Source of the DNA: Undaria pinnatifida
Taxonomy: Eukaryota; Sar; Phaeophyceae; Laminariales; Alariaceae
NCBI GenBank assembly: GCA_012845835.1
Contig: JABAKD010000026.1
Span: 15,554,158 to 15,618,157 of the forward strand
Direction: 5' to 3'
Length of the DNA stretch: 64,000 nt
Below, piece after piece: positions 1 to 64,000 of this stretch. The notes beneath the pieces were generated by a model that worked only from the letters and a program-made list of their open reading frames with translations, searched no databases and was not told where the DNA came from. Both the position numbers and the translations under genes were made by a program. Position 1 is the first letter of the stretch. Each line of letters opens with the position of its first letter.

Positions 1-66
1 TCCAAGGCCGGCGTACCGCTGAATAACTGCGCTGGAAGAAAAACAAGCTCGTTCTGGTGTAGGAAC
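1..66 (-). CDS. LRR exon, cut by the window edge
   Basis: On the minus strand an acceptor (CAG at 67-69) opens a frame with the core QNELVFLPAQLFSGTPAL. The visible 66 nt equal 1 + 21 codons + 2, so six more bases before a donor would give the usual 72. It is the close sister of the exon at 57171-57242: most bases match, including the CTTCCA and TTCAGCGGTA blocks. The donor is outside the window. Confidence 0.7.
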
Positions 67-3000
67 CTGAACCAGCACACGCGGGAGAAGACGCATTAGA
101 CGCGGTGAAAAGAAAACTCCCAACATAATTTGCACCATTCGCCGGAACGCGTGACATAATTGCACACATGAGTCTAACCGCGCGGGGATCAGTGAGTTGC
201 GTGTTTTTCGGACATTGCAATATGCTCCTGTTTGAAAGTCAACGAGCGCCGTCTTGGGGGCAGTGAAGGCCTCCGTTGTTTTTTTCCGGCTATTCGATTT
301 CTATGAAGAACAGAATACCTCGTAGCCCCGAACAGGTATGGTTTCGAGTATGAAAATAATCCCGTGGTCCAATAGATGGCAAACAACAATTATTGAAAAA
401 ACCTAAGACATTGCATACATAATGAACTTGCTAAAAGTTGGCTACTAAGCGAAGGTAGTGCTAGGTATGAGGGTACAGTGAGTGTCTGATAGACAGGCCG
501 TGATGGTATCAAAGTGCTAACTCTATAGAAACACGTCTCCCTGAAATCGCTCCCTACCGTAAAGCTAGCATACTTTAGAAGTATAGTACAATTAACATCT
601 TGGGGTTGCGGTGCGGAGCGCTCAATTATTTTGTGCGACATCATGGGTAATGCAGGATCCGGGACAAACCAGACAGAAGAGATCCCAGTATGTTTTTCGT
701 ATCTGCACCAGTTGCGGTACTACGAAGTTCGGTGCCGTCCGCTACCGAATACCTTTGTGTAGGAACGAGTGAAGGCCGGACCATTCCAACTACCCAATAG
801 TCGTTGGTTTGTGGTTCCGTCAAGATAGCGGTATCTCGAGCACGCCTTAGGCCAACACGCCGTCAAGGTTGGTGAGCTGTCATCGGCCGTAAGACGCGTA
901 GGTAGGTCAACACCACCGTCCGTCATCAGAGCTACTATAAGAGGGTTGCTCCATATTCTCCATCGGGATATGGACCGCTCGTCTGCGTGGTTCAACACCT
1001 TGCTAAATACAAGGCCTGAAAAGATAGGTTTCCTCCCTCCCTGCCGTGATGCATAGTCTTGAACCAGTTCAATGCCGGCGTTGCATCGTTTTGAAACAGA
1101 TCAAAGTGCACATGCTTGAACCATATGCACGCTTACGTCCGAACCGCAGCAACCCAAGTTTTATAACTCGACCCTCCCTCCTATACCGACCTTCGACCGC
1201 AGCTGGACCGAGAGGCCCATGGTCGATGGCATGGCACGTCCCCGTGTGTTAACGCGCGGATTCACATTATACGCAAACGGTTAATGTGGAACTCCCTGAT
1301 AACGTGTGTTCAACCAATCCATGCGCGGTACAATGCCCATTGATACCACCACAGCGTGACATACCGTACAGTATCATGCAGCGTAGCCTTGGTGTTTGGA
1401 CATGTTTTATGGTTTTGGTGTGCCCGTTTTCGGTCGCCAAGGTCTGCGATGGGCAAGATGAGGGCGCCTTGGCCGACTGGGTTCACTTCAAACAGTTCAT
1501 ATTCAAAAATCTATCAAACTCCATGTCGGCTGGCGGCACTCCTAACCAACAAGCTCAGCTCCAGCACCTTTTTCAAACCTCTATGCGTCCAGCAAACACC
1601 GGACGTGAATGGTAAGGGTTGGTGCTCTACTCCGTCGAAGAGATCAAACCGTCGGAAGCGACGAACGTTTACTTTTGTTATTCGACGATTGGATGCGAAA
1701 GAAACATGTTCAACTCACAACTCCCATAGTTTGTCCAGACCGTCGAAGGTGTCCGCTTCAATCGAGGTCAGCTCCGTTCTGTAAAGGCGCCTATTGGTCG
1801 CACACAAGCAATAAAACATAAAGGGAAACCATGTCAGTAGTTCCCCCCTTTGGCATTCCCATCGTAACAGAAGTGTGCGCGTTAGGGACAACACCGTGGT
1901 GGTTTATAGATGCTTCCGCCAAACCAAACGCGCCAACTCCTTTCCTCGCGTGCGGTTTGGCATTGTACACATTGGCGCACATGAAGAGCTGACAAGAGGC
2001 CGACCGGGCACACCCTCTGCGAACAAATTTAGTGCCGTAGGGTATACGTATTACCCGGTACAAGCAGCCTGCTGTAAGGGTTCACCGAAATGCTGCAAGG
2101 CTACTCGCTCGAAGAGCTCCACACGTTCGTATATAAAGCGCAGAATCAAACCTTTGACGCGCGCGGCCGGACCCCCATGGCGACGACGACGAATATTGGT
2201 TAGTTTTCGGACAGTATACAGTTGAATGCGGGATGAAATATTGCATGGCCTAGGCCTGGAAAGGAAACAAACCCAAGTTGACTTGACTTGACTTGACTTG
2301 GCTAGAAAAAAACAAGATCTCCAGCAATATTGTTGGGTTAGTCTATGATTTTGTCAAAACCTGGTTAGTCTATAGTACAGCGGGCGTCTTGAGATCACCA
2401 TGAAGGCACGTCCCTATGACCGATCCCACACAATGAAGGCACGTCCCTATGACCCATCCCACCCTAGTGGTATAGAGGGAATGCCACTGATGGCACAGGC
2501 TGGGACGGCATCGCGAAGATTTTCCGGGATAAATCCTATTCTTCGGACAACGTACTAACCAAACGCCGATCCTTCCATGGAAGCAGGCCCTTCTGCGGAG
2601 ACCAATTTGCATTATAATTTCTCATACCTCTGATACTTCAACCGGCCATGAAGTAGATGCCTCTCACAACGCAAGCATTCATCTCTTGTACCACATCTAA
2701 CTGGTTTCCATCCGTTTCGCGCTTGACCCCCAACCGTTGTATCAGGGTGGGTGACTGCAAGCTACCAACTTCATTTGTAAACCAATCCTGACGGCTTCCA
2801 GATATGTTTCCTGGGAAGATTTACAGCCCAAGTCTCGGAAAGCACAAGGTGCACATGTACACCTGTACACTTGTACACTTGTACATATGTACACCAGTAC
2901 ACCTGTACACCAATACACCTGTTTATCTGTACACCTACACCTATACACTGTACAACGCGTGAATGACGGAACACTTACAATTGTTGGAGAGACGTGAGTC

Positions 3001-6000
3001 GACTGAACGTGCTTTCCGGCAGGGTAGACAGCGGGTTAACTTGAAGCCCCCTATGGAAGGGAGACAGCCGACAACAGACAATTCGGGCAAACCACGGAGT
3101 AACACGTGAGTACACAAAGGTGGGGCAGCTTTACTGGGGGGCAATGCATGCGGCGTAAACAGGTTTTGCCACCCATTGGCAAGACATACGGAAAATATTT
3201 CGAACTTCCGATCCCCGGGGTACCACACACAGCCAAGAATTGCTGACCAGCGCTAAACATCGATCGCTACGGGGGTGAGATCACCTATGTCGCTATGTCG
3301 AGGTGGTGCCCGTGACCTCTACCCATTTGGTGTTCAACCCTTTTTGCCTTTCTGATACAGGCACCCGCGCCATCACGCTGATTGATGTGCATCGCCAAAC
3401 ACAATTATTCGTGTTCCGGGTTCCAGCAACGTGTAGGCTCAAAGCGCACGTGTGGCCAACGCTAGTGGTAGAAATGTGGGTACCTCTCTAACTGTACCTT
3501 CAAAATAACTCTCAGGTATTCAATGCAGAGGATAATTTCGATATTTCTGAGGTTCCAAACTTGAGGTGCTTATTCTACTGGCCGGAATCGAATTCAATCG
3601 ACTCCTACAAACGTGGTTCGTCCCACCCGACGAACAACGCCCTTCGGCTGGGTTGCAACTGAGAGAATAAAAAAACAGCACAAAGTGTTTTCAATGGTAT
3701 TGGCGGCGTCCTCAGTTGAGGAGCGGGTCGATTGCCAAAACCCCCGACGGCCTGAAATTACCACTGGTACTTCTATCGCAACACCCGTCCGTATCGCTTA
3801 AACCGTACCAGTTCGAATATTGGAGAAGGAACCACTCACAGATACTGCAGCGAAGTCAGTTCTTGGAAGGTGTTGGCCGGCACCGTGGAAAGTTCGTTGT
3901 ATTCTAGGTCTCTGCGAGATCGGCAAAAAAAAGGCGAGAGAGAAAATCTGAGCATGCGACGCACAATCGTTTACTACGTCGGGATGTGTAGTGTGTCTAG
4001 ATCGTTATTGTGGCGATTCTTGTCAAACTAGTTTTTGTACAATTTAAAAAAAAACAATACGAAGACAGGATTTATGTACACGTGTATCCGAGAACATTTA
4101 CTATGGTTGGAATTTACCCAAAGTTTAAGTTTGAGCGGCACTCTATCCGCACTCTAGCTAGGTAGTATTTCCTTGTTTTTTGGCAGATCGCCAGCGTAGT
4201 TCGATCCAAAGATCCTATTCGTTCTCCCGTATTGGAACTTCAAGAAAGGAAATTTAATGATTTTAACAACCATAACTCACAGAAATCCTGAATATAATAT
4301 GAGCAAAGTAGACATCGAAACAACACGCCCGCGTGTGATTGAAATCGCTTTTGCGTGCCGACTGCGTAATCCTCGGTAGGGCGTTTCGTTGATTCAACAC
4401 AATCAGGCGATGATACAATCAATAGGTCGATAACCTTTGTGGAGTGCGGCTTGCTATCCCCTGAATGCCTGACCCAACGGGGCCTATCCTCCGTAACGAC
4501 CTATAAAATGGCCAAATAACAGCAGCTGGTACACAACAACTAACGAACCTATACCTTCATCAAAATTTCGGAGGAGGTTTACCGGATAGATCGAGCATGT
4601 AGCATGTGCGTGTTGGGGAGCACTAGGTCTATTCTACGACATGCCGCCCGCTCCAATCAGCGACTGACACACTTGCAGCAATCACTTTGTCCGTACTTGC
4701 GAACCAAAGAAAGAGTTGTATCGAGAATGGCGGACAGCGGTGGGCTCGAGTGACGCCACCTTGTTAAACGTTTTGGGAATGAGGAAACGTATGCCCTAAA
4801 GATGCGCCTTCACAGCCAAGTTTCATAACACTGAAATTCCCAGCTTTCAGAGAGTGAACTATGCAGAGCAGAAGGCTGGCGTGTTGATTTTGAAAGTCCT
4901 TCATCACCCAACCATCGTCCTGTCAACGCCGCCTTAGGATTGGAACGGCTTAAGACAATGACGCGTCGGGGCAACCGTGTTTTTCGCTCACAAGTGCTCC
5001 AAACCGGGTGTGCCATCGAAGATCCCCTCCTCCAGGGTGGACAAGTCATTGAACGAGATTTTCCTGTTGGCGATGGACAGCGGAGAATATAACGTTGGGC
5101 ATTGACACGTTGTACAGACAGACATTTTGATGGGGGCACGCTTTTTCGGATATGATGACCCATAATTATTGTGCCATATTACTTACATTGCTTACTAAAG
5201 GATAAGGCGATTGTGATTAACGACCGAGTGCATCCCGGTAAACAGTTTTCCATGATCTATATAAAACTGCCAACAAAAGTGAATGGCGTTAATGATATCG
5301 TGACTTAGCGTCATCGGGTTAAGCACAACCGGCCGCAAACAAAAGAAAATATGAAAAGTTCCGCAGCTATAGTCTAGCACTCGCGTCTACCATTAGGGTG
5401 TACCCCCTTGTTGTCTTACGCTCCTTGCTTGAGGTGGTCCACGACCCGTCCCAAAACACATGACTGATTTAAAAATAAATCTATCACCTCGTCGGCCTGG
5501 TACGTAAGTCCAATCACATCGAAAAGGACATACCGTATCTCCCACGAGTACTAGGCAATTGTTCGGTTGAGGAAACGTGTCCATCAGAACTAGCCTCGGC
5601 CAAAATGTGCTTTGGCTGCGGTACGTATGGCATCAATGAATGATTCCGGTTTGGCCGTAAGGGAATCGGTAAAAGATCGTTCGACACGTATCCCCCTTGT
5701 GGGCGTCGGTTGAACGAATGACGTCAAAAACCGACGAGTTTGCTAGGTATTCAATTTTTCGGAGGGATGCTGTTTTATAGCGATACCGACTTTCGTTTAA
5801 AGGGTCGACTTTGTCAAAACGAAATAGCCTGTTGTGGAACCATCTCCCGGCCGTGCCTCCTGAAATATGGTGCCCTCGCCCCCCCGATTCGATAGTTCGA
5901 TATTCCTTCGTAAGATAAACCGTGTACGAACGTCAACCATTTTAATGACATCCTTGGTCGGATCGGGCAGCCATGAAGAGTTTGTCAATGAAAAGGGTCA

Positions 6001-9000
6001 TTTTGGCACGGTGGGGGCTCGTAGCTTTGGACGACTAATTTGCTATATACAATATGTTGTTTCAAAAACCCTTTTGCACCCCCACGTGTCCTCCCTCTCT
6101 CCCCCTCCCACCCCCCCGTCCCCCCTCCCCCCTCCCTCCACCCTTCCTCCCCGCTCCCCCCTCCCTCCATTCCTCCCCCCTCCCCCCTCCCCCCTCCCTC
6201 CCCCTCCCCCATGCCCCTTCCCCCCTCCCCCTCCCCCCTCCCTCTTTCTCCCTGTTGACCCTGATAGCTACACTGTAGTTCCTAGGGGAGTCGCCGACCT
6301 ATATCCTTAACGAGGAACACACACCGTGCGCGATCGGAGTATCACCCACAGCTTGCAAAGATCAGGCAGCAGGTGCATCTACCTCTTTACCGTGGTGCGC
6401 ACTCATTCAACCGACCAGTGCTACATTGAGATCTCGATTCCCCCCCCACCATCACACGCCTCTTCCGTAACTATTAATAGTCGACTCAGGCACACGCTAC
6501 GGTAGAGGTACAATACCATTTTAATACGGTTATGAGCCTCGTCACTACTTCGCCCGAAGCATTTAAATTTCAATCAGCATGAATGTTCAGCCAGGCGGAC
6601 AAACGTGTCTCCGGTCGGGCGCTTGAATCAATAATCGAGAATTACAAAACGCGAACAAGGCTTTCCGGTGATTGGGGATTGAGGAGTTACAACATGCAGA
6701 AACTAGTGTAGGTGAGAAGTGCAACATGCCTTCGTCATCACTTACAGCCACGTGAGGGATGGCAGACCGTCGAAAATGCCTTCCGGCAAGGAGCTCAGAG
6801 AGTTCGTCCGAAGATTCCTGGTTGGTCGCGGTGATAAAGAGAGACCATTAACGTTATCAGTGGTGGGAAAAACGTGAGCTTGTCACTGGTGTTTGCGGGG
6901 GCGATAGTGACCGCTAGATACGCACACACCCATTTAACTTTGATGTTCCGTTACCAAGGGTATGGCGCGCATGAACACAAAAAAAATGAACTGTTCCAAC
7001 AAAAGAATACATTTGATCATGGACGGGAAGGTGGTATATACGTAAAAGGCCGTGAGAGGCAATCTTGCTCAACTGAGTTGTTCACGCCGGGAACGTAACC
7101 AGTACCGCCGAGATGCCCCGCGCCGGCAGGGTCTGAGCGTGACGAGTAAGTCGGTAGGACAAACGCTCGCCCTGCCATCAACTTCCTCGCGAAGAACCAA
7201 TGAGTGACCGCATAGTACTCGTTAGATGCCTGTACACATCTCACCCTGTTCATATCACAGCGTGGAACATGTCATATTCCTTAATACACTCACGCTGTTC
7301 ATGATCACAGGGGGGAGTTCCCGAAAATTACCTTCTTCATGAGCGCGTACACAACCGGCGACATGCGCGAACGAAGCATTTCATTAAACTTGTGAAAATG
7401 AATTCACACGGCATCTTCGCATTCTGAAGGCCGGAGTGAGCTGCTACATGTGTCAAAAGAGGACTGGACCTGTATGTGTAAGACAAATGGTGACGGTGTA
7501 CAGATACTTGTTGCAAGGACGAAGCATCTAACCAACCCCCGCCCGCCTCGTACCGAACAACATAGCTGTTTTACAGCTGAGTCATCCCACGGTAGGGGTT
7601 GCAGTTGTAATATTGATCCAAAACGTCCCTTGGGCGATTGAACACTTCATGTAAGGAACTGCCGGCTAATGAAGAAATTTTGCACAAGTACACATTTGTT
7701 GAGGCCTGAGGCATAGGCGCTTGGTCGGGTTGTGCGAACGAATTCCTTCGACAATAATTTTTCAGTGTGATATTGAGCTCCTCATGTGTAGATCTAACGG
7801 ACTTTCTGGTGCACTCCTACTGTGGGATGGCTCATACGTTGTGGTGGATTGAGTTCAATAGAAAAGGCGATTCTCGGATGATGTTCACGCAGTCAAGGCC
7901 CGATCTTGACTCGGTTGTCGCTCACAGTTCTTGCAGAGATGCCAGGCCCGTGAAGACGCCAGACGGCAGGAAGTCCATCCAGTTCTCGTGCAGGTGTCTA
8001 ACTCAAATTATCACAGCCGGAACATTCATCACCAGCGAAACCAAGGGATGCGCGGTGGATGGTGGTGTTTCGGCCACAGGCACATGATTTTAGCAAAGTT
8101 CCATTATTTGAATACGGTTTCAACTATTTTGCACGACGCACGTTCTACTCGGTTTTGATTCGGTCGCGGCAATTGATGGTGTTTTGTTATGACAACCAAG
8201 CCTACGCCATGTGGAAGGGTATTCTCGTTTACCTACCCAGGTTTAAATCTACTCGCACGAGCGGGTCTGTACCTCACATGAACTAAGATATTTACGGCGA
8301 TAATTCGGGTGCCGTTCAGCTTAACATTCCCATTGCGAATTTCATTGCAAACTTAACCAAAACGGCACTTAAGAAGGAAAACGGAGCAAGGGCGTCATGC
8401 GCCCAAGTGACCCGAGCAACCGCACTAGATGATCAACACCCACCGCTACCGTAGGCTTGATTTGACAAACGCCACGGCAGATAGATTTCACGACAGATAG
8501 GTTTCAAGAATGCGACACCTGCTTTACGATAGAGGTATAAGTGCGTGTCGGCCAAAAGTTTTACTTTTGCGGCTGGGGCTTTTTAACTGAAGGATCTAGT
8601 CTATAATCATCGAAATGCCATTCGCGGTACACTCTTGACACGCAAGCTGCATATTGCACTAACGAGCCTCGGATTGAGCTGTCACGTTTCTCACCGTCAG
8701 CAAATGGACGAGGTGAACAGCGCATACTACCTGACAAGTGAGGTCTACGAAAAATATGGTGCTTTGGTGTCAGCTCCTGCCTTGGGAGCAAGCGTGTGCA
8801 GTAACGACCTACCTGGTATAAATGAGGTGACAACACTATAACCTCCACGATCACCTCCATAAGAAAAGCAGGTGCCACACCTAAGCTTCCGGGGCAGTGT
8901 TTAACGTACAATTGGCCTCCGACCAACCGTACGTGGCTGTTCCGTTCTGAATTCTTTGACGAAAATCGCGCATGAGCCCAAACTTCCCTAGGCAACACGA

Positions 9001-12000
9001 CAAATTTCACACAGGCAAAATTCCCCACCGTTAACTGGCGGTCGTCCTTCCATCTAACCACATGGACAAAAGACTGAGTTTTTTCTCTCGATCTCATTTC
9101 TGCGGCGGTTTCGCCTCGCTCACAGTTTCTCCACGGACGAGGCGCCCTTGAAGTTTCCGTCCACAAGGACAAGGGAGTTGTCAGAAAGTGTCCTGCGACG
9201 CAATATAGTGCAGAGGTTTACGCCGTTAGAGAGTTCCAGCTATCAAATAGACTTATCCATAGTGAGGTACTGTTCGCCCCGCAGATACTGAATTTCCACA
9301 GAAAAGTTCGGGGGATCGGGGCCATCTCCATTTTGTCATGAACATCGTGAGGTGATCCCAAAACCTGCACGCCATTCCTAAATGGACCCAATATGTTACT
9401 GGCCGAAGCAGGTTTGCCACCAGTTTTTATGCAAATTGCTCACATCGGCCCGGCGATTTAACCCACTGTACATCAGCTACGATACTAGCTTGATCGAGCG
9501 GGACTGTTGTCGTCACTTTCGGAGTGTGTGTGTAGAGCTGCCTGTACGCAGTATACGTCCCAAAACCCGGCTGGTTGTCGAGGGTACTGCGGGTGGTTTA
9601 CACCGGTTGGGCGCGGGCTCGCGGCAGAAGCTACCCAGCATCCGTGGAATAATTATTACAGTTCGTACGAAAAACGTTCCTTGAAAAACTTGGCCATGGA
9701 TTCTTCATCGGATGGGGCGAAGTTTCTTCTCAAAATCGATTTCTGTGGCAGGGTGGACGGGAACCTCCGAAAACATTTTCATTGCCCTTGTCGTAACAGT
9801 GGACTGTGTTCTGTGTCGACGCAAAACATTCGGCTGTTAAATTCACCGTAGGTCCAGACATACCGTATTTCGATGCACACACTGTCACCCTTCCAACCAC
9901 GAGAAAAGACGTCAACCCCAAAGCCTATTGTAAGCGGGGTGGCTTGGTCATCCACCGTAACTTTTCATTGCGCGCCCGAGTAACCCTGTACCTCGATGAA
10001 AAAACACTCAAAGGCTAATGCTGTTACGCGCAGAGCAGCCAACCACTCCATCCCGGCATCATGTCGAAAATGACAAAGCACAAAAACGTTTTATGACCGT
10101 AATGGAGCAGGCCGGTTACTCGCTTGAAAACCCTTTGTAAAGCACACAAATGTTCCGCATGTGACCCCTATACCGTAGCTCAGGTCCAAGGCGATTGGTT
10201 TCTCCCATTACTTACAGGTTTAAAAGTGCGTCGAACCCATCGAACAGGTCAAGCGGCAGCGTCGTGAGCTGATTGTTGTCAAGTTCCCTGGGTAGGCAAG
10301 GACATCGTTGAAATGGAAACGAAACCATTGGCCGTGAACGGAAGGAGGGATTGACATATTCGTTATAGATTTTTTCCCCTACTTACGTCGTACGAAGAAT
10401 CCCTTCATTTCCCCCGAAGGACCGATTTCAAAAATATTTGGAATATACCGCAAACCACACGCTTCGCGCCTACCCCTCCAAGCATTGAAATCGTATGATA
10501 TATGCCAGTGCAAGCAAATTTCAAAACCGACCAGAGACATACAAACTACCATGTAGGTGATATCATCCTATTCGTCAACGAGTTATCTGTGCAAAAGCTC
10601 CAATTCATATATAGTCACCAAGTCTCGATGAGCCCCTCCCCTCCCGTCTCCCGCCTCCACCAGTATCCATCGTCGTAGACCTAGCACCACGCGTGCAGTA
10701 AGCTCGCATATATTTGTTCGACCTAACATTGTTTAAACATGCCCTTCCTCCCCCCCCCCCCCCCCCCCCCCCCCTCTCACCACGAACCACTTTGCCCTCC
10801 CCTCACCGGCCACACAGTACTTCACGTACAACTGTGGTGCGTTCCACAACTTTCAGATGTGTCTAACTCACGAAAGTCGTTTCGTAGGCTCTGTGCACGG
10901 ATTGATTAACAGCACACTGTTGACCCTGGTATAAGCTACCAAGGAGGAGCAAGGCTATGGTACGGGGAGGACCCCTTTCTCTGTACTGGGTTCAAGCCAC
11001 TCGCACCACTGATTCTGTACCACACCTATACAATTTTTTTCCCGTTTTTCGGTGAAGCGTAGGTTACCTTTCCGATGCGAACTTGTATCGCAAGACAAAG
11101 TCAGCACGAAAGCCCGAAGGAACTGGAGGGTCACGAGCGCCAGTGACCGCGACGAGCCGCTCTAAACGAATACCCGGTCTTGGTGACCCCCTTACGGTAG
11201 CCTCGGCCTAAAGGGAATCGAGCACGATCTATATCCTTCATTAGGACGCACACCGAGTAAAACGCGCGATCCGAGGATCACACACACAAGTGGCAAAGAT
11301 GGGTTCCGACGACAGCTTCAATATCGGGGTTGGATTGTAGGTGAAGTTTGTAGCATATACTTGAAAACAAGCTTGTCGCGCTTATGCTGTGAGGTCAAAT
11401 ACTTGACTAAAGATTCCTTTTTGCAATCCGTTACATACGATGTCGCCTTACTACTAAGGTGGAGCCCCAGCGAAGGGGCTTTAAACGACAAATATCATCG
11501 CCTCTGATCTGTTGCGCTAACAAATACAGGTGCACGGCATCCATAATTGATACTGCTACTTACATACACACGTGAAAGAGTAGGCGTAGTGTATTAGCCA
11601 ACCGCGTGAACTGCATTCTACTAAGCTTGCCAGGACGAACCATGTTTGTGATACTATTTTTCAATTGGCCATACAACACGAAAACGATCGAGCCATGGTC
11701 TACACTTGCCTAGGAAATTCGCAAACTGGAGTTGAGGCATAAATGGGATGTAACTAGAGAGGTCCAACCAAAGAACCGAACAACAACGCTGTAGCAGGCC
11801 TTAAATTGGTGAACGGCACGTGGTACAACGACTGCAGTATTAACGGCCTCATACCTGAATAGCACCGCAATCAAGCCCGTTGTACCATTGCGCAGATAAC
11901 GGCGGTTCTCCGTTTAACCTCGAAACCGGTATTACGGTACTACGCCGGGACTGGACCTTCGACAAGGCCATCATAGGGGGGGGGTACCCGGTTTCGCCCT

Positions 12001-12736
12001 TGTTTCGGTGACGCCCCCAGTGACCAGCGTCTGTACCTCCCACTGAAACAACGTCCTTATTTCCTTGGTGCACCGTACCTACTTTCCATGGCGGTGTCAT
12101 ATCTAAAACCATGCAAAAACATAGCTTAAAACCGCGAAGGTGCAGGGGGGGGGGGGTCACTCGCGAGAGTGATTCCAACCCACTGGGACGAGAAATACCC
12201 CAAACGTCACCCCCCCACCGGAGTCTTGTTCTTTTAATCAGCACAAATCGTGCACCCGGGCGACGAAACAAGTGTACACCCTTATATACGTTAGACGCCT
12301 GAATACCGTTTTTTTGTCTCACCCGTATCACCATGGTTCGCGCAAAAAGACGCACTTGTAGCCACTACGAAAAAAAAACAAATTTGTCCCATTTCACCTT
12401 TGCTGTTGGTGGGAGAACGCCGCACGAGGGGAGTATAGTGAAACGTGCGTCTTATCCAACCACTTGTTGTGATGGTGTTTGTCTATTGTGTAAACTTGCA
12501 ACACGCTCTGTTGGACGTCTCTCTCGTCTGCATTCGAAAAGGCGTTAATGCTTCATTTGCCACGGTATCGATCTGATGCCACTCCAAGACATAATAAAAA
12601 AACCCAACAACACGTCTCCAGTTATGAAAAGGGTTGGGACACTCACACTTCTTCGATGGTGCTCCGTCCTGCGTTGTCGAAGCATGCTGCCAGGTCAGTC
12701 ACATCCTCGTCGGTTATCTCACAGCGCCGAAGATTC
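1..12736 (-). CDS. Second multi-exon LRR gene, partial (10 LRR exons)
   Basis: Ten short minus-strand exons (12647-12736, 10216-10287, 9124-9192, 7926-7997, 6746-6817, 4992-5063, 3840-3911, 2979-3050, 1719-1790, 1-66) each code for one leucine-rich repeat. Every acceptor leaves one base before the first codon and every visible donor leaves two bases after the last, so all are phase 2-2 and any combination stays in frame. No exon has an internal stop. Donors are GTGAGT, GTGAGC or GTAAGT. Introns run from about 0.9 to 2.9 kb. LRR proteins of this type are ligand-binding solenoids; an extracellular recognition role is inferred from the upstream paralogue. The 5' exons (start codon, signal peptide) were not recognised between 12.7 and 39 kb, and the 3' part lies beyond base 1. 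It could also be a distal part of the same gene as the upstream array, but the discoidin domain and the 26 kb gap make two tandem genes more likely. Confidence 0.65.
1719..1790 (-). CDS. LRR exon, phase 2-2, 72 nt
   Basis: The frame reads RLYRTELTSIEADTFDGL and ends at a TT|GTGAGTT donor; the acceptor is AATAG at 1791-1795. The length of 72 nt and the phase 2 borders match the other exons. The usual LP is replaced by IE, and the DTFDGL block is typical of the family. The second half resembles the exon at 57379-57450 (EADIFDDL). Confidence 0.8.
2851..2955. repeat. Minisatellite of TGTACACC-type units
   Basis: About ten degenerate 10-11 bp units built on GTACACCTGTACACTTGTAC. It lies just downstream of the LRR exon at 2979-3050, inside the following intron. 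The open minus frames here are repeat translations (Cys/Val/Tyr-rich) and are not called. Confidence 0.8.
2979..3050 (-). CDS. LRR exon, phase 2-2, 72 nt
   Basis: The core reads VNPLSTLPESTFSRLTSL and matches the pattern N-x-L-x-x-LP-x-x-x-F. The acceptor is CATAG at 3051-3055 and the donor is TT|GTAAGTG, using GTAAGT instead of the commoner GTGAGT. One base plus 23 codons plus two bases keeps the shared phase. Confidence 0.82.
3840..3911 (-). CDS. LRR exon, phase 2-2, 72 nt
   Basis: The core reads DLEYNELSTVPANTFQEL, with donor CT|GTGAGTGG and acceptor CGCAG. It is closely related to the exon at 59909-59980 in the other array. Both share the CTGCAG..CT end of the exon and the segment around the acceptor, including a few intron bases. 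This suggests fairly recent duplication of an exon with its flanks. Confidence 0.85.
4992..5063 (-). CDS. LRR exon, phase 2-2, 72 nt
   Basis: The core reads FNDLSTLEEGIFDGTPGL, with donor TT|GTGAGCG and acceptor CCAACAG. GIFDGT followed by P-x-L is one of the two recurring end types in the family; the other is GIFDGL. The usual LP proline is replaced by E. Confidence 0.85.
6069..6362 (-). repeat. R1 repeat fragment with C/CT-rich tract
   Basis: A pyrimidine tract (6086-6252, almost only C and T on the plus strand) runs into 110 bp containing CTGTTGACCCTGATAGCTAC, GTCGCCGACCTATATCCTTA and GATCGGAGTATCACCCACAG. The same blocks occur in the R1 copies of the 19-27 kb and 35 kb regions. This copy is in the inverted orientation relative to the 19.5 kb copy. 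Pro-rich and Gly-rich open frames over the tract are artefacts of composition. Confidence 0.7.
6746..6817 (-). CDS. LRR exon, phase 2-2, 72 nt
   Basis: This is one of the most canonical repeats in the window: the core reads NSLSSLPEGIFDGLPSL. The donor is CT|GTAAGTG and the acceptor is AACCAG at 6818-6823. Exon length and phase agree with its neighbours at 7926 and 4992. Confidence 0.86.
7716..7812. repeat. Dispersed repeat, sister copy at 41411-41512
   Basis: Shared blocks with the 41.4 kb copy include GCGAACGAAT, CCTTCGA and GAGCTCCTCATGT, in the same order and orientation and with similar spacing. There is no coding potential. The GAGGAGCTC motif recurs elsewhere in the window, for example near 14140, 41343 and 62332. 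Confidence 0.5.
7926..7997 (-). CDS. LRR exon, phase 2-2, 72 nt
   Basis: The core reads HENWMDFLPSGVFTGL and the exon ends SLQEL before a CT|GTGAGCG donor; the acceptor is TTAG. The donor half, ATCTCTGCAA, resembles the exon at 47662-47733, again linking the two arrays. Trp at the first variable position after Asn is unusual. Confidence 0.84.
9124..9192 (-). CDS. Short, divergent LRR exon (69 nt)
   Basis: The frame reads TLSDNSLVLVDGNFKGAS, with donor CT|GTGAGCG and acceptor CGCAG. It is one codon shorter than the norm: the residue at the LP position is missing. Phase 2 is kept at both ends. The N-x-L and x-F-x-G landmarks remain. This is either a genuine short repeat or one under weak constraint. 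Confidence 0.68.
10216..10287 (-). CDS. LRR exon, phase 2-2, 72 nt
   Basis: The core reads DNNQLTTLPLDLFDGFDAL, close to the textbook N-x-L-x-x-LP-x-x-x-F. The donor is CT|GTAAGTA and the acceptor is ACCCAG. Confidence 0.86.
10600..11310 (-). repeat. R1 composite repeat, decayed, inverted orientation
   Basis: R1 blocks found here are TAGACCTAGCACCACGCGTG (10679), a C25 run (10750-10774), CTGTTGACCCTGGTATAAGC (10918) and CTATATCCTTCATTAGGACG (11229). They lie in the same order as in the minus-orientation copies at 22.6-23.5 kb and 26.2-27.4 kb. Between the last two blocks is a copy of the GTCAC..GTGAC palindrome family (11130-11147), so a second element may have inserted. No genes. Confidence 0.55.
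12647..12736 (-). CDS. RNI-like long LRR exon (90 nt), phase 2-2
   Basis: The frame reads NLRRCEITDEDVTDLAACF and continues to EEV before a GT|GTGAGTG donor; the acceptor is GACAG at 12737-12741. One base + 29 codons + 2 gives a 30-residue repeat. L-x-x-C-x-I-T-D-x-x-V-x-x-L is the signature of ribonuclease-inhibitor/cysteine-type LRRs and differs from the 24-residue repeats of the other exons. It is the most 5' exon recognised in this locus and could form an N-terminal LRR or come from another LRR family by shuffling. Confidence 0.6.
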
Positions 12737-13604
12737 CTGTCACCCAGGCCCAGCCATTAAACGGGGTAGGGCAGGTCGTTACAGAGAAGAATGACAAACA
12801 TCTTCCAAAGCAAAAAAAAAGTGATGGGAATTGATCTGGGTATCCTTGTTATCGCGATCTGCGGTTTTTAAGTGGGTTCCTGAAAATCGCTTAAATCAAG
12901 TGTTTCTTAGCGCGACCGTTGAAATTGCTTCCCGCAGGGTTACGAAAACGCCATACAGCCACGAAAACAATCACCTCTTTTGCTGATGGACCTGTTTCCG
13001 AGTTTTTCTCGCCGTTGTTCCAGCCTAGGTTCTCAAAATACACAGAAAATCCAACAACGTTTAGTTAAGACGCGTCGCAAGTTGTCATTCGACGCCAAAT
13101 CGTTTACCGTAGCACGACCTTACACAGTCACTCGGGCGACCTTGCCCCCAAAACCTGCATCACCTCACCGTGCTCTATCTGAGGTTCTGGAAATGGGGGT
13201 CGACCTATCAACGATCCCTCGGCAAAAGCGTGAAGAATCGCTTACTTCAACTCGCAGCGTGAGAGTGACACTTACTTCTGAAGGCGATTTCACATTGCGA
13301 GAGATACATCAAAAACGTGTGTGTGACTTTCGACACACTATTCCAGGAAGACTCTCGCGCGTGAGGAGAGACGCCATCGCGACATCTCCGTCGACACGTG
13401 GGCACCAAGATAGAGGTGTAAACCCCTCACTTTAATGTTGAGAGGCTCTTCCCTTGGACCCGAGGCCACGTTACCGGGGTGGAGGTACCGCATTGTTTAC
13501 TACCGTGTTTGGGCCAATCGCACGACGGGTGACACTACTTGTATCTCTCTGAGAAAATAGTGTAGATTATTGATGTCACCGCGCCGGCGGTAGGGGGGAT
13601 GCTC

Positions 13605-13743
13605 TGATGAGATTATGATGAGGTCAGGATGAGGTTAGGATGAGGTTAGGACGAGGTTATGACCATGTTGTTATGACGAGGATTGTGATGATATTATGAT
13701 GAGGATATGATAACGTTATGACGAGGTTATGATCAGGTTACGA
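13605..13743. repeat. Minisatellite of GATGAGGTTA-type units
   Basis: Degenerate units of about 10 bp, GATGAGGTTA / GACGAGGTTAT, occur roughly 13 times. Imperfect homology suggests an old array. Non-coding. Confidence 0.75.
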
Positions 13744-15387
13744 TTTACCGCCTTTTTCATCACCGGTATTGACCCTCCTTCAAACACCTCCCTATAATTG
13801 GCGTAGCGCTACGCATCAAGTGCGGAGTTACACAGAAAATTACCAACAGTACATAAGCCTAAGACCGCAAGGTACAGGCGACTGAGACCACCATCGCGGG
13901 TGACCCCGAGCAACTGAAAAACCAGACCCCAGTAATCACCCGCCTACCGCAGATATCGTATTTTGTCGCATCATAGTTTACCATAGCATTGGGGATATGT
14001 ACCACACAACTGAAGCAGCACAGAATTCTAGGACATCAAAGCAATTTGGGGGTCACGCGCCCGAGTGACCGCAGATCACTGCGAAGAATAGGACCCAAGG
14101 GTGACCGCCCTACGTTGGCGTTTGTCCAACTTAGTGGTTGAGGAGCTCTATACCAAAATCAACAACTGAGTTCCGGCACAAATTAAATCAAATACTGAAA
14201 AATATAATGTATGGCCTAGTCTAGGTATAAAATAATCGAAAATGAAATACCAAAGTGATATTACGCCGAGGTTGGGTCAAGGACTCCCGAATATAAAAAA
14301 TGAACACATGCAAACCACTACATTTGTCGTAACAGGCCTTCCTTCCCGTATGCGTGATTGCTATGATACCTCCCCTTAAAGAGAACGCATAGATCGCTAA
14401 GAATGAAAAAGTCCTCGAGGGGAACAAAGAGGTCTGGGAGGCTCCGCGAGAGCCGCGTGCTACGATGGAGGTTGCACTTTCCGTCAGAAATGTTTTCTGA
14501 ACTCGACAGGGCTTCTTAACCCTATATCGTCGGAAATGGTCCATTTTTATAACGACTCTCCTTGTAAAACTGGGACAATGGATTTTTCATCCGGTCAGCA
14601 GTTTTACTTTTTCCTCAAATCATTCCTTAGGACACGTTGTAAGCTGTGCTAACCTCGTAAAGCCAGGAACCTTAGAAAGACCATTGTGCACCCTTACAGT
14701 AGCACGCGTTCAAACAAAAAAAAACGGCCCAAAAACGCATTCACGACGCCGCACTGTAGCAGGCGATTGTGTGGAACGGCTTCCCGCCGCCGTGTTCTTG
14801 CGCAAAAACTCATGATGCCTGGTCTCAGCACCATTTTCGAGCGAGGGTGTCAAAAGCAAGGGTGCGTTGTTCTTGGTAACAACTTCGTGGGCTTACAGGG
14901 ACTGAGCTCCTGGGGCGCAGGCATCGTCCGAAAAGCACGCGTTCAGACCTGTGGCAAGAACGGGTGGGCGAAGAGCATAAACCCGCAAGACATAACGACA
15001 GGCGGCCATATAGTATAGGAAGGTAAGTGTAGCCGCACGATGAATAAATGTATTTACCGGTTTAAGCGTCAGAGCGAAAGACCGAAAGGGTTAGTACCTC
15101 TTACCGATAGAAGAATCGGACGCAAGGCGCGTCCGAGGCAGCATGGTGCCAGAAGATCGTCGCTAGGAATAGCGCATTAATGTTAGGGTTTAGGTGGAGG
15201 TAGCATGTTTTTATCGATTTTGTCTCTGGGTGTTGAGACTCCTGAGTAACAATTCTTGTTTAGAATATGTACCAAGTAGGTTATTTTGTTGAACAAACGA
15301 CGCATCCTACGATAGAGGTAGTTGTTAGTTTTGGTGTGGTGTGAAGAATATGCTTTCTGGGTGACGGGGCTCCTTCACACAAAAACG

Positions 15388-15560
15388 TCGGAGATTTGAA
15401 CCGTTTTCTTTCGCGTGATTCTCGTTGTGTCCCTAGGCCATTGGGTTTGCATCCGGTGGCAGTTTTTTTTTTCTCCAAACCGGTTTTAGTGGGAGATGTC
15501 TTAAGCTCCCAAATCGAGGCACATCTCCGAAAAAAAGCGGTGGTTGGTGCACCTCTATTG
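15388..15560 (+). repeat. Dispersed repeat, copies at 54389-54560 and near 14571
   Basis: Ordered blocks shared with 54389-54560 are TAGGCCATT/CATGGGGTTT, CATCCGGT, a T-rich run, TTCTCCGAATC-like sequence, AGCTCCCAAAT and GTGGT..ACCTCTAT. A shorter copy at about 14571-14640 keeps the TTTTTCATCCGGTCAGCAGT block. No open frame is shared, so this is a non-coding dispersed element of unknown class. Confidence 0.6.
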
Positions 15561-17988
15561 CAATGCCGCGGGCTGGGACACCGAGTCGCACTTTAAGTGT
15601 GCTCTTGGCAAAATATGGCGTAGCGTTAGTTTATTTTCGATATCCTCTTGAAGTACAGAGCTTCAGAAACAAAACGGTGCACGACGACCGTAATATTTGC
15701 TTAGGGGCCATGGACGACACGGGCGCCGCATGACGAAACTCTTACAGTTACACTCACGTCGTAACCCGTTCATGGCGCTAGACTTCCAAAGTTGTCTACC
15801 AAAATTTTGACGGGGTCTCTCAGTAGCACACACTAAACTAGTTGAAAGTGGAGGCCCAACCCCTGTGCCCCAAACCAAGTCTACGACATGAGTGTATAGT
15901 GTGTGTTGTTTTTCTAAATAGTACTACATGTCCTCATCCAAAAACCGTACTATGCCCCCGTTTTCACTACCCGGCTCTGTATCCCATTCAGAAACAAGTA
16001 CTTGGCACACTTTATTTCCAAAACCATTTTTATGGGGGTGCTCGCCAGCAAAAAACAAAAGCAGGTAGAATATAACAACGACCGTAAGCGGTGAGTACCC
16101 CCCCCCCCCCCCCCCCCCTTTCGTGCGTGCCTGCGTGCGTGTAAAGACCCCAACACTGTCATTTTTTCTATTGCCTTGCCGGGACCTGCTGTCCTCCCGT
16201 GAAAAGCGTTACAAATGAATAATATCGGGAACATAACCTCCACCTGAAGAAAGTAAACCTTCTATACCCGACCGGTTCATCCGTATCCCCCCCCTCACCG
16301 CGCACGAGTTAACTGAATCGTCATTGCGTCCGCATTCCCGAGTATTACTGCCTTTGACGTAGTACGTGTGGCGTAGTCCATGGAGTCGTCAACGGGGTGA
16401 CAGGATGAGCCGTCAATAAATGTAACCAGAACAACAGGTTGTGCTCACCGTCGACGCTTGCCACAATGAAAAGTAGACCTCCAGGGAGTCTGGTCAGTGG
16501 CATGGTGAAGTTTGTGGCTTTGCCTGCGAGTTCCTGTTCCCGAAGAGTACGGCGCCACGAACAAAATAAATAAAGGCGTCGATGAAACGTACTCGACACC
16601 ATGGCTGCGGTACGGGCGTCTACTGTACAGCTCGTTAAAGTGCTATGGCGTCCCGTATTTTGTCGTTTCAAGCGTTACGTGTAATCTGATTTCGGTGTGC
16701 TCGTCGAGGCCATGACGTGGTTTGTATTGCGTTCTCCCCAGGATAGATCGGCTATGTTTTTATGTCGTTGTTGGAGGGAGATACATTGCCACTCATGTAG
16801 CTGCCAATCGTCGGCACGGTAAAAATCAAGGAACGATATTGCCAATGGCAGCTATCGCCACTCGCTTTTGGAAGTAGCCTGTTGAAGTGGTAACGTTCTG
16901 CAATGCCCGGGGCGAGCATTAATCATCCCACATTTGAACTATTTACGTGGGAAATCAACGCGGATCAAATTTCACACACCCAAACACGCATGCACAATGT
17001 GTTCCCGAACAGACAAGCACGATACGGTTTACAAGTGTAGGTGTTCATAGTGAAGATTGGAGCAGCACAAACGTATGAGCAAACGCAAAGAAGGGGCCTG
17101 ACGTGACCTCGATATGGCCATCATAAATACGTTGGATATCCATTGACCGTTGTCGTTATCAATATTTCCCTATCTACGAAGGTATCAAGCTGAACGTCCA
17201 TCCCCTCATATCTTTTGCTCTGATAAGTTTGCTAAGACATTGAAACAACTGCCGGGGTGCGTGTGCAGCGAAACATTGTTTATCGCCTGTAACATGAAGA
17301 GATCAAAACCTCATCCGAAAAGTATTACCTCAGAGACATTCGTTGGCGCAGTCCGATCAACGTTTCTTCTATACGCTAGAGCCAAAAACATGTATAGTAC
17401 TCGTAACTACGTCGGACTGACCGGTAGCTTCTCCTGGGAGGGCTCAAAAGATGAACCCCCTCCAACAAAGCCTAGCCGAAAAGGGAAACCCCATGCCGTG
17501 GGATGACTGCCATGCCATGCCATGCCATGCCGTTCCAAACATCTCTTCGATTGTCGATTGTCACAGTTTTGGTATCATGCTGACTTCGATCTAAAACAAA
17601 GGAGACAGGTTTGAACATGCCCACAATAAACCTTTAAGGGGTTCCTTACGCTGGGGTCGTTGGCCGAGGAGATAAACAAATATATTTAACTCATTTTTTC
17701 AAGGTGCCTGCGATGCTTTGATCACTCGGTTTTTGGGGTTGATACATAACCTTAAGAAGGATGCAGGTTAGTGACTCCCCTCTTTATGCCAGGTTCAACA
17801 GGAGACTGCTTCTACGATAGCCCCGCCCAAAACCAACGATTTCCTTAAACGAATATTTCGTTGGCTGCGCGACCAGAGGAAGTACGCTATGAAAATAGGT
17901 ATCTTCCTGTACTTTCTTGTCTGCGAAGGATTATCGAACGATGGCGTCGGGCTGGCAAAGGGCGCCGTACCTCAGGAGACACTGCCGG

Positions 17989-18119
17989 TATCATATCGTG
18001 TATCATATCGTGTATCATATCGTGTATCATATCATGTATCATATATATCGTGTATCATATCGTGTATCACATCGTGTATCATATCGTGTGTCATATCGTG
18101 TATCATATCGTGTATCATG
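17989..18119. repeat. 12-bp minisatellite, GTATCATATCGT units
   Basis: About 11 near-perfect 12-bp units. Because 12 is a multiple of three, several frames stay open and read as a four-residue period (for example YRVS). There is no other sign of coding. Confidence 0.9.
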
Positions 18120-19476
18120 GGAGTTGGTTTCGAAACCGGCAATTTCGTTCAAGAAACGTTGGGAGAGCTAACTTAGAACGACTCAGGAATTAAACGTCCC
18201 ACCTTATACGGGGCGTGGAAAATCTACTGTACGATATATGAAACCCAAACTGAAGGGGGGGGCGGGGCGAGCAGATATCTGTGGAAGACAGTATGAACCA
18301 GCGAGGCTGGGCAATAATCGCTTATAAACTGGTCCCGTCATGTTTCCTGTTAGTTAAATAAAGTTTATAAGCTAAATAAAGTTGGGAGCGGCATTGCTGA
18401 GCCTGCCGTGCGTTGGCCAACGTCATGCCATATGGAATCAGAGGTTCTTATTCGAGCTAAGACAGCGGTACGGCGGGTGTTAATACTACATGTCGATATA
18501 TATATATATGCTAATACCTCTCTATCCATACCCGTGTCTGAGTTGTAAATATCATTCTATTCTATCACACTCGCACGAGCGACTCTGTACAAATACACCC
18601 CGTCGACAAAGCGTAATTAACAATAAAGTTAAGATCTTGCGATAAGCTCCCCAGAGTTTGCGATAATGAATGCGCCGATTAAATATTGTTTTTGGCGGGA
18701 AACTTTTAACGCCACTCTTTTTCTTGCCAATCTAAAGAGATCCATCCCGTCGTACTGCTCCTTCTTGATACTAAACTTCTTCAACGTTTAGTATATATCA
18801 ACTGTTTCAAATACTTAATGTGCGTCTTTCTTAAGGCAAGCCAACAGCATTCCCTACCTACTCCAATGAGTTTCATGCATTTGCCATCAGCTGTTTGGGC
18901 CAGTATGTTTTTGGGTGCTTTCTGAATATGGTCTAGTTCATGGAAGCAGGAAAAACAAAAAGAAGTGGGAAGGGAATCGTTCTGACAAACTCCACAGTAA
19001 ATAGGAGAGCGCGCACGCGAAAAATATCCATAAAAAGAACTAGAAAAATAAAAGACGTGAGTATATGGGAGGCAAACGTTCATATAGAAGCCGATCTTGT
19101 CCATCCCTGCTTGCATATACGTAAGTAAATCATTGGTTTGGCCGTTTGATTTTGAATGCTAACTTCGGAGTGGTCTTCATTCAATGTGGAATTTATCTAC
19201 AGTACGTGGTTTGACCGCATGTGATGAAAACCTAAAGTTGACGTACGCAAAGCCTGCGTGCCGACTGAAGATACGCTGTGACCCCGGGTAAGCCGTTAAT
19301 ACATTAGCAGGCCGAGACAGATGGCCGGGTCAGTGCTGTTGAGTTATGTTACTCCAGAGCCTCCCCCTGAGATGTCGTAGAATGCGTGAATTGCAACCTC
19401 TAAACTGCTACGTACGGTAAATTTCGCTGGTTCCTGTCTCTGTTGAGTGCATTCTCTCCAACTCGTACACAGGGGA

Positions 19477-20430
19477 TGTGAATAAAAATGAAAATACACT
19501 CCAGCTGTGAGATCGAATATTTTGTCGAAACTCATCTTTGCAGGCTGTGTGTAATACTCCGATCGCGCGTATCACGAGTTGTGTGTCCTCATTAATGATA
19601 TAGGTCGGCGACTCGCCTTGCAACTGCAGCACTGTAGATATCAGGGTCAACAGGGTGATGTTAGTCAGTCTGTGCGCGGCAACTGTAAAACCCGTTTCTG
19701 AGGGGGGGAAAATCTGACAGCTGTGGAAGGAAATGCATAAGTTTATCAAGTGAATACTGTGAGTCGAAGAACCAGTGAGGGGAGGGCGAAGTTTTGAAGG
19801 ACGTGGGGGCCTGATTTTGACCAAATGAGGGGGCGGGAGGGGAGAGGGGCGGGAGGGGACGGGTTGGGCAGGTCTATGTGTGCGTGGAAACTATAAATCC
19901 TTCTTGTGGGGGAGGGGGTGAGGATGTGGCGGGAGGGGGGGGGGGGGGCGGGGGGGGAGAACTTCGGGTCGCAAAATGTAGAGGGTTTGCTGTACGCGTG
20001 GTGCTAGATCTAGGCGATGGTGCGAGTGAAGGGGAAGGAGGGGGCGTTGGGGGCGGGGGTGGGTGGGAATTGCAGCAGCGGCATGGACGGCTTTAAAAAG
20101 ATAACGAAGCGATATCCAGCGCGTGGAAGTGTTTATTACTCTGGCCGATTTCGATGGTAGGTGGGCCGTTCAAGCAAGAGAAAGAAAGGAAAAAAATAAA
20201 AATAAAAATAAAAAAGTGGGGGGAGGGGTTCAAGAGGTTTAGGTCACATATAATAATAAAATACACTCCAGCTATGAGATCACGGATTTGGTCGACACTG
20301 ATCTTCGCAACATTGTGTGTGATCCTCCGATCGGGCGTATTAATCATATATGTAGGGGCTTGCTATACGCGCGGTGCGGGGTCTAGGCGATCGTGCAGGG
20401 TGTTGGGAAGGAAGGGGCTTTGGAGCGGGG
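19477..20430 (+). repeat. R1 composite dispersed repeat, long copy
   Basis: This is the most complete R1 copy. Ordered blocks are CTCCAGCTGTGAGATCG, GTAATACTCCGATCGCGCG, ATATAGGTCGGCGACTC, an AAACCCGTTTCTGAGGGGG block, AAATCTGACAGCTGTGGAAG, G-rich runs, GCAGCAGCGGCATGGACGG, GATATCCAGCGCGTGG and ACTCTGGCCGATTTCGATG. It ends with a second CTCCAGCTATGAGATC block. G runs between blocks vary in length among copies. There is no long coding frame, target duplication or transposase. The class is unknown; it may be a non-autonomous element or a satellite-like relic. Confidence 0.65.
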
Positions 20431-21426
20431 GAGGGGGGATGAATGAAAGCTACGTCATGGATGGATAGAAAGTTAATGACGTGATATTAATGGCTTATTA
20501 GTGTTTATTACTTTGGCCGATTTCGATTGTAAGTGGGGCGTTTCAACGAACTGGGCGGCGAACGAAAAAGATGGGGGGGGGGGGGGGGGGGGAGGGCGGA
20601 GATGAGTTCGGGCTACGGCATGGATGTCTAGATGAACGATGAGTCGATATCAGCTGGCTGGTAGTGTTGACTACTCTGGTAGAATTTGATTTCAGGTGGA
20701 GCGTTTGAACAAGAGGAATCGGGGGGTGGGGTGGGGGGCGAGCATTTCAACATGTGCGCGGAAACTATAAACCCTCAAAGGGGACGAATCTGACGGTTGC
20801 AGCAAGAAGACACCCCTTCATATTACCCGCCTGGTAATGTTTATTATTCTAGAAAATTTGATGTTACATGTAGTATGCAACCCAGTTCTTAGGTGTAGTA
20901 AACAACGTGTTAAAAGCTTCATAATTTGTTATTGTACATGGACCGAAAGATAAAATACTTTAATCGATAGGTACAATCATTCATGTAGATACCATTATTT
21001 TCTGACATCGCTAATTATAAGAAAGAGATACGCGTACATAATTCCAAATAAATACTTCGAGTACAACAGGCGAGGTGATGTGGTCATGCAATGTCATTAT
21101 AGCAACATGTTTAGAGTACGTGCCGGCGGGGGGTAAAGGACGATACCAGAAGCTGCCAAGTAAAGGTTAGATAAAATATGCAAAAAGGAGTTGGTGGCAG
21201 TCGCTATTATTCCGCGCACGCTCACACGGTCGAAAAATATAGCTTCAGGACGGGCCAGCCGGGTGAGTGAGTTCACTGGCGTTCCGCATAGAAAGCGCGA
21301 GAGCAAGCGTATGCACAATTCGATGAACACCGACGACCGACCGCAAATGGCCGATGCTACGAATGGCCGAGTGGTAGATTACCCCCTTTTGGGCACGTTT
21401 GTTATATCAGTGTTCAGTGTCTCGAT

Positions 21427-21444
21427 GTCACTCGCGCGAGTGAC
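21427..21444. repeat. Perfect 18-bp palindrome GTCACTCGCGCGAGTGAC
   Basis: GTCACTCGCGCGAGTGAC is its own reverse complement and could form a hairpin. It is followed by CCCCCCTGTTAAACCCC. A second, slightly broken copy lies 200 bp downstream (21629-21644), and the segment ends near CCCCCCTACCGTTGTAG (21714). The 36.8 kb copies show a similar pair layout. Confidence 0.75.
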
Positions 21445-21757
21445 CCCCCTGTTAAACCCCTTTACAACTGGAAACTCGTTTTGGGGACAGGATCCCTTGG
21501 ATTTAGCACAGGTAGGGGTTCAGGCGCTAAAAAGGAGTTAACGTCCTCGATATTGATGCGAAAAGGGATGGCTAGCTACCCTGCCCGAAAAAAAATCACC
21601 TAACGCGTTTTTGCCAGCGAGGTGCAGAGTCACTCGCGCGAGTACGATATCATCCTGGCATGATATGCTAGCTCAGACCCGGTGTGGTGAAAGTGATCGG
21701 GGTGTTAACATCCCCCCTACCGTTGTAGTGACAATGATCAATCCATCAACTTACATT

Positions 21758-22520
21758 TTATAAAAATGAAAATACACACCACCAGCTGTGAGTTCGAAGG
21801 TTTTGTCGAAACTCATCGTTGCAAGCTGTGTGTAATACTCCGATCGCGCGTATTACGGGTTGTGTGTCCTCATTAAGGATATAGGTCAGCGACTTCCCTC
21901 GCAAGCACAGTGTAGCTATCAGGATTCAGGCAACAGGGTGATGTTGGCCAGTTTGTGCGCGGAAACTATAAAACCTGTTTTTGAGGGGAACAAAATCTGA
22001 CAGCTGCGGAAGGAAGGGCATCAATTTATCAAGCGAGTTCTGTAAGTCGAATATCCGGTGAGGGGTGGGCGGAGTTTTAAAGGACGTGGGTGCCTGGGTT
22101 TGATCAAGAGGGGGCAGGGGGGGAGGGAGGGGGCGGGACGGACGGGGCAGCTGAATCTGTGCGTGAAAACTATAAAGGGGCTAAATGTGACGGTTTTAGA
22201 AATAATGCACCAGTTTATTATGTATACCTTGTAAGTCGTATAACCAGTGAAAATAGGGCGGAGCGTTCGGGGGAGTGGGGGTGGTGGTGGCGAAGGGTGG
22301 GGGGGGGGGGGGGGCGAAAGGGCTTTAGATTGCATTGATGTAGGGGTTTGCTATACGCGTGTTGCTCGGTCTAGGCGATGTTGCGGAAAGTGGGGAAGGG
22401 GGGGGGGCGTTGGAGAGGGTGGCGTTAGGGGGGGGGGGTCGGGGGAGAATTGCAGCAGCGGCATGGATGGCTCGAGAAAGATAATGAGGTGATATCCAGT
22501 GCGTGGAAATGTTCGATCAT
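21758..22520 (+). repeat. R1 composite repeat, plus orientation
   Basis: It shares the whole R1 block series from CCAGCTGTGAGTTCGAAG to GATATCCAGTGCGTGG, with long G runs (for example about 22300 and 22400). Its right end faces the inverted copy beginning at 22555, forming a large imperfect inverted repeat around about 22540. Confidence 0.65.
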
Positions 22521-22554
22521 TATAAAAATAATGAGCAATATATAAGACTATATA

Positions 22555-23520
22555 ATCGCCTAGACCTGGCACCACGCGTATAACAAGCTGCTACATATCT
22601 TTGATCTCACAGCCGAAGTGTATTTGAATATTATTTGTGACCTAAACCTCCTAAAAATCCCCCCCCCCCCTCTTGCTCTCCCTTACTCAAACGCCCCACC
22701 AAATATCAAAATCCGCCACATTAATAAACACTTCACGCACAGGATATCACCTCATTATCTTTCGAGAGCCATCCATGCCGCTGTGTCCCCCCCCCCCCCC
22801 CCCCCCGCCTCGAACGCCCCCTTCTTCCCCATCACCCGCACCTTCGCCTAGACCTAGGACCACACGTTTAACAAACCCCTCACCTAAAGCCCTTCCCCCC
22901 CGCCCCCCCCCCCCCGCCCCCCCCCCCCCCGTCCCCACTCCCCACCCTCCCCCCCCAACCCATCCCAACCCCACCCCCTCGAACACTCCACCCTCTCTTT
23001 ACTCACTGATTGTACGACTTACCCCAGGATATACATGATAAACTGATGTATTACTTCCAAAAATGTCACATTTATCCCCTCGAAATAATGTATAGTTTCC
23101 AGGAACATATTGAGCTGCCCCCCCCCCCCCCCAATAATATACTGGTGCCAAAACCGTCAGATTTATCCCCTCGAAAGGATTTATAGCTTACATGCACAAA
23201 TTGCCCCGTCCCCCCCCCCCGCCCTCCTCCAAACCCGCTCGCTTTTGATCAAAACCAGGCCTCCGTTTTCCCTTCACAGCTGTCAGATTTTGTCCCCCTC
23301 AGAAACGGGTTTTATAGTTTCCGCGCACAGACTGACTAAAATCACCCTGTTGACCCTGATAGTTACACTGTAGTTGTAAGGGGAGTCGCCGACCTATATC
23401 CTTCATGAGGACAGACAACTCGTAATGCGCGCGATCGGAGTATCACACACAGCTTGCAAAGATGAGTTTCGACGAAATCTTCGATCTCACAGCTGGAGTG
23501 TATTTTAATTTTTATAATAA
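22555..23520 (-). repeat. R1 composite repeat, inverted orientation
   Basis: This is the reverse-complement series of R1: CGCCTAGACCTGGCACCACG, C-rich runs (22661-22670, 22790-22806, 22890-22935, 23118-23131), GATATCACCTCATTATCTTT, CTGTTGACCCTGATAGTTAC and CACAGCTGGAGTGTATTTTA at the end. Pro-rich and Gly-rich frames are compositional artefacts. Confidence 0.65.
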
Positions 23521-25551
23521 TAGCAGAACGGAAACACTGGGAGTGCTGAACCCTATGCGCGGTTACTATAATGTCAAAATGAAGGCACTGCAGGAACGTG
23601 GGGGGTGAGGGGATGGAAGACGTCCGTGGCCACGGCTTGTCCAGACGTCGTGCAGGGTGATCTGTGTTCCGAGTGGAGATGGAAAGTAATATTAATAGCA
23701 GCTAGTGCCAATTACAGCAATGGCCACAAAAGTGGTGCTGTTTTACATGATGAAACATACTGGTATCGATCGAAAACAAATTACCACTGCTGTAATGGGG
23801 GCCAACAACTGGTCTATCCTTCCGTAACGAATGGGGGGTTTGGTGGAGGCGTTGTGGAATTCGGAAAACACGGGGAAGTTGGACAGACGTGGCGATAGCC
23901 CATGGTCAGAGCATCGAGCCACGAGACCCGCCACTTGCCCTGGTCATAGACGGTATTAAAGTGGTAGCACCGTGATGACCCCGTCGCTCAAGGGCAGACA
24001 GCGTACCCTTCACTGATTGATCAAAAATTACCCGAATTCTTGAGCCATACCAAACAGTGGAAGTACTACATGACCGTTCAATATCAAACCTCACTTAGGG
24101 TTAGGGTTAGGAACCCTAACCCTAACCCTAGGTAGCTGCGCAAGCAGGAGAAGAACAAGCGGCCGTTACATCCGTTTAGGTGGGTGGGAAACTTCACCAG
24201 CGCGCACGTCTTCCTAAGCGTCAATACGAATCACAAGTAGACGACGCTCCGAATGCCTGCAAGCGACAAGAGTTCAATGGTGTCGAACAAACGCGCCGAT
24301 ATTCCGGTAATGCAGACAGGCCGGTATAGAGCGCATCTAATAAAAGCCTGCTCATCCTCCGATTGACACCCAAAAAACAAAATATAACAGTAACTTAGTA
24401 CTTCAAGCATAGTTGGCTGATCTCGAGCGCGCCCTCGCCCTTTCCGTCTCAAAAATGTCCCCTTTATTTAGCGGCGTGATGGATGAATTCGCCGAAACCC
24501 ATGCCTCCACCCTGTGTATGATACCATGGTGCATGATACCCGTGGGCTACGTGTTTTGTTATGTAGTCTACATTACGTTCTCATAAATGATAAAAGCTTG
24601 AGTGCCTCGAACGAGGTTGAAAGCGTTCCTAGCTGGTCAAGACACTTACTTTTTCCTCTCTTGTCTTTACGGCAGTCACGGGAGAAACAGATGACGCTCG
24701 ATTTTGAAGAAAAGCCCCGCAGGAAAATACACGAGTAACCCCTGGCCACAACTGCAGATCGGGTGTCGATGAGGTAGTACTCGAGCTATTTTGCTTGTCC
24801 ACGGTTTCCGTGTTGCGCGATCAACAGCAGTACTGCCGACACAGCTGCATTGGAGGCCGAATGGGGTATTTTGGTGGTTATATTGGCTACGCGGTCCAGT
24901 TAGAGGTAATCGAGAGGGGCGAGTAGAAAGTGATGGGACTGACAAATCGGTCGCACCTGTCTTTCACCGAGATGTTGTTGCGTACCTTGTGTCAACTCTG
25001 TCTCTTGGATATAAAAAGTACGATTTATATTACCCCGGCACAGTAGAAAGCCAGTACTTATACGTGATAGTCTTTCCTAGGTGGCAAGCAATAGATTCGG
25101 TTTTTCCAGGCGCGAGTAATGAGACGTATAAACCGGTATGGACCTGGCACATCGTAGACTGACTCCCAATTAAAATTTCATGTGTTTTTAGTGGAGGCAT
25201 GAATTGCGTCAGCTGTGATATATGCGTGTACCACCTTGGGTTGTGTGTGCTTTTCCCTGGGGTATTCCTCAGCTCCAGAGTGACTGGAGCCTGTCCTGTG
25301 ACCACAGACTTGATATATGCGAGGTAATGTGAGAACAACAACAACATCTTATTTTACTACCTACACAATGCATCTGACAGGGAGGTTTTGTCTGCTGCAG
25401 ACTGCACGTACGAGTGGTACTTTACGGAGTGCCGTTCCGCTTGAAAAATAGCTCGTTCTCGTTACGACGAGCAAGTACTGTGCGTATAAGATAAGAGCCG
25501 TATAGTTTTCGATACGATACAACAACATTTCTGCAATACGATGTTGATCAT
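23521..25551. other. Unique-looking non-coding stretch between repeats
   Basis: No recognisable gene. Small open frames at 23605-23898 and 24791-25162 on the plus strand have no known domain and no convincing splice context. A telomere-repeat junction lies at 24094-24132. Confidence 0.4.
24094..24132. repeat. Head-to-head telomere-type repeats
   Basis: About three TTAGGG units read directly into about three CCCTAA units. The order (TTAGGG)n-(CCCTAA)n is that expected when two chromosome ends join, but the array is very short, so an element end or a repair insertion is equally possible. Confidence 0.8.
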
Positions 25552-25875
<324 letters not shown>

Positions 25876-26164
25876 ACACTGGTAGTTGTTGTTGTTCTCA
25901 CATCAACCTCCATACAACAGTAGTAGTGATCAAGGCCGTGGTCAAACGACCCCAGGTCAAGTCATTTAAGAGTGGAGAAATAATGTCCACGGCGCACTGC
26001 TGTAGCGTAGGGAAAAAACACAACGATCGAAAGGTGGCGCACGTATAACTCATATCTCAAGTACGTATGAAGAAAGAAGGAACTTATACGTTGGCCAAAA
26101 ACCACATAAAAAATCAATCGAAAGTCAGCCTGCGTAGCCGAGAGGCCTGTGTTGGTCGATACTT

Positions 26165-27415
26165 GTCCAAACGTGTACTCACCACCAAAAATCAAAATCT
26201 GCCAGAGAAATAAACACTACCAGGCAGCCGATGTCACCGCGTTGTCTCTCTAGCCATCCATGCCGTAGCTCCAATTCATTTGGCCCCCTGACCACCCCAC
26301 CTCCTCCCCCTCTTTTTTTCTCCCGCTCCCCCTTGTTCTAACGTCCCACCTAAAATCAAAATCTGTCACAATAAAAGACACTACCACGAAGTTGATATCA
26401 CCTCATTTTCGTTGTAGTAGATATCCATGACGTAGCCCAAATCATCCCCTCCCCCCCCTAACGTCCCCTCCTTCCCCACTCCCCACCCGAGTAATGAACA
26501 CTACCGGCAACTGATATCACCTTATTCTATTTCTAGGATTCCATGCCGTAGCTCCAACTCATTTCCGCCGCCGCCCCTCTCTTCCCTACCCCCCCCCCCC
26601 GCCCCCCCCGCTTCCTTTTGTTCAAACGACCCACCTAAAAACGAAATCTGCCAGAGTAATAAACACTACCACGCAGTCGGTATCACCTCATTATATTTTT
26701 AACAACCCATGTTGCAGCTCCCATTCGCCCCGCCCCCCACCCCCCCTTCTCCAACGCCCCCTCTTTCAATACCACCCGCACCATCGCCTAGACCTCGCAC
26801 CACGCGAATAGCAAACCCCGTAGGCATCTATGCGACATAAAACTGCTGGAAACCCCTCCCCCCCCCCGCCCCCACCCTTCGAATACTCCGCCTTCTCCTC
26901 ACCGGTTGTACGACTTACAGGATGTACATCATAAACTGATGCATTCCTTTCACAACCGGCAGATATATCCCCTTGAAGGAGTATTATTATTTTTTTATTT
27001 ATTTTATACTCCGGCGGATGGGGAATAGTAAAGCTTTAGCTCACCACACTTCCACGTATTTTCATACGCGTCGTGTGTCGATTTAACTCAGGAAGGATTG
27101 ATAGTTTCCGCGCTCACATTGAGTTCCCCCGTCCGTTTTCCCCTCCTCCTCGCGCCCCCTGCTCTCTCTCTTGTTCAAACTCATTCCCCCACACCCCTAA
27201 AACCTCCGGCCTCCCCTCGCCGGTTATACTACTCACAGGATACACTTGATAAACTAAAGCATTTCCTTCCACAGCTGTCACATTCTGTCCCCCTCAAAGA
27301 CTAACTAACATCACCCAGTAATACGCGCGATCGGAGTATCACACACGGCTTGCAAAGATTAGTTTCGACAAAATAGTCGATCTCACAGCTGGAGTGTATT
27401 TATATTTCTATAACA
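26165..27415 (-). repeat. R1 composite repeat cluster, inverted orientation
   Basis: Several R1 blocks recur here, some more than once: AAATCTGCCAGAGTAATAAAC and related versions, GATATCACCTTATT, CATGCCGTAGCTCCAACTCA, CGCCTAGACCTCGCACCACG and CACAGCTGGAGTGTATTTAT at 27384. The repetition of the middle module suggests internal expansion. C-rich runs separate the blocks. Confidence 0.6.
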
Positions 27416-30298
27416 CAGAGTCTATTTAACATGTATTATTTAATACTCGCAGCTGAAACCTACTGCAACAGACGCTACCCACGAAACAAAACTAATGTAC
27501 CAGCAGACCTAGCTCCTGGCCGCGCGGATCTGGCAGGGTGGTTTTTCGCTCCCTTCTTGTTGCTGTTGTTGTTCTCACATTGACTCGCATAGTCAAGGCT
27601 CTTAATGACCCAGGGCTATGCGGTGGTCACGAGATCATAAGAATACCGAAATTTCGAAGAGCGGCGCGGCCGCGCCTCTGGCCCCTTTCGAGTCTGTTTC
27701 GGGTCCGGGCTAGGGTTAGGGTCAGGGTTCGGGTCAGCGTTAGGGTAAGGGTAAGGGTTTGGGTTATGGGTCAGTTTGGGTCTGCGCCCGTACCTCGATC
27801 CCAGCAGCAAGTGCTTCCAACCTACTAACGCGAACAGCCCACCAACCCTAAGATGCGCGGGACAAAAACGCTGGGCAAGCTCCAATGTTCAAAGTCGAAG
27901 GTGGAACTACATACCAACAACAAGAGGAAGAAATCAAAGAAGAACGAGAAAGGAAGCAGAGAACGAAGCATGAAAAGCAATACGCACGTGTAATAAGTTA
28001 CGTAGAATGGCCAGCAGGGGGTGGTGTAGCGAGGAAAGGCCTGTGTATGGTTTTGAGAGCTGCGAACTATAAAACTAACCAAAATATACGCGTCCGATCA
28101 GCATGTATATGTGGGGTTAAGATAACCACTGTATAGAATACGCAGCAAGTGAATTTAAAAGAAAATGAAGTAAAAAAAAGATAATCAAGGACCACACAGC
28201 GAACAAGAACAGGAAAAAGGGAAAAACGCCGTACAGTTGGTAATATATCCTTAACAACGGATAAAACAACGGCATTGGGTGCGTGGAGAACATCAACTAC
28301 AGCAAGGGAACTGCGTGAAAACCATCTACCAGGACGAACAAGTCCGGGCGTCCTCACGCTCGCTGCTTACGCCCAGGGGAAGGCACACAAACACCAAGAC
28401 AATTATGACCAGACCCAGATTTCAATATCTCCATCAGAACACCGCCTCCGAACCCCCTCATTTGCCCTGCCCCCTTCAACCCCCCCCCTCCCCCTCCCCC
28501 CTTCCCCCCACCCTTTCCTCCAGCCACGTAGTGATGGCGACGGTGGGTGGCGCTGCCGGGCCTTTGCGTTTCGCTATGCAACTCTACTCCTCTCTGCGTC
28601 ATGCCAGTGTTTCATAATCGTCTCTGCCCCCTCCTCAACCAGTCCACACTATCTGCCGGCCTTTTGTGGGGCAGCTTTTCACCACCCTGGGAATTGCATA
28701 CTAAATTCAGTAATATATATATATATATTCCTCAAGGAGCAAGATAGAATACTTCACCTGACCCCCCGAGGAGCCCATACCCCCAACCACCTACCTCAAA
28801 GGCAGACGCCCCTCGTCCCTCTATGCCACCAGACCCCCAAGCAATGTCCTCCGTTTCCGCAACGTCACCTGCATGCTGTCGGAGTCTGTCTTGGCAAGCA
28901 CGTTGGCGTACTAAAGGGTTCGGCTGTCGCGTTTCTATTTCGGCCAGCCGAGACATAAGGGGAACACAGAGTACTGAACCTGTCGCAGGCTGTCGTAATC
29001 GGCCTTCCTCAGGCTCCAAGTCACGCAGATGTAGAGTGTCCCAGTAACCTTTTTGTCATTTTAGCATCGGCACCTTCAACTAGTGGTAAGCGAACACCCG
29101 GGTGGTCAGGGGTATTCACCTTGAACCGTTGGAAGCACGCGCATGCCCTATGACGACGCTGCATCAGGTGCGTTGTTAGCCCAGTCCAAGTACACCAATT
29201 CGACCGTTTGCTTTATTCCTGATCGGCTGCAGAGAGGGTGACCGACGCGTTCTCTCTGTATATTGTTCGACCATTGTTTGCGCCTCAGAGACCGTAAGCC
29301 TAACGCCGAGAACGCAGTCAAGATCACCGTCATCACTCACTCCAGCCATCCTGGTGATCGCGATACGTCTCCCGCTTCGTCAGCGTACATCACACCCCAT
29401 ACCCGCCGCGCCTACTCCTTCTCTCCCGCCCCTCCCACCCGCCTGTCGGATTTGCCGGCTCGTGGTTAGCTCTTTCTCTGACACAAAGTAAAGTGGGGGG
29501 TTCAACTTGGGGGTCGTTTTTCTCCGGCGGATCGAGGTCACTCACGCGAGCTACCCCCCAGTTCTTTTACGGTGGTCATCTATCGCTTATATCTCTTGCG
29601 TGTTTTTACGGTGTTGATCAGCGATGGATATGTGAGTTGCGAGCTCCGCCATATTTAACGCCCACTTGTAAACTGCTCTTGTCCGTGAGGTACGGTAGGC
29701 ACTCGTACATTTCAATATAATGGTTGCATCTGGTAGCGGAAAGGGGGGGTCCCCCCCCTACCTCTTATCGCCCCTTCTCCTTCTTTCGTCAGAGCCGTGT
29801 CATGATGTCCATCATGATGCCTGCATCATCAGCGAGGAAGTGTTTCTCTGCCACAAGCAGTACCGCCGCTTGAATACAAGTTTAACAGGAGTGATTCTGG
29901 TACGTACACTTGCCGTAGACCTTGCCCCACGTGGAGCGTATCTCCGAGAAGTCTCTACCACTCATCCGCACGCGCCCATGCTTTTATGCCATCGAGAAAT
30001 TGGCGGATGACGGTGAGCGTCCTCGGTGGAACGCCAAAAGGAGTATGCACCGCAAACCAAGGGGTTCTGTCCTCAGAGTCAAAACTGGTGGGGTCGGTAA
30101 AGCACAAGTTAGAGCAATGCGACCGTGACACGCCAATCGTGGTGGCGCGTTTAGTCCGGAACATTTTGCTGATGGCCACACTCCTTAATCCGAAACCGTA
30201 ACAAATTACACAATTTTGACACAATATTACTGTTTTTGTTTACACGTATTAATAGTTCACCGACCAAGCATGCACATTTTCCCCTTTTTTTTGCAGTA
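27416..30298. other. Non-coding region with telomere-like stretch
   Basis: The open frame 28275-28958 (plus strand) is mostly Pro-rich through a C-rich tract and carries no recognised domain. A palindrome-family copy is at 29537-29554. I see no supported gene on either strand. Confidence 0.4.
27710..27782 (+). repeat. Degenerate interstitial TTAGGG-like repeat
   Basis: About 12 variants of TTAGGG, TCAGGG, TTCGGG and TAAGGG. It is similar to the cores of the terminal-inverted-repeat elements at 33.4, 35.2 and 52.4 kb, but I could not find inverted ends here. Confidence 0.7.
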
Positions 30299-31240
30299 CT
30301 CGCCGGCAAGTGACTGTGGAACTTCCGTGGACTTCCGTGTGCGTTGCCATGGGCTACCGTGGAAATCCGCGGGTTTCAACGGCAAGTGCCTTGGTTCATG
30401 GCGCGTCCACGGAAAATGTTACCGGTGTAGCCACGGCAATGGCCGCGGTTATGCCCGTCGCTAACTCCGTCGTACCAACCATGGAAACCCACGGAGGTAG
30501 GCGGAAATTTCCGCGGCAGTTTCGGTGAACATTGACGTGGAGATTTCCGCGGACATCCGCGGTCATTTCCACGGCAACCCTCCAACACGAGCAGATCTCC
30601 ACAGAAGTACGCGGAAGTCCGTGAAAATTGCTACGGCCGTTTCCGCGGAATTCCGGCCATCAACTCACACATCCTGCCGCGGTCGTCCGGGGCCGTTGAC
30701 ACAGCCTTCCTCCAATACGCAGCGATGAGCACGGAAGTCCGCGGAAGTCCGCGGAAATTTCCACGGTTGTTCCTGCAGACCTCATGTCACGCGACAATCA
30801 CCACGGATGTCCGCGAAAGTCCGTGGGAGTTCCCACGGATGTTCCCGTGGACGTCCAACCGCAGCAACATTCACGTCCTGCCGCGGCCGCGGACGTTGCC
30901 GTCTGTGTCCGCCGACGTTTCCGTGGGTGTGTCCGTCTACGTGTCTGTTCGTGTATGCGTGGAACTTTCCGTGAGTGTCCAAGGCTTGCCGTGGTATGCC
31001 GTGGATGTTGCCGGTGACATTGCCGTAGATATTGCCGTGGATCTTGCCGTGGAAACTGCGGGAGAAGTTACCATGGCTATTGCCGCAGCATTCTGTGGAA
31101 GCCCGTGGAATGTTTGTGGAAGCCCGTGGAGGGTCCGTTGAAGCCCGTGGAGTGTCCTCGGGTGTCCGTGGAACGCCGTGGCCATGGCCATGGAATGCCG
31201 TGAAGGTCCGTGGACACTGCCGCGGATCTTCGCCAAAACG
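30299..31240. repeat. CCGCGG-rich degenerate array (~940 bp)
   Basis: Dense, irregular copies of TCCGTGGAA / TCCGCGGAA occur on both strands, since TTCCGCGGAA is self-complementary. The array is GC-rich against its surroundings and keeps 138- and 160-codon frames open on opposite strands because stops are rare in the motif. No domain is recognised. It may be an old minisatellite or a short-palindrome array. Confidence 0.7.
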
Positions 31241-31598
31241 ACAAATTACGTACATCCCTCTCACCGACCGGCGGGTTAATCGGCCCGTGCCTTGTCCTTC
31301 ATCGTGTTATCACGTGGGGAACGGCCATGCTACGGTAGGGGTGCATCCCGATCATAATCATATTCTAAGAAGCACTTGTTCCTGACATGAGAAACTCCAT
31401 ATCTTACCCGAAATAGACTTCGAAGGCATTCGTTCGCACAACCTGACGAAGCTTCTATGCCCTAGTCCTAGAAACAATGTACTCGTGAAATCTCTTTATC
31501 AAGGACTGACCCATGGTTCCTCGTTTAATGAGCTCAATCAGGCACAAACATTAACATCTCGACATGAACACTAGAACATTACCATTTGTCTAACGTAA

Positions 31599-31970
31599 AT
31601 ATTAACATTGACATTAGCATGAACATGAACATGAACATGAACATGAACAGGAACATGAGCATGAACATGAACATGGACATTAACATTGACATAAGCATTA
31701 ACATTAACATTGACATTGACATTAACATTAACATTAACATTAACATTAACATTAACATTAACATTAGCATTAATATTAACATTGACATCAACATTCACAT
31801 TAAAAATAACATTAACGTTGACATTGACATTAACATTAACATTAACATTAACATTAACATTAAAATTAACATTAACGATAACATTAACATTAACTATATC
31901 AACACCATTAACATTAACATTAACATTGGCATTGACATTAACATTAACATTAACATTAACAATCATTAAC
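31599..31970. repeat. Hexamer microsatellite (AACATT and AACATG variants)
   Basis: About 60 units of AACATT, with blocks of AACATG at the left end and GACATT substitutions throughout. Long Asn-Val, Asn-Ile and Leu-Thr frames stay open on both strands purely from the six-base period. Confidence 0.93.
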
Positions 31971-33408
31971 ATTATAATTCAGTCCAGGAGTGTTTAAGAA
32001 ATGGTTTGTCTCTGGTACCGTCGTCGCTGTAGCTTGTCTAACGCCGCCGATTTTATTGACAGAAGACGCCTTAACTTCGCATTTCTAAAGTATGATGAGT
32101 GGAGTTATACAACAAATAGTTCCGCGAGTGGATTTTGGTCACGTCTAACCGACAAAATTCCCTTCACGCTCACACTGGACTGAGCTGAGGGACCCCTACT
32201 GTGCAGTCACTTTTTCGTTCGAGGTTACGTGGCGGTGGAAAAGTCTGTTGGTGCAAATCTACGCTAAATGTAGCAGTTGTCGGTTGCTGGCACGTCTTTC
32301 AATTGACGGCGGGCTTCTTAATCTAAATTGTCTAAACTGCACCCTTCTTTCTTGTTATTTAGCCACTCATTTTCCGTGGTATATCTACGACCACACATAC
32401 ATGAGACAATTGATCGACTTGTCGTTCTACGGTAAACCTCCCACCTTTGTTTTTATCGAAGTCGCCTGCTTTGAAACCAGCTCCCCGGTCGTATTTATTT
32501 CCTGAAATACGGTGTCCGTAGTCCCCCCAACGTCATAGTTTGATATAGTCCCCTGCGAAACAACGAAAACGTTCGAATACCTGCTTTTCGTAGTAGTAGC
32601 ATCCTTTTCCATGTCGAGAAGACGTCACACGTTCGTTAAAAAATAATGTCGCTGATTTTTTTATTGGCGGGGGCTATCGTAAGATCAGTCAGAATGGCAC
32701 CGTTATTTTCTCCACATAATAAATGATCTTTTGGGACCCTTGCCGTATAGACTAGAGCCTCACACGAAAGAGGTTGCACCTCCACCCCGACCACCGTGAC
32801 CGAAGCAAGGGTGTCAATAGGCGGGGGGTCCCTTTTACATTGGCCCGGAGTCACTCGCGCGAGTGACCCCTCTGTCTGTTCCTTCGCGGTGTTAAGTTCT
32901 CGTGCAAATTGAATGAAAGCGACCGGTGTGAATCCGCAATGCAAAAGGTAGCTACGCTTCGCCTAGCATAATATCGCTAAAAAGTGTGCTTCGTCGATCA
33001 GTGGGATACAGAGAGTGTCCCTCCGGCGAGGGGCTCAAATTAATTAGCGAAAGAGGGGGTAACCTCGAGGGAATACATAAGGGGCACCCCCGGGGGGCCC
33101 TTCCGCAACCTTGTCGTCTTAATGCCAACGTCATGCACCCAAAAATACAATCCGGAGATTCTTCCCCCTCCTCCGGCAGAGGCACGCAAAGGAGGAGTGA
33201 GTCGAATAGTAAACACCGACCGACGGACACAGATGGAGGAAGCAAACAGCAAACAGTGAGTGGGAAAACTGAATGCACAGTCGGCTGCCTTGTTGAATGA
33301 AATGGTTGGCAACACCCTCTACATGCCAGCGGCATCACGTGTTTCGGTGCTGTGTGTGATACGCGGTTAATCTTTGTTTGGCCTATATCGTTTTGGCACC
33401 AGGAGTAT
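31971..33408. other. Non-coding region
   Basis: No exon of the LRR gene type and no recognised domain on either strand. The 154-codon minus frame at 32952-33416 has no family match I can see. A perfect palindrome copy lies at 32850-32867. Confidence 0.4.
32850..32867. repeat. Perfect 18-bp palindrome GTCACTCGCGCGAGTGAC
   Basis: Identical to the copy at 21427-21444 and likewise followed by a C-rich CCCCTCTGT. Downstream, GGTAGCTACGCTTCGCC (32947-32963) is matched at the 36.8 kb copy by GGGAGCTACGCTGCGCC (36849-36865). The palindrome is therefore part of a longer dispersed element. Confidence 0.75.
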
Positions 33409-33694
33409 AATTGCACGTACGTGCAACGTTTTTAGAATTACACGTAAACTCAGTACAGCCCCTGCCGACCTCGAGAGCAGACCGAGAGCCCCCCAAAGGG
33501 TTGGGTTGGGGTTATAGGGTCAGGGTTAGGGTTAAGGTTAAGGTTAGGGTTAGGGTCGGGTTTGGGGTCGGGTTGGTCTGGGCAGCGTAACCGTCGTTTT
33601 GTGCGGACCTGGACATAGGGAGCCGCCATACGTGCATAAATCGCTATTGAATTTACGTGCAAAAATCTGAAAAACCTTGCACGTACGTGCAATT
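33409..33694. mobile_element. MITE-like element with telomere-like core
   Basis: Long imperfect terminal inverted repeats are visible. The left end begins AATTGCACGTACGTGCAACG and continues TTTTTAGAATTACACGTAAA. The reverse complement of the right end begins AATTGCACGTACGTGCAAGG and continues TTTTTCAGAT..CACGTAAA. The centre (33501-33576) is TTAGGG/TTGGGG-like repeat. The 286 bp contain no coding frame of note. Target-site duplication is not clear. The class is inferred as a non-autonomous DNA transposon. Confidence 0.7.
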
Positions 33695-34340
33695 CCACGG
33701 GAGCCCTTGTTTTGGTAGGGCAGTGCCGCCTGCCGTTTCCTCGCCTCCTCTCCCACCCCCTGGTGGCGAGTTATCTTCCTTGCTTGTTTTTCACTTTTTC
33801 TCGTTTCGTTTTTCTCCCTTAGTTCTCCTCGATGGCTTTTGTTTTGTCCTTGGATTTGTAAATTATCATTGTTTTCCTTCCGGACGTGCCGGGGCCGGTT
33901 TGATCGGCGAGTCTTGAACGCTTTGCACCATAACAATTAATAGTATGGGCTGGATATGGGTGCACGTCTAACACTTCCGATTTCCTTTTTTTTTATGGCG
34001 GATGTACAGTTTTCATCTACGATACGATATTCGTATGCGTTTATCACGTTGGGCACGTTGTATATTTTTCGTTGGGAATACTTCCGCTCCTGCCTGTCCT
34101 GTGGTCACGGATGACTAGATTATGCGGGCGAATCCGAGAAGAAGCATTAACAACCATGCAAACAGAGGCCAGTAAATTCGACGTGATGCGGCATCATCAG
34201 TGTATAATCTCATATATATTTCTGGCCGGCCTGGAGCTCTTATGTATAGGCCAGGGTGCGTCCTGGCTAGCCTGGAGATCGTACATACGTAAGACAGAGT
34301 GCGTCCTACACCGCTATCTGTGTCCAATGGTTCATGTTAG

Positions 34341-34387
34341 GTTACCTTACCTTACCTTACCTTACCCTTACCTTACCCTTACCTTAG
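34341..34387. repeat. CCTTA short tandem repeat
   Basis: About nine units of CCTTA with CCCTTA variants. No coding content. Confidence 0.8.
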
Positions 34388-35202
34388 CTCTTATTGCAGT
34401 CAGAAAATGGAGGTCAAAATCCGTAGCTTGCTGCCAAATTGGTCGCCCTGCATAGACATGGTTATTACATCTCGATTACAGTATAGACTACACATCAAAT
34501 GCTGGCGAAGACAGTGATATGAAGCCTCTACGAAACGCCCGAGGCGCAGTCCAGGCACCGTCACGCCTCACGCTTGCTTCGCTGTTCCTGTGTCGCAGTT
34601 CGAACCTATCCTGCAACACCAGCAGCTTGGATGGCTTTATGCGGCCGATGCCGTACGTATTCGTCAGGTTTTCGCGTCAGTGATTGCGTCCTATATCCCA
34701 TGGATGGTATGCGATGCCGTGTACTGTACCGGTCTTATACTGAAGAGGATCGGGGGGGGGGCATGTTTAGGGTGAGGGTACTCATTTGCTGCTTGCCCCA
34801 GTCATTTGACCATTGAACACGCATCCCGCTCGATACGGCGCACCGTTCCTATTCTTGATTGATACCTCTCCAACGTTTGTTCAAGCGCTTAATGCGTTTA
34901 TTGTAAATATCGCATAGAAACTGATTGCGTATCGTATCCAAATACTGGGCGGGAGGGGACCACGAACGTCGAATTTGGCGACATCTTTCCCTGAAGGCCA
35001 TCGAGGCTCTCCCATGCACGACAACTTGACAGTTATGACTACAAGCTCGTTGCACAGCAGTACTACTGCCGTGACCAACTTCGGCAGTATTATTATAACC
35101 GCTGACCCAAGCAAGGCAAAGTACTTCGAGATATGGTGCGCCTTTAACAAATATAATTAATAATATGTGGCGCACGGATTGAAGCGCCCTCACCTGCTTT
35201 GT

Positions 35203-35489
35203 CACACAAATCGTACCAGATAAATTACCAAATATATTTCAATTCACTTGGGATTTTAAGGTGGTTTTCGTGTTTTGGTTCTTTGTTTTCGGCAAATCGC
35301 GAAAAGGCGTCGACCCACCCGAACCCCAATCCCAACCCTAATCCCAACCCCAACCCCAACCCAGGCTAGGGTTCCGAATAGAGAGCGGCTTCGCCACGCC
35401 TTTTGGAAATCTGATAAAAAAATGCGCGGACCACCTCAAACATCGAAATATATTTGGCACTCCATTTCTCTGGTATCATTCGTAGGGTG
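35203..35489 (+). mobile_element. MITE-like element with telomere-like core
   Basis: The left end ACAAATCGTACCAGATAAAT..ACCAAATATATTTC is mirrored at the right by ..GAAATATATTTGG..TGGTATCATTCGTAGGG. The core (35313-35374) is CCCTAA/CCCCAA-like repeat. Internal arms (CAAATCGCGAAAAGGCGTCGA and GCGGCTTCGCCACGCC..TGCGCGGACCACCTC) reappear in the 52.4 kb element in opposite orientation, showing one family. Confidence 0.72.
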
Positions 35490-35539
35490 GGAACATCGCA
35501 AAGGTTAACACTACTACTGCCCGGATTTCATATATTATC

Positions 35540-36405
35540 AAAACTTATATACACTCCAGCTGTCATTTTGTCGAAACTCATCCTTGCAATCTGTGTGTGA
35601 TACTCCGATTGCGCGTATCACGGGTTGTGTGTCCTCATTAAGGATATAGGGCGGCGGCCCCCCTTGCAACTACAGTGTAGCTATCAGGGTCGACAGGGTG
35701 ATGTTAGGCAGTCTGTGCGCGGAAACTATAAAACCCGTTTCTGAGGGGGACAAAATCTGACAGCTAGGAAATGCATCAGCTTATCAAGTGAGTCCTGTAA
35801 GTCGAAAATCCGGTGAGGGGAGGACGGAGTTTTGAACGACGCGGGTGCGTGGGTTTGATCAAAAGGGGGGCGGGAGGGGGGGAGGGGGGGGAGGGGACGG
35901 GTGGGGCAGGTCAATTTGTGCGTGGAAACTATAAATCCTTCTTGTGGGGGAGGGAGGGGGGAATCTAGCGGAGGGGGGGCGGGGCGGGGGGGGGAGGGCT
36001 TTAGGTCGCATAGATGTAGGGGTTTGCTATACGCGTGGTGCTAGGTCTAGTCGATGGTGCGGGTGGTGGAGAAGGAGGGGGCGTTGGGGTCGGGGATGTG
36101 TAGGAACTGCAGCAGCGGCATGGACGGCTCTAAAACGAAAACGACGCGATATCCAGGGCGTGGAAGTGTTTATAACTCTGGCGGATTTCGATAATAAGGG
36201 GGGCGTTCAAGCAAGAGGAAGAGAGGGGGGAAAGAAAAAAGGGCTGGGGGGGGGGGGGGGGGGGGAAGGGTTTTTGAGAGGTTTAGGTCACATATAATAA
36301 TATAATACACTCCAGCTATGAGATCAAGGACTTGGTCGACACTGTCGCAACATTGTGTGTGATCCTCTGATCGCGCGTATTCATCATATTTGTAGGGGTT
36401 TGCTG
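35540..36405 (+). repeat. R1 composite repeat, plus orientation
   Basis: A nearly full series of R1 blocks: CTCCAGCTGTCATTTTGTCG, GTGATACTCCGATTGCGCG, GAAACTATAAAACCCGTTTC, AAATCTGACAGCT, G-rich runs (35868-35895, 36248-36266), GCTATACGCGTGGTGCTAGG, GCAGCAGCGGCATGGACGG and CTCCAGCTATGAGATCAAGG. It is the copy closest to the one at 19477-20430. Confidence 0.65.
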
Positions 36406-36755
36406 TATATTGCTCGTAACATCAGCGCACCGTTATGACTCCGCTGTTTGTCGATCGGCGGCGTGTATTCATCTGGGGTCGATATTGAGCTCAAGATGGC
36501 TTCAGAACGAGTGTAACCTGCGCGTGGGTTGCCTTGTCACATCTGATTATGATAACAACGATGTGCAACCAGACGAAAAATCTCAAGGCCTCGACATATG
36601 TTAGGAAAACCTAGGAAAACGAGTGTGAAATTGAGGACGGTTTTTATCGAAGGAGCCCCCTCATTCAGCAATAAACTGTACGAAAAGGTGTTCCAGTTAC
36701 CGCGCCGGCCAAACTTAACCAATTAGACTAAGTTTTGAGGATCTTTTGCAGCGGC

Positions 36756-36990
36756 TAACGGTTACTCGCGCTAGTAACGCCGCGGTCCTTGCGGCCTTAA
36801 GCTCCTCCGTGCTGTTTTTAATTGCGATATGAATTGGCAATAGAAAGGGGAGCTACGCTGCGCCCTAACAATGGCCTGGGGCCTTACGTTCGCGAGGTAG
36901 GTACAGAGTCACTCGCGCTTGTGACTCAACCACATCCGTTGGTTAAAAAAGGGGGTACCCCTCCTACCGTAGAACGCGTCTGATAGTATT
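36756..36990. repeat. Palindrome-family element with two hairpin motifs
   Basis: GTTACTCGCGCTAGTAAC (36761-36778) and GTCACTCGCGCTTGTGAC (36908-36925) are variants of the 18-bp palindrome. The segment ends GGGGGTACCCCTCCTACCGT. The two motifs, about 147 bp apart, resemble the pair at 21427 and 21629 and may delimit one element. Confidence 0.55.
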
Positions 36991-37014
36991 ACTACGTATT
37001 TCTATAGACTATAT

Positions 37015-37165
37015 TACTATTACTATTACAATGACTAATACAATTACTAATACTATTAGTAGTATTGGTATTAGTATTAGTATTTGTATTAGACCTAGTG
37101 TTAGTATTAGTATTGGTATCGGTATTAGTATTAATATTAGTACTAGTATTAGTTTCAGTAATGCT
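37015..37165. repeat. ATTAGT-type microsatellite
   Basis: Degenerate six-base (TAGTAT/TTAGTA) and related triplet units. Val/Leu-rich open frame only. Confidence 0.8.
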
Positions 37166-37659
37166 GTGCCGTATGGTTTGGTGTACCCCAGATGACCATC
37201 AACAACTTCAAAGTCACGATGACCACGTCGTACGCGGTTTGGAGCCCATATATACTCTTCAAAGAATGTCGAAAGTTAGGATGCGGTAGAGGCCCACTAT
37301 TTTTTTTCCTGGGCATTTCTCGGCATGAATCGCTCTATCTAGGCCCCGGCCAAATAATCATTTTTTATAGAGAAAAACCAAGAGATGAGTGCAACCCGAT
37401 GAACAATTCCGTGGCACCTGATGAACAATTACATGGCCTCGGTGTAGTCCCAATTAATCACCACATGACACAAAAAAAGCAATGCTGTAATTTGGTTTAA
37501 GGGTGCGTTAAGGAGGGACGACATTTTTGGAAACTTGTTTGGCCAATCAGTGCCACCTCTATCGTGGCTCTGGCATTTTTAGGCTGCTGCTGCTGCCGGT
37601 GTAATTACCAACCTTGTTCGTACACTCAATGGGAAAGCGCAATGGAACGTTTCAGCAGC

Positions 37660-37699
37660 AGCAATGGAGCAATGGAGCAATGGAGCAATGGAGCAATGT
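37660..37699. repeat. GCAATGGA short tandem repeat
   Basis: Four to five copies of the 8-9 bp unit GCAATGGA(G). Non-coding. Confidence 0.8.
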
Positions 37700-37730
37700 A
37701 GGGGGAGGACCCTGGAGATAGTGACAACTA

Positions 37731-38033
37731 AGTGGTGATGGATGATGGATGATATCATGATGGTGATGATGATGTCATGATGGATGATATCATGATGGAT
37801 GATGAATGATGATGATGATGATGATGGATGATGATGATGATGATGGTGATGATGATAATGATGATGATGAAAATGATGATGATGATAATGATGATGATGA
37901 TGCTGATGATGGATGATGATGAATATTATTGTTGTGGTGATGATGATGTTGCATGATGATGATTATGATGATGAAAATGATGGATGATGATGATGGTGAT
38001 TATGATGATGATAATGATGATGAAGATCATGTT
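37731..38033. repeat. GAT trinucleotide microsatellite
   Basis: About 300 bp of GATGAT with interspersed GATGGATGATATCAT and AATGAT variants. A similar but inverted ATC array is at 49929-50078. Confidence 0.9.
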
Positions 38034-39019
38034 ACATATATAGTGCATTCCCTGGAAACAAGCTCCCCTCCTTGGTCACCAAGCAGTCTACAAACATGTG
38101 CCGGTGAAGGAGGATCAAGGTGAACATGGTACATTCACGTCAGCACCAGTCCACAAGGGACCGGTACTCCGGTACGTGGTACACCGTCCGTAGCTTCCCA
38201 AACCAAACCGCATACGGGGAAAGTGACCACGATACATACACCAGAACATGTGTAACCGAAGACAGGAGTCAGAAAGCAGACGAAAACCAAACCGAAGCAA
38301 ACTTCAAGAAACAACCCAAAATATTAAAAAAAAATCGAAGGCGCGTATGGCGCAAATTGGACGCGAGTGGACAATTTAAGGAAACTCAACGACGACAGGA
38401 CGAGAAGGAAACAGGCGCTAAGGGCACAGGCCCAGATCATCCGATAGGTCACGGTACTGGTTGCTGGTAGTCCAATATGGATAGATTATTGCCCAATGTC
38501 AGGACGACAGAAATGAAAAACAGACAGAAACAAAGAAATTGAGAACACAGAAATGAAACAATAGGTTACCACGAACACAGTAAAAGATCCGAAATGGAAG
38601 GCAAGACCAAAAATACGCATATGGTACGCGGGAACACTATAAACAGCACACGGGCGATGACATCACAATGCTTGATATACCAGGGAATGCTGCGCTGGAA
38701 GCAGTCGTCGCCGGTCAAAGCAATGCCAATATATCGTGTGACGTGTTTGGTAGATGTCTTCACGACTTCGGTCCACGTGGAATCCTGTACTGTTGCGCAC
38801 TGCGCTTTCGAAAACCAGACATGAATACCGTCACAGTACAGTACAACAGTTTTGACAGTCTGCTCTTCAACACCGTACCTTTTCAGTACACAAACAGGTC
38901 ACCCAACACGCTCTACAACAGAGCCAAAACACAACACGTATCCAGTACACAAGTGTACGGCGCACGCCACCCAACCAGGGGGCACATGATGCTTGGACGG
39001 TGTCTCTGCTCGACAAACT

Positions 39020-39265
39020 CCAGGCCCGGAAAAACATGCCGGAAATCTTAGAGCACCATGAATTGTACCTGAGCATTGCGGTCGACGGATGTGCAAGACG
39101 TGGATGTTAGGGATTGAGTGGCAACTCGAGATGTTCGATCATTTCCAGGCCCGGAAAAAATATGCCGGAAATATTAAAGCACCATGAATTGCACCTGAGC
39201 GTTGCTGTAGAGGGGTGTTAGCGATCGGGCGGAAACTCGAGACCTTCGGTCGTTTTGTCACACGT
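39020..39265. repeat. Tandem duplication, two ~125-bp units
   Basis: CCAGGCCCGGAAAAA..ATGCCGGAAAT..AGCACCATGAATTG starts at 39020 and again at 39145. The two units match along most of their length, down to CAACTCGAG/AAACTCGAG. No frame is shared with the neighbouring gene. Confidence 0.75.
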
Positions 39266-39636
39266 CACAATGACTGTCGAGGTATAAAACGATATATGGT
39301 TGGCGGTGTAATACACACGAACAATTAGGAGCCCAACAACCGAATTTTCTCGTCAAAGCGGGCTGACATGCGGGGGAAACCATGATCTAGGTCAGAACTA
39401 GGTAAGCACTGTATTTCGACCAAACAGGTGACTGAGGCCACTCGGTTCGAGTCGAAGTCGTCTCAACGTTGTAGAAACGTACAGGCGTGTGGTTGGGCGG
39501 AAGGCCGGGCCGTAACGAGGATATTTGACGGTCGTACCTCAGCGTTCCTCATCTGGTACGTAACTGGTTAAGCGTTGTTTTCCAACTGTGAGTGTCAACG
39601 TGGCGCTTGGTTTTAATTCTACGGCTCTGCCTGGTG

Positions 39637-40442
39637 TTATATGACAGGGCGAGAAACCTCCAGAGACAGGATACCGGTGGCTGCCGACCAGTATGTTGTG
39701 TGTCTTGTGTCACCGACCTCCGTCAAACTCAGCCAGTCGTCACCGGTGTTTTCAGGGTCGTCGAGGCAAAGCGCCAGGGCAGCGGTTTCGTCCGAGTCGA
39801 GGGCGAACTCTTCGTAATCACTCGAAGACCCGCTGGACTCGATCTGGCTGTAGTACTCATCATTGTTGTATACGTTGAGAACTCTGGTCCTCTCCGTCCC
39901 CTTGTGGAACACGATATCCAGCCTAACGATATCCTGGGGTTCTTCGAAGAAGTACTCGATGCAGCAACCCCTGTCTCCTTCCAGGAGGTCGCCCTTGCAC
40001 GACCAGCGAGATTCGTAGTCCAAGTTACCGTCGCGTGTGTTGTCCGGCTTGCACCCGTCCGGGCTGCAACCGTATCCTTCTGTCCTCTCGTCGTACGCTG
40101 AGGCTCCTACCGTTACGGTTGTGCGCATGGCCGCATCCACGAGGGATTCAGCGGCGGGGGCGGTGGTCGCCGGGGTGGGGGCATCGGGCGCTGAGGTGGA
40201 AGGCGTTGGACCGACCGGAGCTGGAGTAGAGATGGATGGAGTTACTGGGGATGGCGTTGCGGGGGTCGGGGTAGCCGGCGCTGGAGAAAGGGGAGTTGTC
40301 ATGACGGGGGCTGTGGTGCCAGGAGTTGGCGACGCGGGAACTGGGGTGGGGGGGATTGGGGCCGCGGGTGCTGGGGTTGGGGCTACCGGGGCTGGGGTGG
40401 AGATGGTTGGGGTAACTGGAGCTGGCGTGGCGGGGGTTGGTA
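39637..40442 (-). CDS. Pro/Thr-rich stalk plus discoidin (F5/8 C)-like domain exon
   Basis: After a pyrimidine tract and acceptor (CACAG at 40443-40447) the frame starts with some 80 residues of TPxP/APxT repeats, a likely O-glycosylated stalk. A Cys-containing domain of about 115 residues follows. Its landmarks are [42 protein letters not shown] and a final DWLSLTEV, matching the DGN..RWS, YDLG, VxIAFxKGxxR and W.SLTEV features of discoidin-like carbohydrate-binding modules. The frame runs to a stop at 39637. A GTCG|GTGACA donor right after LTEV would end the exon at 39714 in phase 1, symmetric with its acceptor, so the true 3' border is uncertain. Confidence 0.72.
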
Positions 40443-43400
40443 CTGTGTTCGACGGGCAGGAACGAACAAAGGCAGAAGGGGGGAAAACGTCAGAGTGGAG
40501 CACTCTGTGCAGATCATACTGCTGCACTATCGAGTGCGTCAATCTTACCCGCGAGCCATTAGGCGGGAGCGTTGGTGTTTGTTGGATGGGAACGTTCAGC
40601 CTTGCGATCGAACGGTGATGTGCGATCAATAGGCATGTGCATATTCTGCACTTCAAACGAACAATTGGCCTTACCAGGGTGTGTTAACACGGATACGGCC
40701 AGCTATCGCGCAAATCAGTACACAATTGGAACTGAAAAATATAATATCGTGTATCGCGTCTAGGCGTTTTCAACTTGAAGTGGTTCGCTGTGGGCGTGCT
40801 AGCATTGCCGTCGTGGTCATTATTGGTGTTGTGACATGCGTAAATCAATAAACAACGGCGTTTCACCCTTCACGCATCGTTTCCGATGATGGTCGTGCTG
40901 CGAGTTTGATATCACATGTCGTACTGCATACAATAACGCGGATCCACGCACCAAGACCTTGAGCTAAAATGACATAATGTCGAGAGCATACGACTCGTGT
41001 TCGGACATGGCGCACGACAATGAGACATTGTGCTGAATAACCATTATTCGCAATGGCTCCGTCGCGGTAAAATGGCCGAAAGGTTCAAACTGAGTAACGA
41101 AAACCTTCATCCACAGTATTGAGAAGTTAATGCAGCATGAATCTGCACTGAGGAAGCCCAACGTCAGGTCAAAATCATTGTCTACAGCAGTACCGTAGGT
41201 CCAGGAAACGACGCCATCACGTGGTGATATTTACATACGGTACAGGTGTACCAACCATTTTCTTTTTTGAGGCTTTTCACGTGAGGAGCGCGTCAACCAT
41301 TGCGGCACGTTTCGAGCAACAATGTTTCTGGCCGATTGAGCTCCTCAACCGTTGTAGAACTACCGACTGGTCTGATAGTTCTACGAGTGTTGTTTGTTGT
41401 CAAGGCGAGGGCGCAGGAGCTTGGTGTCGGGGTACGCGAACGAATGCCTTCGAGGTCATGTAGTATCGGGTGATATATCGAGCTCCTCATGTTAGGAGCT
41501 CAGGGACTTCTTAGAACCGTTTGCACCCGTGCCGTTCGACGATTGGAGCTGTAAGCTGTATACCTGCATACCCTACAACTATCATATCCCTTCGCGGGCA
41601 AAGATTAACTTGAAATTCGTACTCTTAATAAACCGAACGTGCCACCCAACCCGATTACCAAAAATGAGGCCAGATTGAAAAGTAAAGATTGGCGTCGTTT
41701 CCACCATTTCTGGTTGAGGAGCGCCGCGCCACGCACAAACTTTGTTCATAATTAAAACGTGACGCCGCTATCGCACCACGCGTCCGTCCTTCGAAACATC
41801 CTACGGGGTAGGTAGAGCTGAACCTATCGACTCTGGGGGGGCTGTCTGCATTTGAGGAGCTCAACATAATAAACTTCGTCAAAGATGAATGTGCGAAGCA
41901 ATTACTAATCTCATGGTCTAGGTATACGACGAACAATATAAAAAACACAAACGGTAACCTAGGGCAGTTATCGAATCGCCTCTACAATAGGAAACCTGTT
42001 GTTTCGGGGGGGGGGGGATGCTTGAGCATTTATACGCGAGGAGGGATTCTGAGGGCTCGAAAGTGGTTGAAGAGACCTCCTGAGATTACCAGACGCTTGG
42101 TGGAAACGTGTTACCTCTGTCGTCGTAGCATGTGGTTTGTTTCACCGGCTCGGCAAGTTTGATGTTGTGATTCGGAGTAGACACTGTGCAACAGATAATT
42201 GTGACCGGAGCGCCTAAGACCCGCCTACTACCCGCCTAAGACCAAGGTTGCGGTAGGGAAGGGGGTGTGGTATCCCCCCTTTTTTCATTACCAAGTTTGC
42301 ACTGCTCGCGCGAATGGCTCCGCGCTTCAATAAAAAAATCACCTATAAACGAGTTGACGGCGCAGCAATCACAACCGAAAAATTCAAACATCCACGACGG
42401 CGCTTGCGACAAAGCCAAAAAGCACGAACCCACGAAATAGCTATTCTTCACGGGTGGCGCTGAGCCGCGGAAAAGGGCAGCCTCAAAGTAGGCTAGTCGT
42501 TTAGTGTAGTACCCCCCCCCAACGTAGCTTCGGTTTTATTGAAAAACGCTCACCCGATGAGGTACACCAATATGCCCTGATCACATCGGCTGTTGTGGAT
42601 CCCGCTGCAAACGATAACACAGAGTGAATGGGGAGGTCCGCAGAATAGGGAAACTAAGCTGGGTTAGAATTAGCGGCAAAATCATGACGAATCTAAAGCA
42701 ATTATCATTGTTGGCTTCGCTGCCCTCAAGATGCGCGGTGGACATGAAAATTTTCGATACACCAGAAAACATCGAGAGACACGCGGCAACATATACGCTG
42801 TATTTCCCACAACAGAAAAACATCGCGACGGCGCCATTCACAACCCCTTGCTATTGAGAGGTATCATTGTGTTGCACGTTGGAACAGTATGTACGCAGAA
42901 TGAAAATTCGTTGCTTCAACATTGTCACTGACCGCAGCTGTAGCCATCCGATCCAGGCTGGCACTCGCACGTGGAGCCGTCTTCGTTGCATGTCGAGTCT
43001 TCCGGGCACTCTGCGAAGACAAGGCGAAACAAAGGAAGGTAGCGGTGAACCTTTCCCGAATAGACTGTTACGTCAGGCATCGGGACGGCACGAGGCCCAA
43101 AGTGACCCTGATCGGGAACCTCAATCCCCATACACAATACCGGAGGTACCGGCGATCAATGTTCTTTAGGTACCATGGCTACGGTACATAAGCGAGGTCT
43201 CCCTTTTGTTCACTGCTGGACTCGACCCACTCACCACACGAGTGGCTTTGTACCTCACCGACGAAATGCTATAGGCCATCTCCTTTTGCGCAGGGTAGCT
43301 AACCATTATATTGCGGATCCATGCCGCAAAGTTAAAACGGCTCGAAATCGTAAGACCGCGAAAGAAGAGGGGAGACAGTAGCGCGAGTGACCCCTGTCTA

Positions 43401-46400
43401 CCGCGAATTATAAAAACAAACGTTATCCCCTACCTAGGTTTAGTCTTTTCTTACGGGTTCGGTTAGGAAACGCACCCAGGGCGAAGATATTTCACTTCCG
43501 GAGCATGAAACGCGTGACGATTGTTAGCGACCATGCAGGGACTGTCCCATTGGACAATGCCGTCAAGAAAGCGTCGGTGGTGGAATCAAATTTAAAGCCG
43601 TTCGTCGAAAACATACACGTTGAACGATTTTTTTAACCCCCAAGGGAATGACCGACATGGCGGTAACAGAGCTGATCTGTAGGGAAAAGAGACATACATG
43701 ACGGATCCATGACATTCACAAAGCATTCGCCTGTTTCAAAAGGTACTGCTGCTACTGCTACGCTAGCTCTGAACACTTTAGCCGTGCTTGTGATCTAGAC
43801 CTCACCGCCACGCTTTGACGGTGGCAGTTTCACTTGTTCAATGTTTGCGAGGACGGTGGTGAACCGAACAGCCGTGTTGCGCTCGAGATCCAGGCGAGCA
43901 CACCACATTTTCGAATATACTAGCCGCACCAATCACGCTGTGCGTCATCACCACAGCCGGAATACGGTTTTGAAACGACAGCTTCACCCAAAACTGCGTC
44001 AACCATGGTTCAAACTAGTGCACCGTCGTTTCGTCAAATAAGCCTAAACAGAACGCCTAGAGCAGTTTTCCACGAAAACAATTCATCCCACGGTTGGGGT
44101 GTAGAGGAAGCTGCTAATCTTAAACAGGGTGAAGAACTCAACGCCTCACCAGACACGTAACTTGGAAGGCATTCGTTTTTGCAATCCGATAAACGCTTGT
44201 ATGAGGGAGTCGTTCAACAAGCAAACAAATAAAAGGATCAAACTAAGTAACTTAACCGGTACTTCCCTCCCCCTTGCGGAGAAAATATATATATAGACTA
44301 TATGTATATATACCGTGGGATGACTGAAACCAGTACAAATCCCGGTGACGTACCGCAAACTGAGCTCTCGTCGACGCCATCAGGGAGATCGACTTCCGTC
44401 TGTGAGCTCCTGTTGACCCGCGCCATGGCGACAGGTCAGTTCCCCATCATGCCGAGACAACGGAACGCGAGGGTGGATGTCAGCGGTTACCGGGCTCAGC
44501 AGTGGGTCAATCCTCCACGACATGCGTACGCGGCAGCTGTGAACCGCATCTCTTGAGTCGTTGAACGCTTCATATCTTAATGCTCTTCACATGCGGCACT
44601 CTATGCGGACGTCGAAGAAAATGAACGTGCCATCCTTTGAACAATCTCACAGCCGAAATATGCAAAGGAATTTTCGATAAGTGCCGCGATTTATCGTGTC
44701 CCCTTATCATTCGTCGCCACTCACTGAATATTGCAAAAATAAAACAAAAAATCGGGGTAGACGATAAATCGCAGCAGATAAGCAACAACAGTACTCGAAA
44801 CGTAATGCGTAGTTCATGAGGTAGGAATAAGTTCGGCAGAAACAAGCTAACGCCTATCATCGTGGCTTCCACTTGGTAAGGCTGGAAAAGCAATCCTTGA
44901 GGCAAATTAACTTCGCGTTTCCGCAGGAATGCATTGGCCTCGGCTACTTATACGGCAGCTATAGATGTACGTCATAACTCATCGCGTTCGTTTGGTAGTT
45001 ATACACTAGAAACATAGTCCTTTTAAGTATGTGGAACCGCCGTATCTGAGGCAAGCAAGGCTTGTATTGTTCTCGACCACACCAGTGGAAAAATGTACGA
45101 AGTAGGAAGGTCCGGCGGCGCATGTTTGGCGATACGCCATTTAGAACATCGCCATAGGTTGAGCCTTCGTAGACAGAATGACTGCGTGCGGTTCGAAAAG
45201 GCTAAGCTAACATCGTCGTTCAAACCTGAACAGAAAATTTGGGTGTTGACCGCTAACCTTCATCGATAACAACTGATTCAGAGAGACTAAGGGAGCGTGA
45301 AGGCAGATCCACGCAACGCATTGGCCATAGTCACCATTGGAGGGTCGACAAACTCCCGGGAATTCAGCCGAAACTGAGCCGTGCGCACTTAACGTTATTC
45401 AAGCACGACAGGCTCTACTCGGCAACTCGGTTCCACAGGCTGAAACGAGAATATTCGCAATGTATATTGCTTGACGCTCTTACGTGGCAGGTGAACATTG
45501 AAGATCGTCGTTGTGGAGAAGCGTCCTGTCGAAGACGATGCACGAAAAACGTTGCACGCGGTGAACACGCGGAGACATGAAGGCATACGAGAGAGGCATG
45601 AACAGCACGCAGGTCAGAACTAACGATATTTGCCTCTGGGTGTGTTTCTCTCGTGCTTTACGCAAACACCGGAAAAGGGTACATTATCGACCTACCGTAT
45701 CGGACACGGAACAAACGGACCGCGGACACCGTCACATCTAGTTCATGGGCGTCATGATCAGAAGATCTCAATCCCAAACGGCCGTCAGGAAGTTTTATCT
45801 TGACTGTAAAGTTGTAACTAGCCCCATTCTTGCACGATAGCACCCCCGCATGCCGCGCTCTGTTACATATATGAAAATACGAGGAAACGTTGTGAGCTTA
45901 TCGCTATTTTCCCCGTCCGCCAGCGAAAAAAACGAAAAGAGAAAACATTATTCGTGGCCCGGTTCCGTGTTGAGCGGGCCCTCACCCACCACACATGCCT
46001 TGTGCGGCCACATGCACCCGAGAAAACCTATGCTACGGTTACTGTCACACTTTAGCTACGTTTACTGTCACACTTTACACGGTAGAATTCGCAAAAGTAG
46101 GTTTTCTAGGGCTCCTCACTGCACCCGTTGGACATATCAACCTCACGCAACCATGGACACTTCGACGTAATGAAAGTTAAGGCTTACGAACAACCCCACT
46201 TCCTCTCTCTGAAGATTGGCACACCAAAATAGTGTTCGAACAGGTGTTGGTGTGGTTGCTCCTTTGTTCACGATTTCCGTCGTTACGATGCAATTTGTTG
46301 AAAATTGGATGTCCCCAATTATTTATAGTAGCACGTATTATGCTCAACGTACGCTGCCAGGGTTAGCTACTCGGCTAACGATTGACTTGTAAAGACATCG

Positions 46401-49400
46401 TATTCTTCACTTGGAAACCTGTATGCACACCGGCCTTGGAGGGCAAGTTAGCCGGATGCGGGCACGTGCACCCTGGAAAAACACGAACACAAAAACTGAT
46501 TCAAACAACAGAAACGCGGCCCGAGGAAGCAACGAATGAGCGGCAGCAAGCACAAAATTTGGGCCTGCACGTGCTCCACAGCAAGGGGAAATCGAGGGAC
46601 TGCAGGTAGGGGCATAGTATGCGGCACTTACACGTAGGTGAGTGAGTCGAGCCCGTCGAACAATCCAGCGGGGAGGGTGGTGAAGAAGTTCGCTTCGAGC
46701 ACCCTGGGTGCGGAAACATCCGAGGCAAACGGCAACAACTTATTAGTAGTTGAAAAGGGTTGTCTCTACACCGCACACGTACCGCGTGGCTGTTGTGCAA
46801 ACAATCAGGGCTGACTGCCATATTGACAGAGTTGCTGTATGTCGGGCAAACACCTTAAGTTGGGACCACGTTGGTATTGTACTCTTCGCGGATATGTTTA
46901 GCAAAATACTCAGTGTGGCCAACCGTTTACGTCGACGACATAGCGTCTAGCGTGAAAACGCCTAAACGGGCATTGTTTGAGGAACGTGAGGATTTACAGG
47001 AACACTTGTCGGGGGCAAATAAGGAGCAGTCACGCAGAAGGGGAGGTGGCTTAGGTCCCGCGGAACGTTGTACTCCAAGGTCAAGAGAAAAGCGCCCTCT
47101 AAGACTGTCTTGCTCATGCCAGTTTTGTTCTAAAGAGAGCACGGAAGAGACAAGCAGAAGAACAACAAAAATCGTTACGTCAGCACACACGGACAGTGCC
47201 TCGTGGTATATAGACTGTCTTCTCGTGCCGATGACGGCAAGTCAGACACATCGAAGGAGCGAACGACCAAGGCGACGATATGAGCGTGGTCAGTTTGTCC
47301 ACTTTTTCACTAGTAATACTGTGAACAGGCACCTCGCGCACGTGAATCTGCACCTCAACGAAAAACTGCACAAGAAAAACAAAAAACGGCGAAGCACAAA
47401 CAGCACAGTCATGACGGCGTTGTATACGGTAAAAGTGCTGAGATCAGAAAAAACAAGATTTGCGAGAAACAATGTTGGTATATCCATCCATAGCGGGACC
47501 GGCCATAAACCAGTACTAGTGTGACAAAGCCACCGCGACCTTGGTTTAACCCAAATTTGATATCTTGCGGCCTCGTTGAGGATGCGTTTCCTCGCTGAAT
47601 GTTCGTCAACAATGACGTGTCGCCAAAAACAATATTTCACCGACAGTCCAACAGTGCTCACAGCTCTTGCAGAGAGATGAGGCCATCGAAGATGTCCGTT
47701 GGGAGGGTGACCAACTCGTTGGCTCCGAGAACCCTGTGGAATAGGAGTGTCCATAACGACGACGGCATCGGTGCAAAATCATGTCCAAGAACGCATGTGT
47801 CCGGATCGACGAAACGCCATGGTTACTCTTTGGAGGTCACTGAGAACTCAACACCAAGGAATCATGCTCATTAAAAGTTGCGCAGAACATATACTTCGTA
47901 TATATAACCTTGATTACCGTTCGTTATACCAGACACCACAACGCTCAAAGTCATTACATCAGGTCACCTTCTAGTAAATATCACGGGAAAAATGTAGGTA
48001 TTATTGTGTGCCACGTAACTTGTAGCTGGCACATGTTTCGAGTGCTCGTTTGTGTCTGTTTATACTCGCTTGTCGTGTTATATTTTTTTATGCATCATTT
48101 GTTTGATGCGAGTGCTTCTGCCGTGTACGAGACGCTATACCAGGCACTGTTGTGTATACCTCTGTGTCTGGTAGGGGTTTTCGTACCATACACCAGTGCA
48201 GGCACTAAGACAGTCAGACTGTGGTTTTCATATGCAATCGTCTTGAAGCGGAGCATATGAAAAATCTTGGTGAAATAATCTTGGGGCTAGGGTACCTTAA
48301 CCATACATATAGTCTAAATACAACAAACGGTAAGCAACACTCATTGATGCAACCCTTTCGACCATAACGAACAAGCCAAATCTCGTACAGCAAGAATTCA
48401 CTTCCCTTGCAGCACTTATTGTGTCCTTTGCCATGGAAAAGTTAGAGCTCACGAGAGTGTCTAGCGATGAACTCACAATTCAGTCAGAAGCGTGAGGCCC
48501 TCGAACAGACCAGCCTCTATCGTGCCGAGAGCATTGCCGTAAACGCCCCTGTTGAACCGGCAAGACGAAATCGAGATTTCGCGGACAAGTACGGACAATG
48601 AGATTTAGGTTGAACACCTTGACCCCGATGTTCACTACTGGAGTGTATGGTGTTGGATTGAATGCAACATATCGCGTGGACGAGACCCCCCGCCCTGTTT
48701 CGTCGCCACAGTCGAACGCAGCCATGAAGCAGACCTTTCTAAACGTCAGATACGCCTCAATTACTGCAAAAAGTAGGCAGCAGTAAACTGGCCGCCTGCA
48801 GTACGCGACCTTATCAAATGCCAAGCATCATACCAAGCTCACGGAGGGTGTGTGTGCATGCTGATATTTAGCGATGTGTGGCGTTGCAAAACGACGTGTG
48901 CTATGATAGAAGTCGCACGTTTTGCCCAAACAAAAGCTGAATGGCAGGCGCTTGTTAAACCGTAATCGTGGGAATTTCACTCTGTTTCTCCACGATGTTG
49001 TTCGTTTGAAGCTTGGTTAGGCAATGGCCATGGGACATTGTTTATGTCGGTCTACCATACTCTTTTTTTGTTTATTGGCCAAAATTGTTTTCGTCACAAG
49101 CGCTTGTTGAGTGATCCACAAGTGACGAGGAGTATTAGCAAAATACGTGTGCACCAATGTGTACCGCAGGGTGCGTCAAAGGTGCCCATAGAGGTCGGCA
49201 CATTGCTCATCGTCTACCATGTCGACGAACCGGGACGGGTCATGTCCGTCTGTGACAGTAAACCCCGATATCGATATCTCGGACCTACCGGTGGACGTGG
49301 GATGCGCTTCTGCCCCACCGTGACTAGGTGCTTCTGACCCACCGATACGAGCAGAGCATCCATCGACTTGATAATTTTTATCAGGGACATCGTCGTGAGA

Positions 49401-52400
49401 TCCGGGGGGGGGGGGTATTCAAGCGCTTGCTAATCCTCTCAAAATACCACAGGAGCCAGGTTTCGTCGCAAAATCTCACGAAAAGGAAATATGGAAGAAC
49501 GTACAGACAAACTGATGAACAGACCCGTGTGTTGATGTAAAGCACTAATGCGATTGTTCATATCTACATTATCGACCGTCCATCGGTTGAGTTGGCCAAT
49601 CCAGCGTTAGCTTCGTCGCCAACCCCCGCCTTACATCGCGACACGGTTCAATCTTCATCACTCCATGCAAAATCGTTTGTAGTAAGATCAATGACCACAG
49701 TGCCCGTGTTGTAACCAAACGATGCAATCTAACTTCGTTTCCGGCAAACAGGGGCATTTCTGCTTCGCAGTGGTGAGGAACGAAAACAGATAGACTCCCA
49801 ACCGTGTTTCACCAGCAGCCATGCCATTAACGGAACGAGGTTCCTGTCTTTACTCCCTCCGCCTACGGGCCACAGAAAATGAAGATCATGGTCGCCATCG
49901 CCCCCAGGCTCCACCATTTCAAGATAACGTCATCATGATATCATCACGTACCGTCGACCTGCTGATAACATCATCGTCGTCATCATTGCCACTATCGTCG
50001 CCATCATCATCACCATCCTCATCATCATCATCTTCATCGTCAACAACATCATCGTCATCAACCATCTTCGGCATCACTCAATTTCTTCAACTAGATTGAC
50101 GTTCATGAACACGACTGTTATCGTTACTTCCAATTAACTCACAGATACTCCAGAGCCGGAGTTGCGTCGAAGATTCCCACGGGTAGAGAAGTGATCCCGT
50201 TGTTTTCCATGTGCCTGATCCAGGCGTAACGGGAAGAACGCATGCACATACCAGTCAGTACGTACAGGGTATATGCATTCAAGGCCCCGCATGTGTGCCG
50301 GCTTTCGCACAAAGGCACGCACATTCTGGGACCACAGAGAGGAGGTGCTCAGAGTTGGACATCGCGCGAGTTGAGTTTGTTTAAACACCGAAAGAGTTTT
50401 AGACAATGCCAAGTGGTTGGAAGTTGACGTACGATGCTCTTGCTCTTGTTATCCGACCTCGGTGTGTCCATTTATGCGTGGGTGCGTGCATGTGGTGCAC
50501 GGTGATCGCGCGGACACCGGAAAGCTGGCAACAAAGGTAAGGGCCTCTCGATACGACCATGCTAGCAGTGTGGCGAGCTTGCTCGAAGACAACAAGCATT
50601 ATGTAATGATTACGAACGTGGTATTTCGACAAGTGTACTGATGCCTGTTATAATAGAGGGTATAACTTGACTGAAGCATATTATCGCCCCCCCAAAAATG
50701 GGGAATATCCGAATATTGTTCCAACTTCAAGTTAATTACGGACCTGTTTTGACGCGTGCGTTGGAGATGCGATCGTCCATCGTGTTGCGCTACCAGGTAA
50801 CTTATTTATCTCACAGCGAGGGCTCTGAGGCGGGGGGGGGGGGGGGGTATCGAACCCAGTAAGGGTGTGGTAGCATGGTCACTATGAATGCCTAGTTTAT
50901 TTTCTTTCCCGACCCCGTTCACGGGAGGAGCCTTTGGGGCGTTTCGGTCTCGCGATTCGGACCCCGACAAACCTGTTCCTCTGCGCCGATTCGGCAGAGG
51001 TATGTTTGTTTTTCGTTGAGGTGCACATGCTGCGGCCCCTCGCGCGAGTGGCCTTAGCCCGGCATCAATAATCAAGGTATAATTCAATAAACAACACACT
51101 ACAACAATACCATGCCCTTGGTCAGCTGCTTATTAAAAAAGCCGCCGAAACCATAGTGCCACGTCTCCCGTAAGATGCATCAATCCGGCAGATCGACAAC
51201 AAGTAATAGGCAACACCGCGGGCCAGGGCATCCGATATCAACATTCTCCAGATCGTTTCGTTCGTTTCTGGTCAGCCTTCACATGTCAAGACGTCACCAA
51301 AAGCAATTTACCAGGTAATCACAGTACCAGGTATGTGCAGAGCGGTATCAACCTTAACGTTTCTACAAATTGTCTACGTCCTGCTTTGATTGAACCTAGA
51401 ACGCATTATACTTTGCGGGCGGCAGCTACGTTGCCGAGGCTCCTCACTTAGGTTGGGAGTTCCACACCAACACCTAACAGTACGTTTTCAGAAACACACG
51501 AAGGGATCAAGATAACTGGACAAACTACATATTAATTGGTAGGTACACAACGAATACTATCTATATAACTATAAGACAAATTTAAGACATACTGGGCGAT
51601 AGTGGCGTTCCATAAGAGGGTTTCAAGATGTACCTGCTACCTACAATGTACAACTTTCGTGCACGCGATATGAGCCGGCGTGGAAGTGTGTAGCACGCTG
51701 CACCAACAACTACTTTCAAATTCGTCTGGATTGAAGTTAGTGCTGAACCATCGCCCATACTAAGTACCTGACATGCGTTACACCACCCATCGTCATTCGG
51801 TAACGATATTTGGAAACGCTCCTCGGTTAAGAATCCCTGTAGACACATACCATTGCGCACTTCGCTTGGCTGAAAAGTAGAATACTCTATCACAGCATGC
51901 TTCCTACCTCCAGTAGCACTTGGAATTTGGGGGGGGGGTGACTCACAAGTTCTTTAGCGCCGATGCCCCTTCGAAAACGGTCGCGGACAGGGTTGACACC
52001 CCGATCACGTTCATGTTTCTGTTTCGGAGGTGTGAGATTTGCAAGCCGGAGAGACGTTCAGTCGTGGTATCTAGTACACACATGCAGTGTATGAAGGCTT
52101 ACTCCCGCCAGGTCCATCGTGGTTAGTTGGGCAGAGCAGACCACGCGTCCTGACGTAAGAGCCTAAGACACGGAACCGCCTTTTCCACTCAATTACACAA
52201 AACATACGGTACGCAGCACCGAAAACGGGCCCATTTATTCAGGTGTTGTTCAACTGATACAGCATTTCGTGATGAATATGTTTTTGCCGGATTTCGACCG
52301 GACAACAATCAACGACGTAGGGCAGGCAGGAGCAGTAGTAGTGGCATTTGCGATGTTCTCACCCTACAAATCATACCAGATAAAGTACCAGATACATTTT

Positions 52401-55400
52401 CGAAGTGTGAGGTGGTCCGCACATCGTTTATCAGTTTTGGAGCTCCAAAACGCGCCGAAGCCGCGCTAGGGTCGGAGCCCTAGCCTGGGGTGAGATTGGG
52501 GTTAAGGGTAGGGTTAGGTTTAGGGTTAGGTTTAGGTTTAGGGTTAGGTTTAGGTTTAGGGTTAGGGTTAGGTTTAGGGTTAGGGCTAGGTTTAGGGTTA
52601 GGTTTAGGTTTAGGGTTAGGTTTAGGGTTAGGCTTAGGTTTAGGTTTAGGGTTAGGTTTAGGTTTAGGTTTAGGTTTAGGGTTAGGGTTAGGGTTAGGTT
52701 TAGGTTTAGGTTTAGGTTTAGGGTTAGGGCTGATCGACGCCCTCTCGCGATTTGACAAAGACACAAGAACAAGAACCCAGAGATAGCTTAAAACCTCTAC
52801 ACTAGACTAAAGAGCCAAGTGTATATTTGGTACTTTATCCGGTATGATTTGTGGGAAAAAGCTGGTAAAGGCGCCTCTGAGCACAGGATTCACGGGGAGA
52901 TATACTGTAGGTGGTGGCGAGACCGTCAATGGGGTTAGCTTAGGGGTGTTTCGATGCTCAATGCACATTATTGCCCATTGCACTGGACTCATGAAGCGGA
53001 AGGCATCTCAGATTCTCCGATCACTTCAACACGTTTATCTCCTCTACAGCAATGTGGACATGACCCTGGTCAAGCCACGGCAGGGAAGATGTTCCATTTT
53101 TCTGCTTGTGTCATGCCGCTACCGCGAGCGGATCTGTATGTCTCTGAAAAGACGGATTGGAATTTCGTTCGCCGTACGTACCAACCGCTTGGTCATTGGG
53201 GGGGCTATCGCTCAGTCTAAAATTCGATACAAGTCAGGCGCGATGGTCTTTGCGTCGCCTAAACAGAGTGCCCAAACACTGCCCCACGTACCGAACTTGG
53301 GGACCAGACGTATCTCCATGTAAGCTATGTGGAATATCAGCGGGGCCATTGGCGCGGTGGCGGAATGAGAATCTCTGAACATATAGAAAAGTGCCTGCCC
53401 GATTGCATGGCCATGCATGTTTCCGGTCAACAGAGGGCTAAAATAACGAGCGTACAGTTTAACTCTCTAGGCTCTAAAAGCTGGATCCTAATCAAGGTAA
53501 ACATCTGCGATTATTATGTGGTGCTACCTTCCGCCACTTACAATGTCTCCAATAGCGGCGTGCCGCTGAAGATTCCTTCCGGCAGTTCGCTGAGCTCGTT
53601 GAAATTGAGGTTCCTGGGGTGTTACCGAGGGGTAGGCAATCACGGCCAGGCAAACAAAGGTGGACAAAACGATTTACTTTGGAGTGTCCAACATGAACGT
53701 ATCACTTAAACGAAACCATGGGCGCATGATGACAATACGTGTATGGATAGTTTGCCTACCAGACAGACCAAATCCTTTACGTGGAATGTGTCGTTCAGGG
53801 AAGACAGATTCCTGATCTCTAGGATCTGCACGGCCTACAGATCATCTTGCCGAGAGGAGGGCCGGACAGCCGTAATTTCCAAGCACACTTTTCCGCGCAG
53901 TTGGGACTGCACTGCATATCCTGAACACCATATCGTAGCCACAGGTAGATAATCCATGTACCAAAGATTATCCAGCTCATGGTCTGTGCGGTGTGCCGAA
54001 CATTCTACAGCTTTGGGTCACTAGAGATAATTGGCGTTTAGACACGGGCTAAGGCTACAGCAGGCAGCAGGGGGGAGGGATGTCATTCCCCTAATCTCCT
54101 CAACCGAATTTGGGCCGGTCGCGTGAACGGTCCGGTCTGGTGCCTCAGAAAAACGCTACGATATAAGGGTGAGGGGCCTCAACATTTCCAGGCTACTTGC
54201 CTGAGAAGCTCTCTACCTCACGCATATATGGCTTCGATAAAGCAAAAGGACCACCGCGTGTTGTGAAATGGGAGCCCTTGAACCCAAACTCGCCAGGATG
54301 TCACCAACGTATTTTTCCGTGCACTGTTGTTTTGTTTTGTAAATCACGGTGTAACTCGACGGAAAAAAATACCCTGGTAAATAATAGGCCATTTCGTTTT
54401 GGATCATTCTCGTCGGGTAACCTAAGTCATGGGGTTTTTCATCCGGTAGCATTTTTTTCTTCGTTTTCTCCGAATCAGCTTTTGGGACCCAGTTCTTAGG
54501 CTCCCAAATAAAGTACATCAAGAAAAAAAGTGGTGGACCTCTATCGGCAACACGCGTCGTTTCGACACCTACACAGCATACAGTCATGGGTTTGCTGATC
54601 GAGTTGCATTTTGATTTTCGTACAGTAGCTCCTCAAGCGGAGCGTTTTCGAAAACCAGTTGGGGCAACTCTATACACATGGTAACGCCGTATCGCAGGGG
54701 GTGCATTTGATCACTGTCAGGCTCTTAACGTTAAGAGCGCTATACCTCACCCCAGACCTGCCGTTGTAAACGTTTAACGTGTGGATACATCAACAGACGA
54801 AAAGGAAACCCGATCAAGAATCCCAAGTAGATTAGCTTGCAGCGAACATTGTATTGAATCGCCACTGGAATTTCGACGGTATGACGACGATATCGTGACG
54901 ATATCGTGACGATATTGCGACGATATCGTGACGATTTTGCGACGTTAGCCCGGTCAGTGTGAAGTGGGGTTGCCGGAACGTGCTACTGTACCCCGTTGCC
55001 GTGAGCCTAGCGGCGTATCTCCTTACTATTACTGAAGAGCGCGAAAAAGGTTTAATATCACTCACAGCTCTCGTAGGTTCCCAAGACCATCAAAGGTGTC
55101 CGACGACAGCTCGGCGAGGTTGTTGCCGGCCAGTGTTCTATTCGACGCACGTTGCGGGATATTGCAAGGGAATGGGAAGAAATGCGATTACGACGCAGAT
55201 ATTCGCGCAGTGGACATATCACGATATTAACAATTTGGATCTTACTTCCGCCCTTAGTGTACGTTGTGCAGGATCTGTGGTTTCCAGGTCCAACAAAGGG
55301 GATGTGTGGTAGACCATGTATGCAGATCACACTGTTCCCAGGCGACGCAGTGATCCATACGCCGTGCAGATCTAATGGGCCAGAGACCTATCCACCCCCA

Positions 55401-58400
55401 ATGAGACAGAGACAACAACTAGTGAGGATCTGATGTGCCCGGCATGTGGATTTGTGGCCGCTGTGCCCCCGACATTTGGATTTGTGGTATGTAAAGAACG
55501 GTCTGCCGCTTTCAGCTTTGTGGCCGGGTGTACATCACAGCGATTCGATGCGAATCGAGCAGCACAAACAAGCTATAGAGTGGTAATAATGTGAACCCTA
55601 TGCGCGACAATCACCAAGATAAATCCTGGCATGCTGGTGAGGAGAATCGAGAAAAAGACGACCGTGATCATCGCTTGGCGACAGGAAAGTCTCAGGATTT
55701 TTACGAGTTGGGCAGGAGAGTATACGTGATTACTTGAAAACAAATAGTACGAGTAGTACGTTTCGAGTCGACAAAAAAGGGTGTGGTGGCCATGCCTTGA
55801 TCGTCAGTACGCGGGGAGTCGGTTATCTGACTTGATCAAAGTGCGCGTGTTCCCTCTGGCATTTGTAGCATATTCACGCAGATGAGGGATGAAGGATACG
55901 ATGCCCATTTTGAACGTTGAGTTTGGGCTAGGGAAGGGCTAAGGTCAGAGTGCGGTAGCAAGTTTTCACTGCGAAAATTAGGTCGATCGTGTGCGTGCCC
56001 TGATGCCCAGCTCAAAAATGGCATCGCGATCGATGGTGTGCATGGCTCATGGCATGGTTCAAAGACGGTCCCGAGGCTGATGGTGTACGTGGTTCAGTGC
56101 CTAGCTCCAAAGGGGTCTCGAACGAGTTTTGTCGTCGTAGCAAAATGACGGAACCGAAACACACATAGCCAGCTGGATAAGCGTACTAGTGGCGCCGAGT
56201 CGCTGAAAGCAGAGGCCCAAGAGAGTCCGAAAAACAGATCGTTAACACACCACTTACACATAAACATACGTGTACACAGCAACATACACATAACCATAGC
56301 AGCGGCCCAGTACCTTGAAGCTGTTTCTTGGCGCAGAATCACCAACGACTCCATGACGGGGGCTTCGCATCGGGGAACTGAAAAATGTACACGACGGTAG
56401 TCACTCGCACGAGAGAATCGGAGACGCTGAAAAGCTAGAGACTACCGTAAATAAGTGACTAGTCTAGTGACTAGTCTAGTGACTAGTCTAGTGACTAGTC
56501 TAGTGACTAGTCTAGTTGTGACCAACACTATTTTGCCGCGGCCTTGCTACAAATTCAAGAGGGAAAATGCGGTATATTTAACAGACGACTAGAGGTTACA
56601 GGTTACAGGTTACAGGCTAGGAGACACCTATCAAAGATGTGCAGCTTGCAGCGCAAAGCATTACCTACCCGTGTACGTACACCTAGGTATAATATGCGGT
56701 TGCCCATCAAGTTTCAGTTTCAGGTGGGTCGTCATAGTCAGCGTTTGCGCTCGATACAAACTTCCTGAAATGCGAACCCTCGTCAATTTAAGGTGCACTG
56801 CGGCAGCAAGCGTCAAGGGCGAAGTCTCAACAAGCTCTATTTATCACCGAACAAACGACGGGGCGTCTCGGTGTGTTGTCATTTGCAATGACTCCTTCGG
56901 AATGTTGCGCTGTAAGCGGTCAGATATATAGTCTTGAGCTCGGTCTACAGTAGCACAGTGCATAACTCCTCTACAAAATCAACATAAATACAACGCGCAG
57001 GCTGATTTGCCCATTTGGGAAAGCGTGCGTACTGTGCTCACTTCAGTATAGCTACCCCTTCCCAGATTCCATATTTTCTTGTAAATCCCAGGCTTCTTTC
57101 TTAGTGCCCGGCCTCTTTTGAGGCGCTGTACTATACCAACTGCTGCCAGTTGATGTGTAGCGACACTTACATGCCCTCCAAAGCCGCATTACCGCTGAAT
57201 AGCCCCGATGGAAGGGAGCTTATCTCGTTCGAGTTTAGGAACCTGGACGAGAAAGAAAGGGGTGCCGCCACAAGTAAGAGGAACTAATCTGTCGAGCCAT
57301 GCAGGAGGTTCGGTCACTATCGGAGTACGTTTTGATCCTAGTCGACGGGGATTTTACTGCCGCGTCAGGTTCACTCACAGTGTCGTCAGAGAAACCAAGT
57401 CGTCGAAGATGTCCGCTTCCAGTGAGACAAGCCCGGTGTCCGCGAGGTGCCTGTTTGAGGTAAATCGCAAAACAAGCCATATGGGGTTGGACACCATCAA
57501 TACGTTTGGGTTCGCCGCCACCATTCCATTTGGTTTAGGTCGTCGCCAACAAGTCAAACTGGGGGCGAAACACAAACGAACTGGATAAACGATTGAGGTT
57601 CGAAACCTGCAAGAATGGAGTGAATATTTCACGGTTATGAGGTTTCGACAAAGCATCAATCACGAATTAAAACAAACAAAACAACCAAACGGTACCAGCG
57701 AAGCAGGACGAAGGCGCACCACCCAACGCAAAAGCGCTAGGGGTTAATATGCGTTTGTACAAAGGGTTATTGGTACTTTGTATGGCCAATATCTCGCGTA
57801 CAATTCTTGATGCCTAATCAATTCAACAGGAAACTTGCAGTAATAAATTTTCAATCAGCGTACTCAATATCTCTTTTGGGGGGAGGGTATATACGGGGTG
57901 GGGGGTGAAAAAGAACTAGTCCATACTAATCAAGACCAAACTCTGAAGGGGAACAATGCATGCATCTCGCTGCTTACCGTCAACAGTGCCGTCAAATACT
58001 ACTGCATATTTCCACTGTTTTAGATGTTGACTCCAACCGTTGCTTTGTTTCAGCATGGTCTATATTCGCGGTTTTGCGGCGGCGCACAACACACTGATGA
58101 CGCCGCCACAACGCCCCGGTTCTAGTGCCCCGAAACCTTGCATCCTCGGGGGCATGTGTTGGACTCCGACCTCCTGCAGAGCCGGAACATTGGGACTTGA
58201 GAAGCAAATGCTATACCAACGCCTCACAATCCATTCACACCACGACCATTCCTCTCGGGTTTCTTTTACCATGCAGCAGCAGCAGGTACACGCTTGGCGT
58301 GTGGCTCTATGCGACACGTGCTGTTAATACTACTCGAAAAGGGAGTACAGTGCTTCTTTCCGACCAAAATCATCTGTGTCTCACGGGTTGATACGATACT

Positions 58401-61400
58401 ACTACCGTGGGGTCAACTCATCAACAAATGAAATAATCATTACAAACATTTCTCAACTAGAAAATTTCGCTGGAACATCATTTGTCTTGAAAACAAAGTT
58501 CGTTCAATGGTCTAGTCTATATTAATAATACATGAACTTTTGTCTAATGGCAAGACTCCCGAGTTAATTTTTCTCAAACCTCTTTACGCTGGGCCAGAGA
58601 GACGTCACCGAGGGCAGCAGGGCCTCACAGAAATATGGCCACACCGTTATCATTGCATGCATGAGACATTACCAGGTACCGTATACGAGGTGTGCAATCG
58701 GACAGCACACACACCAAGCGTACACGGTAGGCTTTGGCAGACATTCATATGGGTCAACCTACATACACGGGCTTCAAAATCAAACACCAGGTGTTAACAG
58801 TACGTGCCTGGGGCGGGCCACTCACAACACTCTCAGTTCGCTCAGTCCGTCAAAGATGCCGTCGGGCAGGGTAGACAAATCCTCGTTCCCTTGAAGCGCG
58901 CTAGCGCAGCAGCCGGCGACAACAACAACAGCACGCGGTGGCCCCAAACAATTGGCGTCACGTAAACAGCAATACGGCACCATGCGAACTACCAACCTTG
59001 CGTGGCTAAGATTTGGGTATGAAAACATCAAATATTCTAATGGTATTGAATTCGTCAAACGTCCAAGACAAATCCAACTCCTGGATATACATGCGAACCG
59101 GTATACCTCGTCCTAAATAAGATTCCCTACCATTTCGTTGTTTTCTGGCCTATTTTTTCATCGGTAATGGCGTGTGGCGGTGTTAGTATATTCGTTTTAC
59201 TCCACCCCATACGAAATAGAAGACGGCAAACACCGTAATGTCAGGTAAAATATGTTGTCGTTGTTCCCGTAGTGACGCATCGCCGCGCTCATTCTCCGCG
59301 TTTGGGGCTAAGGCAGCTACTGAAGGATGCATAACTATTTTTTTAATCTAGACCTTTAGTCTACCCGTCTTGTACGAGTCCTGTTCCACCGTTTTCCTAA
59401 CGCGCGTGTTCAAGGCCAGAGGTTCATCAACGTCAACACAGCAGATCGTGCCTGCAGATCAATTCGTCATCGTGGACTGGACGAGATATCATTGCATTTC
59501 ACTTGTGCGCGGCAACATCGTCATGCCAGGTGTCTCTGTAGTGCGTTGGAACCCGCATTATTTCCCAAACCCAACGGTAAGGAATGCCCTTGCTCGAGAA
59601 TGCACTCTACACTTAGACTACATATTATGCGGAGAAAATACTCGATCACGAGCTCCATCGGCGAGAGTTCCGGTACTACTCCACAACGGCAATATATCAA
59701 CGAACGCGGCCACTCGTCAATCAGTAGGCCACGTTCAAATTCTAACATTTCCACAACGTTTAGGGAGCTAGTGAGAAATACGTACATATACTTGATACCT
59801 GGTATTTTTTTCTGTTCCCCTGCGATCAACGAAACTCTGTGGCAAATCATGCCACTAAGTTTGCAAATTTGTAGCATTCTGCGAATAGGAACTTCGGATA
59901 CAACTCACAGAATCTGCAGCGACACCAAGTCTCCGAAGATATTGTCAGGGAGAGTGGTAATTTCCACGTATTCAAGTTCTCTGCGCAGTCGTGACGGATC
60001 GAAAACGAGGGTTACAACGGAGGGAGGGATATTCGAAAAACGTGAGGATATATCTAAATATCGCCTGGTGCGTTGGATACAGGCCGTTTCCAAGATAACA
60101 GACAGCATCACCACGTGGGAGGTGGACCTCTCAATCACACGCCGCCATCACTGACCTCGCAGTCTTTGCCAGGACATCTATCGCCGCGGTAATTCCGTTG
60201 TGGTAGAAGTGCTCAACAGGCCGAATTCCATTCGGATCACGAGCTACCATAACTATTTCCCCCTCACTGCGCGAGAACTATCAATCCTGGCGAAACTAAA
60301 CTAACGTAATCACCGTTGATCAACCAAGCGGGGCCGAGCACGTTATTTCTTCGAAAGGTCGGCGATCCTGTACGAGTGTGTACATGTCGGTACCGGCGTG
60401 TTGCTTGCACACTCCGGTATTGTCATGATCGGGTAGAGCCACTGGGGTATCGTGGCAATATTATAAAGGGTCACAGTGATGAGGACCCACGACATGCATA
60501 CACAAAAATCTACATATAAGTGGGTATTATAAACACAAACGATTTTTCGTCATATATTTACTATGTTCCACGAAACAGGATTTTTTCCTGAATACCAATC
60601 CACCTGCTGCCCCCCGGGACCCGCGGTACACACAAAAACCTATATATTCCCATGCTTTTGCTCACCATGATTGGTCCTCGAATTTGTATGTTTCTCACGT
60701 AATTTCCTCTCCGTTGACTCCGAACAAAGTTTTTCCTTTTGCCCCGTAACGTTCGTGGTGCGAAACGATGAGTTCTCTATTAATAATACCTTGCTGGAGA
60801 AACCTATGTATTCCCATGTTTTTGCTAACCACGATTGGTCCTCCAATTTGTGTGGTTCCCCGTGACTGTCTCTCCGTTACACTCCAAAAAAAAGCATTGC
60901 TTGTGCCCGGCAACGTTCGTGATGAAAAACGACGAATTCGCTGCGTGTGCACGGAGGATACTCTAATATCTTGGTGGAGGTTCACCCAACAGTATTCGTG
61001 CAGTCGTTCGAAGTTAACGATGCCGCAACGAAACCAAACGAAACGAGAAGGATAGCATGAAAAAATACTCTCATGACGTCGGCTGAATTTAGAGTCGATA
61101 CTCATGCTTGCAAGCTGGGTACTATATCCATCGGCCGTATTTAGTATGTTTTATATATCGAAACTTAGTATAAGATGAAATTGTGTTATGTTGCCTATCA
61201 TGTATAATAACCAACTAACGTACCAACAATTTCCTGAACACTTTGCTGCACTATTAAAAATAAAATCTCATTAAGAGATACTTCGAAGTACTAGGTAGTA
61301 GCAGGATACTTGCTACGCCCATAGTTCATACATTCATGCCGCTACGATCAGCACCAATCTTGGCAATAACATCACTCACAGGTTCTCTAGAGAGCTCATG

Positions 61401-63893
61401 CCGTCGAAGATGCCGGGAGACAGGGTGCTGAAATCGTTGAAGTCCAGCTTTCTGTTTCATCGTCGAGAGACAGAGGGTGCGTGGCGTGAAAAGAAGACGA
61501 GGGACCGGCCCGACATTATTATCGGGGGGGGGGCTGTTCGACTATTGGCCCATTCGACCATTGATACGTGGCAGGTATATCTGTTTCCCACCCTAAGTAA
61601 GCTTACCAGCACCGCCAATAGAACAAGCACCAACTCGACACTCCATGTATACACTCTGGACATGTGTACACTCCATGTGCACACTCCATACATACACTCC
61701 ATGTACACACTAGTCGATGTATACACTAGTACGATTGGATGTATACGCTAGGCTATGTATACACTCCAAGTATACACTCCGTGTATACACTAGTCGATGT
61801 ATACACTAGTCGATGTTTACACTAGTCGATGTGTACACTAGTCGATGTATACACTAGTCGATGTATACACTCCCTCTATACACTAGTCGGTGTGTATGTA
61901 TATATGTACACTCCCGCCAAGGCTTCCGTAGGGGGGGAAGGAGGGGGCTTATTTTTCTATTCCTACTTGAGGAAATTCGCGCGCGTGGTTATGGTAGCTG
62001 ACTTACAATAGGATACTGTAGAAAAATGTGTTCGTGCAGCGGTCCGAACAACCCGTCGGAAGGGCGCATCCTAGATAAAATATTTTTTGAAAGTATTGGC
62101 GGTATGTACGTCGTGTTCTTATCGTAGCATGCGGCAGCACCTCCTCCAACGGGGGAGCCCTAAGACATTCACAGTTTCCACCCCTGTTATACAATAGCAC
62201 ACATCATGGATTGGAACCCTTGACCGCATATCCCTCATGATCCTAACACGACACCAAACGCATCGTGCTATAGTACTGGTAGTACGGTAGACGAACATCT
62301 ATTTTTTGCTGACGGTGTTCACTTGAGGAGCTGAATATATATCAATACATTAACACACAAATACATCAATACTTCAATACATCAAGACATCAATACATCA
62401 CAGACACAACATCAAAGTGCGGCATTTTTTAACAATATGAAAGTGCAGCAGAATGAAAAATTGGGTTGCCTAGTAGTAGTGCAGCTCGAATACTACTACA
62501 CTATTACCAATAGTAATGCTGCACTGTTAATTTTACTACACTATATACTACTACCCAGTAAATGATGCTACACGAATACTACGCTAATACTACACTAATA
62601 CTACACTAATACTACACTAATACTGCACCAATCCTACACTAATACTGAGTACTAAACAAACACCACATTATTACTATCACTAATACTACACTAGCATTAC
62701 CGAGCAAGAACGAAATTGCGCCGCTATTGGGTCAAAAGGAGCCCCATCCGTCAGAAAAACAACATGATACTCGTACACGACAAATGGGCTGCTTTTCCCG
62801 CAGCACGCGTCTCCGCCCATTTATTTGACTACCTCGTTAATATATTCACGTTTGGATATTATCATCACGTTTGGATAATATATTATCATCACATTTGGAT
62901 ATTATCATCACGTTTGGATATTGTCATCACGTTTGGATATTATCATCACGTTTGGATATTATCATCCCGTTTGAATATTAGCATCCCTTGAGGTTCACCC
63001 CCTATTTGTATCTATCTATAGTTTCCCATCTATGGGTAAATTTCAGCCAAACGTTGGCTTGACTCACAGTTCGACGAGAGATTCGCGTGGGCCGTCGAAG
63101 GTGTTTGCAGGAAGATCGGCGATGTCGTTGTCCTCCAGGCTCCTGTATCAACGACCGCGGTATACAGTAGTAAAAATGCATACACAGAGAGAAGATGATT
63201 AATTATTTGTGCTGTTCAAGAGTGCAATAGAGATAAGAAGGGCTGGGGTATGCCTTGTGACACCATGATGTTTGGCAATCGGGCGACGGACGCGATACAC
63301 CACGGCTCCGGTAGTGCCTGTGGAAAGTGTGCTAAATCCGGGTAACTAGTTATTCGACGCTACAGTTGACACACGGTGTGCAGTTCTTCAGTTACGATCT
63401 TGCCCCTTTCTACGCATCGCTTTACGCACACGGCATACGAGACGAAGAGGATCAGCCCTGAGCATTTGTATTTCGCGCTTCGGTTGGGGTTAGATCTCTC
63501 GCTAGTATGAGATTGCTAGCTGTCGTAGACCTTACCACGTATTCGACACTCATTCGACACCATGGTTGGCGCACCCTGCGTACGAGACGAATATCACTCA
63601 TCGTCTATTCGGTGAAAATCCCCGTTGCAAAATTGTCGGAGCATCGGCGAATTTAAGGTGCAAGGTACACACCCATATGCCCCGTCGCATGCATGATATC
63701 AACTTCGCGGCCGATATTTTGTCCTTACTCAAAATCCGGCCACCCACGTGGCCTATGCCTTTGGGAAAGCCGGCAAAACTTGAGACGACAAGCAGACAGA
63801 TCCATTTATTTTGCCACTCACAAGAAGGTCAAATTAGGCGTGCCTTCAAACGTCCCCTCGTCCAGCGTGGTCAACTCGTTGGCTGAGATCGAC
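39637..63893 (-). CDS. LRR-EGF-discoidin extracellular protein gene, 5' partial
   Basis: Reading leftward on the minus strand: 14 single-repeat LRR exons (63893 to 46632), a tentative linker exon (45859-45696), an EGF-like exon (43010-42933), then a large exon with a Pro/Thr/Ala stalk and a discoidin-like domain (40442 to about 39714 or 39637). LRR exons are all phase 2; the EGF and stalk exons join in phase 1 (TGC G|TA). About 660 residues are visible. LRRs bind ligands, EGF modules act as spacers and discoidin folds often bind carbohydrate, so an extracellular recognition or adhesion role is inferred. No membrane segment or kinase is seen, though 3' exons may be missing. The start and signal peptide lie beyond base 64000. 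Introns are about 0.1-3.6 kb. A brown-algal identity rests on the one-repeat-per-exon layout. Confidence 0.68.
40443..42932. other. Intron between EGF and stalk exons
   Basis: 2.5 kb without recognised coding sequence. It holds a dispersed repeat at 41411-41512, whose sister is at 7716-7812, and a palindrome-family remnant near 42303 (CTCGCGCGAATGGCTC). Confidence 0.5.
42933..43010 (-). CDS. EGF-like domain exon, phase 1-1, 78 nt
   Basis: The acceptor TTCGCAG| is preceded by a pyrimidine-rich stretch, and the donor is TGCG|GTCAGT. The frame carries five cysteines in the pattern C-x5-C-x6-C-x-C-x8-C, including [15 protein letters not shown]. The C-x-C and the following Gly-x(2-3)-Tyr-x-C are hallmarks of EGF. 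A sixth Cys is missing or supplied from another exon. Phase 1-1 is the classical border for EGF modules and fits the downstream phase 1 acceptor. Confidence 0.75.
45696..45859 (-). CDS. Candidate linker exon joining LRR and EGF modules
   Basis: An acceptor (TAACAG) followed by 1 + 54 codons + 1 base to a G|GTAGGT donor gives 164 nt that start in phase 2 and end in phase 1. That is what is needed to connect the last LRR exon to the EGF exon. The frame contains [20 protein letters not shown], with one N-glycosylation sequon (NFT). It has no recognised domain; it could be an LRR C-terminal cap. Support is splice phase and an open frame only. A competing small exon near 44355-44410 also fits the phase. 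Confidence 0.35.
46632..46703 (-). CDS. LRR exon, phase 2-2, 72 nt (most 3' LRR of array)
   Basis: The core reads [19 protein letters not shown], with donor GT|GTAAGTG and acceptor CACCCAG. It lies furthest toward the EGF exon, so it should form the C-terminal LRR. Confidence 0.86.
47662..47733 (-). CDS. LRR exon, phase 2-2, 72 nt
   Basis: The core reads [19 protein letters not shown], a near-consensus repeat. The donor is CT|GTGAGCA and the acceptor is CCACAG. It is similar over its donor half to the exon at 7926-7997 of the second locus. Confidence 0.87.
48477..48548 (-). CDS. LRR exon, phase 2-2, 72 nt
   Basis: The core reads [19 protein letters not shown], with donor TT|GTGAGTT and acceptor CAACAG. 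LP is replaced by IE, as in the exon at 1719-1790. Confidence 0.84.
49929..50078. repeat. ATC trinucleotide microsatellite in intron
   Basis: TCATCATC/TCGTCATC units, densest at 49966-50078, just 3' of the LRR exon at 50143-50214 in gene orientation. A Ser-rich plus-strand frame over it is an artefact. Confidence 0.85.
50143..50214 (-). CDS. LRR exon, phase 2-2, 72 nt
   Basis: The core reads [19 protein letters not shown], with donor CT|GTGAGTT and acceptor ATCAG. It belongs to the TPAL-ending subtype. Confidence 0.86.
51034..51053. repeat. Palindrome-family variant in intron
   Basis: GGCCCCTCGCGCGAGTGGCC keeps the CTCGCGCGAG centre of the 18-bp palindrome with changed arms. It lies between the LRR exons at 51947 and 50143. 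Confidence 0.55.
51947..52018 (-). CDS. LRR exon, phase 2-2, 72 nt
   Basis: The frame [19 protein letters not shown] leads to a TT|GTGAGTC donor; the acceptor is GAAACAG. The conserved Asn is replaced by Ile and LP by LS, so this is one of the more divergent repeats, but length, phase and the VFEG block are kept. Confidence 0.78.
52359..52857 (-). mobile_element. MITE-like element with TTTAGGG/TTAGGG core
   Basis: The left end CACCCTACAAATCATACCAG..AAAGTACCA is mirrored by ..TGGTACTTTATCCGGTATGATTTGTGGG at the right. The 235-bp centre (52495-52730) mixes TTAGGG and TTTAGGG units. Its arms are homologous to the 35.2 kb element but inverted. It sits in an LRR-gene intron between exons 53542 and 51947. 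Leu-Gly and Pro-Asn frames over the core are artefacts. Confidence 0.75.
53542..53613 (-). CDS. LRR exon, phase 2-2, 72 nt
   Basis: The core reads [18 protein letters not shown], with donor TT|GTAAGTG and acceptor CCCCAG. It is a clean consensus repeat of the GT-P subtype. Confidence 0.87.
54389..54560 (+). repeat. Dispersed repeat, sister of 15388-15560
   Basis: Blocks CATGGGGTTTTTCATCCGGT, TTCTCCGAATCAGC, AGGCTCCCAAATAAAG and GTGGTGGACCTCTAT occur in the same order as in the 15.4 kb copy. It lies within an LRR-gene intron. Confidence 0.6.
54884..54943. repeat. 15-bp minisatellite ACGATATCGTGACGA
   Basis: About four units of GACGATATCGT(G) with small changes. The internal CGATATCG is palindromic. 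Confidence 0.8.
55066..55137 (-). CDS. LRR exon, phase 2-2, 72 nt
   Basis: The core reads [19 protein letters not shown], ending REL before CT|GTGAGTG; the acceptor is GAATAG. DTFDGL is shared with the exon at 1719-1790. Confidence 0.86.
56455..56516. repeat. 12-bp minisatellite GTGACTAGTCTA
   Basis: About five perfect units. ACTAGT within each unit is palindromic. Intron location. Confidence 0.9.
57171..57242 (-). CDS. LRR exon, phase 2-2, 72 nt
   Basis: The core reads [19 protein letters not shown], with donor AT|GTAAGTG and acceptor GTCCAG. It lies only 136 bp from the exon at 57379, by far the shortest intron between LRR exons here. It is the sister of the exon at the left window edge (1-66). 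Confidence 0.86.
57379..57450 (-). CDS. LRR exon, phase 2-2, 72 nt
   Basis: The frame [17 protein letters not shown] leads to donor CT|GTGAGTG; the acceptor is AAACAG. Asn is replaced by Thr and LP by LE. It resembles the exon at 1719-1790 in its EADxFD block. Confidence 0.84.
58826..58900 (-). CDS. LRR exon with one extra codon (75 nt)
   Basis: The core reads [20 protein letters not shown], followed by RVL, with donor TT|GTGAGTG and acceptor GCTAG. One residue is inserted between Asn and the following Leu (N-E-D-L instead of N-x-L). Phase 2-2 is kept. Confidence 0.84.
59909..59980 (-). CDS. LRR exon, phase 2-2, 72 nt
   Basis: The core reads [18 protein letters not shown], with donor CT|GTGAGTT and acceptor CGCAG. 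It is the sister of the exon at 3840-3911; they share the LEY start, the SLQ end and the bases around the acceptor. Confidence 0.85.
60636..60963. repeat. Tandem duplication, two ~164-bp units
   Basis: Unit one starts AAACCTATATATTCCCATGC at 60636 and unit two AAACCTATGTATTCCCATGT at 60800. Both continue through GATTGGTCCTC.AATTTGT, CTCTCCGTT.ACTCC.AA and GCAACGTTCGTG-like blocks. It lies in an LRR-gene intron with no shared frame. Confidence 0.75.
61380..61451 (-). CDS. LRR exon, phase 2-2, 72 nt
   Basis: The core reads [18 protein letters not shown], with donor CT|GTGAGTG and acceptor AAACAG. Consensus apart from LS in place of LP. Confidence 0.86.
61641..61912. repeat. Minisatellite of GTATACACTAGTCGAT units
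   Basis: About 16 units of roughly 16-17 bp, TGTATACACTAGTCGA with TGTACACTCCA variants at the left. GTATAC and ACTAGT are both palindromic. Intron between exons 63068 and 61380. Confidence 0.88.
62571..62695. repeat. ACTACACTAAT microsatellite
   Basis: Units TACTACACTAA of about 12 bp, decaying to the right. Preceded by short ACATCAAT repeats (62340-62400). Confidence 0.75.
62851..62980. repeat. Minisatellite TTTGGATATTATCATCACG
   Basis: About six units of 18-20 bp built on GTTTGGATATTATCATCAC. The open plus-strand frame is a repeat translation. Confidence 0.88.
63068..63142 (-). CDS. LRR exon with one extra codon (75 nt)
   Basis: The core reads [20 protein letters not shown], ending VEL before CT|GTGAGTC; the acceptor is GATACAG. 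The extra residue is in the segment after FDG (PRESL), unlike the 58826 exon, where it follows Asn. Confidence 0.84.
63822..63893 (-). CDS. LRR exon, phase 2-2, 72 nt (most 5' in window)
   Basis: The core reads [19 protein letters not shown], with donor TT|GTGAGTG and acceptor ACCACAG. Because its acceptor is phase 2, at least one more coding exon must lie upstream, beyond the window's right end. Confidence 0.86.
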
Positions 63894-64000
63894 CTGTGGT
63901 GCGCAATCGCCATAACCAGGGAATACATGAAATTGATGCCAGGTTACTGTTCGCGAAACATGCAGTCAATGTTAGGTTACGGTTCCAACGCAAAACATGC

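Follow-up and report, generated by a model that had tools for sequence, protein, structure and literature searches.

The window analysed here is the whole stretch of 64,000 nt of Undaria pinnatifida DNA at C33:15554158-15618157 (genome 511 Mb). It holds the greater part of gene A and the 5' half of gene B, two tandem paralogues each with 16 exons that code for a single leucine-rich repeat (LRR) and one further exon of 90 nt. A preliminary description of this DNA had listed 24 one-repeat LRR exons on the minus strand, and indeed 24 of 24 were recovered by an exon HMM, splice sites and likeness: 14 are exons A3-A16 of gene A (A4 and A7 with 75 nt), followed by B1-B9 of gene B (B2 with 69 nt) and the 90-nt exon at 12736-12647. 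The lengths are also as given before, with 72 nt in 20 exons (the one cut at the window edge included), 75 nt in two, 69 nt in one and 90 nt in one. That these form two same-strand arrays is correct; what has to be amended is their extent, because both run beyond the window and correspond to one gene apiece, with 16 LRR exons and the 90-nt one. The borders are of phase 2-2 in all LRR exons, so that the reading frame survives the use of any subset, and GTRAGY donors with AG acceptors, likewise noted before, flank all 32 LRR exons that make up the two full arrays. The donor is preceded by CT, TT, AT or GT, showing that the repeat is cut within its beta strand; the sequence encoded per exon is LxLxxNxLxxLPxxxFxxLxxLxx, with the first residue (mostly Leu) split by the intron.

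For the search, 1259 phase 2-2 candidate exons were scanned in a 184-kb stretch (the window and 60 kb on each side; 5000 bases N), and the split first codon was fixed as Leu for each candidate on both strands equally. The HMM was trained on these exons together with ten of a relative and the scan is hence partly circular; only exons with stop-free frames and consensus-like splice sites were admitted, so that a broken exon would escape detection. We obtained 36 candidates above 8 bits, every one on the minus strand, which reduced to 31 distinct exons with scores of 24.6-44.4 bits once alternative acceptors were removed. The plus strand of the 184-kb stretch gave no LRR exon, its top score being 5.4, or 6.9 under looser splice rules. 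Exon B2 reached only 6.1 bits and is called from its splice sites, length and place. Both 90-nt exons were missed by the HMM and were recovered through length, splice sites and mutual likeness; the one of gene B has its homologue at the same place in gene A (13/23 aa identical, E 3.8e-6). A Pfam LRR_8 search of the genome returned nothing on C33 among the 30 matches listed, since one-repeat exons escape that model.

Gene A spans 69977 to 39637 on the minus strand, its array extending beyond the window, and consists of a likely signal-peptide exon, an N-cap, a 90-nt repeat, 16 LRR exons, a C-cap, three small exons and a last exon. Outside the window lie the likely signal-peptide exon (MRLTTVVSPLLFIVATTN, 69977-69923), which was placed by likeness to the gene B exon, the N-cap exon (69519-69468), the 90-nt first repeat L0 (67459-67370), also placed by likeness to its gene B counterpart, and the LRR exons A1 (66302-66231) and A2 (65433-65362), all on the minus strand. 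Inside the window and on the same strand follow A3 (63822..63893), A4 (63068..63142), A5 (61380..61451), A6 (59909..59980), A7 (58826..58900), A8 (57379..57450), A9 (57171..57242), A10 (55066..55137), A11 (53542..53613), A12 (51947..52018), A13 (50143..50214), A14 (48477..48548), A15 (47662..47733) and, as the final LRR, A16 (46632..46703), each of 72 nt except for the two 75-nt exons. The minus-strand 3' part begins with the C-cap exon (45484..45525; 42 nt, phase 2-2, 13 aa), for which similar exons exist in gene B and in a third copy, D, located 0.75 Mb away with 10 LRR exons found in 20 kb; its phases chain. Next come a small exon (44354..44409; phase 2 to 1, 18 aa), which has a similar one in B and a weak one in D (E 0.16), a Cys-rich EGF-like exon (42933..43010; phase 1-1, 26 aa, five Cys) and a further small exon (42554..42604; phase 1-1, 17 aa), the latter two placed by likeness and phase chain. 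The last exon (39637..40442) codes for a Pro/Thr-rich linker and a CBM32-like C-terminal domain (39715-40119) and ends with the stop. The phases chain across 23 exons and close at one stop; together with the likely signal-peptide exon this gives one open predicted chain of 795 aa.

Gene B spans 16503 to about -30630 on the minus strand and has the same succession of exons. The signal-peptide, N-cap and 90-nt exons recur in both genes in one common order, and so do the five 3' exons. The signal-peptide, N-cap, 90-nt and LRR exons of gene B were checked at their splice sites, while its 3' exons were assigned through likeness; the end at about -30630 is that of a 264-aa open frame. On the minus strand of the window we located the likely signal-peptide exon (MPLTRLPGGLLFIVASVD, 16449..16503, phase 1 out), the N-cap exon (GLNACFSDDACAPGAQS, 14897..14948, phase 1 to 2), L0 as the first repeat (12647..12736, 90 nt, phase 2-2) and the LRR exons B1 (10216..10287), B2 (9124..9192, with its weak LRR score), B3 (7926..7997), B4 (6746..6817), B5 (4992..5063), B6 (3840..3911), B7 (2979..3050), B8 (1719..1790) and B9 (1..66, cut at the window edge and reaching -5), all but B2 of 72 nt. 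Exons B10-B16 and the 3' exons follow outside the window on the same strand, down to about -30630. The two M-hydrophobic exons upstream of A and B, MRLTTVVSPLLFIVATTN and MPLTRLPGGLLFIVASVD, are similar, have phase-1 donors and the common donor GGTGAGC, and are candidate signal peptides by likeness. Another candidate, at 75279, was dropped: no suitable donor was seen after it and better matching exons were found. At window position -46662, on the plus strand of the left flank, a third stretch (GLTSCLSNEACNSGSTFL) weakly resembles the N-cap (E 0.012); it perhaps belongs to another family member.

The window also contains a long CAA/TTG-type triplet repeat (25473-25885) and tandem repeats with 12- and 18-base spacing (31543-32019 and 52451-52764), the one at 52451-52764 being an interstitial, telomere-like GGGTTA/GGTTTA array. 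Between genes A and B, at 19482-22513 and 35531-36407, lie copies of dispersed repeats with further copies in the flanking DNA (about 84-88 kb and 113 kb), perhaps a mobile-element family.

A Pfam scan of predicted protein A gave six LRR families and one match below the cut-off (DHU1_N, E 0.08). The same scan detected no kinase, ROC-COR, NB-ARC or TPR domain, and we consequently rejected the possibility that the locus is a ROCO or NB-ARC-TPR gene, the latter being the other brown-algal type considered. No membrane-spanning stretch was seen by eye after the putative signal peptide. None of the EGF models matched the Cys-rich exon or protein A, neither in Pfam (E 0.1) nor in NCBIfam (E 1), a prokaryote library. 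The fold of CBM32 is also that of discoidin (F5/8 type C) domains. Of the LRR-EGF-discoidin protein proposed in the preliminary description, a predicted extracellular LRR and Cys-rich protein thus stands; its discoidin-like part is closest to CBM32, and the EGF piece goes unrecognised by Pfam.

For the C-terminal domain, a profile of 20 genomic copies, an alignment drawn from 30 CBM32-like loci out of 101 matches, retrieved the CBM32 module of the alginate lyase AlyQ as the best solved match, with E 3.1e-7 (two AlyQ sequences; PDB 7d29 and 5xnr). A second CBM32 followed at E 0.0095, and the other four of the seven listed matches, with E values of at least 0.5, are unrelated. The gene A domain alone matched AlyQ at E 0.038, and the Pfam CBM32 and F5/8C models gave no match to the domain. 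In the passages on this module, the AlyQ study (PMC5651945) describes binding of cleaved and not of intact alginate, a calcium ion held by the side chains of Asp209 and Thr214 and, via the main chain, by Asn206, Asn211 and Thr307, an Arg248 that may bind a carboxyl group, and a Trp303 that corresponds to the ligand-binding Trp of a relative. When these residue numbers were mapped by counting along the profile alignment, the equivalents of Asp209 and Trp303 were found to be kept in 20 of 20 copies. Arg248 is kept in 13/20, including seven of the eight copies most like that of gene A, and is present in both A and B. Among the remaining calcium-site positions, Thr214 is Ser in 20/20, Asn206 is kept in 19/20, Asn211 in 2/20 and Thr307 in 19/20. 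The domain differs from the AlyQ module further in its extra cysteines and short insertions, and it is joined to LRRs instead of an enzyme. AlphaFold, run on the single sequence, yielded a poor model (pLDDT 49), and a pattern scan for bacterial relatives gave 11 matches, none of them confirmed. From the profile match and the kept residues we conclude that the C-terminal domain is a relative of CBM32, which, as a remote homologue of the AlyQ module, plausibly binds alginate, perhaps alginate ends.

The 101 six-frame genome matches of the CBM32-like domain include some that are two pieces of one copy and some with stops; 51 are on C32 and 22 on C55. Clusters lie at C32:23.47-25.39 Mb and C55:8.96-10.78 Mb. 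One copy from C32 and one from C55 showed no LRR exon in a 10-kb stretch of each (about 9 kb of it upstream); in the C55 stretch, Cys-rich frames resemble Notch/LNR repeats by eye, which Pfam did not confirm. The Cys-rich exon has 11 genome matches, nine of them at E <=0.002 (six on C33, two on C1, one on C28), and eight of these nine have a CBM32-like match no more than 10 kb away, the exception being C1:1783564. LRR exons were seen at genes A, B and D and in a 5-kb piece of the copy at C33:14.38 Mb. This copy (C33:14386671) and the one at C33:13720579 are recent duplicates with a C-terminal pS of 0.07. In the 5 kb of the upstream part that was read, the 14.38 Mb copy has one LRR exon, which resembles exon 16 of D and A, and the 13.72 Mb copy has none.

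The preliminary description had called the LRR exons interchangeable and had seen in them a plausible pool of recognition modules, used by splicing or by genomic rearrangement. We compared the order of the exons in A, B and D. Exon-versus-exon scores were corrected for row and column means, which leaves the exon-specific likeness, and were evaluated with 200,000 permutations. Over all 16 exons A and B are colinear (z 4.4, p 5.5e-5). For A5-16 against B5-16, a stretch picked after viewing the gapped alignment, 12 of 12 pairs are above average (z 5.3, p 5e-6), and for A7-16 against the ten D exons the count is 10 of 10 (p 1e-4); controls in reversed order gave p 0.64 and 0.67. A gapped, order-keeping alignment, with a gap cost of our own choice, pairs A1 with B3, A2 with B4 and A5-A16 with B5-B16, and none of 3000 shuffles was as good. 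The A-D alignment is colinear over 10 exons (p 1.7e-3) and the B-D alignment over most exons (p 3e-3), with skips near exons 14-15. No one-to-one match exists between A1-A4 and B1-B4.

The same picture emerges at the level of single exons. The best nucleotide match is the colinear exon of another gene in 24 of 38 exons, where at most about 1.9 are expected; A3, A4, B1 and B2 of the 42 exons are excluded from this count, and the pairs A1-B3 and A2-B4 were set after the gapped alignment. At the protein level the best match is colinear in 16/38 exons, and reciprocal-best colinear pairs amount to 4/16 for A-B, 2/10 for A-D and 3/10 for B-D. Colinear exons are 52-60% identical in DNA, others 47-48%. 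Seven of the eight top A-B nucleotide identities among equal-length exons lie on the alignment path; the remaining one (A3-B5) would agree with a shift of two exons. Within one array, the identity between equal-length exons never exceeds 62.5%, which argues against recent exon copying. These comparisons indicate that the order signal is real but worn and that LRR exon order is largely conserved between the paralogues, the 5' difference between A and B being best explained by the putative gain or loss of about two exons.

With this we can weigh a rearranging recognition cassette, in which single LRR exons would be shuffled in the genome by unequal exchange or duplication, in the soma or the germline. 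The mismatch between A1-A4 and B1-B4, with its shifted pairing, speaks for such events, yet the downstream exons have stayed in place and recent copying within an array is missing. We regard single-exon shuffling as very improbable and rejected a free exon pool that works via rearrangement, since order is kept; an interchangeable use of the exons, as proposed before, is not supported, even if the 5' ends of the arrays do differ. A pool read by alternative splicing, in which each transcript would take a subset of the LRR exons and one gene would give many binding surfaces, fares better. The uniform phase would allow it, and Ectocarpus ROCO genes with this layout are reported with up to nine splice forms (PMC11378527). 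The invariant GTRAGY donors, however, would suit constitutive splicing, and the largely fixed order in three paralogues is neither required nor forbidden by the use of subsets. We consider such a pool unlikely, but clearly less so than shuffling of single exons.

A substitution check at exposed LRR positions had also been proposed, and we calculated pN/pS from colinear 72-nt pairs only (A-B 12/14, A-D 9/10, B-D 9/10). The ratio is 0.26-0.28 at the LRR scaffold positions, 0.58-0.63 over the LRRs as a whole and 0.15-0.30 in the C-terminal domain. At the concave LRR positions, which change most (Fisher p 8.7e-5 for A-B and 0.046 for A-D), it is 0.87 for A-B, 0.60 for A-D and 0.62 for B-D, with synonymous sites near saturation. 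The check did not deliver a ratio above 1 at any concave comparison and, given the near-saturated synonymous sites, we rejected the idea that positive selection is shown. The LRR scaffold and the C-terminal domain are under constraint, and the concave pattern agrees with relaxed or mildly diversifying pressure on a binding surface.

This constraint also bears on the question of whether the arrays are decaying pseudogenes. The introns, mostly about 1 kb and more and in some cases with repeats inside, could be taken as a sign of decay. Against it stand 16 intact LRR exons per gene with no gap in the count of A or B (intactness being a search condition), the low pN/pS of scaffold and C-terminal domain, and the frame of gene A, which closes. 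Decay is hence highly improbable, and we rejected it on the grounds of frames and constraint. A further process may have acted in addition and would be compatible with the reading that we prefer: gene conversion or unequal crossing-over may have swapped whole LRR arrays and C-terminal halves between paralogues, leaving large-block mosaics. For LRR exons 8-15, the distance of A to B (pS 0.51) is smaller than that to D (0.63), although the bootstrap 95% range of the difference, 0.008 to 0.243, almost touches zero. In the C-terminal domain A is instead nearer to D (pS 0.47) than to B (0.67; range of the difference -0.36 to -0.07, bootstrap). Only three genes enter this comparison and their synonymous sites are near saturation, so that we hold block exchange to be a tentative proposal.

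The exon layout as such has been described before. Passages of Teng 2024 (PMC11378527; Zambounis 2012 is cited through it) report 72-bp, phase-2, one-LRR exons for brown-algal ROCO genes, together with shuffling and alternative splicing, and the match in layout noted in the preliminary description therefore holds: LRR-ROCO genes have, like A and B, one LRR per 72-nt exon of phase 2 in tandem arrays. Unlike these, protein A is without ROC-COR and has a likely signal peptide, Cys-rich pieces and a CBM32-like end, and the exon order is largely conserved between the paralogues, not shuffled. The concave sites of the ROCO repeats are given as 14, 16, 18 and 19 of a 23-residue frame (PMC11378527). 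The splice point within the repeat seems to differ as well, as the ROCO text (PMC11378527) implies an intron just after NxL, while in genes A and B the intron separates LxxLxx from LxLxxN, which would place it about 14 residues away. From Saccharina japonica, 15 non-ROCO 'shuffling LRR exon' sequences are known, most with LRR motifs only, for which an LRR reservoir was suggested (PMC11378527). Judged by this description, they may include relatives of genes A and B; our guess concerns sequences that differ from the present complete genes, which have caps, a C-terminal domain and a largely fixed order.

Two further systems invite comparison. Plant LRR-extensins (LRX) have a secreted LRR domain and a Pro-rich part, are wall-bound and lack a kinase. 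Protein A is predicted to follow the same working scheme, without being a member: by eye we saw no extensin-type Ser-Pro runs, and attachment to the wall would occur through the carbohydrate-binding domain. The LRX are named as wall-sensing proteins in a passage of PMC8307928. Gonadotropin receptors are membrane receptors, and their LRR exons are likewise of phase 2, one LRR each and of similar size, presumably with an unrelated origin. These animal genes are named for their LRR exons in PMC11378527. New here are the LRR-CBM32 architecture, the gene anatomy and the kept order, the 72-nt phase-2 layout being already published (PMC11378527). In a literature search that left subscription papers mostly outside its scope, we found no paper joining brown algae, leucine-rich repeat and CBM32.

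In summary, we consider it probable, at roughly 70%, that A and B are tandem paralogues for a predicted secreted, wall-bound and plausibly alginate-anchored LRR/CBM32-like protein whose exons are spliced in a fixed order, and that the layout is a relic of exon duplication and not an active combinatorial system. The predicted product would consist of a signal peptide, an N-cap, one 30-residue repeat, 16 LRRs, a C-cap, a Cys-rich EGF-like piece, a Pro/Thr-rich linker and the CBM32-like end. It would be secreted, with all LRR exons normally joined in one order. The C-terminal domain would bind alginate and so hold the protein in the cell wall, and the concave LRR face, the fastest-changing part, would bind other ligands. 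The one-exon-per-repeat layout would be the trace of a past in which the gene was built by exon duplication, since when only occasional gain or loss of exons may have occurred, about two near the 5' end.

Oligoguluronate-type damage signals trigger kelp defence. One may speculate, as a long shot, that the proteins are wall-bound sensors of alginate breakdown, in which the CBM32-like end would take freshly cut termini and the concave LRR face would recognise microbial proteins or partner receptors. If this were true, members of the family would be candidates for receptors or co-receptors of alginate damage signals. Independent of this, neither exon shuffling nor a combinatorial repertoire can be deduced just from finding one-repeat exons of equal phase in an array: the LRR exons described here appear, for the most part, to have kept their order through gene duplications. 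The predicted family that combines LRRs with a CBM32-like domain offers concrete candidates for proteins that sense the cell wall or bind alginate.
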